Part shown: positions 1-64,000 of the stretch, piece by piece | How the letters are laid out: every line of letters starts with the position of its first letter | Numbering within the stretch: position 1 is the stretch's first letter | Source of the DNA: Isoetes taiwanensis | Lineage: Eukaryota; Streptophyta; Lycopodiopsida; Isoetales; Isoetaceae | Length of the DNA: 64,000 nucleotides | Assembly: GCA_021234155.1 (NCBI GenBank) | Contig: JAJEKV010000071.1 | Coordinates: 6,384,236 to 6,448,235, forward strand | Reading direction: 5' to 3' | The notes under the pieces: model-generated | Told to the model about the DNA's origin: nothing | Database searches by the model: none | Seen by the model: only the letters and a program-made list of their open reading frames with translations | Made by a program: the position numbers and the translations under genes

Positions 1-59
1 TATTTTCCAAGAATAACTACTTCATTCCTACCAAACTTTTTGCCCCCCAAGGATCCTTG

Positions 60-240
60 TATGCTTTCTCTATAACATGCTTTGTTCTAGTGCATTTTAA
101 AATATAAAAGTCTACTTTTTTCTTTGTTGTTAGGCTCGGCATTGATGACAAAGTTATCTCCAACAAAGAATGATATCCGATTTCCACTCATGATCTCCTT
201 CAAAACAGTGGCCTTCAACAACTTCCTCAACATAGCCAAA
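60..240 (-). pseudogene. Decayed coding fragment, unknown family
   Basis: Reading the minus strand gives a coding-like stretch of about 60 residues containing ATVLKEIMSGNRISFFVGDN, then a segment around YRESIQGSLGGKKFGRN, interrupted by one stop. Composition and continuity look like real protein, and this and the next fragment (1225-1450) lie on the same strand, so they may be parts of one decayed transposon-type gene running off the left edge. No family was recognised with certainty. This is a weak call based on amino-acid texture only. Confidence 0.3.
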
Positions 241-1224
241 GACCCATAGGTTTTAATTCAGAGTATGACCACGTGCCTATTCTAGCAATGTAGGGACACT
301 TTGCATATTTCCCTAACCAACAATTATGACGTAAACATGTGAAGTTCATATGTGCCACCCGAATCGGGTTGGGTTCTTTGAGTAGGCGATGGAATGAAAT
401 TTGCTAGAGCCGATAGAGTTGCACAATCATACCTTTCACTTCTATCAATATCTCCTATGCCAACTTCCCAAAAATATCTGTCAAACACAAGCATTCAACA
501 ACACACCTGTATCTGTCCTTGCCTTCCATTGTCATGTTGTCACTGAAATGTTTTTTGCAAAACCACTACATCATGTGCATTTCTAAGTGGCACGTAATTT
601 CGCTTTTAACATCTCATGAGTTCCAAAGACGTAATTTCGTTTTAACATCTCACGGAATGACATTTCCAAAGACCATCATGTTCACCTGTTTCTCTATCAG
701 ATTAGTGCTTTGAAATGAACATTAACTCTAATTAAATGACAATATGAAAGTTACCTTTCCCATGATAATAAGCAAAATAATTCCAAGTTATTGGGATGCC
801 ACTAGTTTGATAATTTCTTCCTAGAAAGTAAAATGTTCTACTTCCTTTCCATCGGGCTAGAACATCCATCGCACCAAACAATATGTCTCCGTTGTTGTAC
901 TTGATTTGTTTGTTTGGACAAAAATGTCGCATGACTGCTCAAACAATGTTGCATAAACAAAGTGTCATGTTCCTATCATCCTAAATGTAGAAATGAGTTT
1001 CTTTGATGATTCTTCTCTCATCTTCATCCAATTTAGGGTCATCACTTTTTTGGTGGCATGTCTGTATAAGACCTATGCAATTAAATTGAGAGATATGACA
1101 TGTTTTTGCAAGTAAGAACTATATAAATCTCTATAGTTACACAAGTTAGTTTCCATAGTGTCCTCCAAAAGTTAGCTTAAATATAAGTAAAAAATAAGTA
1201 ACTAAAACTTAATTTGCACTTCGA
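241..1224. other. Gene-poor AT-rich stretch
   Basis: No gene is supported here. A short minus-strand ORF of 66 codons at 732-932 (MRHFCPNKQIKYNN...) could be another fragment of the surrounding decayed element. Around 598-650 a short direct repeat of 'cgtaatttcg' plus 'ttttaacatctca' occurs twice. Confidence 0.4.
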
Positions 1225-1450
1225 ATAACTCTCAAGTCATCCCAATAATCTTCTCAATATTCTTCACAAACCTCACATCTGATAATATCTTGCCAATGTT
1301 CATTTTCGTCTTGAATCAATATTGCAAGCTTACTAGAAATAACGAATCTAGGTTTCATGTCTTATCGTTGCACTCTAGTAGTACCAACAATCATTACAAT
1401 TGCCACACCAGGATTTTGGACATGACATGTTGACATCAAATTGCTTACTG
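1225..1450 (-). pseudogene. Decayed Cys-rich transposon-type coding fragment
   Basis: On the minus strand two overlapping frames give MSCPKSWCGNCNDC followed, after a frameshift, by RFVISSKLAILIQDENEHWQ and IIRCEVCEEY. The C-x4-C-x2-C-x2-C spacing followed by C-x2-C suggests a zinc-binding region. My recollection is that similar Cys-rich blocks occur in uncharacterised plant transposon proteins, but I cannot name the family. Stops and a frameshift show that it is not intact as written. Confidence 0.35.
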
Positions 1451-2098
1451 AGTTTTGCACTTACAACATACAACTCAGCTTCTTCCAATATCTTCTCCTA
1501 TCTACAAGGAAATGCTCATGTAATACCCAACATATTAAATGTTCTCCATATACAAACTTTGCAAATTGAAAAATGGCTCCGAGTTCCCTGTCCAAAATAA
1601 TATTTTCTAGAGCATTACGTCCCATCCAATATCTTCCTTAGTCATCTATCTTGCAATTTGATCATGCCTTTGTGCACCTAATTGCGTCGAATCATTTTCA
1701 ACTATCAACTATCAAGTGCTCAATTGCATCTTGCAAAGCACTTGCAAATACTCATGATTGATACAATTGCAGATATTTTCAACTAAACATTAAGACCAAC
1801 TTGTTTATCCATTTTGAGTCTTTGAAAGAAGGCATTGCATCTCGCTCAACGTATGTTGCCGCAATTGCTCATTCACCTACATCAAATGCATGTTATATCA
1901 GTTGGCGTATCCGAAATGCCTGAAGTTTCCTAAATAAAATCAAAGCAAATAAAAATCTACCATAAGGATGTATATGTATAACTTTTCATAGTAATTTATG
2001 TTAAATAAGCAGAGTTTCGTTAAATTTGGAATTCTGAAGACAAGTTGGAATAATTTTTATATAGTATACCTTGGAGGGTTATGTATACCTCAATACTT
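1451..2098. other. No gene seen
   Basis: AT-rich sequence with only short ORFs (longest 66 codons at 1400-1600, plus strand). It may be the decayed upstream part of the element whose Cys-rich fragment lies just to the left, but no readable motif was found. Confidence 0.4.
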
Positions 2099-2375
2099 AT
2101 AGTATGGTTATGTGTATTACAAAAGGTTATGTATACCTGTTGCATACTAGTATACCTCAATACATATAGTATGGTTACGTGTATTACAAAAGGTTATGTA
2201 TACTTGTTGTATACTAAGACAACCAGATTACAATAAGATAACAAGTACTATTATTCTTCTACTATTACTTATAGTATGGTTATGTGTATTACAAAAGGTT
2301 ATATATACCTGTTGTATACTAACACAACCAGATTACAACAAGATGATAAGTACTATTATTCTTCTACTCTTACTA
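2099..2375. repeat. Tandem repeat, about 105 bp, 2.6 copies
   Basis: The phrase 'tatagtatggttatgtgtat' followed by 'tacaaaaggttat' starts at 2099, 2165 and 2270. The last two units also share 'caaccagattacaa' and 'aagtactattattcttctac', giving a period of about 105 bp; the first unit is partial (66 bp). It lies just outside the left border of the 8.7-kb duplication. Confidence 0.8.
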
Positions 2376-2662
2376 TTCTGAATCATCGTAACGGCCTGTA
2401 TATGCCCAGATCCTTTCGATCATGAACATTTGATACTCTCTATTCCATAGGAGATGGATGATAACATCGACGGGATTAGGATAATGGCGAGGATTGAGAG
2501 CAACATTGGTGAGCGAGTCTTCAAGCGGTATATCTCGCCGCGGACCGCTTGTAGTCCCTCATGATTCATCTTGCAAGTGATAGAATCACATTCAAGACCG
2601 TAATACGTCATAGCTAGAGGCGGAGGCCAATGTTGTGACTTTCGGCAATTTGATGTATATTT

Positions 2663-2740
2663 ATACCCACCAAAATTATTGATGGTATAAACCCACCAAA
2701 ATTATTGATGGTATATGCTCACCAAAATTATTGATAGTAT
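2663..2740. repeat. 30-bp repeat, 3 copies
   Basis: 'caccaaaattattgatggta' occurs three times in a row, the last with one change. Copy 2 of the large duplication (about 11,374-11,435) has only two units, so this array has changed length since the duplication. Confidence 0.85.
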
Positions 2741-2814
2741 ATACATAGAAATTATTGGATCATATACATGTATGGTACTCATATAATGGCAATGAACACC
2801 AATAATTCACATCA

Positions 2815-3579
2815 ATGGAGCAAAACTTTCTATTCGCCACTGTGCTTGAACGACTGGAATCCAGGTCCAGAGTTTTCGTTGGAATGTATGAAGAGGAGGC
2901 TGGAGCTACAGGTGGTGCAGGAATAAAAGAGCCACAAGCTCTCGTTCTTGCTACGAGGATTTCTGCACACACGGGAGAGCCTGATGAAGACCTGGATCTC
3001 AGGCTGTATGGTAATCATCCTCGGAAGATCCCGGCAATTCCTCCTATTCCTAAAGAAGCCATCGGAAGTGAGGGAGATGTTATGGCCAAAAAACTCCTGC
3101 AAGACAGGTTTAAATTCAGTTGGCAAGGTATGGAAGGAGAATACCTGGTTCATAAGCAGATTGGTCCTGCAACTGCGTTCTACCTTGTTGATAAGCTCTG
3201 CCCTCCAGGTAACATCGTACTAGATTTCTTCTCTGCTGGAGCGTTCTCTAGGGCATCACTTCATGTAGGAAGAATCAGTGCGACGTATGAGCATGACTTC
3301 GGCAAGATCAAATGCATAATGGGCATTCTGGCTAGGGTCGAGAATGTCATATACCCCTTGCTTGATCCAAAGGCCATTGGCGAACGCGAAGTTCTGACTA
3401 TCAAAGATGGTGGAGCAGCCGGGGCACAAAATGAGGGGGACGAATCAGGTGCTCATGCAGAGAAGGGTGAGACATCCGGCCAAGGTGAACCTGAGGGGGA
3501 GGAGCAAATTGACCGCAGTAAGATTAACCCTGAAGACTACGAGAAAGTCGATGATGAGCACTTTGCCCACGACTACTAA
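2815..3579 (+). CDS. DNA-methylase-like protein of a transposon-type family (copy 1, open)
   Basis: The ORF encodes 254 residues. Residues 135-153 (VLDFFSAGAFSRASLHVGR) followed by a hydrophobic strand and a C-terminal helix match, in order and spacing, the AdoMet-binding motif-I region of N4/N6-type DNA methylases (LDPFxGSGT...LGR). I do not see the catalytic (N/D/S)PPY box, so activity is doubtful or that half lies elsewhere. The tail (residues 198-254) is hydrophilic, rich in Glu and Gly, and ends HFAHDY. A second locus in this window (44055-44669, minus) carries a similar block. The ATG is the first in this frame after a stop-filled upstream stretch. It could be one exon of a larger transposon or domesticated gene. 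The fold is inferred from motif shape, not from a search. Confidence 0.55.
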   Translation: MEQNFLFATVLERLESRSRVFVGMYEEEAGATGGAGIKEPQALVLATRISAHTGEPDEDLDLRLYGNHPRKIPAIPPIPKEAIGSEGDVMAKKLLQDRFKFSWQGMEGEYLVHKQIGPATAFYLVDKLCPPGNIVLDFFSAGAFSRASLHVGRISATYEHDFGKIKCIMGILARVENVIYPLLDPKAIGEREVLTIKDGGAAGAQNEGDESGAHAEKGETSGQGEPEGEEQIDRSKINPEDYEKVDDEHFAHDY

Positions 3580-3669
3580 AAAAATTGTATCTCCATATGA
3601 AAAATTGTATACAAATTGTATTTTTGTTAATATATAACTACATGGACTTGTGTATAAAATGTGTTCTCT

Positions 3670-3960
3670 ATAGGGAAATAGCGCGAGCGCACTTTTTGCT
3701 CGTGATAGCAAATAGCGCGCCTGCACCATTTGTTTGGTTTCACGTTAAAGCAAATACCGCGTCCGCGCTATTTGCTTCGTCATTAATATCGCGCGGTCGC
3801 GCCATTTTGTTTGCCCGCTGGACTTTTTTCTGCATTTCAATGTCTGCTTTTGAGGTTTTCGGGGCGCTATTCCTTACATTTTCCTAGTAAATCGCGCCAT
3901 GGTTCTCTTCTAAAAATCTAAAACCGCGCTGTTTTATATCAAATGTAGCGGTTTTGGCAT
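3670..3960. repeat. Cluster of GC-rich palindromes
   Basis: Directly after the methylase-like ORF the AT-rich background is broken by 'aaatagcgcgagcgc', 'aaatagcgcgcctgc', 'ataccgcgtccgcgctattt' and 'atcgcgcggtcgcgcc'. These are variants of one motif in both orientations, and several can form hairpins. The same cluster is in copy 2 at about 12,360-12,640. Arrays of short repeats in both orientations are typical of subterminal regions of some DNA transposons, but no terminal repeat was found to prove this. Confidence 0.6.
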
Positions 3961-4418
3961 GATAACCAGTTTCTTCTTAAGTAAATAGTGCCATATCTAT
4001 CGATAAGTCTGTGATAAAACAGGGAAAAAACTGATTTCGCAAGAAATTGGAATCACGAAATTTCCAAATTTAATGAAACTCTGCTTAAATTGTTCATAAT
4101 AGAAGAACGCTAGAGGGATCCACAACCTCTCATATTGCTAATCCATCATAATGTCATAATAGAGCAATGGATTCACGTCCTAACCATCCAATCCGACAAG
4201 ATTCAGTGCCTTAGACTTGAGTCCGTGGAAATACACACAAAAAGAAGAAGAGAATAATCGAGGTGTATGAAATGGTGCAATGCAAAAACTCAATAAGGAA
4301 ATACTTAATCGCCCGAAAGCAAATGATCATGATTAAAATCAAAGGTGAGTTGGCCTATTTATATCCGATTACATTCCTGTGTTATGTACACAACCTCACT
4401 GGCATTAAAATCCCTAAA

Positions 4419-5290
4419 TCACAAGAAAATAAAATTTATCCTCCCCGATGTAGATGCTCTCGGTTGTTGTTTAAGATTGCGTGAAAACTCGATGTGATCA
4501 TGTGATGACAGTTTAAAGACGATCATTAAAAAGACCCGGTTTGGTACATACTTGGAGATGAAAGCAAGTAGCCATCTTAGTTCAATTTTGTGTAACTCTT
4601 TGAGCTCAAGCAATGATGATTCAAATCTCTCAACGCATTTCTTAAAACCAAGAAAAGGAACCGCCAAGAACATGTCCTTCAAAAATTTACTATTTTTGGT
4701 AATAAAAGGCATTAATGATAGAGCACAAAAATACAGCCTTTGAAATTGAGCGATGAAAAACCTAATCGGATTCTTTGAGATAGGTAAGAGGCTCGTGTGA
4801 TTCTTCCTTCTTGCTTCCGTAATCTGCGATGACACACTCTCGAAAAATCCAAGGGCTCAAACACCAAACAAAAGTCGGTTCTATCAAAACGAATCAATCC
4901 CGGATGCCGCAGCCCCCATCTATCCTCCTATTTTCTAATGTCATCGCCTCATCTCGCATGATCTTGCCGCCACTATTTGTGAAGCAATCAACCGGGAACC
5001 TTAGGGCAAGCGCCTTTAATTCAAAAGCGCACTTAAGTCGATGTTAACGGGAATAGAATTTTGGGGCTGCACATTGGCACCGCTTAATAATTCTGAATAG
5101 AAATCAGGGGGCTTGATTCCGCTGATCCCGTCGAGCACATGCCATTTTGTTCAAACATCGGGTAATTTTTTCTCCCCTCTTCAAGCCAGATCCTCCCTCT
5201 TCCGCACGGTTGTGGGGCCTTTGTCGCCGATTGTAGAACCCTCCTCAAGTAGCTCCATTCCCCGCACATCATATACTTTGCATCATTGCA
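4419..5290 (-). pseudogene. Coding-like block of unknown function (copy 1)
   Basis: The minus strand shows a 138-codon ORF (4419-4835) with MPFITKNSKFLKDMFLAVPF and KKCVERFESS, and upstream a block beginning MFEQNGMCSTGS. In copy 2 (13,136-13,990) the same peptides are read, including GGKIMRDEAMTLENRRIDGA in one frame. Preservation of the peptides across both copies mainly reflects the recent duplication, so it is weak evidence for function. Frames break in different places in the two copies. I do not recognise the protein. Confidence 0.3.
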
Positions 5291-7404
5291 ATAATGGTCT
5301 AGGTTGGTGCCAATTATTGGTCAATTCATGTGTAAATTATCCCCACACACACGCATGAGAGACTCAAAAGTAGAGAGTCTTAAATAGTTAAGCTTTGAGT
5401 TAACCAATGGAGTGGGCATAGTTCACAAACTTGAGCTTGTGTTTCAAGTTTTAGGCATACAGAACTCATAGAATTGTATCCATTATCTAAGATTTGGATA
5501 GAATTCACGGACTTCAGTCCGTTATCTTAGATTTGGATAGGCCTATCCAAATCTAAAATTGACTGTAGCATAATTCAATTATTGTTGCTTGAGATTGTGT
5601 CGATTATCAAGATTTGGATAAAATTCACGGACTTGAGTCCGTTATCTAAGATTTGGATAGACTTGACTGTAGTATTATTCAATTATTGTTGCTTGGGTTT
5701 GTCACTTTAGAAATAAAATACATAGAGTCATATGGTTCATGGAATTTCATCCATTTCTAAATATATGGCTCATCCCATAGTTTAACATAAAGTCCAAGGT
5801 ATCTTCACGGACTTAAGTCCGTGATTGAGCTGCTTGCTCATAGGAATTTTCACAATATTGAGCTCGTAGTTCATAGATTTGAGTCTATAACTTGGGGCTC
5901 AAAATGTAGGACTTGACATTAGCATGTAATTGTTGGTTTGGGATTTGCTTGCTGTGTACTATAACTTCTCAACTTGATTGTTGGCTATGTTCATCGTTAC
6001 TTGTTGGTTGGGGCTCTTCTTATATTGCATATACTATTGTCTGTACATGATTGATTTTAGAGAATTTATGACTATAATTCGCAGGAACATTATTGTAGCT
6101 TACATCGATGTTGTTGGATTTAGATTGGGAAAACATTGTAGATAGCTCCGTAATATTAACCTAGCCAGAATATCCCAACCCTAATCCTTTTCATTCTCCT
6201 CACCTTGACCCTAAAACCTGACATGCAAAGAGAGGCTTATATTACAATCTCTTGGGGTCATGCCTAGGATTACATTTAGGGGGTTATCATTTTCATGCTC
6301 TCTATTCTATTCTATTCTATAAAATAGGTTTTTAAGTTAGGTTCATGTTAAACTCGAAATTTGCAAGCTCACTTTGTCACCCATATGGATTAGGATTAGG
6401 GCCAAGGCATATAAGGGATAGGATTATGCTAGACGTTATTAGGTTTAGATACACATTAGGACTATCTATAACATTTGCCACTTGTGCCATAACATGTAAC
6501 ATTTCTTGTTGTAGACATATAAATTATTTTTAGGTTCACGGAATTAAATATGCAGCTTTGACCTCTTTTTTATCGTGGTACTATACAAATCATGTTATGT
6601 ATAAATATGTCTAAATGGTAGACATCCATCTGAAATGTAGTGTCCAATGGACGATCAATGATATTCATGGTGCACTTGAAGAATAAGAGTCACTGAAGAC
6701 TTTGTTTGAAACATAGGGAAAAACTCTGAAATACCCTTATGTTTTGCTAAAATTAATAAAACGCCCCTAGTTTTGGGGGTATTTTTATGGAAATGATCAT
6801 AACTTTTTTGTGCCAAATGAGAATAAGTCTTTCAGATATATTGTAGAAGAGGTTGAGATCTTTCCATGAAAGTTAACATCTCCTGAATCAGATTCCGAAA
6901 CCTCAAGTTATGGTCTCGTAAATCCCTCTGAAATTTCTACAATTTTCTTATGTATTAAAAATAGCATAACTTGTGATTTAAGACTCCGCTTTATATGATC
7001 TTACATTTGATAGAAAGATCTCATCCTCCTTTACAATAGTTCTGAAAGGGTCATTCTCATTTGGATCATCACAAAAAAGTTATAATCATTTCCATAAAAA
7101 TCCCTTGAACATAATGTGACGAGGCTTGTGGAGAGGGATGGCTAAAAAGAGTCTCTGTTTTATGAGATCAACCTAGTTTAGCATGTCCGAGAATCATGGT
7201 AGCAGTGCATCAAATTATTAACTGCAACTATCAAAATGCAGACTAGATTGTAAGATAAAATATGTATCAAACTTGATGCAGACTTGTTTCAACATTTTAT
7301 ATCGTTGCTAAATAACATTAAATACTAACCAAATGAAGTTAAAATGGGAAGTGGGATTCTCTCAATTTAATTGCATAAGGCTTGTATGTTATATGCACTA
7401 AAAT
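5291..7404. other. Non-coding, with recurring palindromes
   Basis: No gene is supported. The stretch holds the 'cacggactt..agtccgtg' palindromes (5506, 5626, 5806), a (TATTC)n run near 6300-6325, and a pair of phrases (about 6770-6860 and 7020-7100) that are partly inverted copies of each other ('tttatggaaatgatcataac' versus 'gttataatcatttccataaa'). These could form a large foldback of about 330 bp. Confidence 0.5.
5506..5823. repeat. Three palindromes of the CACGGACTTNAGTCCGTG type
   Basis: The palindromes are 'cacggacttcagtccgttat' at 5506, 'cacggacttgagtccgttat' at 5626 and the perfect 18-bp 'cacggacttaagtccgtg' at 5806. The first two are followed by the repeated phrase 'agatttggatag' and lie in a roughly 120-bp direct repeat that includes 'attcaattattgttgcttg'. 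Related half-sites are at 4213 and, in copy 2, at 12,853, 12,905, 14,189, 14,310 and 14,489. Their function is unknown. Confidence 0.75.
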
Positions 7405-8890
7405 TGTTAATCGATCATTCCTCCAATGGGACTTTGAATTTCTTGTTGAATCTTAAAAGTGTAATTTTAAAGCAAAATCAATCATTGAAACTATTGCATC
7501 CTTTGGAAATGTTTCCAAACACTCCTTGAATTGCCCTGGCTCGCCATCTACCCTCACAGCGGTTGTGTGGAATGAATTCCTTCAAACACTTTCCCGACAT
7601 GCTCGAAAATATCAGCAGAAGACTTGTGGTCTTGTAAACCCGGTTTAGTGACTGTTTTTTTCCCAGCTTATAATCTCCTTTGTCAACAGGTTCTTCTACA
7701 GATTCATTACCTTGTGATATGTCTTCCACTCCACTCGCACACCCGATTTTGAAATTCTCTTCTTTTGGACATGTTGGCAGCTTGCTAGGTCCACACTTAT
7801 TACACTTGAGAGTTAGGCAGTCATGTGCATACCATTCTTCACTTTCATCTCTTGGACAAACAAGAGACCTCCAAAGCTCACTTGTTGAAGCATAGGTGCT
7901 CTTCCTTGCCATGCATGTTGGTCCAGACTACAAACTTCACGTGCATTTACAATTTGGACCATGAATTTTTTCATCATGTCTTACTTTGTTAATTGCAAGT
8001 CGAATAAAATCTGCTCTCATATAATAGACACAACATCATGTCTCTCTGTCCTTTACTTTCCTAACATAAGGGGGTTTCAAGGCATTTAAAACCGAGAAAG
8101 AAACCTCAAACTTGATGAAACAATTCTAACTACAAATCGAAGCTAAATTTATCAATGCAAATACCTCTATTATAGCAAGTACCGTGATTATGAGAGTCGA
8201 TCCAACCTCTACAAAGATTGCCAACATCCATAACTTCAAAGATCCTCAAATGAGATTCCACCATATTCTCCTGTAATTTTAGCATGTCGGTTTAGTTTTA
8301 TAAACCAAGTAACAAATTTAAATTGCATACTCGACATGTTGAAATCATGTTCAAAGTCCATAAATTCAGCACCCATCTTTGAAGCAAAGACCATTGAATG
8401 AATTACTCGCTCCACCGAAAGCAAAGACATTACATCAGTCAGCAATTTAGAACAAAAAAAATCAGCAATTTAATAGCAGAAGCATTTAACAAGGACTACC
8501 TTATCTTTCATCTTCATGATGGAATTCTTGATCTGAATTTTCGACTTCATATGTAGTTTCTTCATTCCTTGTGAAATCCCTTTGTTTGAGATGAAATGTG
8601 AGTGCCGGCCGATTTGTATAGGTTATTCTTCGAGGTAATTTTCTACAAATTGTGACCAAGCACTCGTAAATCGTTTGGAATTGTTGACGAACTCTTGCAT
8701 GCCCGCCAGTATTCTCCGGGCATCAAATTGCGCACAATGCTTGGACACAGAAGCAAGGAATTCATCTTTCAACTCAAGAAGCATAGCTGTGCTTCAAGAA
8801 ACGTTGAAACATCATAATTCTGAAGGTGCAGCATTTGAATTGGGTGGGGAAATTCCAATTCGAATTGGAGATTGCAAACTAAAATTTCGG
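7405..8890 (-). pseudogene. Decayed transposase-like gene (copy 1)
   Basis: Reading the minus strand from right to left gives, in several frames: a region with MQEFVNNSKRF; ITGEYGGISFED; a Cys-rich block with KSTYASTSELWRSL, ESEEWYAHDCLTLKCNKCG and SKLPTCPKEE; then FIPHNRCEGRWRAR; and finally IDFALKLHF with RNDRLTILVHI. The order resembles plant and animal transposon proteins with a C-x-x-C-G...LCP block followed by an IPHN...W.A.QF...F and IDFAENY...HW...Q.TILVH region. I know this pattern but not an official family name. Frameshifts break it many times, some at CAG/CTG positions where copy 2 is better, so part of the damage may be sequence error. Confidence 0.5.
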
Positions 8891-9498
8891 GATCGATGAC
8901 TTGGCCAAAAATAGCGATTCTGATGGATCTTGACTCCCGCTCAAGGCTGGCTATGGCGGGTGAAGTGCCCGGAAAAACATGAAGGGTCGTTTAAAAATTT
9001 GATGGCGGGTATCAAAGACCTTACCAGCACCAATGTCGTGACATGATTTTTTGAGTAGGTAAAAAAAAAAAAGCACCCATTCATAGGTACTTGCGCCTGA
9101 GGTCACTTGGAAGAGAAAGCAGGGCGCTCTTCCGACGTCTATTCCGTCTTAGACGTTGATTTTTTAGACGAAAAAAAAAAAACGAAAAAAGCTTAGTTTT
9201 TGGGCAGAACAATATTACCCTATCTATTCTCGGCCAATGCATCATGTGCTTCAACTCTTTCAATTTTATTCTTGGCGCAAGAGCCAAAAAGAAGATTTAA
9301 TGCATTAAACCATATTGATAATGACATAAGGACAACTGAGCAATCGATTGCACCATAGTGTAAGAAATGAGATCGAAGCTAATCTTGCTCTTCCAACCAT
9401 CAAACATCACAATGAGAGAGAATAAATGACTAGCCAAATCCTATCCTCCTAAATATCTCAATGATCTAAGAAGAATCGGAAGTATTCCACATGCTGGC

Positions 9499-9580
9499 GT
9501 GGATGTGCCAGAGTGGTTATTGGGCATGACTAGAAATCATGTGGGCTTTGCTCACATAGGTTCGAATCCTATCATCCACG
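9499..9580 (+). tRNA. tRNA-Ser(AGA), copy 1
   Basis: The 82-nt cloverleaf has a perfect 7-bp acceptor stem (gtggatg / catccac) with discriminator G. The anticodon stem catga/tcatg carries the loop c-t-AGA-a-a, giving anticodon AGA. A long class-II variable arm (gtgggctttgctcac) and the perfect T arm atagg-ttcgaat-cctat follow. The A box (tgccagagtgg) and B box (ggttcgaatcc) are readable. A T-run (attttat) about 20-30 nt downstream can serve as the pol III terminator. CCA is not encoded, as expected for a eukaryotic nuclear gene. Confidence 0.95.
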
Positions 9581-11091
9581 TGTAGGAGCTTGTTCATATT
9601 ATTTTATAGTCCCTATTACATACGTCCATTCGATTAATATTTAGAGTTTGTCATTCATATTCCCCACGCACTCTTCCACTGACGCAATATTCCAGGGTTT
9701 ATGCATAGCCCCCATTAAAGGCAGTATAGATGGTTAGAGAAGGGGATAATTCCCTCAACCAGCACACATCCAAACCAATTTAGTACACATCCAACCCATG
9801 AGCAAACAACCTAACCAATTAATATGCAACATACATATACAATTGGAGATGAGCACATATGCACATCGTTTTCTTCGCAGGTGCAAGGAACATAATCCCA
9901 AGCATGTTTGCAAGTACCCTCCGAGTGATGTGTGCGGCCATCACAAGCCATAAGATCAAGGAAGAGGTGTCTTGCTCCAGACCTGAAGGGAGAGTGCACG
10001 TATCTAGTGATGACTTCTGTCAAGCCTTGGCAACCCAAAAGTCTAGAAGGACAGAGGTCAAAAAGTTGAAGATGGAGCAACCTGCAGCTCGAAAGATCGA
10101 GGCTGCAAGGAGGAGCTGTCATCAGAGAAACACCCCCTATGATGGATCAGATGCAGCAACCTGGTAGTCCTTTATAGAGCCCTATTATGGGTGACAGGCC
10201 AAGCAAGATGATGAAGATGTGCAAGTCATATGCAGCCATAAAGACACACACATTTACTCGGATGATGCTCGAGTGGTGGCAGGTTGTAGGCATTGAGGGA
10301 TACTTACCTATGGTTAGACCTGTGCCAAACTCAATCAACATAGGTCACCAATTAAGAGATAGAACTTGGCCAGCAAGGAGGTAGAACCCCAACAAAATGC
10401 TGACATTGGCCATGGCAATTCCATGAGCTAGACACACAGGGTTAGATGAATTATGCTGCAGCCAATTCAGGAACCCAACACGACCAGGATAGGGCTGTGG
10501 ATAAGGCAAGGATTATAAAGGAGATGGTGAAAATTAGAGTGCACTTAGATCCCCAGGGGGTATGATTCCGGAGGACGGGATCCCACAGTAAGCATGCCTT
10601 ATTGCGCAGTAACTGTGCAAAAATCTTGCAAAATCAAGGTAAAGTTCCGATGGGTTTTTCTCGCCCGATCCTCCGCGGAATCGGATGGGATCTGTTCGTG
10701 GGTGGTCGGAATCAGTTGGAGGAGCGGATTCGGTAGCAGCGGAGGAGGAAGCAGGGCGAGAGCTGCTGCAATGTAGCAGCTCAAATCTGGGCAAAAAATA
10801 TCCCAAAACTGCGCAGTAACCCATTAACTGCAAGCAGTTGATAGTGGGATCCCGAGGAGGGGATCCCATTTAGTGATCCCCGAGGGCGGGATCAGCCCAA
10901 ACCAAGGTACATTTATCTTCACCCTCTATAGCTCCGTAGCTTCATCCGTATACCTTAGACAATTGCACCCTAGCATTCGAAAGCCATAGATCCGTTCTAA
11001 ATAATCAAAGAACAAAGCAATATGATGCATTGGTTTCCGTTTATTCATGTAAACATGTATAGATAGATACCTTTAAAAGCAATTTTAACCG
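9581..11091. other. No recognised gene
   Basis: A 102-codon plus-strand ORF at 9859-10167 (MHIVFFAGARNIIPSM...) has a counterpart in copy 2 (18,552-18,908), but a minus-strand ORF of similar length overlaps it, and neither resembles a known family. Around 10,545-10,900 the words 'gggatccc' and 'gatcccc' recur in both orientations near both ends of a GC-richer block, hinting at a small inverted-repeat element. Confidence 0.35.
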
Positions 11092-11137
11092 TACAAGAAA
11101 TTTATCGCGGCGGCCAAGGCCGTCGCAAACATTTCTT
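11092..11137. repeat. TACAAGAAATTT / GCGGCGGCC palindrome motif
   Basis: 'tacaagaaatttatcgcgg' is followed by the palindrome cggccaaggccg. It recurs at 19,792 and twice at 24,259-24,356. The opening resembles the CACTACAAGAAA ends of plant CACTA transposons, although the leading CAC is not present here. It lies about 140 bp before the copy 1/copy 2 junction. Confidence 0.6.
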
Positions 11138-11499
11138 TGGCTCCAAACCTACCCAGTAGTAAATTATTACTAATGTCTTAACATTTGATAAATTTCTAAA
11201 CTAGATTTGGATATGGAGTGGTTTTGTATATCTCAAGCGGTATATCTCGCTCGCGGCACCGCTTGAAGTCCTCATGATTCATCTTGCAAGTGATAGAATC
11301 ACATTCAAGACCAGAATACGTCATAGCTAGACGGAGGCCAATGTTGCTGCACTCGGCAATTTGATGTATATTTATACCCACCAAAATTATTGATGGTATA
11401 TGCTCACCAAAATTATTGATAGTATATACATAGAAATTATTGGATCATATACATGTATGGTACTCGTATAATGGCAATGAACACCAATAATTCACATCA

Positions 11500-12264
11500 A
11501 TGGAGCAAAACTTTCTATTCCCATCAGGCTTGAACGACCGGAATCCGTGTCCGAGTTTTCGTTGGAATGTATGAAGAGGAGGCCGAGCTCACGGGTGGTG
11601 CGGGAATAAAGAGCCACAAGCTCGCGTTCTTGCTACAAGGATTTCTGCACACACGGGAGAGCCTGATAAAGACCTGGATCTCAGGCTGTATGGTAATCAT
11701 CCTCGGAAGATCCCGGCAATTCCTCCTATTCCTAAAGAAGCCATCGGAAGTGAGGGAGATGTTATGGCCAAAAAACTCCTGCAAGACGTGTTTAAATTCA
11801 GTTGGCAAGGTATGGAAGGAGAATACCGTTCATAAGCGATTGGTCCCGCAAGAATCGTTTCTACCTTGTTGATAAGCTCGCCCTCCGTGTAACATCGCAT
11901 TACTAGATTTCTTCTCTCGGGCTGGAGCGTTCTCTAGGGCATCACTTCATGTAGGAAGAATCAGTGCGACGTATGAGCATGACTTCGGCAAGATCAAATG
12001 CATAATGGGCATTCTGGATAGGGTCGAGAATGTCATATACCCCTTGCTTGACCCAAAGGCCATTGGCGAACGCGAAGTTTGACTATCAAAGATGGTGGAG
12101 CAGCAGGGACAGAAAATGAGGGGGGCGAATCAGGTGCTCATGCAGAGAAGGGTGAGACATCCGGCCAAGGTGGACCTGAGGGGGATGAGCAAATTGACCG
12201 CAGTAAGATTAACCCTGAAGACTACGAGAAACTCGATGATGAGCACTTTGCCCACGACTACTAA
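11500..12264 (+). pseudogene. DNA-methylase-like ORF, copy 2 (frameshifted)
   Basis: This is the counterpart of the 254-residue ORF at 2815. The ATG is kept at 11,500, but indels near 11,520-11,600, 11,826-11,915 and 12,078 shift the frame. The tail is open again from 12,079 to the shared stop after HFAHDY. Nearly every disruptive change sits where copy 1 has CTG or CAG (for example 'aatacctggttc' versus 'aataccgttc'). The gene may therefore be intact in the real genome; as written it is broken. Confidence 0.7.
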
Positions 12265-13135
12265 AAAATTGTATCTCCATATGAAAAATTGTATACAAAT
12301 TGTATTTTTGTTAATATATAACTACATGGACTTGTGTATAAAATGTGTTCTCTATAGGGAAATAGCGCGAGCGCACTTTTTGCTCGTGATAGCAAATAGC
12401 GCTTTGCACCATTTGTTTGGTTTCATCGTTAAAGCAAATACAGCGGCGCGGCGCTTATTTGCTTCATTATTAATTATCGCAGTGCCGCCATTTTGTTTGC
12501 CCGCTGGACTTTTTTCTGCATTTCAATGTCTGCTTTTGAGGTTTTCGGGGCGCTATTCCTTACATTTTCCTAGTAAATCGCGCCATGGTTCTCTTCTAAA
12601 AATCTAAAACCGCTACCGTTTTTATATCAAATGTAGCGTTTTGGCATGATAAATTTCTTCTTAAGTAAATAGTGCCATATCTATCGATAAGTCCGTGATA
12701 AAACAGGGAAGAAACTGATTTCGCAAGAAATTGGAATCACGAAATTTCCAAATTTAATGAAACTCGCTTTAAATTGTTCATAATAGAAGAACGCTTAGAG
12801 GGATCCACAACCTCTCATATTGCTAATCCATCATAATGTCATAATAGAGCAATGGACTCACGTCCGTGATCTAACCATCCAATCCAACAAGATTCAAAGG
12901 CCTTAGACTTGAGTCCGTGAAATACACACAAAAAGAAGAAGAGAATAATCGAGGTGTATGAAATGGTGCAATGCAAAACTCAATAAGGAAATACTTAATC
13001 GGTGCCCGAAAAAAATGATCATGATTAAAATCAAAGGTGAGTTGGCCTATTTATATCCGATTACATTCCCGGGTTATGTACACAACCCAATGGGCATTAA
13101 AATCCCTAAATCACAAGAAAATAAAATTTATCCTC

Positions 13136-13990
13136 CCCGATGTAGATGCTCCCCCGGTTGTTGTTTAAGATTGCGTAAAAACTCGATGTGATCATGTGAT
13201 CATGACAATTTTAAGGCGATCATTAAAAAGACCTGGTTTGGTACATACTTGGAGATGAAACGAAGTAGCCATCTTAGTTCAATTTTGTGTAACTCTTGGA
13301 GCTCTCGCAATGATGATTCAAATCTCTCAACGCATTTCTTAAAACCAAGAAAAGGAACCGCCAAGAACATGTCCTTCAAAAATTTACTATTTTTGGTAAT
13401 AAAAGGCATTAATGATAGAGCACAAAAATACGACTTTGAAATTGAGCGATGAAAAACCTAATCGGATTCTTTGAGATAGGTAAGAGGCTCGTGTGATTCT
13501 TCCTTCTTGCTTACGTAATCTGCATGACACACTCTCGAAAATCCAAGGGCTCAAACACCAAACAAAAAGCTCTCGGTTCTATCAAAACCGATCGATCCCG
13601 GATGCCGCAGCCCCATCTATCCTCCTATTTTCTAATGTCATCGCCTCATCTCGCATGATCTTGCCGCCACTGTTTGTGAAGCACCGAACGGGAATCTTAG
13701 GGCAAGCCGAGAATTCAAAAGCACCTCCACGGTTGATGTTAATGGGAATAGAATTTTGGGGCTGCCGCACGCCCCAATAATTGGAATAGAAATCGGGGCT
13801 TGATTCCACTGATCCCGCCGAGCACATGCCATTTTGTTCAAACATCGTAATTTTTCTCTCCCCTTCGCCAGATCCTCCCTCTTCCACGGTTGTGGGGCCT
13901 TTGTTTGCCGATTGTAGGGACCTCTGGCGAGAGCTCCATTCCCCGCAGACATCATATACTTTGCATCATTGCAATAATGGTCTAGGTTGG
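13136..13990 (-). pseudogene. Coding-like block of unknown function (copy 2)
   Basis: Counterpart of 4419-5290. The frame with GGKIMRDEAMTLENRRIDGA is open for about 100 codons (13,582-13,887), and MPFITKNSKFLKDMFLAVPF is kept at 13,200-13,409. The protein is not recognised. Confidence 0.3.
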
Positions 13991-14188
13991 TGCCAATTAT
14001 TGGTCAATTCATGTGTAAATTATCCCTCACACACACAGACAGAGACTCAAAAGTAGAGAGTCTTAAATAGTTAAGCTTTGAGTTAACCAATGGAGTGGGC
14101 ATAGTTCACAAACTTGAGCTTGTGTTTCAAGTTTTAGGCATCTGTAACTCATAGAATTGTATCCATTATCTAAGATTTGGATAGAATT

Positions 14189-14506
14189 CACGGACTTCAG
14201 TCCGTTATCTTAGATTTGGATAGGCCTATCCAAATCTAAAATTGACTGTAGCATAATTCAATTATTGTTGCTTGAGATTGTGTCGATTATCAAGATTTGG
14301 ATAAAATTCAGGACTTGAGTCCGTTATCTAAGATTTGGATAGACTTGACTGTAGTATTATTCAATTATTGTTGCTTGGGTTTGTCACTTTAGAAATAAAA
14401 TACATAGAGTCATATGGTTCATGGAATTTCATCCATTTCTAAATATATGGCTCATCCCATAGTTTAACATAAAGTCCAAAGGTATCTTCACCGGACTTAA
14501 GTCCGT
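14189..14506. repeat. Palindromes of the CACGGACTTNAGTCCGTG type, copy 2
   Basis: Counterparts of the copy 1 set at 5506-5823 lie at 14,189, 14,310 and 14,489. Two of the three carry one-base changes inside the left arm ('cacgg' to 'cagg', 'cacgg' to 'caccgg'). Confidence 0.7.
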
Positions 14507-16089
14507 GATTGAGCTGCTTGCTCATAGGAATTTTCACAATATTGAGCTCGTAGTTCATAGATTTGAGTCTATAACTTGGGGCTCAAAATGTAGGACTTGA
14601 CATTAGCATGTAATTGTTGGTTTGGGATTTGCTTGTCGTGGTACTATAACTTCTCAACTTGATTGTTGGCTATGTTCATCGTTACTTGTTGGTTGGGGCT
14701 CTTCTTATATTGCATATACTATTGTGCGTACATGATTGATTTTAGAGAATTTATGACTATAATTGATAGTAGAACATTATTGTAGCTTACATCGATGTTA
14801 TTGGATTTAGATTGGAGAAACATTGTAGATAGCTCCGTAATATTAACCTAGCCAGAATATCCCAACCCTAATCCTTTTCATTCTCCTCACCTTGACCCTA
14901 AAACCTGACATGCAAAGAGAGGCTTATATTACAATCTCTTGGGGTCATGCCTAGGATTACATTTAGGGGGTTATCATTTTCATGCTCTCTATTCTATTCT
15001 ATTCTATAAAATAGGTTTTTAAGTTAGGTTCATGTTAAACTCGAAATTTGCAAGCTCACTTTGTCACCCATATGGATTAGGATTAGGGCCAAGGCATATA
15101 AGGGATAGGATTATGCTAGACGTTATTAGGTTTAGATACACATTAGGACTATCTATAACATTTGCCACTTGTGCCATAACATGTAACATTTTTTGTTGTA
15201 GACATATAAATTATTTTTAGGTTCACTTAATTAAATATGCACTTTTGACCTCTTTTTTATCGCGTGGTACTATACAAATCATGTTATGTATAAATATGTC
15301 TAAATGGTAGACATCCATCTGAAATGTAGTGTCCAATGGACGATCAATGATATTCATGGTGCACTTGAAGAATAAGAGTCATCAAGACTTTGTTTGAAAC
15401 ATAGGGAAAAACTCAAATACCCTTATGTTTTGCTAAAATTAATAAAACGCCCTAGTTTTGGGGGTATTTTTATGGAAATGATCATAACTTTTTGTGCCAA
15501 ATGAGAATAAGTCTTTCAGATATATTGTAGAAGAGGTTGAGATCTTTCCATGAAAGTTAACATCTCCTCGAATCGATTCAAACCTCAAGTTATGGTCTCA
15601 GAAATCCTCCGAAATTTCTACAATTTTCTTATGTATTAAAAATAGCATAACTTGTGATTTAAGACTCGCTTTATATGATCTTACATTTGATAGAAAGATC
15701 TCATCCTCCCTTACAATAGTTCTGAAAAGGGTCATTCTCATTTGGATCATCACAAAAAGTTATGATCATTTCCATAAAATCCCTTGAACATAATGTGACG
15801 AGGCTTGTGGAGAGGGATGGCTAAAAGAGTCTCATTTTTTATGAGATCAACCTAGTTTAGCATGTCCGAGAATCATGGTAGCAAAGTGCATCAAATTATT
15901 AACCGCAACTATCAAAATGCGCAGAACTAGATTGTAAGATAAAATATGTATCAAACTTGATGCGTGGACTTGTTTCAACATTTTATATAATTTGTTAAAT
16001 AACATTAAATACTAACCAAATGAAGTTAAAATGGGAAGTGGGATTCTCTCAATTTAATTGCATAAGGCTTGTATGTTATATGCACTAAA

Positions 16090-17500
16090 ATTGTGCACCC
16101 GATCATTCCTCCAATGCAGACTTTGAATTTCTTGTTGAATCTTAAAGCTGTAATTTTCAACAAAATCAATCATCAAACTATTGCATCCTTTGGAAATGTT
16201 TCCAAACACTCCTTGAATTGCCCGGCACGCCATCTACCCTCACAGCTTGTGTGGAATGAATTCCTTCAAAGACTTTTCGACATTCGGAAAATATCAAGAA
16301 GACTTGTGGTCTTGTAAAACCGGTTTTATCAATCGCTTTTTTTTCCCAAATTTTATAACCTCCTTTGTCAATAGGTTCTTCTACAGATTCATTACCTTGT
16401 GATATGTCTTCCACTCCACCTGCACACCAGTTTTGAAATTCTCTTCTTTTGGACATGTTGGCAGCTTGCTAGGTCCACACTTATTACACTTGAGAGTTAG
16501 GCAGTCATGTGCATACCATTCTTCACTTTCATCTCTTGGACAAATAAGAGACGTCCAAAGCTCACTTGTTGAAGCATAGGTGCTCTTCCTTGCCATGCAT
16601 GTTGGTCCAGGACTACAAACTTCACACGTGCATTTACAATTTGGACCATGACTTTTTTCATCATGTCTTACTTTGTTAATTGCAAGTCGAATAAAATCTG
16701 CTCTCATATAATAGACACAACATCATGTCTCTCTGTCCTTTACTTTCCTAACATAAGGGGGTTTCAAGGCATTTAAAACTGAGAAAGAAACCTCAAACTT
16801 GATGAAACAATTCTAACTACAAATGTAAGCTAAATTTATCAATGCAAATACCTCTATTATAGCAAGTACCTGTATTATGAGAGTCAGATCCAACCTCTAC
16901 AGCATTGCCAACATCCATAACTTCAGCATCCTCAAATGAGATTCCACCATATTCTCCTGTAATTTTAGCATGTCAGTTTAGTTTTTATAAACCAAGTAAC
17001 AAATTTAAATTGCATACTCGACATGTTGAAATCATGTTCAAAGTCCATAAATTCAGCACCCATCTTTGAAGCAAAGACCATTGAATGAATGACATTTCCT
17101 ACCGAAAGCAAGACATTACATACATCGGCAATTTAGAACAAAAAAAAAAATCAGCAATTTAATAGCAGAAGCATTTAACAAGGACTACCTTATCTTTCAT
17201 CTTCATGATGGAATTCTTGATCTGAATTTTCGACTTCATATGTAGTTTCTTCATTCCTTGTGAAATCCACTGTTTCAGATGAAATGTGAGTGCCAGCTTC
17301 GATTTGTATAGGTTATTCTTCGAGGTAATTTTCTACAAATTGTGACCAGCACTCCAGAAATCGTTTGGAATTGTTGACGAACTCTTGCATGCCCGCCAAA
17401 GCATTCTCCCGCATCAAATTACGACAATGCTTGGACATGTAGCAAGGAATTCATCTTTCAACTCAAGAACCATACCGTGCTTCAAGAAACGTTGAAACAT
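16090..17500 (-). pseudogene. Decayed transposase-like gene (copy 2)
   Basis: Counterpart of 7405-8890. A 108-codon ORF (16,381-16,707) joins MRADFIRLAINKVRHDEK, CKCTCEVC, SELWTSLICPRDESEEWYAH and KCNKCGPSKLPTCPKEE in one frame and continues to VEWKTYHKVM. The upstream part reads MRENALAGMQEFVNNSKRFL and DFTRNEETTYEVENSDQEFH. This copy is the better witness for the N-terminal two thirds; copy 1 is better for the start of the FIPHN block. The gene is still interrupted. Confidence 0.5.
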
Positions 17501-18192
17501 CATAATTGAAGGTTAAAAAAGATTTGAATTGGGTGGGGAAATTCCAATTCGAATTGGAGATTGCAAACTAAAATTTCGGGATCGATGACTTGGCCAAAAA
17601 TAGCGATTCGATGGATCTTGACTCCGCTCAAGGCTGGCTATGGTGTGAAGTGCCCTGAATAAAACATGAAGGGCCAGTCGAAAAAATTTGATGACGGGTA
17701 TCAAGACCTTACCAAAGACCAATGTCGGACATGATTTTTTGAGTAGGTAAAAAAAAAAAAAGCACCCATTCATAGGTACTTTGCGCTCCGAGATCACTTG
17801 GAAGAGAAAGCAGTGGCTTCTTCCCGACGCCTATTCCGGCCTTAGACGTTGATTTTTAGACGGAAAAAAAAAAACGAAAAAGCTTAGTTTTTAGGCGTAA
17901 CAATATTACCCTATCTATTCTCTCGCCAATGCATCATGTGGTTCAACTCTTTCAATTTTATTCTTGGCGCAAGAGCCAAAAAAGAAGATTTAATGCATTA
18001 AACCATATTGATAATGACATAAGGACAACTGAGCAATCGATTGCACCATAGTGTAAGAAATGAGATCGAAGCTAATCTTGCTCTTCCAACCATCAAACAT
18101 CACAATGAGAGAGAATAAATGACTAGCCAAATCCTATCCTCCTAAATATCTCAATGATCTAAGAAGAATCTAAGTATTCCACATGCTTTGGC

Positions 18193-18274
18193 GTGGATGT
18201 GCGTGAGTGGTTATTGGGCATGACTAGAAATCATGTGGGCTTTGCTCGCATAGGTTCGAATCCTATCATCCACG
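18193..18274 (+). tRNA. tRNA-Ser(AGA), copy 2
   Basis: Same 82-nt gene as at 9499, with perfect acceptor, anticodon and T stems and B box. It differs in the D arm (tgcgtgagtgg instead of tgccagagtgg), which damages the A box and D stem, and in one variable-arm base. The D-arm change coincides with a CAG in copy 1, so it may be a sequence error rather than a real mutation. Confidence 0.9.
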
Positions 18275-19791
18275 TGTAGGAGCTTGTTGATATTATTTTA
18301 TAGTCCCTATTACATACATCCATTCGATTAATATTTAGAGTTTGTCATTCATATTCCCCACGCACTCTTCCACTGACGCAATATTTCGGGTTTATGCATA
18401 GCCCCCATTAAAGGCAGTAGAGATGGTTAGAGAAGGGGATAATTCCCTCAACCAGCACACATCCAAACCAATTTAGTACACATCCAACCCATGAGCAAAC
18501 AGCCTAACCAATTAATATGCAACATACATATACAATTGGAGATGAGCACATATGCACATCGTTTTTTCAAGAGGTGCAAGGAACATAATCCCAAGCATGT
18601 TTGCAAGTACCCTCCGAGTGATGTGTGCGGCCATCACAAGCCATAAGATCAAGGAAGAGGTGTCTTGCTCCAGACCTGAAGGGAGAGTGCACGTATCTAG
18701 TGATGACTTCTGTCAAGCCTTGGCAACCCAAAAGTCTAGAAGGACAGAGGTCAAAAAAGTTGAAGATGGAGCAACTCCAACATTTCGAAAGATCGAGGTC
18801 GCAAGGAGGAGCTGTCATCGAGAAACACCCCCTATGATGGATCGATGCAAAGAACAACTGGTAGTCCTTTATAGAGCCCTATTATGGGTGACAGGCCAAG
18901 CAAGATGATGAAGATGTGCAAGTCATATGCAGCCATAAAGACACACACATTTACTCTGATGATGCTCGAGTGGTGGCGTGAGTGTTGTAGGCATTGAGGG
19001 ATACTTACCTATGGTTAGACCTGTGCCAAACTCAATCAACATAGGTCACCAATTAAGAGATAGAACTTGGCCAAAGAAGGAGGTAGAACCCCAACAAAAT
19101 GTCGACATTGGCCATGGCAATTCCATGAGCTAGACAATACGGGGTTAGATGAATTATGCCGCAGCCAATTCAGGAACCCAACACCACCGTGATAGGGCCG
19201 TGGATAAGGCAAGGATTATAAAGGAGATGGTGAAAATTAGAGTGCACTTAGATCCCTGTGGGGTATGATTCCGGGAGGATCGGGATCCCACAAGAAGCAT
19301 GCCTTATTGCGCAAGAATCAGGCAAAAATCTTGCAAAATCAAGGTAAAGTCCGATGGGTTTTTCTCGCCCGATCCTCGGCGAATCGGATGGGATCTGTTC
19401 GTGCGGGTGGTCGGAATCAGTTGGAGGAGCGGATTCGGTAGCGGAGGAGGAGGAAGTAGAGAGAGCCGCTGAATGTAGCACTCAAAGCGGGCAAAAAATA
19501 TCCCAAAACAAGAAGAACCCATTAACCGCATGGGGTTGATAGTGGGATCCTCGAGGAGGGGATCCCATTTAGTGATCCCCGAGGGCGGGATCAGCCCAAA
19601 CCAAGGTACATTTATCTTCACCCTCTATAGCTCCGTAGCTTCATCCGTATACCTTAGACAATTGCACCCTAGCATTCGAAAAGCCATAGATCCGTTCTAA
19701 ATAATCAAAGAACAAAGCAATATGATGCATTGGTTTCCGTTTATTCATGTAAACATGTATAGATAGATACCTTTAAAAGCAATTTTAACCG

Positions 19792-19837
19792 TACAAGAAA
19801 TTTGTCGCGGTGGCCAAGGCCGCCGCAAACATTTCTT
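19792..19837. repeat. TACAAGAAATTT motif, copy 2
   Basis: Counterpart of 11,092, with the palindrome changed to gtcgcggtggccaaggccgc. It lies near the right end of the duplicated unit. Confidence 0.6.
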
Positions 19838-19925
19838 TGGCTCCAAACCTACCCAGTAGTAAATTATTACTAATGTCTTAACATTTGATAAATTTCTAAA
19901 CTAGATTTGGATATGGAGTGGTTTG

Positions 19926-22230
19926 TAGTTACCCAAAAGTTATAGTGAAACCATAGAGATGGAGATAATTCCACTGTTTTCATTTGATGGATGTGAGTTG
20001 AAAAGGTTTTGCTCTTAGAGACAGATAAAAAAAATTGCATAGATCATTGGATAAATAGAAGGGATTCGATGTCAATTTGGAAGAGTTTAATAAGGCTATG
20101 TGTGTACCACAAGGAAAACGGAGATTCACAAGAGGGCAAGGCATCACCTCAAGAAAGAAGGGTCAAACATGAAAATAGAGAAAAGAAGCTTTAAGAACTT
20201 GGAATAAAGATCAAGATAACCAAGACCATGTTAGAAGGGGATGAACTAGAATTTTTAAAGCTATCATGGAGAAGTTGCAAGATTTCCTGATAAACCATGC
20301 CCTATTAGCCTAAAGTCTTCTATGTGGCTTTTCAATTGATAGCTAGCGTTCAATTTCAGAAGGGGTATTACAAAATAACCTGACCTAAATGACTTGGCTT
20401 AATTTCTTAATAATACTACTAGAGGATACCCTTAAGAACTCCACAAATATTAAATTGCATTATAAAATGTACACCATTCTTGGGTTTTATTGCACGTTGG
20501 TATCTGCAATGGAATCCAACATTTTGGCATTAAGACACAACCATTGAGCACTTGAGATGAATCGAAATATTTAAACGAATATAGTAAGAAACGTATTGTG
20601 CTTTGACAATTCCTTTGGCAAGGCTTTGTGCAGTCCATTCATTCGCAAGATTAGTGTTGTGGTTGAAGAGATCTTATTGACATTGCAAGCCTCTTGGATT
20701 TGGGACATTACAAAATGGGCTCTACATGGATTTGTCTTCAAATTCCAATTGCTCTTATTATTAACGATCTGCTCTTTAATAATAAAGAAAATAAAAACAG
20801 ACAGGAAGTAGAAGGATTTTATTAACCACCTGTTGGGTCTAATGTTGTAGGGTCTATTAGACATAGGGTCTATTAGACAGCATTATAAACCTGCAAGCCT
20901 CCTAGTTGCTTAACATGCACTATTGTTAAAGAGCATTACCCAAGAATTTTGATTCATTGCCATGTTGGCTGAAGTAAAAATAAGCTCTGGTGTCAGCACT
21001 TGGCCCCATTGATTTTCTTCTCTGTTGGACTGCTTATGCCTTGAGTCTCTGATTGTTTTATTGTCTTGGAAGTTGGTAACACGACTCCATTAATATCTGG
21101 AGATTTCCTTCTTTTCAAGATGACCCCTCCATTGGATCATCTCTCTGTGAGGTTTCGCCCTGTATGCTATTGCACGAATCAGGACAATCCTATAAGCCCA
21201 ATGGGGTCATGAATTAATTTGAGATTTTCCTGGTGCATTAACAAAATCATGCCTGGCAGTTTGATTCCGACTCTTCACAGTATCAAAGGGAGCAAATGCT
21301 TCCTTCTAATATGCAATCTTAAAACATAGCTCAGGCTAGGAATCCTTCGGATTAACCTGTGCTTAAGAAAGTTAAGAAAAGAGAAGGCACCGGAGCTCAC
21401 ATGCTTTGTCGCTGAGCTCGACCGAAGTTTCGCAAAAGGTAACCGTGGGTATTTAATTTAAATTTGTTTTGCCAAATTTATTTGAGAGATTATGCTCACG
21501 CCTAACAAATGCAAACTGTGAGCTAAAACATCTAGAGCGTAAGATGTGCGTAGTCTCTATGCTTCTCGCTAACCTCGTTTAGACCTGGCAAAGAACTACT
21601 CCATGAAACATGCCGCACTCGAGACTTTCTTACACGCTTTATGCTTTGTTGCTCCAAGACAAAGCTTCTAGAGCAACTACTCCATGAAACATGCAAAGAC
21701 CAAGAAAAACTTTCTTTCTTCCGTGAAGTTTCAAATCTCAAAGCCGAGAGCCACATTCGCCGACATGGCAAAAAGCCCCCGAGACCTACCCAATTCATCA
21801 GGCTCGGTTTACCCATAACCCGAGCTCGATCACAAACCCAGACTGGTTATGAACTAGGCTTGCATTTAGCACTTTCACTGCCACCTCCAATCCATCGTTT
21901 ACCAAGAATCCTCTATTATACACGCAAGAAGACCTCCCTCTTCAAAGTACTTGGCTAAACCCTTTCGTGGCAATCTTTAGTGCAGCATAATCAAAATCCT
22001 TAATACCAACATCCTTCAGCTTTGCTTTCCAGTTCTGCTCATCCGACTTCTGCTTTTTTCACATTCATTCCATCTCTATTATCTGCAGGAGCCGGTTCTG
22101 AACGATTAAGCAGGCCCGACTTGTAAACATAGAAAACATTTTTTTAATGGCTTGTCCGTTCAGGATCCTACATGGCGGCACATTTGCTCTAGCCCACTCC
22201 ACTGTAAGAACCAGAATCAACACCCATATA
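19926..22230. other. No gene seen
   Basis: Unique sequence after the duplication. Only short unconvincing ORFs are present. A short direct repeat of 'actactccatgaaacatgc' occurs at about 21,595 and 21,677. 'gggtctattagacatagggtctattagacag' near 20,850 is a 16-bp tandem pair. Confidence 0.45.
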
Positions 22231-22389
22231 GATGCTAGAAAAAAAAGAATCCTCATGGGTAGTTCGGCCTCCATCCCGCCACTATAAACGAGACTTCAAC
22301 TTCAGCTTTGATGCTAAAAAGAGAAGAATCGCCAGGGGTAGTGCGGCTTCCATCACGCTACTATAAAGGAGACTTCAATTTCAGCTTTG
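22231..22389. repeat. 79-bp tandem duplication with TATA-like words
   Basis: Two units begin with 'gatgcta' at 22,231 and 22,310 and end with 'cttcagcttt' / 'tttcagcttt'. Each contains 'actataaa' about 25 bp before its end. Identity is about 85 percent by eye. The TATA-like word could be a duplicated core promoter, but no gene is tied to it. Confidence 0.7.
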
Positions 22390-22744
22390 GTTCGACTGGC
22401 ACCTGTTCTTCCTCTTTATATGAAGAGAAAGACGAGTCTAGATCTTGGTTCGGGAAATTTTTGAACTACTCAAGGAAAATTTCCTGTATTTTGTAAACAA
22501 ACCTGCTAATTGCTAATTCCTACCTACAACTTCCTGTAGCTTCGAATCCAAAAAGCTAATTTCCTGCAAATTAAAACCCTGCTTACAAAATACAAAAACA
22601 ACAAGCAAAATTTGGAATTTAAAATTTGATTCACAGTTCAAAATACAAAATGTAATATTAATAAAGCATTGAAGAAATTACAGAAACATATTTCTTTCTC
22701 CTTAAAAGGAAATAGTTGCAACAAGTTATTGTGCAAGTGGAAAG

Positions 22745-23032
22745 TTATGGTGCTGCAGGAGCATATGGAGGGATAATGGATGTGATACCAGCAGCTATAG
22801 TGCCTGCAAAACCAACCAAGACAAAACATTCAATTAATTGTCCTAAAAGTTCAAAAGACAAAGACCAAGTGATTCCAATAAGGCAACATAATGCATCCAT
22901 AAAATCTTTAAATCCATTCAAGAAAATGACAACAGAACAGACCAGATAGAATACATATGAACTTGAAAGAAAAAAAAAGAGTGAATTAAAAAGCAAAAAT
23001 GTTCCTGCTCCAGCTTTTCTGAAATATGGCAT
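22745..23032 (-). CDS. Possible multi-pass membrane protein, unidentified
   Basis: This 95-codon ORF has two or three hydrophobic stretches: FLLFNSLFFFLSSSYVFYLV running into VVIFL, and LIECFVLVGFAGTIAAGI followed by TSIIPPYAPAAP at the end. Just upstream in another frame is a plausible continuation (IMDGVIPISLLEAIALQVEC), so the real gene may start earlier through an intron or a frameshift. Farther upstream at about 23,780 a Met-started, Leu/Cys-rich hydrophobic peptide (MAQQGQPLCSS...) could be a first exon, which is speculative. No family was recognised. Confidence 0.3.
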   Translation of the reverse strand: MPYFRKAGAGTFLLFNSLFFFLSSSYVFYLVCSVVIFLNGFKDFMDALCCLIGITWSLSFELLGQLIECFVLVGFAGTIAAGITSIIPPYAPAAP

Positions 23033-24222
23033 TCAACTTGTAAAGCAATGGCTTCAAGCAAAGATATAGGTATCACTCCATCCATAATATCAAACCTAAT
23101 CCGAAGACTCAAGCCATCTGCAAACATCACATTGTTGCAAAACAGCTCAAAACCGAGTCACCACCAGCCTGATATCCCAGTGTTATTCAGCTTCAGAAAG
23201 CACAATCTAGATATATAGAGTACAAGCATTACCTACAAGAACATGAGTTGCTCATCTCCTCCTTTTAGAACTTGGAATTTTCTCAAGAAAGATCTGCCTC
23301 CTCAAACCCGCAAAGAAACAATTTTACAATATAAAATGTAGCAGTAATCGAAAGCATATAAATCGGGCTAACCTTTGCGAGCACATTTTGAAAGCAAGAA
23401 GGGCAAAGGATGCACCACATTGCATCCACATTCCGCCTTCTTGTTGGTCATAGAAAGGAAATATGAAATGAGAGACATACAATCGATTGTTTATTTGCTA
23501 AAATGCATCACATCATCATTTAGAAAGAGCAAAGATCAACCACCAAGATATAAAACTTGTGCTAGATGATGCTGGCATGCTGGTTCCACTAAATGATAGA
23601 GTGGCACCGCTTAGACAAGGCATTTACGCGATATCCTTCAACAATCGTTCCTTCCTCTTCTTTGCCAGACCGAAACATAGAGGCAAGCACAAGCAAAATA
23701 GAGGCAAGCACAAGCAAAGAAGCAAAAGCAAATCTAAAATCTTGATGGAGGAACAGAGCGGCTGCCCCTGTTGAGCCATCCCTCAAGATAAAGAGAATCG
23801 AAAGTAAGTTAGCCCTAAAAAAAACCTAAAAAAGGAGACAAAATTGGGTCTCGTGGGAATTCCGGGAAAAAAAATTTATTATTGCTAAATTTCCGCCTCT
23901 TAAAATTAGACACGTATGTTTTCCTATAAAGTGCTATTTTTGATCGGGAGCAGATCCGGTTAAGTTTTTGTTAACAAGAGTTTTTTCAATTTTGCACGGT
24001 GGTTTGCTATTGTTCCGGGGAATTACCCGAACCAAGGTCTAGATCCCTCCAAAACAATCGAAGCCTCCAGAACTCTAATTGGCGCCTCTAGAAGAAGAGG
24101 CTGGATGTTCTAGAATCTCCTCAACAGCTTCCAGAAAGACCTGTATTCGTCCAAAATTTTCTGGTGCTTACACGTCACTAATCCTAACCACAGAAGATAT
24201 TTCTTAAAATAAGCTAAATTTA
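23033..24222. other. Non-coding, or introns of the preceding gene
   Basis: No supported gene. At 23,681-23,720 'gaggcaagcacaagcaaa' is tandemly duplicated. Runs of A (23,818 and 23,866) and mixed sequence fill the rest. Confidence 0.35.
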
Positions 24223-24356
24223 AGCTGCCCTCTTATCTACCTTATTACAATTATATATTACAAGAAATTTATCGCGGAGCTGCCCTCTTATCTACCTTAT
24301 TACAATTATATATTACAAGAAATTTATCGCGGCGGCCAAGGCCGCCGCGAACATTT
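24223..24356. repeat. 56-bp tandem duplication ending in a GC palindrome
   Basis: A unit starting 'gctgccctcttatctacc' and ending 'gaaatttatcgcgg' occurs at 24,223 and 24,279. After the second unit comes the perfect inverted repeat gcggcggccaaggccgccgc (24,329-24,348) and 'gaacatttct', the same arrangement as at 11,092 and 19,792. This links the motif to a dispersed element, possibly CACTA-like ends. Confidence 0.7.
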
Positions 24357-25090
24357 CTCTTCACCAACTTCGTTATACACCCTGATTTTATAGACCGTTT
24401 TGTGATCAATGCATTGCCACCCATACATAGCCATCATTACAGCATCCATGGCCATTATGGCCACCTCATGGGGAGCAATTATGACCAATGGCATCTAATG
24501 TGCAACCTCACTGCTTGAAATACCAAGAGCCTAGATGCAATATTTCATATGCTTATGTAGCGAAGATTCTCGTAAATACCTTCACTCTAGGGGCTATGAC
24601 ACAACACTGCTGTAAAATTTCATTGTCCGAAAAATTAGGGACTTTTAGAAAAACTTTAATACGATGACATTTTTTAGATTTTCTCAAGATCAAAAGGGTT
24701 GCTGATGAAAAGGGCTTGCAATTAACATCATGATATTACCGTGGCCAATAAGCTAAATTCAATTTCTGAGCGTGCTCAATCAATGTGTAAGTAGTACAAA
24801 CGCAATTAACTTTTAAAGTAAAAAAAGTTGTCATTTAATCATTGTTTTCAACAAGCGGAGCAAATGCCTCAAAACATAATAAAGCTCAATAAGCCTAGGG
24901 AAGGCAAGATTAGTTATTTTTCAATGTAGAGCCAAAAGCACTTGTTAAACATAACTCTTATTTATTAATTATCTGGGAAGAAAAAAAGGTTTGTTGAAAG
25001 CAAAGCAAGATGACATGAAGTGAGCGAGATCACCATTCCCAAATCAAAGCCCAAATAAAATGCTGAAACACAATGATGAAAAAATTAGAT
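24357..25090. other. No gene seen
   Basis: AT-rich sequence without credible ORFs or recognised repeats. Confidence 0.4.
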
Positions 25091-26220
25091 TTTTTTTTTT
25101 TTTTTTTTTTTTTGAAGGAAAGAAGATATTTTATTCATCAGATGGAAGTATTACAGCATATAGATCCCTCATGGATCAAATAGAAAATTAAGCTTATAAG
25201 ATCCCACACGGATCAAATATCCTATCCGAATCTTTGATACTCGTGAGGCCTCTCTCAACCTCTTCTTCTTCAAGTCTAACTAGTACCACAGTGGAAATCA
25301 CCATCTTCCCAAAGCTAGAAAGAGTACTAGAGGAGACAAGTACCAACTTTCCAAAATTCAAATAATCCCCTGAATGCATGATAGAAAAGCCTCCCCAAGA
25401 ATAGAGGTGAATAGAAAAAGAATGCAGTAAACATGAACATTACGCCACAATGTTCAAAAAGGAGCTACCGCTTCCAAAATCTAATCAAGAATACAAGATT
25501 AAACCGTGATTCCAAGCCAAAAGTGTGAGACCAAAAGGATGCCGCATTGCCTGGGGACCTCAGAAGTAATCAAACCGGATGCGTGACACAAAGCCCGGCC
25601 CAAACTTCTCCCAAAAGCCCTGGTTTAAGATGTAAAAGCCGTCTTCTTGCCCGGATAATCCCTAGCTTAAGAATCTAAATCAGCCCCACATATTGCTGCC
25701 ATGTTCAGAAAATGAAAAGATTTCCGCTGTTTTTCCAAGAATCAATCTCTATACCCTTCTCGCTAGCAAGAAAGAGCAGAGAAAAGGGAAAATCCATCCA
25801 CCGGAAAGATCCGAGAATTTAAGATTGTGATGCTAAATTCAAGAACTGTTTTTTCCTACCAAGATTGCAAAGATTCTACTCCACCTTATAAGCCATTTGC
25901 CCTTTTGCGGTGTTTCTCGTGATAAAAGACTACGCTTCTAAGCAGAGAAAACGTAATGCTTCAAAAGAAGCATGGAGTTGAATGACCACGTTAGTGGCTT
26001 GGCAACAAACCGGAAGAACCGCCACAAAAGCTCCAAAATAGAACACCAAATGTAAGAAATCAAGAACTTATCGGCAAGAGGCAAAACCCTTGCTAGCCCC
26101 AACACGAATTGATAGATCTGATTTGCGTAAGTGCGGTGCGGATTGAGAAAGAGGGCGGTCCCCTCTCACGGCCGCCCTAAGCCGACAGAGGCGCCAAGAA
26201 ACCACCGACATTTTTAAAAA
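25091..26220 (-). mobile_element. Retroposon 3' end with poly(A) tail (minus strand), extent uncertain
   Basis: A run of 23 T at 25,091-25,113 is a poly(A) tail when read on the minus strand. Just upstream of it on that strand is 'gatgaataaaatatcttc', a canonical AATAAA signal about 20 bp before the tail. Further upstream the text is T-rich and gene-like in base use but has no long ORF. This fits the 3' untranslated end of a LINE or a processed transcript copy. The 5' limit is not visible; 26,220 is only where the style changes. Confidence 0.45.
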
Positions 26221-29200
26221 AAAATTTTTACAGCTTTGATGATTACATTCAATGAGTTTGGACCATTATGCTATTACGGAGCATGGGCACATTCCATTTC
26301 TTATTAGCCCCTTATGTGCCTGAAAGTGGTCAGTTCACACATACAATATCCCCTTTGTGCCAAATGAGCACGATCTTTGTACATGCCATACCCGCATCCG
26401 ATGGCCCAATATGAGGAAAAAATGTGTCCTCAATACAATATTTATTGCAGAGAAGCAAAATGATTTGCCAAATTAAGTAGTAAATGCAACATGATAGGCT
26501 TCAAAACATAGTTAACTAGGCATATTTACCTCGCGGCTCGATTTTTTTCAAAGGTTTGCATTCACTGGCTATAGTTGCAAATGCACAACATTGAAGCGCC
26601 AATGACAACGCGAGCATTTTCAAAGAAAATGGATCCCCAAATAAATGTGCAAAGCTATGGTAAAAGTGCAACCAGCAGGGATTTGAAAAGATCGCCCAAT
26701 GCCCCGCACATGTCTATCTACACAAAATTTCTACATTAGTATAACATATCGTAAACAAGTAAAAGGGTAGATAGAAATTTGGGTTGATTTTGTACCGCTA
26801 CTCATGCATCAATTTTTCTCAAGTATGGATAAAACTTAAATAGATGTCTTTTAAAGATCTTAATGTCCATTGCATTTAGAACCTGAAGCATAACATCCAC
26901 CATTTCAAAGCAAAAAAAATGAGAACACTAGAATAATCAAAGAGAACGGATTTGTGGCATATCAAACTTCATACTTACCATTTGAAAAGGAACGCCATGA
27001 AGAGTTTGAACATGCCTTGCATTTGGAAATAGGAAACAACCAAGGAATATAAGCCTTCTAGCATCAGATAGATCGCATTCCATAATCCTCACATTGGAAC
27101 CGCAAGACCTGCAACATAATCAAATTTAGTGTCCAACATTTAAACAAATTTCAAACATCAAGATAATCTAGTAGCCCACATCAAAAAATCAGAACCTCAA
27201 GATCAAGGCAAGTTTCGTATGCTCATTTGCCTCAGATTTAAACTGTAAAACATACTTAGCAACTTAGCATATTTATTTGTTGTACAACACACCTTGCATA
27301 AAAGCTAGTGCAATCCGCCCCGGCCAAAATTTTGCCACCTAGTGCAAAAATTCGGAGATACATATGCATCAAAGATGTTTATGACAGAAACAAAACAAAG
27401 GAAATAACAAGGGTAAGGACATTTATGACACAAATAAAACAAAAGGAATATACCTTTCTGTAAAGAAGGTCCTTTGGCATAAAGTTGCAAATGTCACCTT
27501 ATGCAGCTCCTCAAATCTTTCCAAGTAGACGTAAACAATGGCAAACAGAATTAGAACATGTATGTTTGTAAAAAATGCATGCAAATGCCTACACAATTTT
27601 TTGGCAAGTGCCTTTAGACAGTCTCTAGAAAATGTACTTTTCATCACAAAGTTGACCAAATGTATTGCAAGACCTGGTTTTAGAATTTGGTAAACTTGAA
27701 GCAAGAAGAATCTAGCACGTTGGAACATATTTTACGTAAAATGATGCATGGCAAAGAAAGAGGGAATGATTGATAAATACAAAGAAAAAGATTATATGAT
27801 TACCGGCCCGAAGCTCCCAATACAAACATACTAATTGAACATTAATTATTACAGAACAAACCTCGAATGCCACGTTCGAACAAGCATTTCTCACTTGAAC
27901 TCCGGCCGGGAAATATGGGATCAAAATGCACTCTCGATTTTCCGAGCGACAACAGAGCCTAGAACACAAATACATGTGTTATGAGTGAAGGAGAGATCTC
28001 CAATGTTAATCTATGTGCATGAGTCAAACATGAACCGATTATCGAGAGTCTATCTATATTATAGCCAAGCAATCCCGAGATAAGACCCACAAAAACGAAG
28101 TGCTAACCCGAGATCCCAAAGCCCATCGATGCGGTGCTCGGCTAGTTAAGGTATCCGGAAAAAGATAACCAAGCAAAGTATCCGATTTCTACAGAGATGA
28201 GATGTTGTATAAGTTCTCACGACCAAACAAATAGGAATGGCAAATTTAAAAATAAAGGGATATATTTCATGTTCCACTCTCTCGTTCCGGATGCCTAGGC
28301 TCTCGCCATTGCCACAGATTCGGTCCGCAGAGGTCCATCACGGTATGTCGGGTCCCGGTCGCCGCCATCGCCCGTGGTTCGCTATGGCCTTCCCCGAAAT
28401 TTGGACGGCATGTGATTATTTTCAATTCAATGGACGGCGGGATGAGTGCCTCGATGACTAAGAATATACCAAAGAATCGCCCCTTTAATCTTTATATATG
28501 TTCGGATTAAGAAGGACAAGCGCGGCAAAGCCAAAGTAACATTTCTTGCCCAACTCAGCGCCAAAGTAGATTTTTGTATGAAGTCAAAAGGATCTCGTTA
28601 TGGGCTTGCAAAATTGAACATAATGTGTCTAAGTTGGACAACCAGAATCTCCAAATTATTTCCCAAAAAACTTAAAGCCACGCTTTTTGCCCATAACCAT
28701 TAGTTATATAGCACTAAAGACTCGCTTCTTCCTTCTGGGTTCTATAATTAAGTTGTTTCAGCTTTGGGTGGTTCAAGAAGGGGTGTCATCATCTTACATG
28801 ATCTAGATATGTAGTTTTATAGAATACATACACCTTATTAATCGGAATGTTAAGAACCAACCCGATTCTCTTTAGTTGGAATGATAGAATAGCAATTCAA
28901 ATGGTCCTAAAAAAAAAAAAAGGAAATGAATAAAGGGAATGGTGAGCACCCCTATTCCAGGGGGAGCCACCATGGTCCACTTGGCTAGACTCAATTTGAT
29001 GGGCCATCCAGGCATCGTGATACCCCTTCTTTTGCATCGCAAGAACACAATGATGGGAGCTTCATGCCGAGGGTGTTGGCAACATGGATCTAGGGTTTTG
29101 GCCAGGGGTTGGATAATTGGCTCGCATCCTAGGATATTAAAACCATATGTCGGCCTTTATGGACGTAAAGATACTCAAGAAGATGAGGCCGAGGCTAAGG

Positions 29201-29660
29201 CCGAGGGCGGAAAAAGAAATCCGTGAGAGCGTGAGGGCGGCTATGGCGGACCGCCCGGACCGGAAGATGCCCCTACTTAAAAGAAGACGGGCAAATTTTA
29301 GGCAAGGCAAGACACTACACAAGACGCCGCGAAATCGGCGGGCACGTAGGAGATGGCGATGGCGATGTTGTGGATCCTTTCCGCGGCCTAGATCTCACCC
29401 ATTAAAATGCTTCGTACAAAGCCCGATTGACTTTGCATGATCAAGAGTAGAAGAAATCTAATTTCTGTGTTTGTTTTTTCATGGCCTCGCCGATTGTGTG
29501 CTCACGTACATGCCTAAGTGTCCCCTTTGTTTCTTGGAACCAAACTGGTCGCCTAAAGCCCCGCTTTGAAAAAAAATACGGCCATCGTGGTTCGAGCATA
29601 AAGGCGCCCTTTGCCAATCCTTGTGGATTCTTTCCTCTCAAGGTATTTAATGGCCATACT
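26221..29660. other. Long stretch without supported genes
   Basis: Short ORFs only, up to about 100 codons (for example 27,423-27,728 minus), with no conserved motif. Around 29,147-29,440 a plus-strand ORF of 97 codons is very Arg-rich (KKMRPRLRPRAEKEIRES...) and GC-rich compared with its surroundings; it is probably the edge of a decayed element rather than a gene. CAG and CTG appear scarce by eye across 25.4-29.6 kb, with 'ccg' and 'tcg' common. Confidence 0.35.
29656..29660. other. Target site duplication ATACT (left)
   Basis: 'atact' immediately precedes the left LTR and is repeated exactly at 34,110-34,114 after the right LTR. A 5-bp duplication is the size expected for Copia integrase. 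Confidence 0.9.
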
Positions 29661-30217
29661 TGTTAGAAATTCAAGGCGCCAGTAAGATAAACTCAATCTA
29701 TTCTTGAACTTACGCAAAATTTCCTTCTTAGCAGCTTTTTCCTCCTCGATACAACCGTCATGCTGCATTCGGCAGCAGATCCAATCAACTTGGGATCCGA
29801 TAATCCCACAAACCAAAGACCCAACTGGTTTCACAAACTGGGTTTCCAATCCGTAGCTCGCAGCAATTCCGACCCAGTAGGAACTTCGACCGCAGCTAGA
29901 TAACTCCAAATCCGGCCGCAACACTCAGTCCGATTCCAAAATCTAGAACCTTGATCCAGTGTGAAGAAGTGTTCTCGCCCAAAACCGTCTGCAAAGAATC
30001 TCCACCGGAATATCAATTTCGGGCTTATTCAAGCTCCGGCTTCAACCTTCGATTCTTCAATCTGATGTTTCCACCAGATTCCACGGGCCCTTCCTTTCTC
30101 GCGTGTATTCTTCCCCGTTTCCTCATTTTTTTTATTCCAAAACCATCGACATTTTCAATGCCACGCCACCGTTAAATGTCGGATGTTAAATGCAGACCCA
30201 TGTTAACATTTTCAACA
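29661..30217 (-). repeat. 3' LTR of the Copia element
   Basis: It begins 'tgttagaaattc' and ends 'attttcaaca' on the plus strand. It aligns end to end with 33,545-34,109. Differences concentrate at CAG/CTG positions of the other LTR. Confidence 0.95.
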
Positions 30218-30227
30218 CCCCCTCACC
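30218..30227 (-). other. Polypurine tract of the Copia element
   Basis: On the minus strand 'ggtgaggggg' directly precedes the 3' LTR, the expected place for plus-strand priming. Confidence 0.75.
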
Positions 30228-30351
30228 AAAGATTTATCGCTTTAATACCTATGGCATCTCGCCAAAAATATCCATGCTTACTTTCTACCAATGCTTTTGT
30301 TAATATGTTCCGCTTCTTGTTTAGCAAAGAGGAATATATTGCAAATCAACT

Positions 30352-30585
30352 TCACTCGCTACTACTTTCTCTCTTATAAAATGATAATGCATCAATATGC
30401 TTTGTTCTTGAGTGCAACACTGGATTTTTAGCAATTGCTATGCAACTTTTATTGTCACAATACAACTTTGTTGGGCAGTTCGTTTTCTCCAATTCCCGCA
30501 ATAATCGCCTCAACCAAATTATTTCTCCGCTTTGCCAAGGAGGCGGACATCGCATCCGACTCAAAGACTTGACATAGCCACACAA
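30352..30585 (-). pseudogene. Copia RNase H fragment
   Basis: The reading frame has LYCDNKSCIAIAKNPVLHSR followed by TKHID, the hallmark of the Copia RNase H C-terminus (CDN...A..NP.FH.RTKHI). Upstream on the minus strand (about 30,600-30,690) other frames show DLDERKSTTGYLCKLNGAVI and WCSKKQN, the preceding part of the same domain, separated by frameshifts. Confidence 0.85.
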
Positions 30586-31384
30586 TTTTGCTTTTTGCTA
30601 CACCAAGAAATCACTGCACCATTAAGTTTACACAAGTATCCTGTTGTGGACTTTCGCTCATCAAGGTCTCTGCCCACCTAACTGCATCTCAGATAACCAT
30701 CAATTCCGTGATAGCCAACTACTTTAGGATTATCACAAAGCTTTTAGCGAAAGCAAATACCATGGTGCATTGTACCTTTCAAGTACCTAAGAATACGCTT
30801 TTAGCAGCGAACTCCAATGTTCCCATCCCGGTTATTCAAATATCTACTCAACAAATTTACACCAAACGCGAATATCCGGTCTCGTGGCATTTGCCACGAA
30901 AAGCAAACTTCCTATAAGTTCCCTATATGGTATTCCTTGCATTTTTTTTCCTCCCCTACCATCGGGGACAAATCTCCAGAAATTCTCTTACCAACCACAA
31001 GAGGAGCTCGGCGACGGGTTTACATTCACCCATAGAAAAAGTATCCAACATCTTCTTAATATATGACTTGTGTTAAAGCCAATTCTCCGCTTTGTCTATC
31101 TCTATAAACCTCCATGCCCAAAAGTTTTTTTAAGTTTACCAAGATCACTCATCCAAATCTAGCTCTCAACACATTTTTGCATTCATCCATAAACTTTTCA
31201 TCACTAGCACTCATAACACAATCATCTACATACAATGCTATGATGCAAAATTTATCATCTACCCTTTTAATGTAGAGATTACCTTCACTTTGCAACTTTC
31301 CAAACCCCCTGCGAGCAATGTAAAGCTATTCATGCATACGCATTCACGCTTCTAGTCGCTTGCCTAAGCCCATACATCGCCTTT

Positions 31385-31885
31385 TCAATTTGCGTGCATC
31401 TTATTTCCTTGTACCTCAAATCCGACTGGTTGTTCCATATAAATCTCCTCTTCTAAATCCCCATTGAGGAAAGCCGTTTTTACATCCATATGGTCGAGCT
31501 CTAAATCATGCTCAACTGCTATAGCAATCAAAGCCCGCAAACTTGTTAGTTTAACAATAGGGGAAAATGTGTCATGATAATCTTTACCAGCTTCTTGAGT
31601 AAATCCTCGAGCCACCAATCTAGCTTTATATCTTTCAATGTTTCCATCAGCTCCCTTTTTTATTTTAAAGATCCACTTACATCCTACCACATTTTTACCT
31701 TTTGGCCTAGGTGTGAGATCATAGGTACCTGTCTGCTTGAATGACTCGAGTTCTTCTTGCATGGCTTTCCTCCACTTGTCTGCATTAGGAGAATTGACAG
31801 CTTCATCATAAGTTTCAGGTTCTTTAACACACAAAGATTGTCGCCGCTGTTCTCTCAGTGCTTCTTCCAAGTTCATAGGCTTCAA
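31385..31885 (-). pseudogene. Copia reverse transcriptase, N-terminal part
   Basis: This 166-codon frame matches the RVT_2 domain: KWRKAMQEELESF, VVGCKWIFKIKKGADG, RYKARLVARGFTQEAGKDYH, DTFSPIVKLTSLRALIAIAV and MDVKTAFLNGDLEEEIYMEQP. It breaks just before the 'YGLRQ' motif, which is found in another frame at about 31,350. The catalytic YVDD is read further on as ALYVDDCVM near 31,230. The RT is thus complete in content but not in frame. Confidence 0.92.
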
Positions 31886-32777
31886 ATTTCTTTTGAAGTC
31901 TCATACCATTTCCAGTGCTCCTCCCATGCTCATCTCTTCCATACTTCGGATACATCAATGGGAGCTTGTTTCAACCTTTCTCGTGATCGGGGTTTTATGG
32001 CGCCATGAACTTGAATTTCTTTCTATCGGGTTGTTGTTCTTCCACCGTAACATCTTCCGTACACCATTCTCTCCCTCTTCTACTACATGTTCTTCATTGT
32101 CACTACTTCCTATTTCTATAGGGCTTTCCATGCCTCCATCCCTGCATTTGAATTCTCGTTTCATTTTCATCATCATCTTCATCGCCAAACCATCCTCGGT
32201 GCCTGTGGCTGTGACTTCTTTTTTTCCGACACATCACTTTTAATTGCCCTATCTTTATAAAATTTAGTTTCACAAATACCACATCCCGACTTATATAAAT
32301 TTTTCCCGGTTTTAGGATCATATAGTCTGCACCCTTGCTCCTCATACCCAACCAAATATGTTTCTATGCTACTTATCATCTAGTTTGGACCGCAACTCTT
32401 CCTCGCACATGCATATACCCTAAACAACCATATGCACGCTAGCCTCTTTTACTGCATTGTTTTTACCGGACCATACCTCTTCGTGAATTCTTCCTTGATA
32501 CCAAGTAGACGCAATTTATTTTGAATGTAACATGCAGCCGAACCGCTTTCCTGAGGAGATAGTTAGGGCAACCCCGCATGTTTTAACATAGATCTTACCG
32601 CGCTCATAAGGGTCCTGCTTTTTTCTCCGCATGATGCCATTCTCACTGGGATATATCGCACGCAAATTGACGCCTAATCCCTTTCTCACGACAAACTGCA
32701 TGAATGGCCCGCATAAATATTCTCCCCCGAACTGAGCGCAAGCGTTCAACTTCCTAGACGTTTTCTCGCTCAAACCG

Positions 32778-33518
32778 CTAGATACAATTGGAATGCCCGA
32801 ATGCTTGATCCTTCGATTTCAAAAAATAACATTTTGTTCTCCGGGAAAAATCATCAATAAATGTGATGAAATATGTCTTGCCACTCATACTCTGAACACG
32901 CATCGGTCCGCACAAATCTGTATATACCAAATTCAAGAGTCCCAAAGTTTTGGCAAACCTGGGCTTAAAATTCTGTCTAGTTTGCTTCCCAAGCATACAA
33001 CCACGACAAATTTTGTGCTCTTCTGCAGTTATGCTGTTAGGCAAATCTTCTACCAAATTATGTTTGCTCATGATTTTTATGGTTGCATCATTTACATGGC
33101 CAAGTCTGAGATGCCACAAATCTAATAAATTAACACTTCCAACACAAGGCACAGCATCCAAGCAATACAATTTCCCTTTTCTTCTTGCATATATCCTTCT
33201 ACCATTACCCACCATTTCACAACGATAAGAATCAAAATTTACTTTATATCCCGAGTCTACTAAGTCTGCAACTGAAATCAAGTTAAATAACATACCAGGA
33301 GTATATAAAGCATTCTCCAAACATATTTTATCTTCACCTTCATGATAAAACTCCAACTTTCCACATCCTTTTACTTCATGCAAATGCCCATTTCCCATCT
33401 GTACACATGGTGTGTGAGACTCTCTTATAGTTTTCATCAATTTCTCCGAAGCAATCACTGTTCTCTCAGCTCCTGAGTCAATGGTCAGTGGAACTGTTGC
33501 AGCAGAATTTGTGTCCAT
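32778..33518 (-). pseudogene. Copia protease, GAG-pre-integrase and integrase N-terminal part
   Basis: This 246-codon frame starts with ATG at 33,518, about 25 bp inside the 5' LTR. Protease: PLTIDSGAERTVIASEKL (catalytic D-S-G). GAG-pre-integrase with zinc ligands: LWHLRLGHVN ... CRGCMLGKQ. Integrase core: LVYTDLCGPM and FITFIDDFSRRTKCYF. The frame is lost at about 32,777; the next frame (32,516-32,773) carries GGEY and SENGIMRRKKQ, the second half of the integrase core, with several small indels. Gag is absent upstream. Confidence 0.93.
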
Positions 33519-33531
33519 AATTATGACCCTT

Positions 33532-33543
33532 GCTCTGATACCA
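33532..33543 (-). other. Primer binding site, initiator-Met tRNA
   Basis: The minus strand reads tggtatcagagc, starting two bases inside the 5' LTR. This is the classic plant Copia primer binding site complementary to the 3' end of initiator tRNA-Met. Confidence 0.95.
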
Positions 33544-33544
33544 C

Positions 33545-34109
33545 TGTTAGAAATTCAAGGCAGCAGAAGATAAACTCAATCTATTCTTGAACTTACCGGG
33601 CAAAATTTCCTTCTTAGCAGAGCTTCTTTTTCTCTGATACAAACTGGCTGCGGTACCTGCAGCAGGATCCAATCAACTTGGGATCTGACAATCCCACAAA
33701 CCAGCACCCAATCTGGGTTTCACAATCTGGCTTTCCAATCCAGAGCTCTGGCAGCAATTCCGACTGCAGGAACTTCGACTGCAGCAGACAACTCCAAATC
33801 CGGCTGCAACACTCAGTCCGGATTCCAAAATCTAGAACCTTGACAGCAGGTGACAGCAAGTGTTCTGCCCAAACCGTCTGCAGCAATCTCCACCTGGAAT
33901 ATCAATTTCGGCTATTCAAGCTCCGGCTTCAACCTTCGATTCTTCAATCTGATGTTTCCACCTGCATTCCACCGGGCGCCTCTCCTTTCCGCCTGTGTAT
34001 TCTTCCCTGTTTCCTCATTTTTTTTATTCCAAAACCACCGACATTTTCAATGCCACGTCACCGTTAAATGCTGGATGTTAAATGCAGACCCATGTTAACA
34101 TTTTCAACA
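33545..34109 (-). repeat. 5' LTR of the Copia element
   Basis: This 565-bp LTR (TG...CA) keeps many CAG/CTG words that are altered in the 3' LTR. For example 'gtctgcagcaatctcc' here is 'gtctgcaaagaatctcc' in the other LTR. Promoter function is expected for a 5' LTR, but no TATA box was assigned with confidence. Confidence 0.95.
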
Positions 34110-34253
34110 ATACTAGCATCCTTTGTTTTGCACCCTTTGTTTTGCTCATACTAGCATCTCTGTCTCCGGCGTCCAAGCCTTGGCTATGGCGATTTAACTA
34201 TCCCCTTCTATTCACTATTTCATTTTCTTGATTTTCTTGATTTTCTTTTTTCC

Positions 34254-34421
34254 ATGGCCGCTGCTGTAAAATCCCTCGTTTCTTTCCTCCGTTCCGAGTC
34301 CAATATTCTCAAGAATGGCCCTGATTTAGATCCCTCCTTCTGCTTCCGAGTAGTCCATAGATATTGCTTCGGAGGCGAAGAAGACTTCTTTTGGGTTATT
34401 TTGCCTGATACTGGAGTTTGA
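34254..34421 (+). CDS. Short ORF, possible first exon, unknown
   Basis: This 55-codon ORF starts MAAAVKSLVSFLRSESNI and contains DPSFCFRVVHRYCFGGEED before the stop at 34,419. The ATG context and composition look coding. It sits 145 bp after the Copia insertion and upstream of the NF-YC13-like gene. It might be the 5' exon of that gene or a separate relic. No family was recognised. Confidence 0.25.
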   Translation: MAAAVKSLVSFLRSESNILKNGPDLDPSFCFRVVHRYCFGGEEDFFWVILPDTGV

Positions 34422-34960
34422 AATGAATCTAGCTAGTCTCAAGACCAGAAGAATGTATTGGTGCTACAGAACCGGTACAAAAACATTGAATGAAGATGTG
34501 TATGGGATCCTAGAAATTGATTACGAGCACTTGAAGTGATGGAGAAAAACGTGAAGACCATGGCCAGTTGGCTCCGGAGCAGTTCGGCTCCAGAGGAGCT
34601 TCCCAAATGGCATTGCAAACAGCAGAAGCAGGGCGGAAAGGAGATAGCCTTGGAAGATATATTTGATAAGCCCCACAAAATAAGCTTTCGGCCGCGTATG
34701 AAGATGCTTGGCTCGCCCTGCAATGGCTCCAATCTCAAGCTTTACATTCGACGATCCATGGCTAAAAGAATATGCAGATTTTTCAAGGATTGTCTTCGCC
34801 GGAGATTTATCTGTCAGAGCTTCGCAGCACCATCATAAATCTGTAATAAATGCGATGGATGCCATAAATGCCATGGATGCAACGTGTCGTGCCATGATAA
34901 TTTTGAAGAAAGAAATTAAGTGCGAACAGAAATGCGATACTGCTTTACATATGGTAGGAT
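34422..34960 (+). other. Possible frameshifted coding remnant
   Basis: Two overlapping plus-strand frames run into each other at 34,536: one with RTGTKTLNEDVYGILEIDYE, the next with MEKNVKTMASWLRSSSAP and GGKEIALEDIFDKPHKISF. A third frame carries SSFTFDDPWLKEYADFSRIV. The joins suggest one protein broken by frameshifts. The family is unknown. In-frame stops precede the NF-YC13-like ORF at 34,960. Confidence 0.25.
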
Positions 34961-35055
34961 AAAGAAGCAATCAGAACAGAGGAAAGGCCAAGGCTCAATT
35001 AGTTGCAGCAGGTCAGCCTTCGTCGGCTTCTCATGTCGCCAAATGCCTAGGGGAA

Positions 35056-35697
35056 ATGTGGCGCTCTTTGTCAGATTCTGAGAAATCTGCATTTTCTAGT
35101 GTTATTCATGCGGATTCTGAAGCAAACAATGATTTTCGGGGTTCGGAAGAAGGAGAAACAGAAGCAAATAATGATTTGGGCGGGCTAGAAGAAGGAGAAA
35201 CAGAAGCAGGAGTTCAGGTTGAAGCCGGCCCTTCTTCGGAAGAAGGCTTAGCGTTCCCATTAGGAAGAGTGAAGAGAATAATCAAGCTAGATGAGGATAT
35301 TAAGCTGGTTTCTGGTGAAGGAATGCGTGCAATAACTGGAGCAACAAAGGCATTTCTTGAATGTTTAGTAGAGGCTGCATTTGATGTGATGGTAAGAAAT
35401 AAACACAAAAGTATTAGAAGGGCAGATGTTGAGCAAGCAGTGAAGAACAAAAGTAGGTTTCATGAATTTATTGGAGATTCACTTGCTTGTGCCAAACCTG
35501 TGATGGAGAGTGATAGCGATGATAATGAAGATGAGGCTGGAAATGATGAAGATGAGGAGTCTGGCAAGAGTAGAAAAGTGGCAAAGAAACATGTCCTCCC
35601 TCCTCCTCCAGGAAGTCGATGCATTACAGATTTCTTTGGCAACTCGAAGAATGCTGGAGATCAACACATTGCTGAAGCAGATGTGACAATGGCCTAG
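35056..35697 (+). CDS. NF-YC13 / POLE4-like histone-fold protein
   Basis: This 213-residue ORF contains a CBF/NF-Y histone fold at residues 67-143: FPLGRVKRIIKLDEDIKLVS, then MRAITGATKAFLECLVEAAF and RRADVEQAVK...FHEFIGDSL. The end, LPPPPGSRCITDFFGNSKN (181-199), resembles the PP.G.R.I.DFF tail I recall from Arabidopsis NF-YC13. Such proteins pair with an NF-YB-type partner in DNA polymerase epsilon or chromatin-remodelling complexes. An acidic stretch lies at 151-169, and the linker holds a two-fold repeat (EANND..G.EEGETEA). The frame is open upstream to 34,963, where SHVAKCLGEMWRSLSDSEKS looks like the second half of an HMG box, so the true start is probably in an upstream exon. It appears intact. 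Confidence 0.85.
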   Translation: MWRSLSDSEKSAFSSVIHADSEANNDFRGSEEGETEANNDLGGLEEGETEAGVQVEAGPSSEEGLAFPLGRVKRIIKLDEDIKLVSGEGMRAITGATKAFLECLVEAAFDVMVRNKHKSIRRADVEQAVKNKSRFHEFIGDSLACAKPVMESDSDDNEDEAGNDEDEESGKSRKVAKKHVLPPPPGSRCITDFFGNSKNAGDQHIAEADVTMA

Positions 35698-36719
35698 ATT
35701 GAACTCTTTCCAGGTTTTTATATTTTCTTTGTCACTGCGTGTTTCAGATCTGCAATATTGCATGGACATTACTATCAGATTTTCTACATTTATGCATTTT
35801 GTACATCCAGAATGAACCCTGTGTTTTATTGTTAGATTGAGAACCCTAAGTGCCAATAGTGCCTTGCTGGTTCCGATTTACCACATTAACACTGTTTTGA
35901 GAATCTTATGAACAATGTTTCTAGGTATTTGTTTGTCTTTAAGCAGCTAAGACATCTTTATTTGCAAGAGCACATGCTTCTGTAAAAATCTAGATATTTA
36001 AAGAGCGCCAAGGACTTCATTGATTATTAACGGTGTCGGTCAGCTATCAAGATATTTTTTTTCTAGATATGTCAAATGGAGATAATTTTGTTTTATTTGG
36101 AAAACTCAGTACATTTCACTGTCTCTCTAAGAAGACAGTTTGCTTTCAAGTTCCAAGCCAAAGTATGAGATGGAAGTCTATCCATAGAGATGATTGACAA
36201 TCAGTTGATATTTGTGAATAACTTCTGTCAAAGTTCTTTTGTCTAAAGACAATTCAATTTGTCAAATCAACAATGCAAAAACAAGAATTTAAGATCCTCT
36301 TCCTTTTAATGGAGGCTTGTTTTATGCCATTTCTCAGGTTTTACCATATATATATGGGATAATAATAATAAAAATAGTTCTTCTCATGAAAGTGTTGATA
36401 CTTACTGCAATCAGTAGTTTCTGCCAACCAGCATAGAACAAAGAGATGGTAATTTTGAGAATTGTGGCTCAGCTATCTGTCAAATTAGGAAGTGCAGATT
36501 TGGTAAATACCTGTGTGTCTTATTAAGCTGGCAGGTTATTCAAGTTGCAATTCGTTTGTTACCTTTTTATTAATGCTAAAGGAGTCAGGAGAACTGGTGA
36601 CCACCATGGGTTCCATATTTAACGAAATGTGGTGGTTGTAGTATTGGCAATGTGGCCCGATGGCTTTCAAAAAGGGGCTTAGATTAGATATACAATGTAG
36701 TGGCTATATCCCCCAACCC
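35698..36719. other. 3' region of the NF-YC13-like gene and intergenic sequence
   Basis: No other gene is seen. The T-rich text directly after the stop is a plausible 3' UTR. A short (TAA)n-like run lies near 36,360-36,373. Confidence 0.4.
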
Positions 36720-37150
36720 AAGTGAAGCATGGTTTTCCGACTAAATGGAATGTGACGAGGAATGACATAATATTTGGTGCCAGAATAAATGAGATAAGAT
36801 TTTTCTCAGTAATGGGGCCAAAATGCATCTTTTTGGATGCCTGGCTAGTACATATATGCTCTAGTGGGTAGGATATATACGCCAAATTGGTGGGTTTCTC
36901 GTTTACGAGATGAAAGGTCAATAACAGATTACTTGATGCACCACAGGATAATGAATGAGATAAGATTTTTCTCACTAATGGGGCCAAAAAACACCTTTTT
37001 GATGCCTGGCTAGTGGATATAAGCTCTAGTAGGTAGGATATATACGCCAAATTGATTAGTAGATTGGAAGGGAAGAGCATGGCTTTTTGTTTAACGAGAT
37101 GAGGTAAGGCCAAATTACAGTCTTTTTGGTTCACCACATAGGATACGTTT
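36720..37150. repeat. 167-bp tandem repeat, about 2.5 copies
   Basis: 'aatgagataagatttttctc' starts at 36,787 and 36,954, and each is followed by 'atggggccaaaa', 'gatgcctggctagt', and 'ggatatatacgccaaattg'. The segment with 'acgagatga' and 'caccaca.ggata' is found twice more or less clearly after each unit. The array ends about 50 bp before the TATA box of the next gene, so it may be part of its promoter. Confidence 0.8.
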
Positions 37151-37198
37151 TTTTCAAATTGCACCACAATATATGGGATTGATGAACTCCGCTTTGGG

Positions 37199-37206
37199 TA
37201 TAAATA
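37199..37206 (+). promoter_or_regulatory. TATA box (TATAAATA)
   Basis: 'tataaata' lies 67 bp before the ATG at 37,266. That spacing leaves a short 5' UTR of about 35 bp, a standard plant core-promoter layout. Confidence 0.65.
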
Positions 37207-37265
37207 GTGCTGCTATAGCCATCTGTTTATCAAACAGCAGTTTATAGGTCTGTGAAAGCAGCAGT

Positions 37266-37541
37266 ATGGCTTATGGATCGGGCAGATTGGATGAAACAGC
37301 AAGCAGAAGAAGGCTGGGCAAAAGGGGCCAAGTTAAGGCGGCTATTGTGGCAGAAGTTGCAGAGTCTTTTACTTGTGTTTGCAGCAGAATTAAATCTTCC
37401 ATAACAGGCTATTCTTCAACGAAATCTTTAAACTCCTCAAGGTGTTCTAGTCTTTCTTCTTCCACGCCACCCTCTTCGCCTTGGGGCTCTTTCAATTCCG
37501 TCAAGAGCCAAGATCTGGCAGGTTTAGATATCGAAGATTGA
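37266..37541 (+). CDS. Small Ser-rich protein, unknown
   Basis: The ORF encodes 91 residues. The N-terminal part is basic (SRRRLGKRGQVK, residues 13-24), a middle helix-like segment follows (AAIVAEVAESFTCVCSRIKS), and residues 45-79 are rich in Ser with SSSTPPSSPWGSF, a likely phosphorylation target. The C-terminus is acidic (GLDIED). There is no signal peptide or membrane segment. A good TATA box and short leader support a real gene. The family was not recognised. Confidence 0.5.
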   Translation: MAYGSGRLDETASRRRLGKRGQVKAAIVAEVAESFTCVCSRIKSSITGYSSTKSLNSSRCSSLSSSTPPSSPWGSFNSVKSQDLAGLDIED

Positions 37542-40500
37542 GTGCTGGAATCTTGTGTTTTTTGTTTGAGGTCTGCAAGCATCACCTTGACAGATTGGTT
37601 GAAACAGGGCCATGGTTTTCAGAGTATAGCATAAATTTCTGTGTGGAAGCCAAAGACTCAAAACCGATGTCCTGGTCTTTATTTTTGCACATATTCGCTT
37701 CCAATTGTACAGTCAAAACAAATAATCGAAAACTGCTATTGAACACAGCTTTTTGCTCGAAAGTCGAATAAATTGTGATTGTAAACTAGGAGCTATTCTA
37801 GGTAACAAGGATTGCATTAAAGTTATTCTGTGACATTTTTTTCTCAACCATCACTATGTCTCATAGCCCCGTCTTGCCATTGCCATGTGGCCATGTTGAG
37901 ACAAAATGTTTTTGTCTCCATTACCTGTGCTCCATCTGAATTTCTCAAAGGCAACCTGGAAAAATGGCTAGGAATTTTTGTTTTTGCTGCTCCCTTTTGA
38001 CGTGGCATTTATCTCGGCCCTTGATTTTGAGATTGTATGGTTTGATTTGTGCCACCTTTAGGGAAGGTTTTTTTTTTTTTTTTTTTTTTAGCACGCCAGC
38101 CTAACCGAGCGTGCAACCCTCCTTGCAATTCTAGGCTATCCACGAGCCTATGCATGTCGCCAGAATTTGACTGGTATGGTCTAAGCCGTAAGATCTTTGA
38201 TTTGTAGATCGACCCGCTATTAAAATTAGAAAAGGCAAAAAAATACACCGAGATGGAGCTGTTTCGCAATCTCTCCGCTTTGGCCTTACCTTTTCTCTCG
38301 CTTTCTGGTTTCTTTCTACCCTAGGTTTGCATAGAGCGATTCATTCGTGGCCCGAAAAGGCTTAATCGTAGTTAGTTTTTTGTCTTGCAGGTAGCTAGGT
38401 TTTTTCGAGATATAGCTTTGAATGCGCTTAATAATCAGTTAGTTTTTTTTGTCGGTGTGTAGCTACACGCCATATTTCCGCCAAGACGTGAGTATCCCTA
38501 CATGGATCTATTATCGCCATATTTCCTTATGAGGTCGCTACAAAGATGCTCTACCTCGCCTTCCTCCCTTCCCTCCCCTTTTTTGACCTCGAGAGCACGA
38601 AATTGGGGCTCGCTGTAAACAAAATGGGTAAAATATTAGCCTCGGGTTGGTTGCTCAGTGCCTTGATCTACAGTTTGCAAGTTTCGGACACATAGTTATA
38701 GTTGGACAAAGGATCACCGTTGTTCATGGAGAATAAATCCTTATTAAGACGCTTCCTTGTGGGCGGACTTTAGGTTCCTATGTGATCCGCTAGTGTTAAA
38801 GCTTGGTGCTTGTTGATAATCAGATTTTGGGGTTCGTGATTCTCGCATTTTGGCCTTCTTTTCTCTGATAGGATCATGCGAGTTTTTTTGGGTAATTGCC
38901 ATCTTAAAAACAGACTTGCTAGTTTGATGATTTTAAGGTATAGGATTCACATTATTGACCTTGATCCTATGTGTTTTTTTGGGTAATTGTCATCTTAAAA
39001 CAGACTTGCCGGTTTGATGGATGCTATACATTATTGACCTTGATCCTATGTCGGTGACAGGTTGGTTAGAAGACACATCCCAAGTAGAGTACACAATCAC
39101 GTAAGAGTTGTACAACAAATGCAATCGGTAGCTCCTTCGAAGTTGGATTTAATTTATTTATCTTTTTTTCTTATTGATGTTTTTAAAGTTACAGGTGTCC
39201 ATGCGATACTTTTAGAAAATTCAAGGAGAAATGCGTGGCTAATGATCCTTCTTTAAAGGTTTGTTCTCGATTCGTGTTTTCAATTTTCATTCTGTTGTCA
39301 GAGACCACCATTTTGGTGACAAAACACCGACAATTTGGGCAGATTATTGATGACTATCCGCGGATCTAGCAGCCTACAATGAAAGTGAGTATGACCTATT
39401 GTAAAACACAATAATCTTTGTTCCTATTTCTCAAGAACCTTTCTATACACACAATCATAGATAATTCCGTACGGATTAATTGCTATGATTGAGTGAAAAG
39501 AACCCGATCACGGATTATACATTGTTTATGATATACATGTTAGATTCTATTTAATCTATGCACGTAATAACCTGCCGATGGGTTTCTTTTGCAAAGACCT
39601 TAGTAGCTCTCTCAATTGTAGTTCTAGTTGCTAGTAGGCTAGAGAGCATAATGAGGTTTGACTCAATAATGTCAAACCTATCTCTGAAAGCTTGGTAAGC
39701 TGGTCAGCAAGATAGAATCATATGTTCATCATCTTCAACCTTCTATGATCCACCCATATCATCTCCCAACTTCCACGTGCGCTCAGTCTGGATGGCGTGC
39801 CTTTCCTTTGTATAAGTGCTTCCACTCAAGTAGCCGTCTCCTGTATAGGATCCCTAATTTTCTGCAATCGTCATATTAGTGCCAGATCTGGACCACATTG
39901 TATCTATCACAATTTCGTTGACCCATTTCCTTATTATGATGATGAAGCTCTTCAATGCGAATTCAGATTTATGTCATTATGTTATCTAATCCGAATACTA
40001 TCTCTCCGTTTCTACGTCTCCCGTGATAGCCAAGTGTGGATAAGTAACTTGCTTCTTTGTCTTGCTAGATTCATGTGCATTGCAACTGGCAGAAAGAGAA
40101 TAATCACTGATATCACAATTTGTTCTTGGCACGTAGTGACGAGGTGTAGTAGTTTTTTCAGTTTATAAAATTTGTCATTATGTAGGAGCAGTGTAAAAGA
40201 AATGTAGATTGTCTGAGATATCAGACAGACTTTATGAAGCAAGGAAAGTGTTGGAATTTGCTGCAAGTTTTATAAAGACCATGGGCACATTGTCCTAGCT
40301 TACACTACCAAATTGTCTACCTGATGTAGTCATGGTGTACATCTAATCTTGTTAGATTGAGATGTATATGGATCGTTGTTCATCGGGATTGAAGATGACA
40401 GCAGGAAAATACAAAGCCCTCTACTAACATGATAATTCCAATTTATGTTGCTCATCCGTCTAGCATACCAGCAATGTTCTAATATCCGGCAGTTACATCA

Positions 40501-40984
40501 AGTGCAACCCATGAAGTTCTTTATACTGTTCAGCATGACACGTCTTTGTCAATACCCATGATTTAAAAATCAAACTGCTAGCTCATATTAATCCATTTCA
40601 CAGTGCCATGGCTGCATGCTAAGAAGACTGTCTCCGCATGTGGAGAACAGGCTGATTATTTTGGTCATTGGAGCTGCCTTCTATGTTCTCTAGTCCATAC
40701 TGTTACCTGCACAGTCATGGCGTGTTTAGTGGGGTCAGGACTTTGAACAATGAAGCTCTGTCCTATGTGGTTATTCAATCTATTGATCTCAAAATGTTGA
40801 CTTCATTTGCATCTATAAGACAGATAAGACTACCATATCAATCATCAATTTGCACTTGATAATTTTGTTCAAGTTACCTATGATGACTAACTGCACGCTG
40901 CTCCATCCCCAAGCTTGACACATTTTTAAAAGGGGAGACTGCGGGTTTATGCACCACACAGATATCGTAATTAGGGTCGCCCCT
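37542..40984. other. Intergenic, with one short tandem duplication
   Basis: No supported gene. A 22-T run at 38,068-38,089 may mark a small retroposed poly(A). At 38,882-39,052 a segment containing 'gggtaattgccatcttaaaa' and ending 'ttgatcctatg' is duplicated in tandem (period about 80-91 bp). Short ORFs (for example 39,797-40,168) show no motif. Confidence 0.4.
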
Positions 40985-41690
40985 CGCTTCGTGGCCTTAT
41001 ATTGAATATATGTCAGATGGTTTTAAGCACTTGCAAAGTTCTTTATAGTAAAAATCACAGTTCTTCCTGGACCCTACCGTCATTGTCTTAGACTTCATCA
41101 AGTTCATCCGCATTCCCATTACATCCGAGAAATCAGCCAAGGTATCAAGGTGTTTTTGGAGCCCTGCTTTCTGTCTAGACATGAGCACCACATCGTTCGC
41201 ATAAAGCAAAAGAGCAAGAACACAACCGCAATAGGAGTGCCACATCCACCACTCTATAATCCATTCTTCCAAACCATCTATGAACAAGTCCGAACAATGT
41301 GGGAGACAAAGGGCAGCCCTGCTTAACCCCAACATTACTGACTACCACGTCACCACATACAGTTTTAAAAGGCAAAGATAGCTCTACTAGCACCTGCTCA
41401 TACAACAGCCCGTTGCCTCTCTATATTCCTTTGGAATGTTTAATTTATTCATCCTCTCCCACAAGCATTCCCTGGGACCATATCGAAAGCTTTGCTAAAA
41501 TCAATAAATGCCAAAATGAGGTTTTTCTTACCTTTCTTTGCCTCCATTACTACCCTGCATTGTCACCAAGTGATCAATAGTGGAGTGTTTGTGCCTAAAA
41601 CCCGCTTGCCCTTGGCTCTCAAGTTATGCTCCCTCGCCCCCACTTGTTGATCTTGGCCTCTAACACTGATGCAAAGAGTTTAGAAAAAAA
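40985..41690 (-). pseudogene. LINE reverse transcriptase relic
   Basis: On the minus strand, in several frames and in the right order: FASVLEAKIN, then AKGQAGFRHKHSTIDHLVTM, LILAFIDFSKAFDMVP, VGVKQGCPLSPTLFGL, and ALLLYANDVVLMSR. These are the core motifs of a LINE/RVT_1 polymerase. The catalytic box reads YAND instead of YADD. Frameshifts separate the blocks, and a (GA)n run lies directly at the 5' side (41,691-41,756), so the copy is dead and truncated. Confidence 0.85.
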
Positions 41691-41691
41691 T

Positions 41692-41722
<31 letters not shown>

Positions 41723-41756
41723 AGGGAGAGGGAGAGGAGAGGGAGAGAGGAGAGAA
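41691..41756. repeat. (GA)n / (GGGAGA)n microsatellite
   Basis: A run of 'gagagaga' passes into 'gggaga' repeats, about 66 bp. It abuts the LINE relic. Confidence 0.95.
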
Positions 41757-42696
41757 ATGAAATGTTTATAAAATATATGCCCTGCGGACCACTGTGTCTA
41801 TGTGACGGTCAACCATACACTTACATGATTGTAAAATATATCCTCTAGTGCATCCTCTCGAAAGAAATGCACTAGACCCCCTAACTCATCCTCTCAGATC
41901 TCTTGGATGTTAAGTTTCCTCAACATTATATTCCTATGATCCAAAAATTTTAACAATATAGTCACCGACAGTGCTACTGGCATATCAAAGAAAGCTATCA
42001 AGTTACTACAAACAATATTATATGTATCTCTCGATGCTTTTGTATTATGCGCAATCAGAGAAGCACATGCATTTCATCTTGACCACTCCCATCTTGCATA
42101 GCTTGCAGAGTCTCACTCATGTGGAATATTGCTCCAACGCCCAACTTCAACACCAAGATGATGTGAGCTAAGTCTCATTTCGCCAATCGTATGCCTTAAC
42201 TTTAATGACACACCTTCTCTCAAATATCTTGGGACCTAAAGTCATGGGTGATATTACACTGTAATATTTCTTCTTGACTTGGCTCTCCATGATTTCTCCA
42301 TAACATGTTCCATTACCCACTCCCTAATATCCGCATGATGTTCGCCAATTCGATATATATCTAAATCCCACTTTCTCATCCAATTTTGTATATCGGCATA
42401 CCACCCTTACATTTTGTTGCCTCTAAGGCCAATCGTGGTAGACTAGATCCCGGCATCTCCCGTACTTTGCATACATACTTGCTGCTCGCAAGACAAGGCT
42501 TCGATTGCAATGATGTCATCCCACACCTCGGCCAATAGCATGTCATACGATTGTGCGTGGACTTAACACCAGCCTGCTTACGAGAAACTTCTTCACCTTT
42601 TCTATTTTCCTCCAAGTCTCCTCACCCAAACCTCGAGCCCATACCTCCACAGCCCCATACAACAATCTTTTTTTTGCACTAGGACCCCATATAACC
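41757..42696. other. No gene seen
   Basis: Only short ORFs without motifs. The sequence between the two GA microsatellites may be the upstream part of the LINE relic on the minus strand, but no motif is readable. Confidence 0.35.
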
Positions 42697-42771
42697 GAGA
42701 GAGAGAGAGAGAGAGAGAGGGAGGGAGGGGAGGGAGGGAGGGAGGGAGGGAGGGAGGGAGGGAGGAGAGAG
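42697..42771. repeat. (GA)n followed by (GGGA)n microsatellite
   Basis: 'gagaga' for about 22 bp is followed by nearly perfect 'ggga' units to 42,771. Reading frames through it (Ser/Pro/Leu-rich) are artefacts of the repeat. Confidence 0.95.
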
Positions 42772-43198
42772 TTTTGCCATTTTTCCTCAAATCCATTTTT
42801 GAGTATATGCACATGATCTCGTGTCCCATTTAAACTTGCAGAGTTGAAAGCACACAACAAAGACCTTATAGAAATTAGGATTCAAGAAATTGTTTGCTGG
42901 TTTTTCTTACAATTCATTGACATAAAATTTTATTCAATTTGGACACGTATCTCTCCATAAGCTCCATTTCATTAAAATGGGACTCATGCAATTCCCATTT
43001 TATGACATTACAGACAATGTTTCTATATATTATATATATAAGTCAACTTAGAGTTCATTACAATCTACACCATAAATATAAGATAACAAAAACAATCTTG
43101 TTTAATAAGAAACAATGCTATTAAAAGTAATTGCTACAAAATAACTTTGCTTTCAATAAATTTATAATGAAACAATACATTTAAATACATATCTGAAG

Positions 43199-43970
43199 TT
43201 ATACACCAAGAAAAAGCTTGTCCAAAGCTTTCGTAACATTTGCATTTAGCTTGTCAATTTGTTTGAATTGAGGATGCTTGTCAATTATTGGAGCAACCGC
43301 TCCACATTCCTCAAGTTCCATAAGAAAAGGGACAATATCACTGAAAAAGTAATCATCTGTCTCATATTCTTCAGGATAATATGACTTGACAAATATGCTA
43401 TTTCTTGTGTTCATATAGCACTTATAAGGACTAGCATCTAACATAATGGTATTGCCTTCATGGTACTTTCCTCCAAAATGTTGGTATACTGATTCCAATT
43501 TTTTAAGAAAAATTGGTTTTCCTTCAGATACATCACTTGGTAGATCTGTCACACACATACAATCATTTTGAGACCAAGTGAAAGAAAATTTATGGACATG
43601 TTATTTCAAACCCATATCCTTAAGTGTAGTCTTAATTCTCTTGTATGTTGCTGTAGACCAAATAGCCACATCAAACCTTTCAAGGCAGAAGCCAATAAAC
43701 TCTTGTACGCGTGGCCTAGGATAGATGTATTTCACGTCAGAAATGATAGGCTTCTGCAATGTCCTTATGGTGGAAGCCCTTTGCTTAGTTACTACAGATG
43801 CTAAAACACCACTGATATCCAAAATAAGTAATTTCCTTGGCCTATTATTCAATGAGCGTACTAATTGCCTATCCAGTTCAGGTTGACTGGATAACACATC
43901 TTCCTCTGCCTCTTCTGGGGCCACAACATGACTCGATGTCTTGGTACCGTTAACATGCAAATCATCAGGT
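43199..43970 (-). pseudogene. FCP1/NIF phosphatase-like (HAD) domain with one stop codon
   Basis: The frame runs from the splice acceptor at 43,970 to a stop at 43,199 and is broken only by TAA at 43,601-43,603. The domain order is RKLLILDISGVLA (motif I), RPRVQEFIGFCLERFDVAIW with STATYKRI (motif II), then HKFSFTWSQNDC, GKPIFLKKLESVY and TIMLDASPYKCYMN (motif IV). This is the plant FCP1-like family. Canonical DxDx(T/V) reads DISGV, and the LDDSP motif reads LDASP, so two catalytic aspartates are missing and phosphatase activity is unlikely. The stop sits where Gln (CAA) would fit. The frame on both sides is the same. Confidence 0.8.
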
Positions 43971-44097
43971 CTGGGAAATTCAAAACATCAAAACACATTA
44001 AGAGAATAGATGAATATAATGTTTTCCATCAAAATGAAAGACATGCTTCAAACATTATAGACAAATGTCTGAAAGTACATTAGGTGAAGAAGACAAC
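43971..44097 (-). other. Predicted GT-AG intron, 127 bp
   Basis: The donor is gaggag|gttgtc and the acceptor tttcccag|acctga on the minus strand. Removing it joins ...PHEEPMEQR to R-PDDLHVNGTK in frame (phase 2), linking the methylase-like exon to the FCP1-like exon. A prediction from sequence only. Confidence 0.55.
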
Positions 44098-44669
44098 CTC
44101 CTCTGCTCCATAGGTTCTTCATGGGGCGATGTTCCTAAGGGTTGAACATCATCTTCATTCTCATTTGTATTACTTACTGATTGCTCATTCTCATTATCAC
44201 CCTGTATGGCTACACTATGCTCAGAGTTATTACTCGTATGATTTTCTTCCTCCTGATCATCATGTGAAACCTCTCGTACTTTATTCTTTGCTGCCTTTGC
44301 AAAATATTCTACGGAATCAAAGTATTTCTGGCAGAACTCTTCCATAAAAGTAGATCTAACAATGGAGACTACCTTTTTTCCAAAACACAACGCACCTTGT
44401 CCAAATGTTCCATGCATGTACCACTCGCAAACCATAGAATTCTCCTCAATGCAAAATGAACTAATCAAATATTTGACAACTCTAGATCTTATATGTTTCT
44501 TTGAAACTGCACCTTCTCCAAGACACACATTATCTAGCGTGGGATTCTCTTCCATAAAGGGTACATCTTTCAAATCTGGCAGATTATCTTGAACTCTCAT
44601 AAGTAATTGCTGAAACTTAAAGCTATGTGGCCAACAAGTAATAGCAGGTGTCTCATTTTTGCTAATCAT
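44055..44669 (-). CDS. DNA-methylase-like exon of the composite gene
   Basis: This 204-codon ORF has a block at residues 58-120: KHIRSRVVKYLISSFC, then MVCEWYMHGTFGQGALCFGK and EEFCQKYF. It aligns in spacing with residues 112-170 of the ORF at 2815 (the VLDFFSAGAFSRASLHVGR block), that is, the motif-I region of N4/N6-type methylases, but with the motif more degenerate (no D, C-E-W in its place). After residue 130 comes an acidic, Asn/Glu-rich linker. The 3' end is probably spliced at 44,098. The start is not certain; it may be an internal exon. Confidence 0.5.
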   Translation of the reverse strand: MISKNETPAITCWPHSFKFQQLLMRVQDNLPDLKDVPFMEENPTLDNVCLGEGAVSKKHIRSRVVKYLISSFCIEENSMVCEWYMHGTFGQGALCFGKKVVSIVRSTFMEEFCQKYFDSVEYFAKAAKNKVREVSHDDQEEENHTSNNSEHSVAIQGDNENEQSVSNTNENEDDVQPLGTSPHEEPMEQRRLSSSPNVLSDICL

Positions 44670-46398
44670 TACCGCGGACCAAAATACTAAAAGGAGTCGT
44701 GAAAGGTGTACTTTTCAAAGCAGATTGTTCGTAATGTTCATAAAAGCCATATATCACCTTTTTTTTCACCCACGATGCCCTCAAAGACTTTGAATAACAT
44801 TTGCAGACTGAATACCCATTCTAACAAAAATAACAATGGTATACTTATCGAGTGTTGTCATCGCCTGCAATTTTCCCAAAATTGTTGGAGATCATGGTCA
44901 TCAAAATGATCCATGTCTTCCTCCATCAAATTCAAGACAAAAAGACTTATTGGGGCATTAGCCAAGGCATCTCCACGTATCCCTTATCCCTATCTTTGAT
45001 CAAATAGCTCTTCTCATTTGTAGATGGGTCCAAACTTGACAACAGGGGAAAACCTAAAAGCGTTCCTTCAAGAAGTCTTTCACCAAGACCGGAAGATCTA
45101 TAGTCTTAACATTCTTCCTTGTTGCACTATCTAAGCATCTTGTGAGCTCCACACCAAGAGATTTTTCATATCCCCATCGGTAATATTACATTTCTCGCTT
45201 GAAAAACTCATAGTCACCTCTATGAATGGAAATATCAAGGTAAAATTTTACAATCCCATCTTCCATGGCCCTTGCTAACTTCAATTGTTTTGCATACTCC
45301 TTCACATCCAAGTGGCTTGCCTTTCCAAGTGCTTTACTAGACCGCTTTCATAGCAAAACTTCACCATTTAATATTTTTGATTTGGATCTCTAATATGTCC
45401 TTCACGCCAAGCCCTTGAAATGGTCGCATGTAAGTACCTACAAAAATATCGGTAGCGATGGGCTTGCAGGAGGCTTCCCTTTGGAGTCAAGAAGTTTCAA
45501 ACCCTTCCAAGCTTCCCATATTCGTGTCCAATTTTCCCAAACTTGGTGGGACACATTATCGGTCATAGTGCTCGGTCATTCTTGGAAGTGATTTTGAAGA
45601 TCCATCGATTTGTTTTGGCTTCTCTATAATAGTGTATTTCTGTAAGTCTTCAAATCTCTAAGCATATAAAAATAAAATAAGTGAATTCTATGAACAACCA
45701 TGCCATCATTCAAAGCTATGATTTTGATTCTACATGTAAATACACCAAAACTGTGTCCTGAGCTGCATGCCAGCGGCCTTGGTGGCCTACCTAATGCTAT
45801 CCATTGAGCCCTTGCATGGGAAACTTGGTCAGTATAAGGGCTGTAACATAAAATGTAAGCAATTAGCAAGAAAAGAGATGCACTACATATAGAATTCTGC
45901 CAAGATACAAAATAATCAACAAGACATATCTCGACTTCTCGACATTCGTCTCAAACTAGTAAAGCTATAGAACTACCTATGTATTTGAAAGATGAAATTA
46001 GTCCGTAAGTAATGTCATGTCTAGATGCGCATCAAAACCCCTACATAAAATCGGACATTAAATTGCTTTTTCTTTTTTTAGACTAATGCTTGAAACTACA
46101 ACTTCAAATTAAACTAAACGTTAATTACGCATATATGTAATAAAGACTACCATTGAGCTAGCATCATCAAACAATCATGAAAAAGACATACCTTTCATAC
46201 TTGAAAAGCTCGTTTATGCTATTTTGCGCATGACTTATCATTGATAGTTGAATATCCGGAGTGTCGCCATGCGTAACTCTACACATTCTTTTTTATGTAA
46301 TACGAGAGCTCGAGGTAAAGTATTATTAGCTATAATTTCTTGAGCCGCTCAGACTGAGTGTTGCCCCTCAATTACATAAAATTTCACATTTGGATCAT
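44670..46398 (-). pseudogene. Middle part of the composite gene, decayed
   Basis: In changing frames the minus strand reads ITGLNDPNVKFYVIEGQHSV, then (after a stop) AAQEIIANNTLPRALVLHKK and CVELRMATLRIFNYQ at about 46,250-46,395. Further on come TDIFVGTYMRPFQGLGVKDI, KASHLDVKEYAKQLKLARAM and GVELTRCLDSATRKNVKTID at about 45,090-45,480, and LMEEDMDHFDDHDLQQFWEN at 44,880-44,940. The phrase FYVIEGQHSV..A resembles the GQHR box of ParB/sulfiredoxin-like domains. Introns and decay cannot be told apart here. A short Tyr/His-rich ORF at 45,624-45,869 is probably intronic. Confidence 0.4.
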
Positions 46399-47250
46399 TT
46401 AAACCTGTGATGTTTTTCCATTTAGGAGGTTCTCCCGTCCGCGTGCATCAAATGGTAGCACATCCGCCGGAGATGGATTTCTACAAGGTAACTTTAGCAT
46501 ACCGTTATAGATGCTTTTCATGTGTCCATCATTATAAACCCTATGATTGTATAATAATGCTTTGCCAATGCATAAAACCAATCTGTTGATATCTATATTA
46601 ACAAAGATGTCCGCAAGCCCAAAGGATAGTATCTCTCGAAAGCTCTCCATCCGCTTTGTACTTTCTTGCACAATTTTTCGCTTTTGCTCCTCGGGGCTTT
46701 GTACTTTCTTGCACAATTTTCGCTTGCTCCTCAGACTGAATCTATAAGTAGACCTCCCTTCCCCTTCTATACCAATACCCTCATCAACACAATCTTCCAC
46801 GATGATGTCTACATCAACATTAGCTCCTCGCCTTTGTATTTTCACGCCCTCTTTAAGCTACCGCTCTAGGAGAGTGAACCATGGCATTGAATTTTGCATT
46901 TTCAATATTGAAGATGCATAAGTACCTTTATTGAATAATTGTTCTCTAACACACGGAAATTGCCTTTCCAAGATCATTTGAAGACAAAAAGACCTCGCTA
47001 ATCCTTTTGCAGTTGAATCTTCAACATTCCATCCAAGGGACAAACATGTCATTCCTTCACCTTTTAATTTCTTCTCCATTGAATTAAAGCTATACTCTTT
47101 GACAAATAACGGATCAGTTTGCATTGCTTTTCTTAACCTACATTCCTCCACAATCAAAATAATACTATCATCTAGGGACACATCACGTAGATGACTACTC
47201 CAAATCTTTTTAAACTTTGCCATGCTTGATTCTTTGTAAAAGAAACCCAA
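46399..47250 (-). pseudogene. N-terminal part of the composite gene, one stop codon
   Basis: Two ORFs lie in the same frame, separated by a single TAG at 46,858-46,860 (…FTLLER-stop-LKEGVKIQRRG). The first reads MAKFKKIWSSHLRDVSLDDS, ECRLRKAMQTDPLFVKEYSF and MTCLSLGWNVEDS; the second has STYRFSLRSKRKLCKKVQSP and PSPADVLPFDARGRENLLNG. Gln (CAG) at the stop would restore a long frame. It runs into the ParB-like segment through a frameshift near 46,400. The part itself is not recognised; it is assigned to the composite gene by strand, continuity and order. Confidence 0.4.
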
Positions 47251-48217
47251 ATCGACATTTTTTCCACGACTTACACACTTCTACATACCATTTTGAACAT
47301 GCTTTGGGATATTCAATGTTTCAATGCCATTAACCTCAACTTGAAATAACGGACTCTTGCTTTTTTATGATATATTACTTTTTTCGAAGTTTTAGAGCAC
47401 GCAACTAAAAAGACAACTATTTACTAAACAAACACACTTATGAAAGAAAAAAAAAAAAAACAAAGAAAATATCACTAACCTTTTTGTTGTTCGAGGTCTT
47501 TTGCACGCGGTCGAACATCCACATCTGGAGGAGCAATACATAAAGGGAGTGGACGCCCACATTTGGAGGAGCAAGACATAGGGGAGTGACGTCCATTGTA
47601 GTTGGCCGCAAATTGCTTGGAGTTGATCGTCTTTTCGTCTTTAACGCCAATGCTAATGCACTATAGAATTAAAAAGATTGATTAGTTAATCTTGTCAAGA
47701 ACTTCTAAAATTTCCTTATAATCATTAACTAAGCACCAATTTAAATTGAAATTTCTTGAGTTGCCATGGGCTCATTTTAATTTAACTTTTATGGAAGACA
47801 CATCTTGATGTAATTTTCTTGTCTAATATTGATGCTAAGCGGAAGAAGAGCATTAAAGCCCATTCACTCTACAATCAATTCCAAAAGATGAGCGATTTTC
47901 AATGCGATTCCGAGGATTTTGATAGCGTTCACGTTAGACGCGCTCACAATCGAGTTAGTCTTACTCTTGAATTTTTGACGGATCATGGGCTAATTAAACA
48001 TATTAAATTATATCTCGCTTAAAAACAGATAAAGTTTCAAAAAATGTAGCATTTTGATAAGAATAGAGATGAAGCAAAGAACTCCCAATTCTAATGGTAA
48101 GCAAGCGGCAAACTTTATGGTTATGGCTATACTGATTTACTTATTTTATTGGGATGATGCCATAGAAGTGGTAATTCTTTTGACGGAAACACTATTGAGC
48201 TGGTATTTTGCTACCAC
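47251..48217. other. No gene seen
   Basis: AT-rich sequence with an A-run at 47,447-47,460. 'gtggacgcccacatttggag' near 47,550 partly repeats 'cacatctggaggagcaat' just before it. Possibly upstream sequence of the composite gene. No promoter was assigned. Confidence 0.35.
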
Positions 48218-48436
48218 TTGAGTGCTTCAATTCATCGCCAACAAATGGAAACTGGATGGGTCAAAATTTTTGACAAAGACGTTTATGCCGATGTCTCTTC
48301 TCAAAATTACCCGGATGCAAATACCTTGGGAGAAGCCATTGGTTCTATCATACAATGGCGGAAAAGGAATCCGCAATTGCTCTCGGGTAGCACTCATATC
48401 TTTATTCTCTGCATGTCTCATGATGAAGATGAATAG
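48218..48436 (+). pseudogene. Transposon-type coding fragment
   Basis: A 72-codon frame includes METGWVKIFDKDVYADVSSQ and NTLGEAIGSIIQWRKRNPQ. The pattern (TL.EAIGS.I.W) resembles a module I recall from plant DNA transposons (VSD/TL..A.G..IAWP); the DUF7869 element at 57 kb has a comparable N-terminal module. Short and isolated, so it is a relic. Confidence 0.35.
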
Positions 48437-48505
48437 TCTAAATAGGGTATAAGGTACAAATAAAGGCTGGGATATCTCATGATGCTTTCAACTTGTGTCT
48501 CCATT

Positions 48506-49612
48506 TTTAATTATCCTTTGTGCTACAAGTTGCCTAACTATTATAGACAAGGGCTAGAAGCAATTATTAGAATGCAACTTTCTTAGAGCATAAAGATGCA
48601 ACCATGTAGAGCGAGGCTTTACGGACTAACATCCACTGTAAGCAATTATCCTTTGTGCTACAAAAGCCTAAATATTATAGACAAGGGCTAGAAGCAATTA
48701 TTAGAATGCAACTTTCTTAGAGCATAAAGATGCAAAAGCCATGTAGGGGCGTTAAAACGGACTTGTGTCCCGCAAGCAATTATCCTTTGTGCTACTCTTG
48801 CCAACTATTATAGACAAGGGCTAGAAGCAATTATTAGAATGCAACTTTCTTAGAGCATAAAGATGCGTACCATGTAATTTAGGCTTATGGACTTGTGTCT
48901 TAAGCAATTAATTTTTGTGCTACAAAAAGCCTAACTATTATAGACAAGGGCTAGAAGCAATTATTAGAATGCAACTTTCTTAGTGTGTAAAGATGCAACC
49001 ATAGGTAGCAGGCTTATGGACTTGTGTCGTTCAGAAGCAATTATCCTTTGCTACAAGCGCTAACTATTATAGACAAGAGCTAGAAGCAATTATTAGAATG
49101 CAACTTTCTTAGAGCATAAAGATGCAGCCATGTAGGGCAGGCTTACGACTTGTGTGCAAAGCAATTATCCTTTGTGCTACAAGCGCTAACTACTATAGAC
49201 ATGGGCTAGAAGCAATTATTAGAATGCAACTTTCTTAGAGCATAAAGATGCAGCCCATAGAGTGTGCTTACAGACTTGTGTCTGTAAGCAATTATCCTTT
49301 TGTGCTACAAAAGCTTAACTATTATAGACAAGGGCTAGAAGCATTTATTAGAATGCAACTTTCTTAGAGCATAAAGATGCAGCCATGTAGATGTGCTTAC
49401 ATTGGACTTGTGTATGCGGAAGAAATTATCCTTTGTGCTACAAACTGCCTAACTATTATAGACAAGGGCTAGAAGCAATTATTAGAATGCAACTTTCTTA
49501 GAGCATAAAGATGCGACCATGTAGGCGTGCTTACGGGACTTGTGTCTCAGAAGCAATTATCCTTTGTGCTACAACCGCCTATTATAGACAAGGGCTAGAA
49601 GCAATTATTGGA
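48506..49612. repeat. Tandem array, about 131-bp unit, 9 copies
   Basis: The word 'ttatcctttgtgctac' (or a close variant) starts at 48,511, 48,646, 48,780, 48,908, 49,041, 49,165, 49,292, 49,426 and 49,557. Each unit continues 'actattatagacaagggc', 'agaagcaattattagaatgc', 'aactttcttagagcataaag' and ends with a variable part built on 'atgcagccatgtag' and 'cttacggacttgtgtccgta'. The last is a hairpin (cttacggac/gtccgtaag). The body is nearly invariant; variation is confined to the positions of CAG/CTG words and the hairpin. Confidence 0.95.
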
Positions 49613-51600
49613 ATGCTTGCTAAGAGAAGTAAGATCATTATGAGACAAGTGTGAAAAAATTTGCAGCCAAAATTGCTAAGAGGCATATAGAGGTCTATGA
49701 GATCTGTAGGTGCATTTACATGGAGTCTCTCAAAGCACTTATGGACGTTTTTCTCTAGAAGTGCTACCTTCCATCGAAAAATTATATTCTTAGGATTACA
49801 AGCAAATATTTGAAAGTATATGTCCTTGTTTCATGCGAAACAATGCCCATGCCAGATTGATGTGCAAAATCAGCCTTATAGATCAAACCTCACCGCATGA
49901 TGGATTTGCCTTTGCCTGTGATAACCATTCTTACCGATTTATGTATAAATTCCGCAAGACACCGCAAAAGATTTCACCCTCGATGTCGCAGAAAGATTTT
50001 TTACCTAAGGTTTCATTGCCAACTACATAGCTTAAAATGCTTATGTGGATATACGCAATTATTGATTCTCAAAATGATGATAAAACTAATGATGATAAGA
50101 CATTCACAAAACTAAGAAATGATACAACAAATCATATTTGAGACTTCATTGTCCAACAATTGCCTACCATGGATTGTTTTTTCTTTAGTTCTCTCTTATA
50201 ATCATGAGACAAATTGCCCTTGCAAAAGAACCCTTGCATTGCGCGGATCCATGAAATAAACAAAAAAAACAGGATAATCTGATTCCGGAAAACTATCTTG
50301 ATCTTTACGTTATTTTCTATGTAAAATACCCGGATTGGATGTCGGATTGGATGTCGTTTTAAATTGCATCCGTGTCCATTTTAAAGCGAAGCTCCGAAGC
50401 CGTTTACTTAAATGATGCGCATTGGCAAGAACTACTATTTCGCCATAATTACTCGTTACCAATTTAGTTACTATTTTAGGTAAAATATTCATTACAAAAT
50501 AGAAGTTGGGTCTCCATTTTTTATTGAAGTCTAATGTGGTGATGCCATGTGGCATCGCCTCCCATCCCGGAATGGAAGTTGGGATGCAACATTCCGCATA
50601 CATCATTTTTGACCGGTTCTTGCGAGGTTGCCTTTTCTTGTTTCCCGAATGTCCCACAATTTTTCCTTTCTTCCGCATGGCTCTTGTAGATGCTCGAATG
50701 GCTATGGCTATGGCTCTTGCGAGATGTTCAGATGCCGAGAAAAATGCCAATGCTCGATGTCGAGAAAAAATGCCGAATGCTTATGCAATAGAAGCCGCAA
50801 ACGTGAAGCCTTAAACAACAAGGAACGTTAATCGTCGAAAAAAACCGTTCAAAGCTTCAAAAATCCGGCCTTAGGCTTCAAAAAATCCTCGATTCGCAAA
50901 AAATCCGGCCTTAAGCTTTAAAAAATCCATTTTATTCACGGTAACTATGTTTCCCCGCTAACTGCGTTCCCCGCTTTTCTTTGTTTTCCCAACCCTTCTG
51001 CGTTCCTGCAAAAGATCCGGCGAGATCCTAACAGATCCTATGAGATCCTTAAGCTTCAAATCTAGCACATCCTTAAGCAACGGACAGTGATGACTTTAAG
51101 GTGTGAAACTTCGTAAAGTTGCTATATTTTACCATTTTAAATCTGGATATGATGGTTTACTAGGATGCGATTTTAAAGAACTTCATAAAATCGCCAAAAT
51201 TTGATAATATTGCATCCCAATTATAGTAAATTCGCCAAATTAATGGATATTTTACAGTAAAAACCTCGATTTTATGGTAAAACATCCAATTCTACTAAAT
51301 TGGTTTCTATAAAAATGTTGGACAAATAGGAAACAATCGCCACCATTTCTATAGTTTAGAAGCAGCTAGAGGATGATAAAGTCATCACTGGCAACGGATG
51401 CCTTAAACTTCAAAGATTCAACTTTACATACTTCAAAACAATCCCTGATGCAACAATCTGACCTTAAGCTTCAAAAAGTTCGGCCTTCAATGGCCTTAAG
51501 CTTCAAAGAAGCTAAAAAATCCGTCCGCGCCATAGCCAACCTCCACATCAGGACAATAAAATGCGCAGAAAAGGGGAAATGGATCCCAACTTCCATTTTG
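49613..51600. other. No recognised gene; degenerate short repeats
   Basis: A 146-codon minus-strand ORF (50,310-50,750) starts MAFFSASEHLARAIAIAIRA and is basic in the middle; its end overlaps a 13-bp tandem pair ('ggattggatgtcg'), and it matches nothing I know. Around 50,855-50,940 and 51,395-51,520 variants of 'aatccggccttaagcttcaa' recur, forming a loose repeat. Confidence 0.35.
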
Positions 51601-51708
51601 TTGGGGAATGAAAGGGGGTCCTCCCTTTCCGGTTTGGAAGGGACCCCTCCGGCTGTCGCTGTCGGGGCCCCTTCCAAAACCGGAAAGGGAGCCCCTTCCA
51701 TTCCCCAA
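51601..51708. repeat. Foldback: 42-bp imperfect inverted repeat with 24-bp loop
   Basis: Left arm 51,601-51,642 ('ttggggaatgaaaggggg'...'ggtttggaaggg') pairs with right arm 51,667-51,708 ('ccccttccaaaacc'...'ttccattccccaa') with only a few mismatches. It is GC-rich against an AT-rich background. It could be a small foldback element or a transcribed hairpin. Confidence 0.8.
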
Positions 51709-51739
51709 TACGTCTATTCTTATTTCTTATGTGTTCCCG

Positions 51740-51915
51740 CGTTGGGAAAAAACCATACCTTTTGTCTTTTGCAAACATAGTTTTGGCCTTTTGCAAATCG
51801 TGCTCCCGCAATGAGAAAATAAAAACATACATTTTGCCACTTTTGCCTTTTGCACATCATGCTCCCACAATGAGAAAAATAAAAGCATACCTTTTGCCTT
51901 TTGCACATCGTGGAA
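51740..51915. repeat. Tandem repeat, about 64 bp, 3 copies
   Basis: 'cttttgcaaa/cttttgcacatc' followed by 'gctcccacaatgagaaaa' and 'taaaagcataccttttgcc' recurs three times with small changes. It lies directly downstream of the foldback. Confidence 0.75.
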
Positions 51916-51961
51916 GGTGGAAGGTAATATGCAACATAAATATCTTCTTAATGTTTGCAAG

Positions 51962-52089
51962 ATGTACTTTCTTTTTTATTGGCATCTTAACAACTCAAAG
52001 CTTATTTGCAAGGTCCCTAAAGACATGTACTTTTCTTTCTTATTCGCATCTTAACAACTCAAAGCTTATTTGCAAGGTTCCTAGAGACA
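51962..52089. repeat. 63-bp tandem duplication
   Basis: 'atgtacttttctttcttatt' and 'gcatcttaacaactcaaagc' plus 'ttatttgcaaggt' occur twice, starting at 51,962 and 52,025. Confidence 0.9.
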
Positions 52090-52391
52090 CGTGATACAAA
52101 GGTATCTTATTATATTACAAAGGTATCTTATGCTTATTGATACCAATCTCAACTTATGTCCGGCACGGCCAAGTACGCATTTATTTTTAGAGCCTAGATA
52201 TTAATACCCTTTAACAACTAAGTCAACATGTCTATTAGTGGAAGTGACAAATAGCCTAGGTTTATATTAACGCTATAAGGTAATATATGTGTATATATAT
52301 CGAAATCTATAGTAATTACGATTCAACTATATAATTTATCTCTTATATCTATCTTCTCTTTTATTTTAGGAGGGCTTTGGTTTCCGAGCCT

Positions 52392-52425
52392 GGAACGCCG
52401 CATGTAACGCCGCATGCGGCGTTCC
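52392..52425. repeat. Palindrome: ggaacgccgcatg ... catgcggcgttcc
   Basis: A perfect 18-bp palindrome aacgccgcatgcggcgtt (52,406-52,423) is preceded by a direct copy of its left half (ggaacgccgcatg, 52,392). It may be the end of a DNA transposon or a foldback. It marks a sharp change from AT-rich sequence to a less AT-rich block. Confidence 0.7.
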
Positions 52426-55083
52426 CTTTTGCCCCTTGCGGGACGCCAATGCTAATTTCGAATCTGATCGCCACCGCCCATTTCTTTCCTCGCGTTCATG
52501 TGGCAGAAATTCGAGCTTGAGGTTTTCACTCCCTGTACTCTATGTTTTGGCGCTTTAGACTCTACATCTATGCTCCACAAGTTTTTGAGCTGGAACGGAT
52601 CCGCATTTCATTTTAGGGTCTCTTCAATAACTTCTTTTCTTCTCTTCAATAATTTCTTTGTTTTCCAAATCTGACCCTGATTTTGCAGAATCCGCTCATT
52701 ATGGATTGGGGTTATTGGTCTTCTACTGGGAACAGGAGCAGCATCACAGAGCATTTCTCTCCATTTGTATTTTTTAAAAATGCATTAAAATTCTAAGAGC
52801 CTTTGTGGTTGTGAAATGCAGAATCACCACTCTTCTTCTTGGCATTCTTTTGCAAACAGGAGCACATTGGGCCTCTTAGAAAAGCTTGGCCAGGTGTTTT
52901 TTTTGGTTTATGCAAGGTGATCCATCATTTCTTTTCTTTTCCAAGATTCGCCAGCCAATGTAATGCTATGAGAGGCTTGGTTTTAACATGATGGTGCTAT
53001 GTTTTGCCAGGCACCATTATGTTGTTTGTGCTGCATCAAATTTTGCCTTCTTTTCAATGCTGTTGCACTAATAGGTAAGTCTATCATATAGGGAACAATT
53101 ACAGTCATTTGTGCTTCAATTATGGAGATGTATTTTCCCCCTTTTCTATGGGGTTTTGTTGTGCAGGATCTGGACTATGAGTTGTACCAGAGATTTGCTG
53201 TAAATCAGAGATTTTGCACCATTTTTGTCTCCACCGTTGCCATAAAATGAACTCCTAGCAGGAACATAACCTTCTTTTCCTCTGAAGCTATTTATACCTC
53301 AAAAGACCGGACTAAAGGTTTAGAAAGTAGCAGAGCCGAAACAAGAGCCTCTTGACGAATCCATTCTCCTTCTTTGGCTTAGGTTGTAAGCTTTTTGGAC
53401 TGCCAATCCACCCCAGTGGTCCTGGTGAACCTTCTGTTTCTTTTCCTTGATAGACATGTTCCTTTTTAAACCGCAAAGAAACTTTGATTTCGAGAGGATT
53501 CAGATAATGCGAGCATTCGTTTCTCTTCTCGCAGATGGGAAATCAGACTGCATATTCACTATAATATCATAGAGTAAGTAGGCATTTTGAATTTGTTCAT
53601 GCTGATATCTTTACAGATTGCAAAGGCTCATTCTTTCTTACTTTGTTTGCAGATATGCGAGGCTTCTTCTATTGTTGAAATTTCTGCGCCTTAAAGCAGC
53701 TCTAGGTATTCAGAGTTAAAACAAGCTTACAAATAGCCATCTTATTTTGTATGCTTCAATGTTCATGTCATGAATGTTTTGTACTTTTTTTGTCTAAGGC
53801 CATTGCATCTACGGCTTTCAGATCAGGTATTTTATTATTGTCATTTCTCTGTATGTTGTGGATCGTATCGGAATCTGCAAAATGATGTTTATTATGTTGA
53901 TCAATCCATTTGCCAACTTCCATAGTTCTAATAAGACTAATCTCCTATTTTGGCAGGCCGATTTGACATGTTGCTCAATTATTTTCTCTTTTATTCTTTA
54001 TTCCTTCATTGATTATGATATGGCATTTTAGATGTGTTGCGCACATTCTACATCCATTAAGAAAGACCAGGATTGTATTATTTTAACCATTTCTTGCGGA
54101 TTTTTTCTAGCATTTGATTCGCAACTTGAAGGCAATTTTGCATTGCTAGACTTTCCCCAGCTTTAAATCACTTTTGCTCAGGTAATACATATGCATGTTT
54201 CCTTATAATAATCTCCTCTATCTCCTTTATATAATGCAAAAGATGGTTTATTCTAGATTTTTTTTTTTTTGGGTTGCATTGAAATATTCTATTTGGTATT
54301 TTATCCTTGGATGTAACCTCTTTTTAGGTAATAAATTGATATTATTTGGCTTTGGCTGCGTCAAGTTTGACACCAGGTAAGTAAATTTGAATGAATGGGT
54401 TGATCTTACTATTTTCTTTTTTTAGAAGAGGGACGGAAACATTTATCTCAGAATGTTGACAGAACTGCAAAACCCTTCTGCTTTGCATGTTAAGTTATGT
54501 CAAGGGTTCCATCAAGTCAAGATGGGTTGATATAAGTTGTTTTTACGGAGAGGACAAAACACGATTTCTACATACAATCAAGCTTTTGTTGCATGAAGAG
54601 GTAAGGGTTTTAAGCCCGTTAGAGTAAAATTATCATAGAGTTTGCCACTGTAGCCTTCTAGACATGGTCGATGTGGGATGTTGAGCTGGTTATGTATGCA
54701 TCAAGCTCTTGCTCTCCCAATATGTTTAGGCTATTATGCAGAGAAAAGGGGCCTTCCATGAATGTTTTAGTCCAGGTGACATACAACTTAGTTGCTGAAC
54801 CTGTATGTACCTTTGCTAGAAGGAATTTTTGGCCCATGTAGTTCACATTTGTTGGCCTTTTTTATAGGTAGCCTTTTATTAATAATTTCAAATTGTGTAG
54901 ATAAGTGGTCTTTTGTGGTAAGGTAGGCTTCAGGAATATATTTATTGTCATGAGTTGGATGCTCTTTGTTGTGTAGTTGACGATTGTGGAGTGTTGCTTT
55001 GTTTACAGTGTCTGTTTCGTGCCTTGATTCATTATTGAAAGCTTCAAAGCTTAACATTTCCTTTGTCTCAATGACATCAGACC
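52426..55083. other. No supported exon; possibly introns of the KH-like relic
   Basis: The text is T-rich with many 'ttttgcag' and 'tttgcag' words that look like splice acceptors, as in a long plant gene. No continuous coding exon was recognised. It may be the intron-rich 5' part of the relic at 55,084. Confidence 0.3.
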
Positions 55084-55810
55084 GCAAATGGGTGGGGGGT
55101 TATAATCCGCAAGGATATAGGCTGCCTGGTCCACCACAGCATTGGGACCTCCACCTCCACCTATGCATCTGCAAGGGTATGGCTATAGGAGGAACTTGAG
55201 CAGTACCCTTCTGGTAGCAATATGGTGGTTATAACCACACAACACCTGGTGGATATAGTTCCGTGACAGACCAAGCACCGTGGGTATAGTCAGAAGGGAC
55301 CAACGTTCCCCTACATCCGTAGAAGGCCGGGTCGCTCCTCCAAAGAATCCCGCCTGGATCTTATGATTCATATTCTCAGCAGGGTCAGACACAGCAACCT
55401 TCTCAAGGTAATACAGGTTCTCCTGATCCTATTATGGAGGCTTATGGTTAACCAAGTCGGGGTCAAGCTCCACCCGGTTTTATGTCTTACCATGAATTAT
55501 GCCGGTAGGATGACTTGTGGAGGAAAGACCAAGCACCCGGTGGGTATAGCTTAGGTTGGGACCAACGTTCCCCTACATCCGTAGTTGTTGGTCGCTCCTC
55601 CAAGCAATCCCAAATACTGGATTTTATGATTCATATTCTGAGGGTAGGGACACAACAATTTCTCAAGGTAATACAAAGTTCTCCGATCCTATTATGGAGG
55701 CTACCAAAGAACCGGCTAACATGAACAAGGCTTTATGGTTAACCAAGTCAGGGTGAAGCTCCACCTGGTTTAGTGTCTTACCATGAATTATGCTGGTAGG
55801 ATGATTTATG
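55084..55810 (+). pseudogene. Relic of a KH RNA-binding protein C-terminal tail, duplicated
   Basis: In mixed frames the plus strand reads GGYNPQGYR.PGPPQHW, PPPMHLQGYGY, GGYNHTTPGGYSS, then SYDSYSQQGQTQQPSQGNTG followed by SPDPIMEAYG and RGQAPPGFMSYHE. This Gly/Tyr/Gln/Pro-rich texture is typical of the C-terminal tails of plant far-upstream-element-type KH proteins. The part from 'gaccaagcacc' (55,269) to 'accatgaattatgc' is repeated once (from 55,527), with stops and frameshifts in both units and a small insertion in the second. It is therefore a pseudogene; the parent gene is presumably elsewhere. Confidence 0.5.
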
Positions 55811-56929
55811 GAGCTAGAATCATTCTTTTAACACGATGGAAATTACCATGCGTTGTTAGCTCCTACTTCTAAGTCAATTTCTATATTTAAACTAAAATAT
55901 TTAAAAAGACTCGATCATTAATAAAATGATATGGTTTAAAAACTTCTGAATTCAGAACATTCAATAATCATATAACTGCATCAGAGTTGCAATATCACCA
56001 TTGGAGCCCAAGTTCTGATCCTTAATGTATTGAGATTGAAAATCCAAAGAATCCAAAAGAACATTCATGAAAGTTTTTATTAATTGTTCGGGGTTTAGCG
56101 TTAATGGTATTGTTTAGCCAGCTATCAATGCATTTCGAAGCTATAAAAGGATTTCAATAAGTAGGCGCATGTAGAACCATTGTAGAATGATGTATAAGTT
56201 GTAATTATTGCACTCGCTGCTTGAAAGTCCATCTTAGAACGAGGTTTTCATCATGACACAAGTGTATAAGAAAGATTCCAAATGCATTGCAGTTGCAATT
56301 TTTTATTAAAGGCAATGACCATAGAAATTATTGTCAATGTTTATTATATAAGACAACAATGATCTCAAGTGCACCTTTTGTTAATGTAATAAATCAAGCA
56401 TAGTAACCAGACATGTTTGTAGCAACCTATGTGGAAAAATGGAATCAATTGCTTGCTCTTAGACATATTGGCTTTACTTTCAAGCCATCATCGTGTTGGA
56501 CAAATATTACAATTCTTTTTAGGAAGCCTAATATAATATTTCTTTTATGCAATTGATTGTGCGTAAAGAATGCATCCACTCTTCAAGATTTTGTTTTATC
56601 AATGAGAATTTAGGAATTAGAAAATTCAAAAGACACAAGGAATTAAAAGGCATTCCAACCCTAAACCAATTTTCTCTATGCGCCTGCGTTATGTTCCACC
56701 CCGTGCTTTCCATTACTTCTACCCATTCCATGTGTTAGGGCTAATGCTCGGCAACTCTAAATCGTAAATCCTTCATAATTTGTACTCCATTATGTCTATA
56801 TCATGAGTACATTTAAATGTCTCTCTCTTTTCTCTCTCTTTTTTTTTTTTTTTTTTTTTTTTTCCGGACGTTTATGTGTTTTAATACCAACTCCCTTAAA
56901 TGTATCCATTCTCGCGACGTAAGCGACTA
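55811..56929. other. No gene seen
   Basis: AT-rich with short ORFs only. A 'ctctctcttttctctctc' run followed by a long T-run lies at about 56,820-56,863, directly before the Helitron-like end. Confidence 0.4.
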
Positions 56930-56961
56930 ATGCCCGGCATCGCCGGGCATACATTTCTAGT
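56930..56961 (+). mobile_element. Helitron-like 3' terminus
   Basis: A 9-bp hairpin (atgcccggc-atc-gccgggcat, 56,930-56,950) is followed after 6 nt by CTAGT (56,957-56,961). Plant Helitrons end in a short GC-rich hairpin and CTRRT. If real, the element lies to the left. A 5' TC end was not identified, and the base after CTAGT is A rather than the usual T, so the call is tentative. Confidence 0.45.
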
Positions 56962-57002
56962 AATTTTTATTATATTAATATTTTTCTTCTTCATCTTAGC
57001 AG

Positions 57003-59893
57003 GTTATTGTCGAAGAAAAAAATGGATTGTTTAGTGGTGATCAAAGTCGATTGACATGGAGGCGAATGAAGTGTAAAATCATACATCCTTGCACAAATGA
57101 GACATATGCACTTGGGATCATAATATCCATTGATCCATCAGACTCTGTAAATGACGAGTATTTGGGTGATGATCATATTGGTGTGGGAGTAGATGAAATT
57201 CTTCCAAACAACACAATCATTCTCCCATATGCCTCTTCTTCATGTATCATGTGCTCGGGTCGAGTTGAGAGACAGACCCAGCTTAGATGGCCAATACGGC
57301 ATCTTAGAACATTGAATGGTGATGAACTTATACCTATTAAGGACAAGAGAGGATGTGAGCCTGAAGTTGAGTTTCATGATGAAGTTAGTAAAGATCATGT
57401 ATTATCTATTCGAAAACGCAGGTATAATTTCTACATTCGCAAGCCGGCAAAGAAGCAAAAGTTAAGTGGCAAAAGAAAGACAAAGAAATATAGGGAACCT
57501 ACAATTGCAAATATGGAGAGAGTGAGAGGAAGACCATGTTGTAGCTTGTGGTGTACAACGAAGTATTCAATAAAAGAGCTACAGAATGTTAGGATGCAAC
57601 ATTGGGGAGTAAAGCGGTCGGCCGGATGATTGAATACGATTGTATTCTACATTTGGTCCTAAGATTATGATAAAGATAATCGAATTCTAATATTTCAGTT
57701 GCGTGGTAATTGGGTATGCACCAAAGCACTAATATGGATAACCGGTATGGGGAAGACATCATTCTATCGATATTGGGAAAAGTATCAAGCAGGGGCTCGA
57801 ATTGCATCTCATGGTAATACAGGTAGTTTGAAGACACGTGACAACACACTAATGGCCATATCAGTGTTTGAGAATTTTGTAAGATACATGTCACAATCAA
57901 TGCCATATAAAAAGTAAAGTAAACAAGGATGGTGTGAGAGAGGTAATGCGAGTATTACCTCATCAATATATCTGAGTAAAGAATGTCTTGTTGAAGTAAA
58001 TTCATTTTCGAGGGTATTGGAGGTCGTCCCCTTTCCCAAAGTTGTTTTAGTAGACTATGGTCAAAGCATTTTGATGTTGTAGTGGCACGAGCATGTCATT
58101 CTCCAAATGTAACATTTGTATTGAGTTACGAGATGCGCTAACCTCTACAATTATAGAGGCAGAAATCGCATAAGACAACAGATATTGCGACCATCATAAT
58201 GAGCAAAAGTCGGTGTAGATCTCTATATTGGCAATGGGTACATTTTCTTCCATGCAACCAGACAAGTATCTATGCATCATACATGATAAGATGGACCAAC
58301 ATAAAACATTTCTTCCTAGATTGGAACCAATCCCCAAAAGTTGTGGAAATGCACACCAACTGAAGGTGTCATTAGCAGGAATGTTAACACATGGTCATGG
58401 TGCTGGAACATATGGGCATTTTACATTGGAGCTCTGGGAAGATGGACCTAATTTCCATGTTGGATCTCTCTTCAAATGTCTAAGGAACATTGAACGTGGA
58501 ACTGACAGCACTTCCATCAAAGATAGGTCAAGTGAACTACTTGGAGCTTTGATGGATAGAAATGCATTTGAGGCTCATAAAAAAGAGATTGCTTCTAGAT
58601 CTTCCCATATCACAGAGAAGACATGGATAGCTCAACCATTGCAGTCTAAGAAGTTACCACCTGAGTTATACCTCCAACTAGATAATTGCTTCAAAAAGAA
58701 CAAGAAGCGGTGGATGTTTCAAGCTTGTTCATACCTAACAAACAATGGGTGTATTTCAAAGGTGTGAAGGTAGGCTTCATGATGGTTGGACATACACATG
58801 ATGACATCGATGCATTTTTTTGGTAACTTTTCAAGTTTCGGTTGAGAAGGGAATGATTCGCCACTTTGCGAGTTGATGGATATATTTGAGAACACTATCT
58901 CACCTTCACCGGTTGCATTTTTAATAGATGAAGCACTGATTGGAAAGGTTTTGTGGACGGGTACATGATTGATGGTAAACAGACACTCACTGGGCATTCT
59001 AAACCACTACAGTTCAAGTTCTCTGTGAGGGATGGCATTCCAATCATGCAATATAAGTTTCGGCCATCAGATCAGTCATGGGAACCAATTCATGGTATAG
59101 AAATGTGGAAGAAAGATGAACAAAGAGCCCTATCCTTCCTCCGGGTCAACCGAAGCCTATGGCACCATTTGAGTCAAAAAAGGATGCTAAGGAATTGCAA
59201 AAAGGTATACAATCATATATAGTACATTGCGTATTATGCAAGAGCGAGATAACATATGCGAAAATGAAAAGAAGATCATTGTCTACCTTGATTGCATATT
59301 GGGAGAATATAGCTAGTAAACTCACAAAGACTTCAAGTGAGGTTTCTACTTTGATGGATGGTTTTCTACCCTCGAGTAGGTGGAAAGATTCCCTAGACCC
59401 CCAAATTGGAGGTCCAGGTGGAAGACTACTAAATAATGAAAATTGGTATGTTGGCAATAAAAGTGCACGACCAAGATGGCATGGCCTACCAGAATGGACA
59501 CCTTTTGATGATATCCACAAGGGTTGCTTTGTGCTTGTTAGGCCTGATCAAGAGATCTACCGGTTTGGCTAGGGACAAGCACTAAGCCCGACCCATGTAC
59601 TAATGTGGATAGCGTTGAACGTCCATGGTTCATGATTGATTATTGGGCCGGTGAGCAAGAAGAAAAGTTTGGATGATAAAGGAGTTGTATAAGGATTGTT
59701 GGAACAAGCGATGGCGTATGAATCCCTCGATGCACCTAGGACGGGAGATAGTAGATTGTGTGGTATGGTCTTATCCAAACCCTCATGACCGTAACATTTC
59801 AAACAAGAGGGATATAAGGTCGATTACACATAAGATACCAAAAAAGGAAATGCAGAAGGCACTATGCAACTTGAATATGCATGGCACATCATA
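57003..59893 (+). pseudogene. DUF7869-type transposon gene, frame-broken
   Basis: Blocks in order: an N-terminal module with ETYALGIIISIDPSDSV and VGVDEILPNNTIILPYASS; a basic stretch (KPAKKQKLSGKRKTKK); the Cys block RGRPCCSLWCTTKYSIKELQ (57,540); ITGMGKTSFYRYWEKYQAG with HGNTGSLKTRDNTL (57,740-57,850); the DUF7869 core (58,228-58,767) with CIIHDKMDQHKTFLPR, GMLTHGHGAGTYGHF and LYLQLDNCFKKNKKR; then MMVGHTHDDIDAFF (58,785), VDGYMIDGKQTLTGHSKPLQ, and a C-terminal region to 59,893. The Asp residues in DKMD, QLDN and HDDID are the likely catalytic set of an RNase-H-fold (DDE-like) transposase; that is inference. At least four frame changes interrupt it. Introns may explain some. Confidence 0.8.
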
Positions 59894-61103
59894 GGATATC
59901 AAACAATTATTTTTTGTACTTCTCATGTGTATTGAATGTCATCATGTTATTAACTTAAGTAATATAGAAACTTAAAATGTAGAGCCGCCATTGTGGGCTC
60001 TTGCACTCTAATGCAAATATGTTAGTTATTATGTTACTTCACATGTACTATGTACCTTTTTGCCGATCAAATTGACAGATGGGTTAATGTGATATGTAAG
60101 AGTGTTTGTTTTCCCAAATTGATGAATGAGTCCCATTTTAATGAAATGGAGCTTCCATCACCTTAGTTCCAAATCAAGCCAAATTTCTTTCCACGTGTTG
60201 ATACAATTCATGTATATTTGGGAAGTTGTGACAACACAGAATCATAGAACCATAATGAAATAATAGAACTCTGGACTAAAGAAACTTTATTCATGGACAG
60301 GTGACATGACAGCACCATTAACCACCAAATCGGATCCACTGGGTTATGGCAAAACACAAGTGCTCTATGGCAAATACACAGCTCTATCATCTGGCTTATT
60401 GGCCTTCCAGACTAGTCTAGCTACTCCAAGTAGCCACACATCATAAAAACAATTTCAGATCTGTGAAGTCGCTATGGCAGTGATCTGTGACCCCTTGTCA
60501 CATTTTTGTCCATTACTCTTCCCTACGGATGAATTGCAGAATGTGCCAACCCAATTCGGAAACTAGACTTCGAGCCGGTTCCAACGAGCTAAAGATTGCT
60601 TCAATCGAAGCTCTGATTGCAGAGATATATCCAACTTAAATTCGGTTCTATTTATAGATCTCTTTGCAACTTTTGCCCTTTTTAGCAGGCAGTTGCCTTT
60701 TTGCTCAAAATATCTCCTTGCCTTTAATTAGATTATATGACTTATCATATGGAACATTATCTATGATCTTTTTCTCAACCAATAACCATCCCAATGATAG
60801 TGCCTCGACCCCTTCCATAAATATTAATGGTTCTTCACACCCAAATGCTATGTTATCCTATGCCCCTTTATATTATTAGGTAACCTTAGGAATAACATTT
60901 ACATTGTATTTGCCATAATTCCAATAACCCGTTCGCCGTGGACCACTCCCCCGTGCTTGCTCCATATCACATGTTCCTATAAGTTTTCTGTGATAGTCAT
61001 TTTAAATATCGGGCCAAAATGTTAAAAACACTCAAGATATCATCACTTGAGTGTGCATACCTTTTTCTACCATAGGGATATGCAATGGCCAAATTTTTGT
61101 CCA
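59894..61103. other. No gene seen
   Basis: The first few hundred bases may be the 3' part of the DUF7869 element. No ORF beyond 71 codons and no terminal inverted repeat was recognised. Confidence 0.35.
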
Positions 61104-61404
61104 CTTGGCTCAAACATGCCACCTAGGCTCAAACATGCCAAGGTTGCTCAAACATGCCACCAAAGTGGCTTCAACATGCCAAGGTGGCTCCAACATGTCA
61201 TGCAAGCTCTAACATGCCAAGATGGTGCAAACATGCCACGTGGCTTTCACCATGCCATTTAGGCTCAAAAATGCCACGCGGGCTCCAACATGCCAATATG
61301 GCTCAAACATGCCATCTAGGCCAAAGGTTGCTCAAACATGCCACCTAGGCACTAACATGCCACCTAGGCTCAAACATGCCAAAGCGGCTCAAACATGCCA
61401 TCTG
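61104..61404. repeat. Minisatellite, about 19-bp unit 'ggctcaaacatgccaccta'
   Basis: About 15 units of the form ggctcaaacatgccannta follow each other without spacers. The core 'acatgcca' is nearly constant, and the 'accta/aaggt/tctgg' part varies. The unit length differs by 1-2 bp, so all frames are partly open (QTCH/NMPR-type peptides); these are not genes. Confidence 0.95.
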
Positions 61405-61657
61405 GCCTGATCTCTCCATTGAAGACAAAGGTCTTCTTTGTGCTCTCCTGACATACCAGCTCATTCCTTGTGAAGATGCTGAATTTTTATCTTTTCGCCT
61501 GGTTCAACCGATGGCATATGTGATGCATGATTTTTATTTTTGGCACCAGAAACAGGGGGTTCACCTAGATTATAGGTATGAAACATGTGAGTGCACCAAA
61601 TGGGGTTTTATTGCCTCTCGGTACCGTATCGTAAAGAAAAATATAAGGTTTTTATAG
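61405..61657 (+). CDS. Coding-like ORF of unknown function
   Basis: After leaving the minisatellite the frame reads DLSIEDKGLLCALLTYQLIP, EDAEFLSFRLVQPMAYVMHD and FYFWHQKQGVHLDYRYETCE, ending with KKNIRFL. The composition looks like a true protein segment (about 83 residues). The start cannot be placed because the open frame enters the repeat. It is probably an exon or relic. No family was recognised. Confidence 0.25.
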
Positions 61658-62137
61658 TTTGAATGCGATGACGGATACGGGGAGGGATGGCGCCCGGTGT
61701 TCCATTCATTATTCATACTCTAAGGGTCCGTCATTTTCTTTGAGCTTCTGTTGGGGATTACGACAATATGATATGACTATGATAATATATATTATATATA
61801 TAAAATAATAGAGATATCGTATATGTATGGAAGGGTTATGAAGTAAAAGTGTTTTGGACAAGTAATTATATGATATGGGCTGCATTCTTTTACAAATAAT
61901 GTAGTCAGATTATACAAAGGAGTTTTCATATGGAACTATGCACAGATACAATGGGTTTTTGGCAACCTAAGGAACATACATGGCATATCTTATATTATAA
62001 TGTTATCTCAGAATTCCTGGATTGGATCAAGCCCTAATTTGAATGCACAGATCATCTAGATGCATCTAAAGGCGAGATTTTCGCGACAACTTCCTACCAC
62101 CGTCATTGACCATGGTATGATCTCTTATGGGGAAAGG
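61658..62137. other. No gene seen
   Basis: AT-rich with 'tatatattatatatata' near 61,785. It ends where the polypurine tract starts. Confidence 0.4.
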
Positions 62138-64000
62138 GTAAGAAAAAGGGAGGAAAAGGAAAAAAGAGGAGGGAAGAGAGAACGTGAAGGGTTAAAAAGG
62201 CAATGGGGAAAAGGGAAAAAGAGAAGGGAAAAAAGGGTGGGATAAGAGAAGAGAAAAATGAATGGGAAAAGGGAAAGGAAAAGAAAAATCAAAAGGGAGG
62301 GAGGAGCGGAACACGAGAAAAGGCATGAGGAAAAGGGGAAAGAGGTAAAAAGGAAAAGGGAAAGGAAAATGGCATAGGAGAAAGGGAAAGAGTGGGGAAA
62401 AGGGTCAAGAATGGGAAAAGGAAGGAAAAAAAAAAGAATGGGAAAAGGAAAGGAAAGAAAAAATCAAAAGGGAGGAGGAAGCGGAACACGAGAGAAAAAG
62501 GCATGAGGAAAAAGGGAAAAGAGGTAAAAGGGGAAAAAGGGAAAGGAAATGGCATAGGAGAAAAAGAAAAGTGGGGAAAAGGGTCAAGAATGGGAAAAGG
62601 AAGGAAAAAAAAAGAGCATGGGAAAAAGGGAGAAAAGGGAAAGGGTGAGGAAAGAGAAGAAAAGGGAAGGGAAAAGTGGCATGGAAAAAGGAAAAGAGAG
62701 AAGAAAGGGAAGGGAAAAGGGGCACCAAGAAAAATAAAAAAGAGTGAAAGGTTGGGGAAAATGAGGAAAAGGGCAGGGAAAAAGGAAGCGGAGAAGGGAA
62801 GGGAAAAAAAGGCATGAAAAAAGGGAAGTAAAAGCGAAAAAAAAAGGAGAGGCAAAGTAGGAAATGGAACCGGAAAAATGGCATTAGACAAAGGGAAGAG
62901 GGAAATAAGAAAAAGGGGAAGGGGAAAAGGCACTAGAACAAAAAGGAAGAGGAGAAAGGGGTGAAGAGGAAAAGGGTGGGGGGAAAATAGGAAAAGGAAG
63001 GAAAAAAAGGAAAGAGAAAAAATGTGGGAAGGGCATGGGAAAAAGAAAGAAGGAGAAGGGTGAAGGAAAGGTAAAAAGCGGCAATTACGGATAAAAGGAT
63101 AAAGAGGAAAGGATCGAGAAAAAGGAGGAAATCGAAAGGAAAAAAGTCCATCATGAAAAGGGGAAAAGAAAAAAGGCGAGAAAAGAAAAAAGAGGGAAAG
63201 GATTGGAAAAAGGAGGAAAAGGAGGGGGAAAAACAAGAACGGGGAGAAGGGTGAGGTAATGAATTAAAAAAAGAGGAAGAGGAAAAGTGGAAAAGGCACG
63301 GGAACAAAAAGGAAAAGAGAAAGAGTGAGGAAAAGGTGAAAATATTAGAGGAGAGGGAAAAAGTGGAAAAAAGAGAAAAAAGGAGAGAGGGTGGGAAAAG
63401 GAGAAAAATGGGCACATAAAAAGGGTAGAAAAGGGAATGGAAAGAGGGGCATGGGAAAGAAAAAGAAAAAGAAGGAAGAAAAGAAAGGGAAAAAAGACAC
63501 GGGAAGGGAAAAGGGTGGTGGTAGAAAGAATGAAAAGGAAAGGAAAAAGGAAAAAGGAAAAAGGAAGGCGGAAAGCAGAGAAGGCAAGGGGGAAAATGGA
63601 CACGAGGGAAAATGGGAGAGGAAGTGGAAAAGAGAAGTGGAAAGGGCAAGGGATAATAAGGAAGAGGATGGGTAAAAAAAGGAAGGAAAAGGGCATATGA
63701 AAAGGTGGGGAAAAGAGAACGAAAAAGGGTCATGGGAAAAAGGGAAAGGGAAAGTGGAAAGTAAAAAAGAAAAAGGAAAAAAAAGAGAGGGAAAAATAAG
63801 AAGGGCAGAAAGGATGAAAAGGGAAGGGAAAAATCCGTCAGAAAAAAGGGGAAGGGAAAAAGGAAAAGGGGAAAGGGAAGGAAGTGAAGGAAAAAGGGTT
63901 GAAAAAAAAAGGAGGAAAAAAAAAAAGGGGAAGGGAAAAAGAAGGTAACATAAGAAAAAAGGGAAAAGGAGAAACAGAAAGTGTGTAGGAAAATGAGGGA
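62138..64000. repeat. Polypurine tract, about 1.9 kb, (GGGAAAA)n-like
   Basis: The plus strand is almost entirely G and A, built from irregular gggaaaa/ggaaag words with rare 'gcat', 'tcaag' or 'gtg' insertions. Inside, a unit of about 180 bp is duplicated: 'gtcaagaatgggaaaagg' at 62,403 and 62,584, and 'atcaaaagggagg' at 62,288 and 62,463. Long minus-strand frames (up to 315 codons of Phe/Pro/Ser/Leu) and plus-strand Lys/Glu/Gly/Arg frames are products of the composition. The tract runs off the right edge. Confidence 0.95.

Follow-up and report, generated by a model that had tools for sequence, protein, structure and literature searches.

Repeats within a 64,000-nucleotide stretch of the genome of the lycophyte Isoetes taiwanensis (the window) differ from one another at many CAG and CTG words (together CWG), and the question is whether these differences are mutations or errors written into the assembly. 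The initial annotation had proposed misreading of methylated CHG sites by a base-caller, and the eight site pairs that it named are all present in the sequence as given there. Two pairs of copies are central here, namely a plus-strand tandem duplication (copy 1, 2521..11228; copy 2, 11233..19927; 93.9% identical) and the minus-strand LTRs at 29661..30217 and 33545..34109 (87.6% identical), the left of which would be the 3' LTR for a minus-strand reading of the element. Formal alignment and a trinucleotide tally of both pairs bear out the proposed enrichment at CAG/CTG: these words are touched by 115 of 258 difference clusters in the duplication, against 8.5% under random placement, and by 20 of 29 in the LTR pair, against 18% expected. 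Within the duplication, 76 of 140 CAG and 54 of 126 CTG are altered, compared with 2199 of 17399 trinucleotides overall (12.6%), and in the four duplication segments with copies outside it 54 of 100 clusters touch CAG/CTG, while 9 further clusters look like double errors. A second Copia LTR pair, on C1053, behaves likewise (CWG is touched in 11 of its 14 clusters, where 31% would be expected). The differences are not, as had been claimed, almost confined to these words, 143 of the 258 duplication clusters having no CAG/CTG in either copy. CG-holding words are also often disturbed, both in the duplication (CGC/GCG 94/214; CCG/CGG 100/238) and in the LTR pair (CGC/GCG 14/14, against 36/52 for CAG/CTG); this would stem partly from false CG in one copy and partly from real CG deamination.

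The losses run in both directions in the duplication, as had been proposed, with more CAG/CTG kept by copy 1 in 79 clusters, by copy 2 in 31 and equally in 5, but they run one way in the LTR pair, where CAG/CTG is lost from the left LTR in 17 clusters and from the right in none (3 equal). By retention per cluster copy 2 is thus the more affected; copy 1 is affected in part, and its 10.0-11.0 kb portion holds near-normal CAG/CTG. Over the whole window CAG/CTG is the most depleted trinucleotide (observed/expected 0.60/0.62), and the median CWG ratio is 0.58 in 62 bins versus 0.87 in 84 bins of genome samples, 14 of 16 of which were readable (the other 2 consisted entirely of N, as did one of four C1080 samples, and these yielded no bins). 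The depletion is patchy. A clean patch with near-normal CAG/CTG density occupies 33001..38000, its edges lying at about 33.0 and 38.0 kb, and encloses a plus-strand ORF with a histone-fold (CBF/NF-Y type) domain (35056..35697). The segment 29661-34109, which carries the LTR pair together with RVT_2 and gag_pre-integrase domains and is accordingly a Copia LTR element, spans both conditions: its minus-strand ORF with Pol_BBD and gag_pre-integrase domains (32778..33554) falls mostly within the clean patch, its right LTR keeps CAG/CTG, and its minus-strand reverse transcriptase (RVT_2) ORF fragment (31385..31900) lies in the affected part, where the surrounding minus-strand frames are short.

A stronger test uses sites chosen without the window. 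The segment 43500..48508 has three homologues elsewhere (C1056, C1032 and C1034), and at CAG/CTG words on which these three agree the window departs in 43 of 55 cases (37 of them other than deamination), compared with 51 of 564 cytosine-holding control words (39 other than deamination; odds ratio 27.7, p=6e-25). When each locus is set against two references, a basis on which the controls for the homologues rest while the main window count rests on three, CWG departures number 54/68 for the window, 8/67 for C1056, 1/57 for C1032 and 22/85 for C1034 (13 of these 22 being deamination); when the window serves as one of its references, C1056 departs oddly at 2/12 CWG versus 7/485 controls. Such concentration in a motif is what characterizes methylation-induced nanopore consensus error. 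CG words are disturbed in the agreed-site test too (CGA/TCG 6/13; ACG/CGT 5/14).

The adjoining tandem array (48509..49616; 8.5 units of about 134 bp) provides a prediction of a different kind. Its units are alike outside a few pockets (8 of 9 units were compared, a column being taken as near CWG when at least one of them carried CAG/CTG there); the pockets mostly hold CAG/CTG in copies elsewhere, and the window's neighbouring units differ from one another there. It was predicted beforehand that the C1056 copy would carry CAG/CTG at four pockets, and this largely held, with CAG/CTG in 8/8 units at three of them and in 4/8 at the fourth, where the other 4/8 units have AAAAGCC in place of ACTGCC. 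Compared end to end, the two arrays differ in 49 clusters, 28 of which contain CWG on the C1056 side, and the counts for window and C1056 copy are 11 versus 39 for CWG and 15 versus 0 for CG; CG does occur in the copies on C1032 and C1034, at 5.7 and 7.7 per kb.

Across the aligned families, odd (that is, non-deamination) products occur at 139/1433 CWG versus 263/9539 control words, with 60% site agreement demanded for this count, for the survey of product types and for the next-base counts below and not for the CG-gain count. Among 35 aligned rows the odd-word rate is highest in 8, lies at 0-0.065 in 26 and is 0.10 in L005; the "bad" rows were set after the rates had been viewed, as the 8 at 0.118 or more. 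L005, which occurs in segment X only, was counted as bad for the CG-gain and frameshift tallies and shown apart in the next-base test, and L038 is in none of the alignments. The tree, divergence, C-to-T, homopolymer, CG-density and pair-class analyses cover segments Y, Z and T only, hence without L005. Tree and divergence bear on the idea that the bad loci are simply an older subfamily, or the copies mixed haplotypes. The bad loci L014, L015 and L016 do cluster together, and the window copies cluster with L006, as that idea would have it; however, bad loci do not form one clade, L011 and L012 being placed among clean loci (support values are low), and columns away from CWG differ no more in bad loci (272/7056, 3.9%) than in clean ones (495/9471, 5.2%). 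Furthermore, two elements have LTR pairs whose differences lie mostly at CWG. Old divergence is hardly credible as the explanation. The fraction of non-transition clusters touching CWG (clean-clean 37.5%, bad-clean 51.3%, bad-bad 48.0%) separated the classes poorly, the clean-clean value being high because the families are CWG-rich, and per-site rates were used instead. A comparison based on plastid inserts, the psbA/psbD family, was likewise set aside, the longest C840 matches elsewhere being about 77% identical and two loci sharing just 255 bases.

Could the changes nonetheless be real, through hypermutation or error-prone repair aimed at methylated CHG sites? C-to-T is indeed in excess at CWG in clean loci (53/1149, versus 70/4571 at CHH), and methylation therefore probably causes some real mutation. 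Many of the products, on the other hand, are not C-to-T but changes of the middle base, deletions or CAAAG words; more than three quarters of the agreed CWG sites in the window are altered while control words stand at 9%; adjacent array units disagree in their pockets; and one LTR is affected when its partner is not. Mutation as the source is very improbable, and that the CAG/CTG replacements are artefact is near certain, the outside-site test, the array prediction, the dependence on the next base described below and the normal divergence away from CAG/CTG all agreeing with the word-specific error that had been suggested. The further suggestion that many frameshifts are artefacts is upheld as well, 90 of 149 frameshifting indels in bad loci lying near CAG/CTG and 19 of 91 in clean loci, against a baseline of 14-38% of columns, depending on segment; in three of the four segments, however, bad loci also have more frameshifts away from CWG.

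The products themselves follow a rule. The product class depends on the base after the word (mutual information 0.739; permutation maximum 0.558, with 0/5000 reaching the observed value) in 53 distinct site-by-class events of five classes, 76 of 468 cells of bad rows being "other" and outside the test; a product set by the local k-mer is again a mark of methylation-induced nanopore consensus error. A tally from the duplication and LTR pairs alone had left many events unclassified and was abandoned. New CG arises in 49 of 69 events of the five classes, and odd events gain CG in 109/202 cases in bad loci versus 35/141 in clean ones (p=7.5e-8). This modifies the original proposal: a caller would still have misread CAG/CTG, but the gain suggests that it had learnt 5mC chiefly in CG and was not one trained on unmethylated DNA alone. 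In segment Y the CG content nevertheless does not rise on balance (25.7 and 25.6 per kb), and within the window CWG and CG densities have a weak negative link (rho -0.23, p=0.07). Dependence on the next base would equally fit a caller that misreads CAG/CTG in certain k-mers regardless of methylation, the bad patches being merely unpolished, and homopolymer length deviations are indeed more frequent in bad loci (7/80, 3 longer and 4 shorter, versus 1/104; p=0.02), as expected of unpolished sequence. Against such a k-mer weakness speak the excess of CWG departures over those of other cytosine-holding words, the CG in the products and the failure of the same core words at modified motifs in bacteria; moreover, a fault of such size at unmethylated CAG/CTG is not described in the portions of the nanopore-error literature available to us. 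We regard it as rather unlikely.

What has to be explained are differences that are word-specific, context-dependent and locus-patchy, with normal divergence elsewhere. Our preferred reading, to which we give a probability of about 0.82, is nanopore consensus error at methylated CHG sites, persisting where short-read correction failed. Unamplified DNA would have been misread at CWG sites, both cytosines of which are most likely 5-methylcytosine from the plant CHG pathway, and the caller would pick a wrong word largely fixed by the local k-mer: CAG followed by A would become C-GA or CGTA, followed by C CAAAG or CGAC, followed by G CGGG or CGTG, and followed by T CGGT, with the reverse complements at CTG. 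New CG in the products would be expected of a caller that had met 5mC mainly in CG. As the error would recur in most reads, long-read polishing would retain the wrong word; since short reads can remove it, it would survive in patches that short-read polishing had left unmended, which is probably the origin of the patchiness. Gap filling was considered as the sole source, but a bad locus is also found on C2, which its size and number suggest to be an unplaced contig, and gap filling alone may therefore not explain the patches. The platform is probably nanopore, judging by the methods published for I. taiwanensis v1 (unamplified DNA, R9.4.1, Guppy v3.1 flip-flop, racon and pilon). The assembly has 1,658,258,908 bases in 1110 contigs, and the published v1 1658.30 Mb in 204 scaffolds and 909 contigs. 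CHG methylation as the physical cause is suggested by the C-to-T excess in clean copies, by DNA-methyltransferase exons, by the Dcm precedent and by native sequencing with R9.4.1 and Guppy 3.1. The L045 exon has a C5-methylase domain (PF00145, E 4e-9), and presumably resembles chromomethylase (CMT) motifs; a chromodomain was not found on C61 or near C1026:7442183 among the 150 candidates scored out of 8792.

Bacteria provide the closest parallels. According to the available parts of Wick et al. 2019 (PMC6591954), Dcm motifs (CCAGG/CCTGG) account for about 70% of nanopore consensus errors, and training on such methylated DNA nearly cures them. In both cases a CWG word with a methylated cytosine would be wrong in default-model consensus, and the Isoetes errors would, by analogy, be a plant counterpart of the Dcm errors, although Dcm has a five-base bacterial motif and Isoetes CAG/CTG in many contexts, patchily in plant repeats, with next-base rules and false CG. 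The accessible text on Listeria (PMC10687267) reports modification-mediated errors at GCAGC and GCTGG that persist after polishing and are removed by whole-genome amplification; the core words CAG/CTG are shared, whereas the modification systems there are bacterial and lineage-specific, and the wrong words produced were not found in that text. In plants, native DNA methylation is a suspected cause of lower nanopore caller accuracy (PMC9749173, PMC7501810). By term count, the main text of PMC9749173 contains neither "CHG" nor "CAG", and PMC7501810 has one mention of "CHG", on methylation detection; unlike for the Isoetes window, a list of wrong words was not found in what is available of these two studies.

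CAG/CTG errors disrupt reading frames, introduce false CpGs and make copies look more diverged than they are. Without CWG-touching clusters, substitutions fall from 83/551 (15.1%) to 6/551 (1.1%) in the LTR pair and from 367/8585 (4.3%) to 133/8585 (1.55%) in the duplication. If CAG/CTG is misread, many seeming mutations, gene disruptions and great ages in the window are therefore not real, and such patches would mislead in the calling of pseudogenes, in the dating of elements and in statistics on CpG and on the divergence of repeats. Other plant assemblies from callers of that period may be affected likewise. Low CAG/CTG together with raised CCGA, ACCG and CAAAGA may flag such patches at kilobase scale, though CGGT shows no rise in the window (1.10 and 1.17 per kb). 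An index that sets CAG/CTG against error words without a reference followed the measured error rate only weakly over 33 short loci (Spearman -0.22, p=0.22; -0.34, p=0.05), and is therefore kept for kilobase maps only. A bolder and doubtful extension would make the wrong words a fixed lexicon that appears nowhere but at methylated CHG sites. Were it true, older nanopore assemblies of plants would, in their uncorrected patches, record per-site methylation at the time of sequencing, and the CHG methylome of a lycophyte could be partly readable from the assembly text, with false CpGs as its marks.

We focus here on CAG/CTG, which is the trinucleotide lowest against expectation in the window and shows the largest drop relative to genome samples (ratio 0.70; ACG/CGT next, 0.78; 14 of the 16 samples were readable), with median observed/expected values in 1-kb bins of 0.58 for the window and 0.87 for the samples. 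All-N sequence fills 3 of 20 sampled 6-kb stretches (L050, L061 and L063), of which one (C1080:6100000-6105999) belongs to the contig that includes the window. Within the window, a clean patch at about 33.0-38.0 kb contains the right LTR of a Copia-type element as well as an open frame with a histone fold, and 62200-64000 is low-complexity and purine-rich, with many short tandem repeats and long minus-strand open frames.

The tandem copies at 2521-11228 and 11233-19927 are 93.9% identical, and the LTRs of the Copia element (29661-30217 and 33545-34109) 87.6%. The initial annotation named eight site pairs at which CAG/CTG is replaced between copies, all of which are in the sequence as stated, and the enrichment that it anticipated is borne out upon alignment: CAG/CTG is touched by 115 of the duplication's 258 difference clusters (8.5% expected by random placement) and by 20 of 29 in the LTR pair (18% expected). 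Its wording that copies differ almost only at CAG/CTG goes too far for the duplication, in which 143 of the 258 clusters lack the word, and its claim of losses in both directions holds for the duplication (79 one way, 31 the other, 5 equal) but not for the LTR pair (17, 0 and 3 equal). In the trinucleotide tally, CG-containing words are altered almost as frequently as CAG/CTG. Each tandem copy also carries one palindrome-like, imperfect inverted self-match of ~320 bases (6777-7104 and 15468-15779; 73-75%).

The 5 kb preceding a tandem array at 48509-49616 has homologues on three other contigs, C1056, C1032 and C1034, and test sites were defined as CAG/CTG on which these three agree with agreeing flanks, the window having no part in the choice. 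The window is altered at 43 of 55 such sites, 37 of them not by deamination, as against 51 of 564 control words (CWH and complements; 39 not deamination), giving an odds ratio of 27.7 (p=6e-25). With two reference loci each, departures number 54/68 for the window, 8/67 for C1056, 1/57 for C1032 and 22/85 for C1034; when the window serves as one of the three references, 2 of 12 sites are altered in C1056. Furthermore, another member of the window element's Copia family, on C1053, has CAG/CTG in 11 of 14 LTR difference clusters (31% expected).

Units of the array itself are alike outside a few pockets, and across 8 of the 9 units differing cells amount to 114/496 in columns near CAG/CTG of any unit and 15/616 elsewhere. 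Four pockets expected to hold CAG/CTG were set down before array copies elsewhere were examined. The C1056 copy has the word at three of them in 8/8 units each; at the fourth, 4 of 8 units read CTG and the other 4 AAAAGCC, which occurs in the window too, and a fifth site outside the prior list reads CAG in 8/8 units. The single C1032 unit has CAG/CTG in all four pockets, and the two C1034 units in 4/4 and 3/4. End to end, 28 of 49 difference clusters between the window array and the C1056 copy hold CAG/CTG in C1056, with counts (C1056 vs window) of 39 vs 11 for CAG/CTG and 0 vs 15 for CG; CG density is 0 in 1501 bases for C1056, 12.9 per kb for the window, 5.7 for C1032 and 7.7 for C1034.

The genome contains many copies of segments of the duplication, and four such segments were aligned from 33 genomic loci and both window copies, some loci being absent from some segments. 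Where at least 60% of rows have CAG/CTG, changes are of two types. The first is C-to-T on one strand or the other, as is typical of methylated cytosine; the second consists of odd words (CGG, CGT, CGA, C-G, CCG, TCG, CAAAG). Odd words are commonest in 8 of 35 rows, at rates of 0.118-0.321 (hereafter bad rows): the two copies in the window, L006 (same contig, upstream) and loci L011, L012, L014, L015 and L016. L005 stands at 0.10 and the remaining 26 rows at 0-0.065. A tree from CAG/CTG-free columns, with low support values, did not recover the bad rows as a single clade, and away from CAG/CTG they depart from the majority in 272/7056 cells (3.9%), clean rows in 495/9471 (5.2%). With 76 of 468 bad-row cells classed as 'other' excluded, the base after CAG influences the product (five classes, 53 distinct site-by-class events), a result reached by 0 of 5000 permutations. 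Odd events gain a new CG in 109/202 cases in bad rows vs 35/141 in clean rows, and homopolymer deviations, of mixed direction, are commoner in the bad rows, at 7/80 vs 1/104 (p=0.02).

The assembly comprises 1110 contigs and 1,658,258,908 bases. For Isoetes taiwanensis v1, the genome report (PMC8566536) gives 1658.30 Mb in 204 scaffolds and 909 contigs, R9.4.1 flow cells called with Guppy v3.1 flip-flop, a build by miniasm, racon, pilon with Illumina reads and optical mapping, and gap closing in two rounds separated by a single pilon step. Systematic misreading of methylated CHG sites would persist through long-read consensus and would disappear where short reads map. The window fits the pattern described in two bacterial studies, in which Dcm motifs account for ~70% of consensus errors under the default callers current in 2019 (PMC6591954) and Listeria genomes fail at GCAGC and GCTGG (PMC10687267). 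Plant CAG/CTG consensus errors from CHG methylation are described in none of the titles and abstract openings surveyed, which does not prove their absence from print. Elsewhere in the assembly, locus L001 (G000:C840:9500-19400) lies on a 34.6-kb contig (29% GC over the portion read) whose photosystem reaction-centre gene (PF00124) adjoins tRNA-His and three further tRNA genes; against the rest of the assembly, the longest matches of this contig reach just ~77% identity, and it may be plastid DNA from a different organism.

The initial annotation suspected many frameshifts of being artefacts, and in bad rows frameshifting indels do lie mostly near CAG/CTG (90/149 vs 19/91 in clean rows); away from CAG/CTG, too, bad rows exceed clean ones in 3 of 4 segments. 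Removing clusters that touch CAG/CTG lowers substitutions from 367/8585 to 133/8585 in the duplication and from 83/551 to 6/551 in the LTRs, the 83 being an upper value that includes poorly aligned pockets; the BLAST alignment of the LTR pair spans 581 positions, with 32 mismatches and 40 gap positions.

The genome has exons that, judged by their motifs, look like MET1, DRM, DNMT3 and a chromomethylase, and a profile search finds PF00145 matches among such methyltransferase-like exons. At L046 (G000:C1061:58500-61500), presumably DNMT3-like by its motif, one exon matches PF00145 (E 2e-6) and another matched no family in the domain scan; DNMT3 is not known from flowering plants. C-to-T changes affect 65/625 CAG/CTG cytosines at bad loci, a rate that suggests part of them may be error too. 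At clean loci they affect 53/1149 CAG/CTG cytosines vs 70/4571 in CHH. Because the clean copies bear this deamination footprint, successful polishing would be a likelier cause of their state than missing methylation, and we read the excess, from sequence comparison, as the footprint of CHG methylation across evolutionary time.
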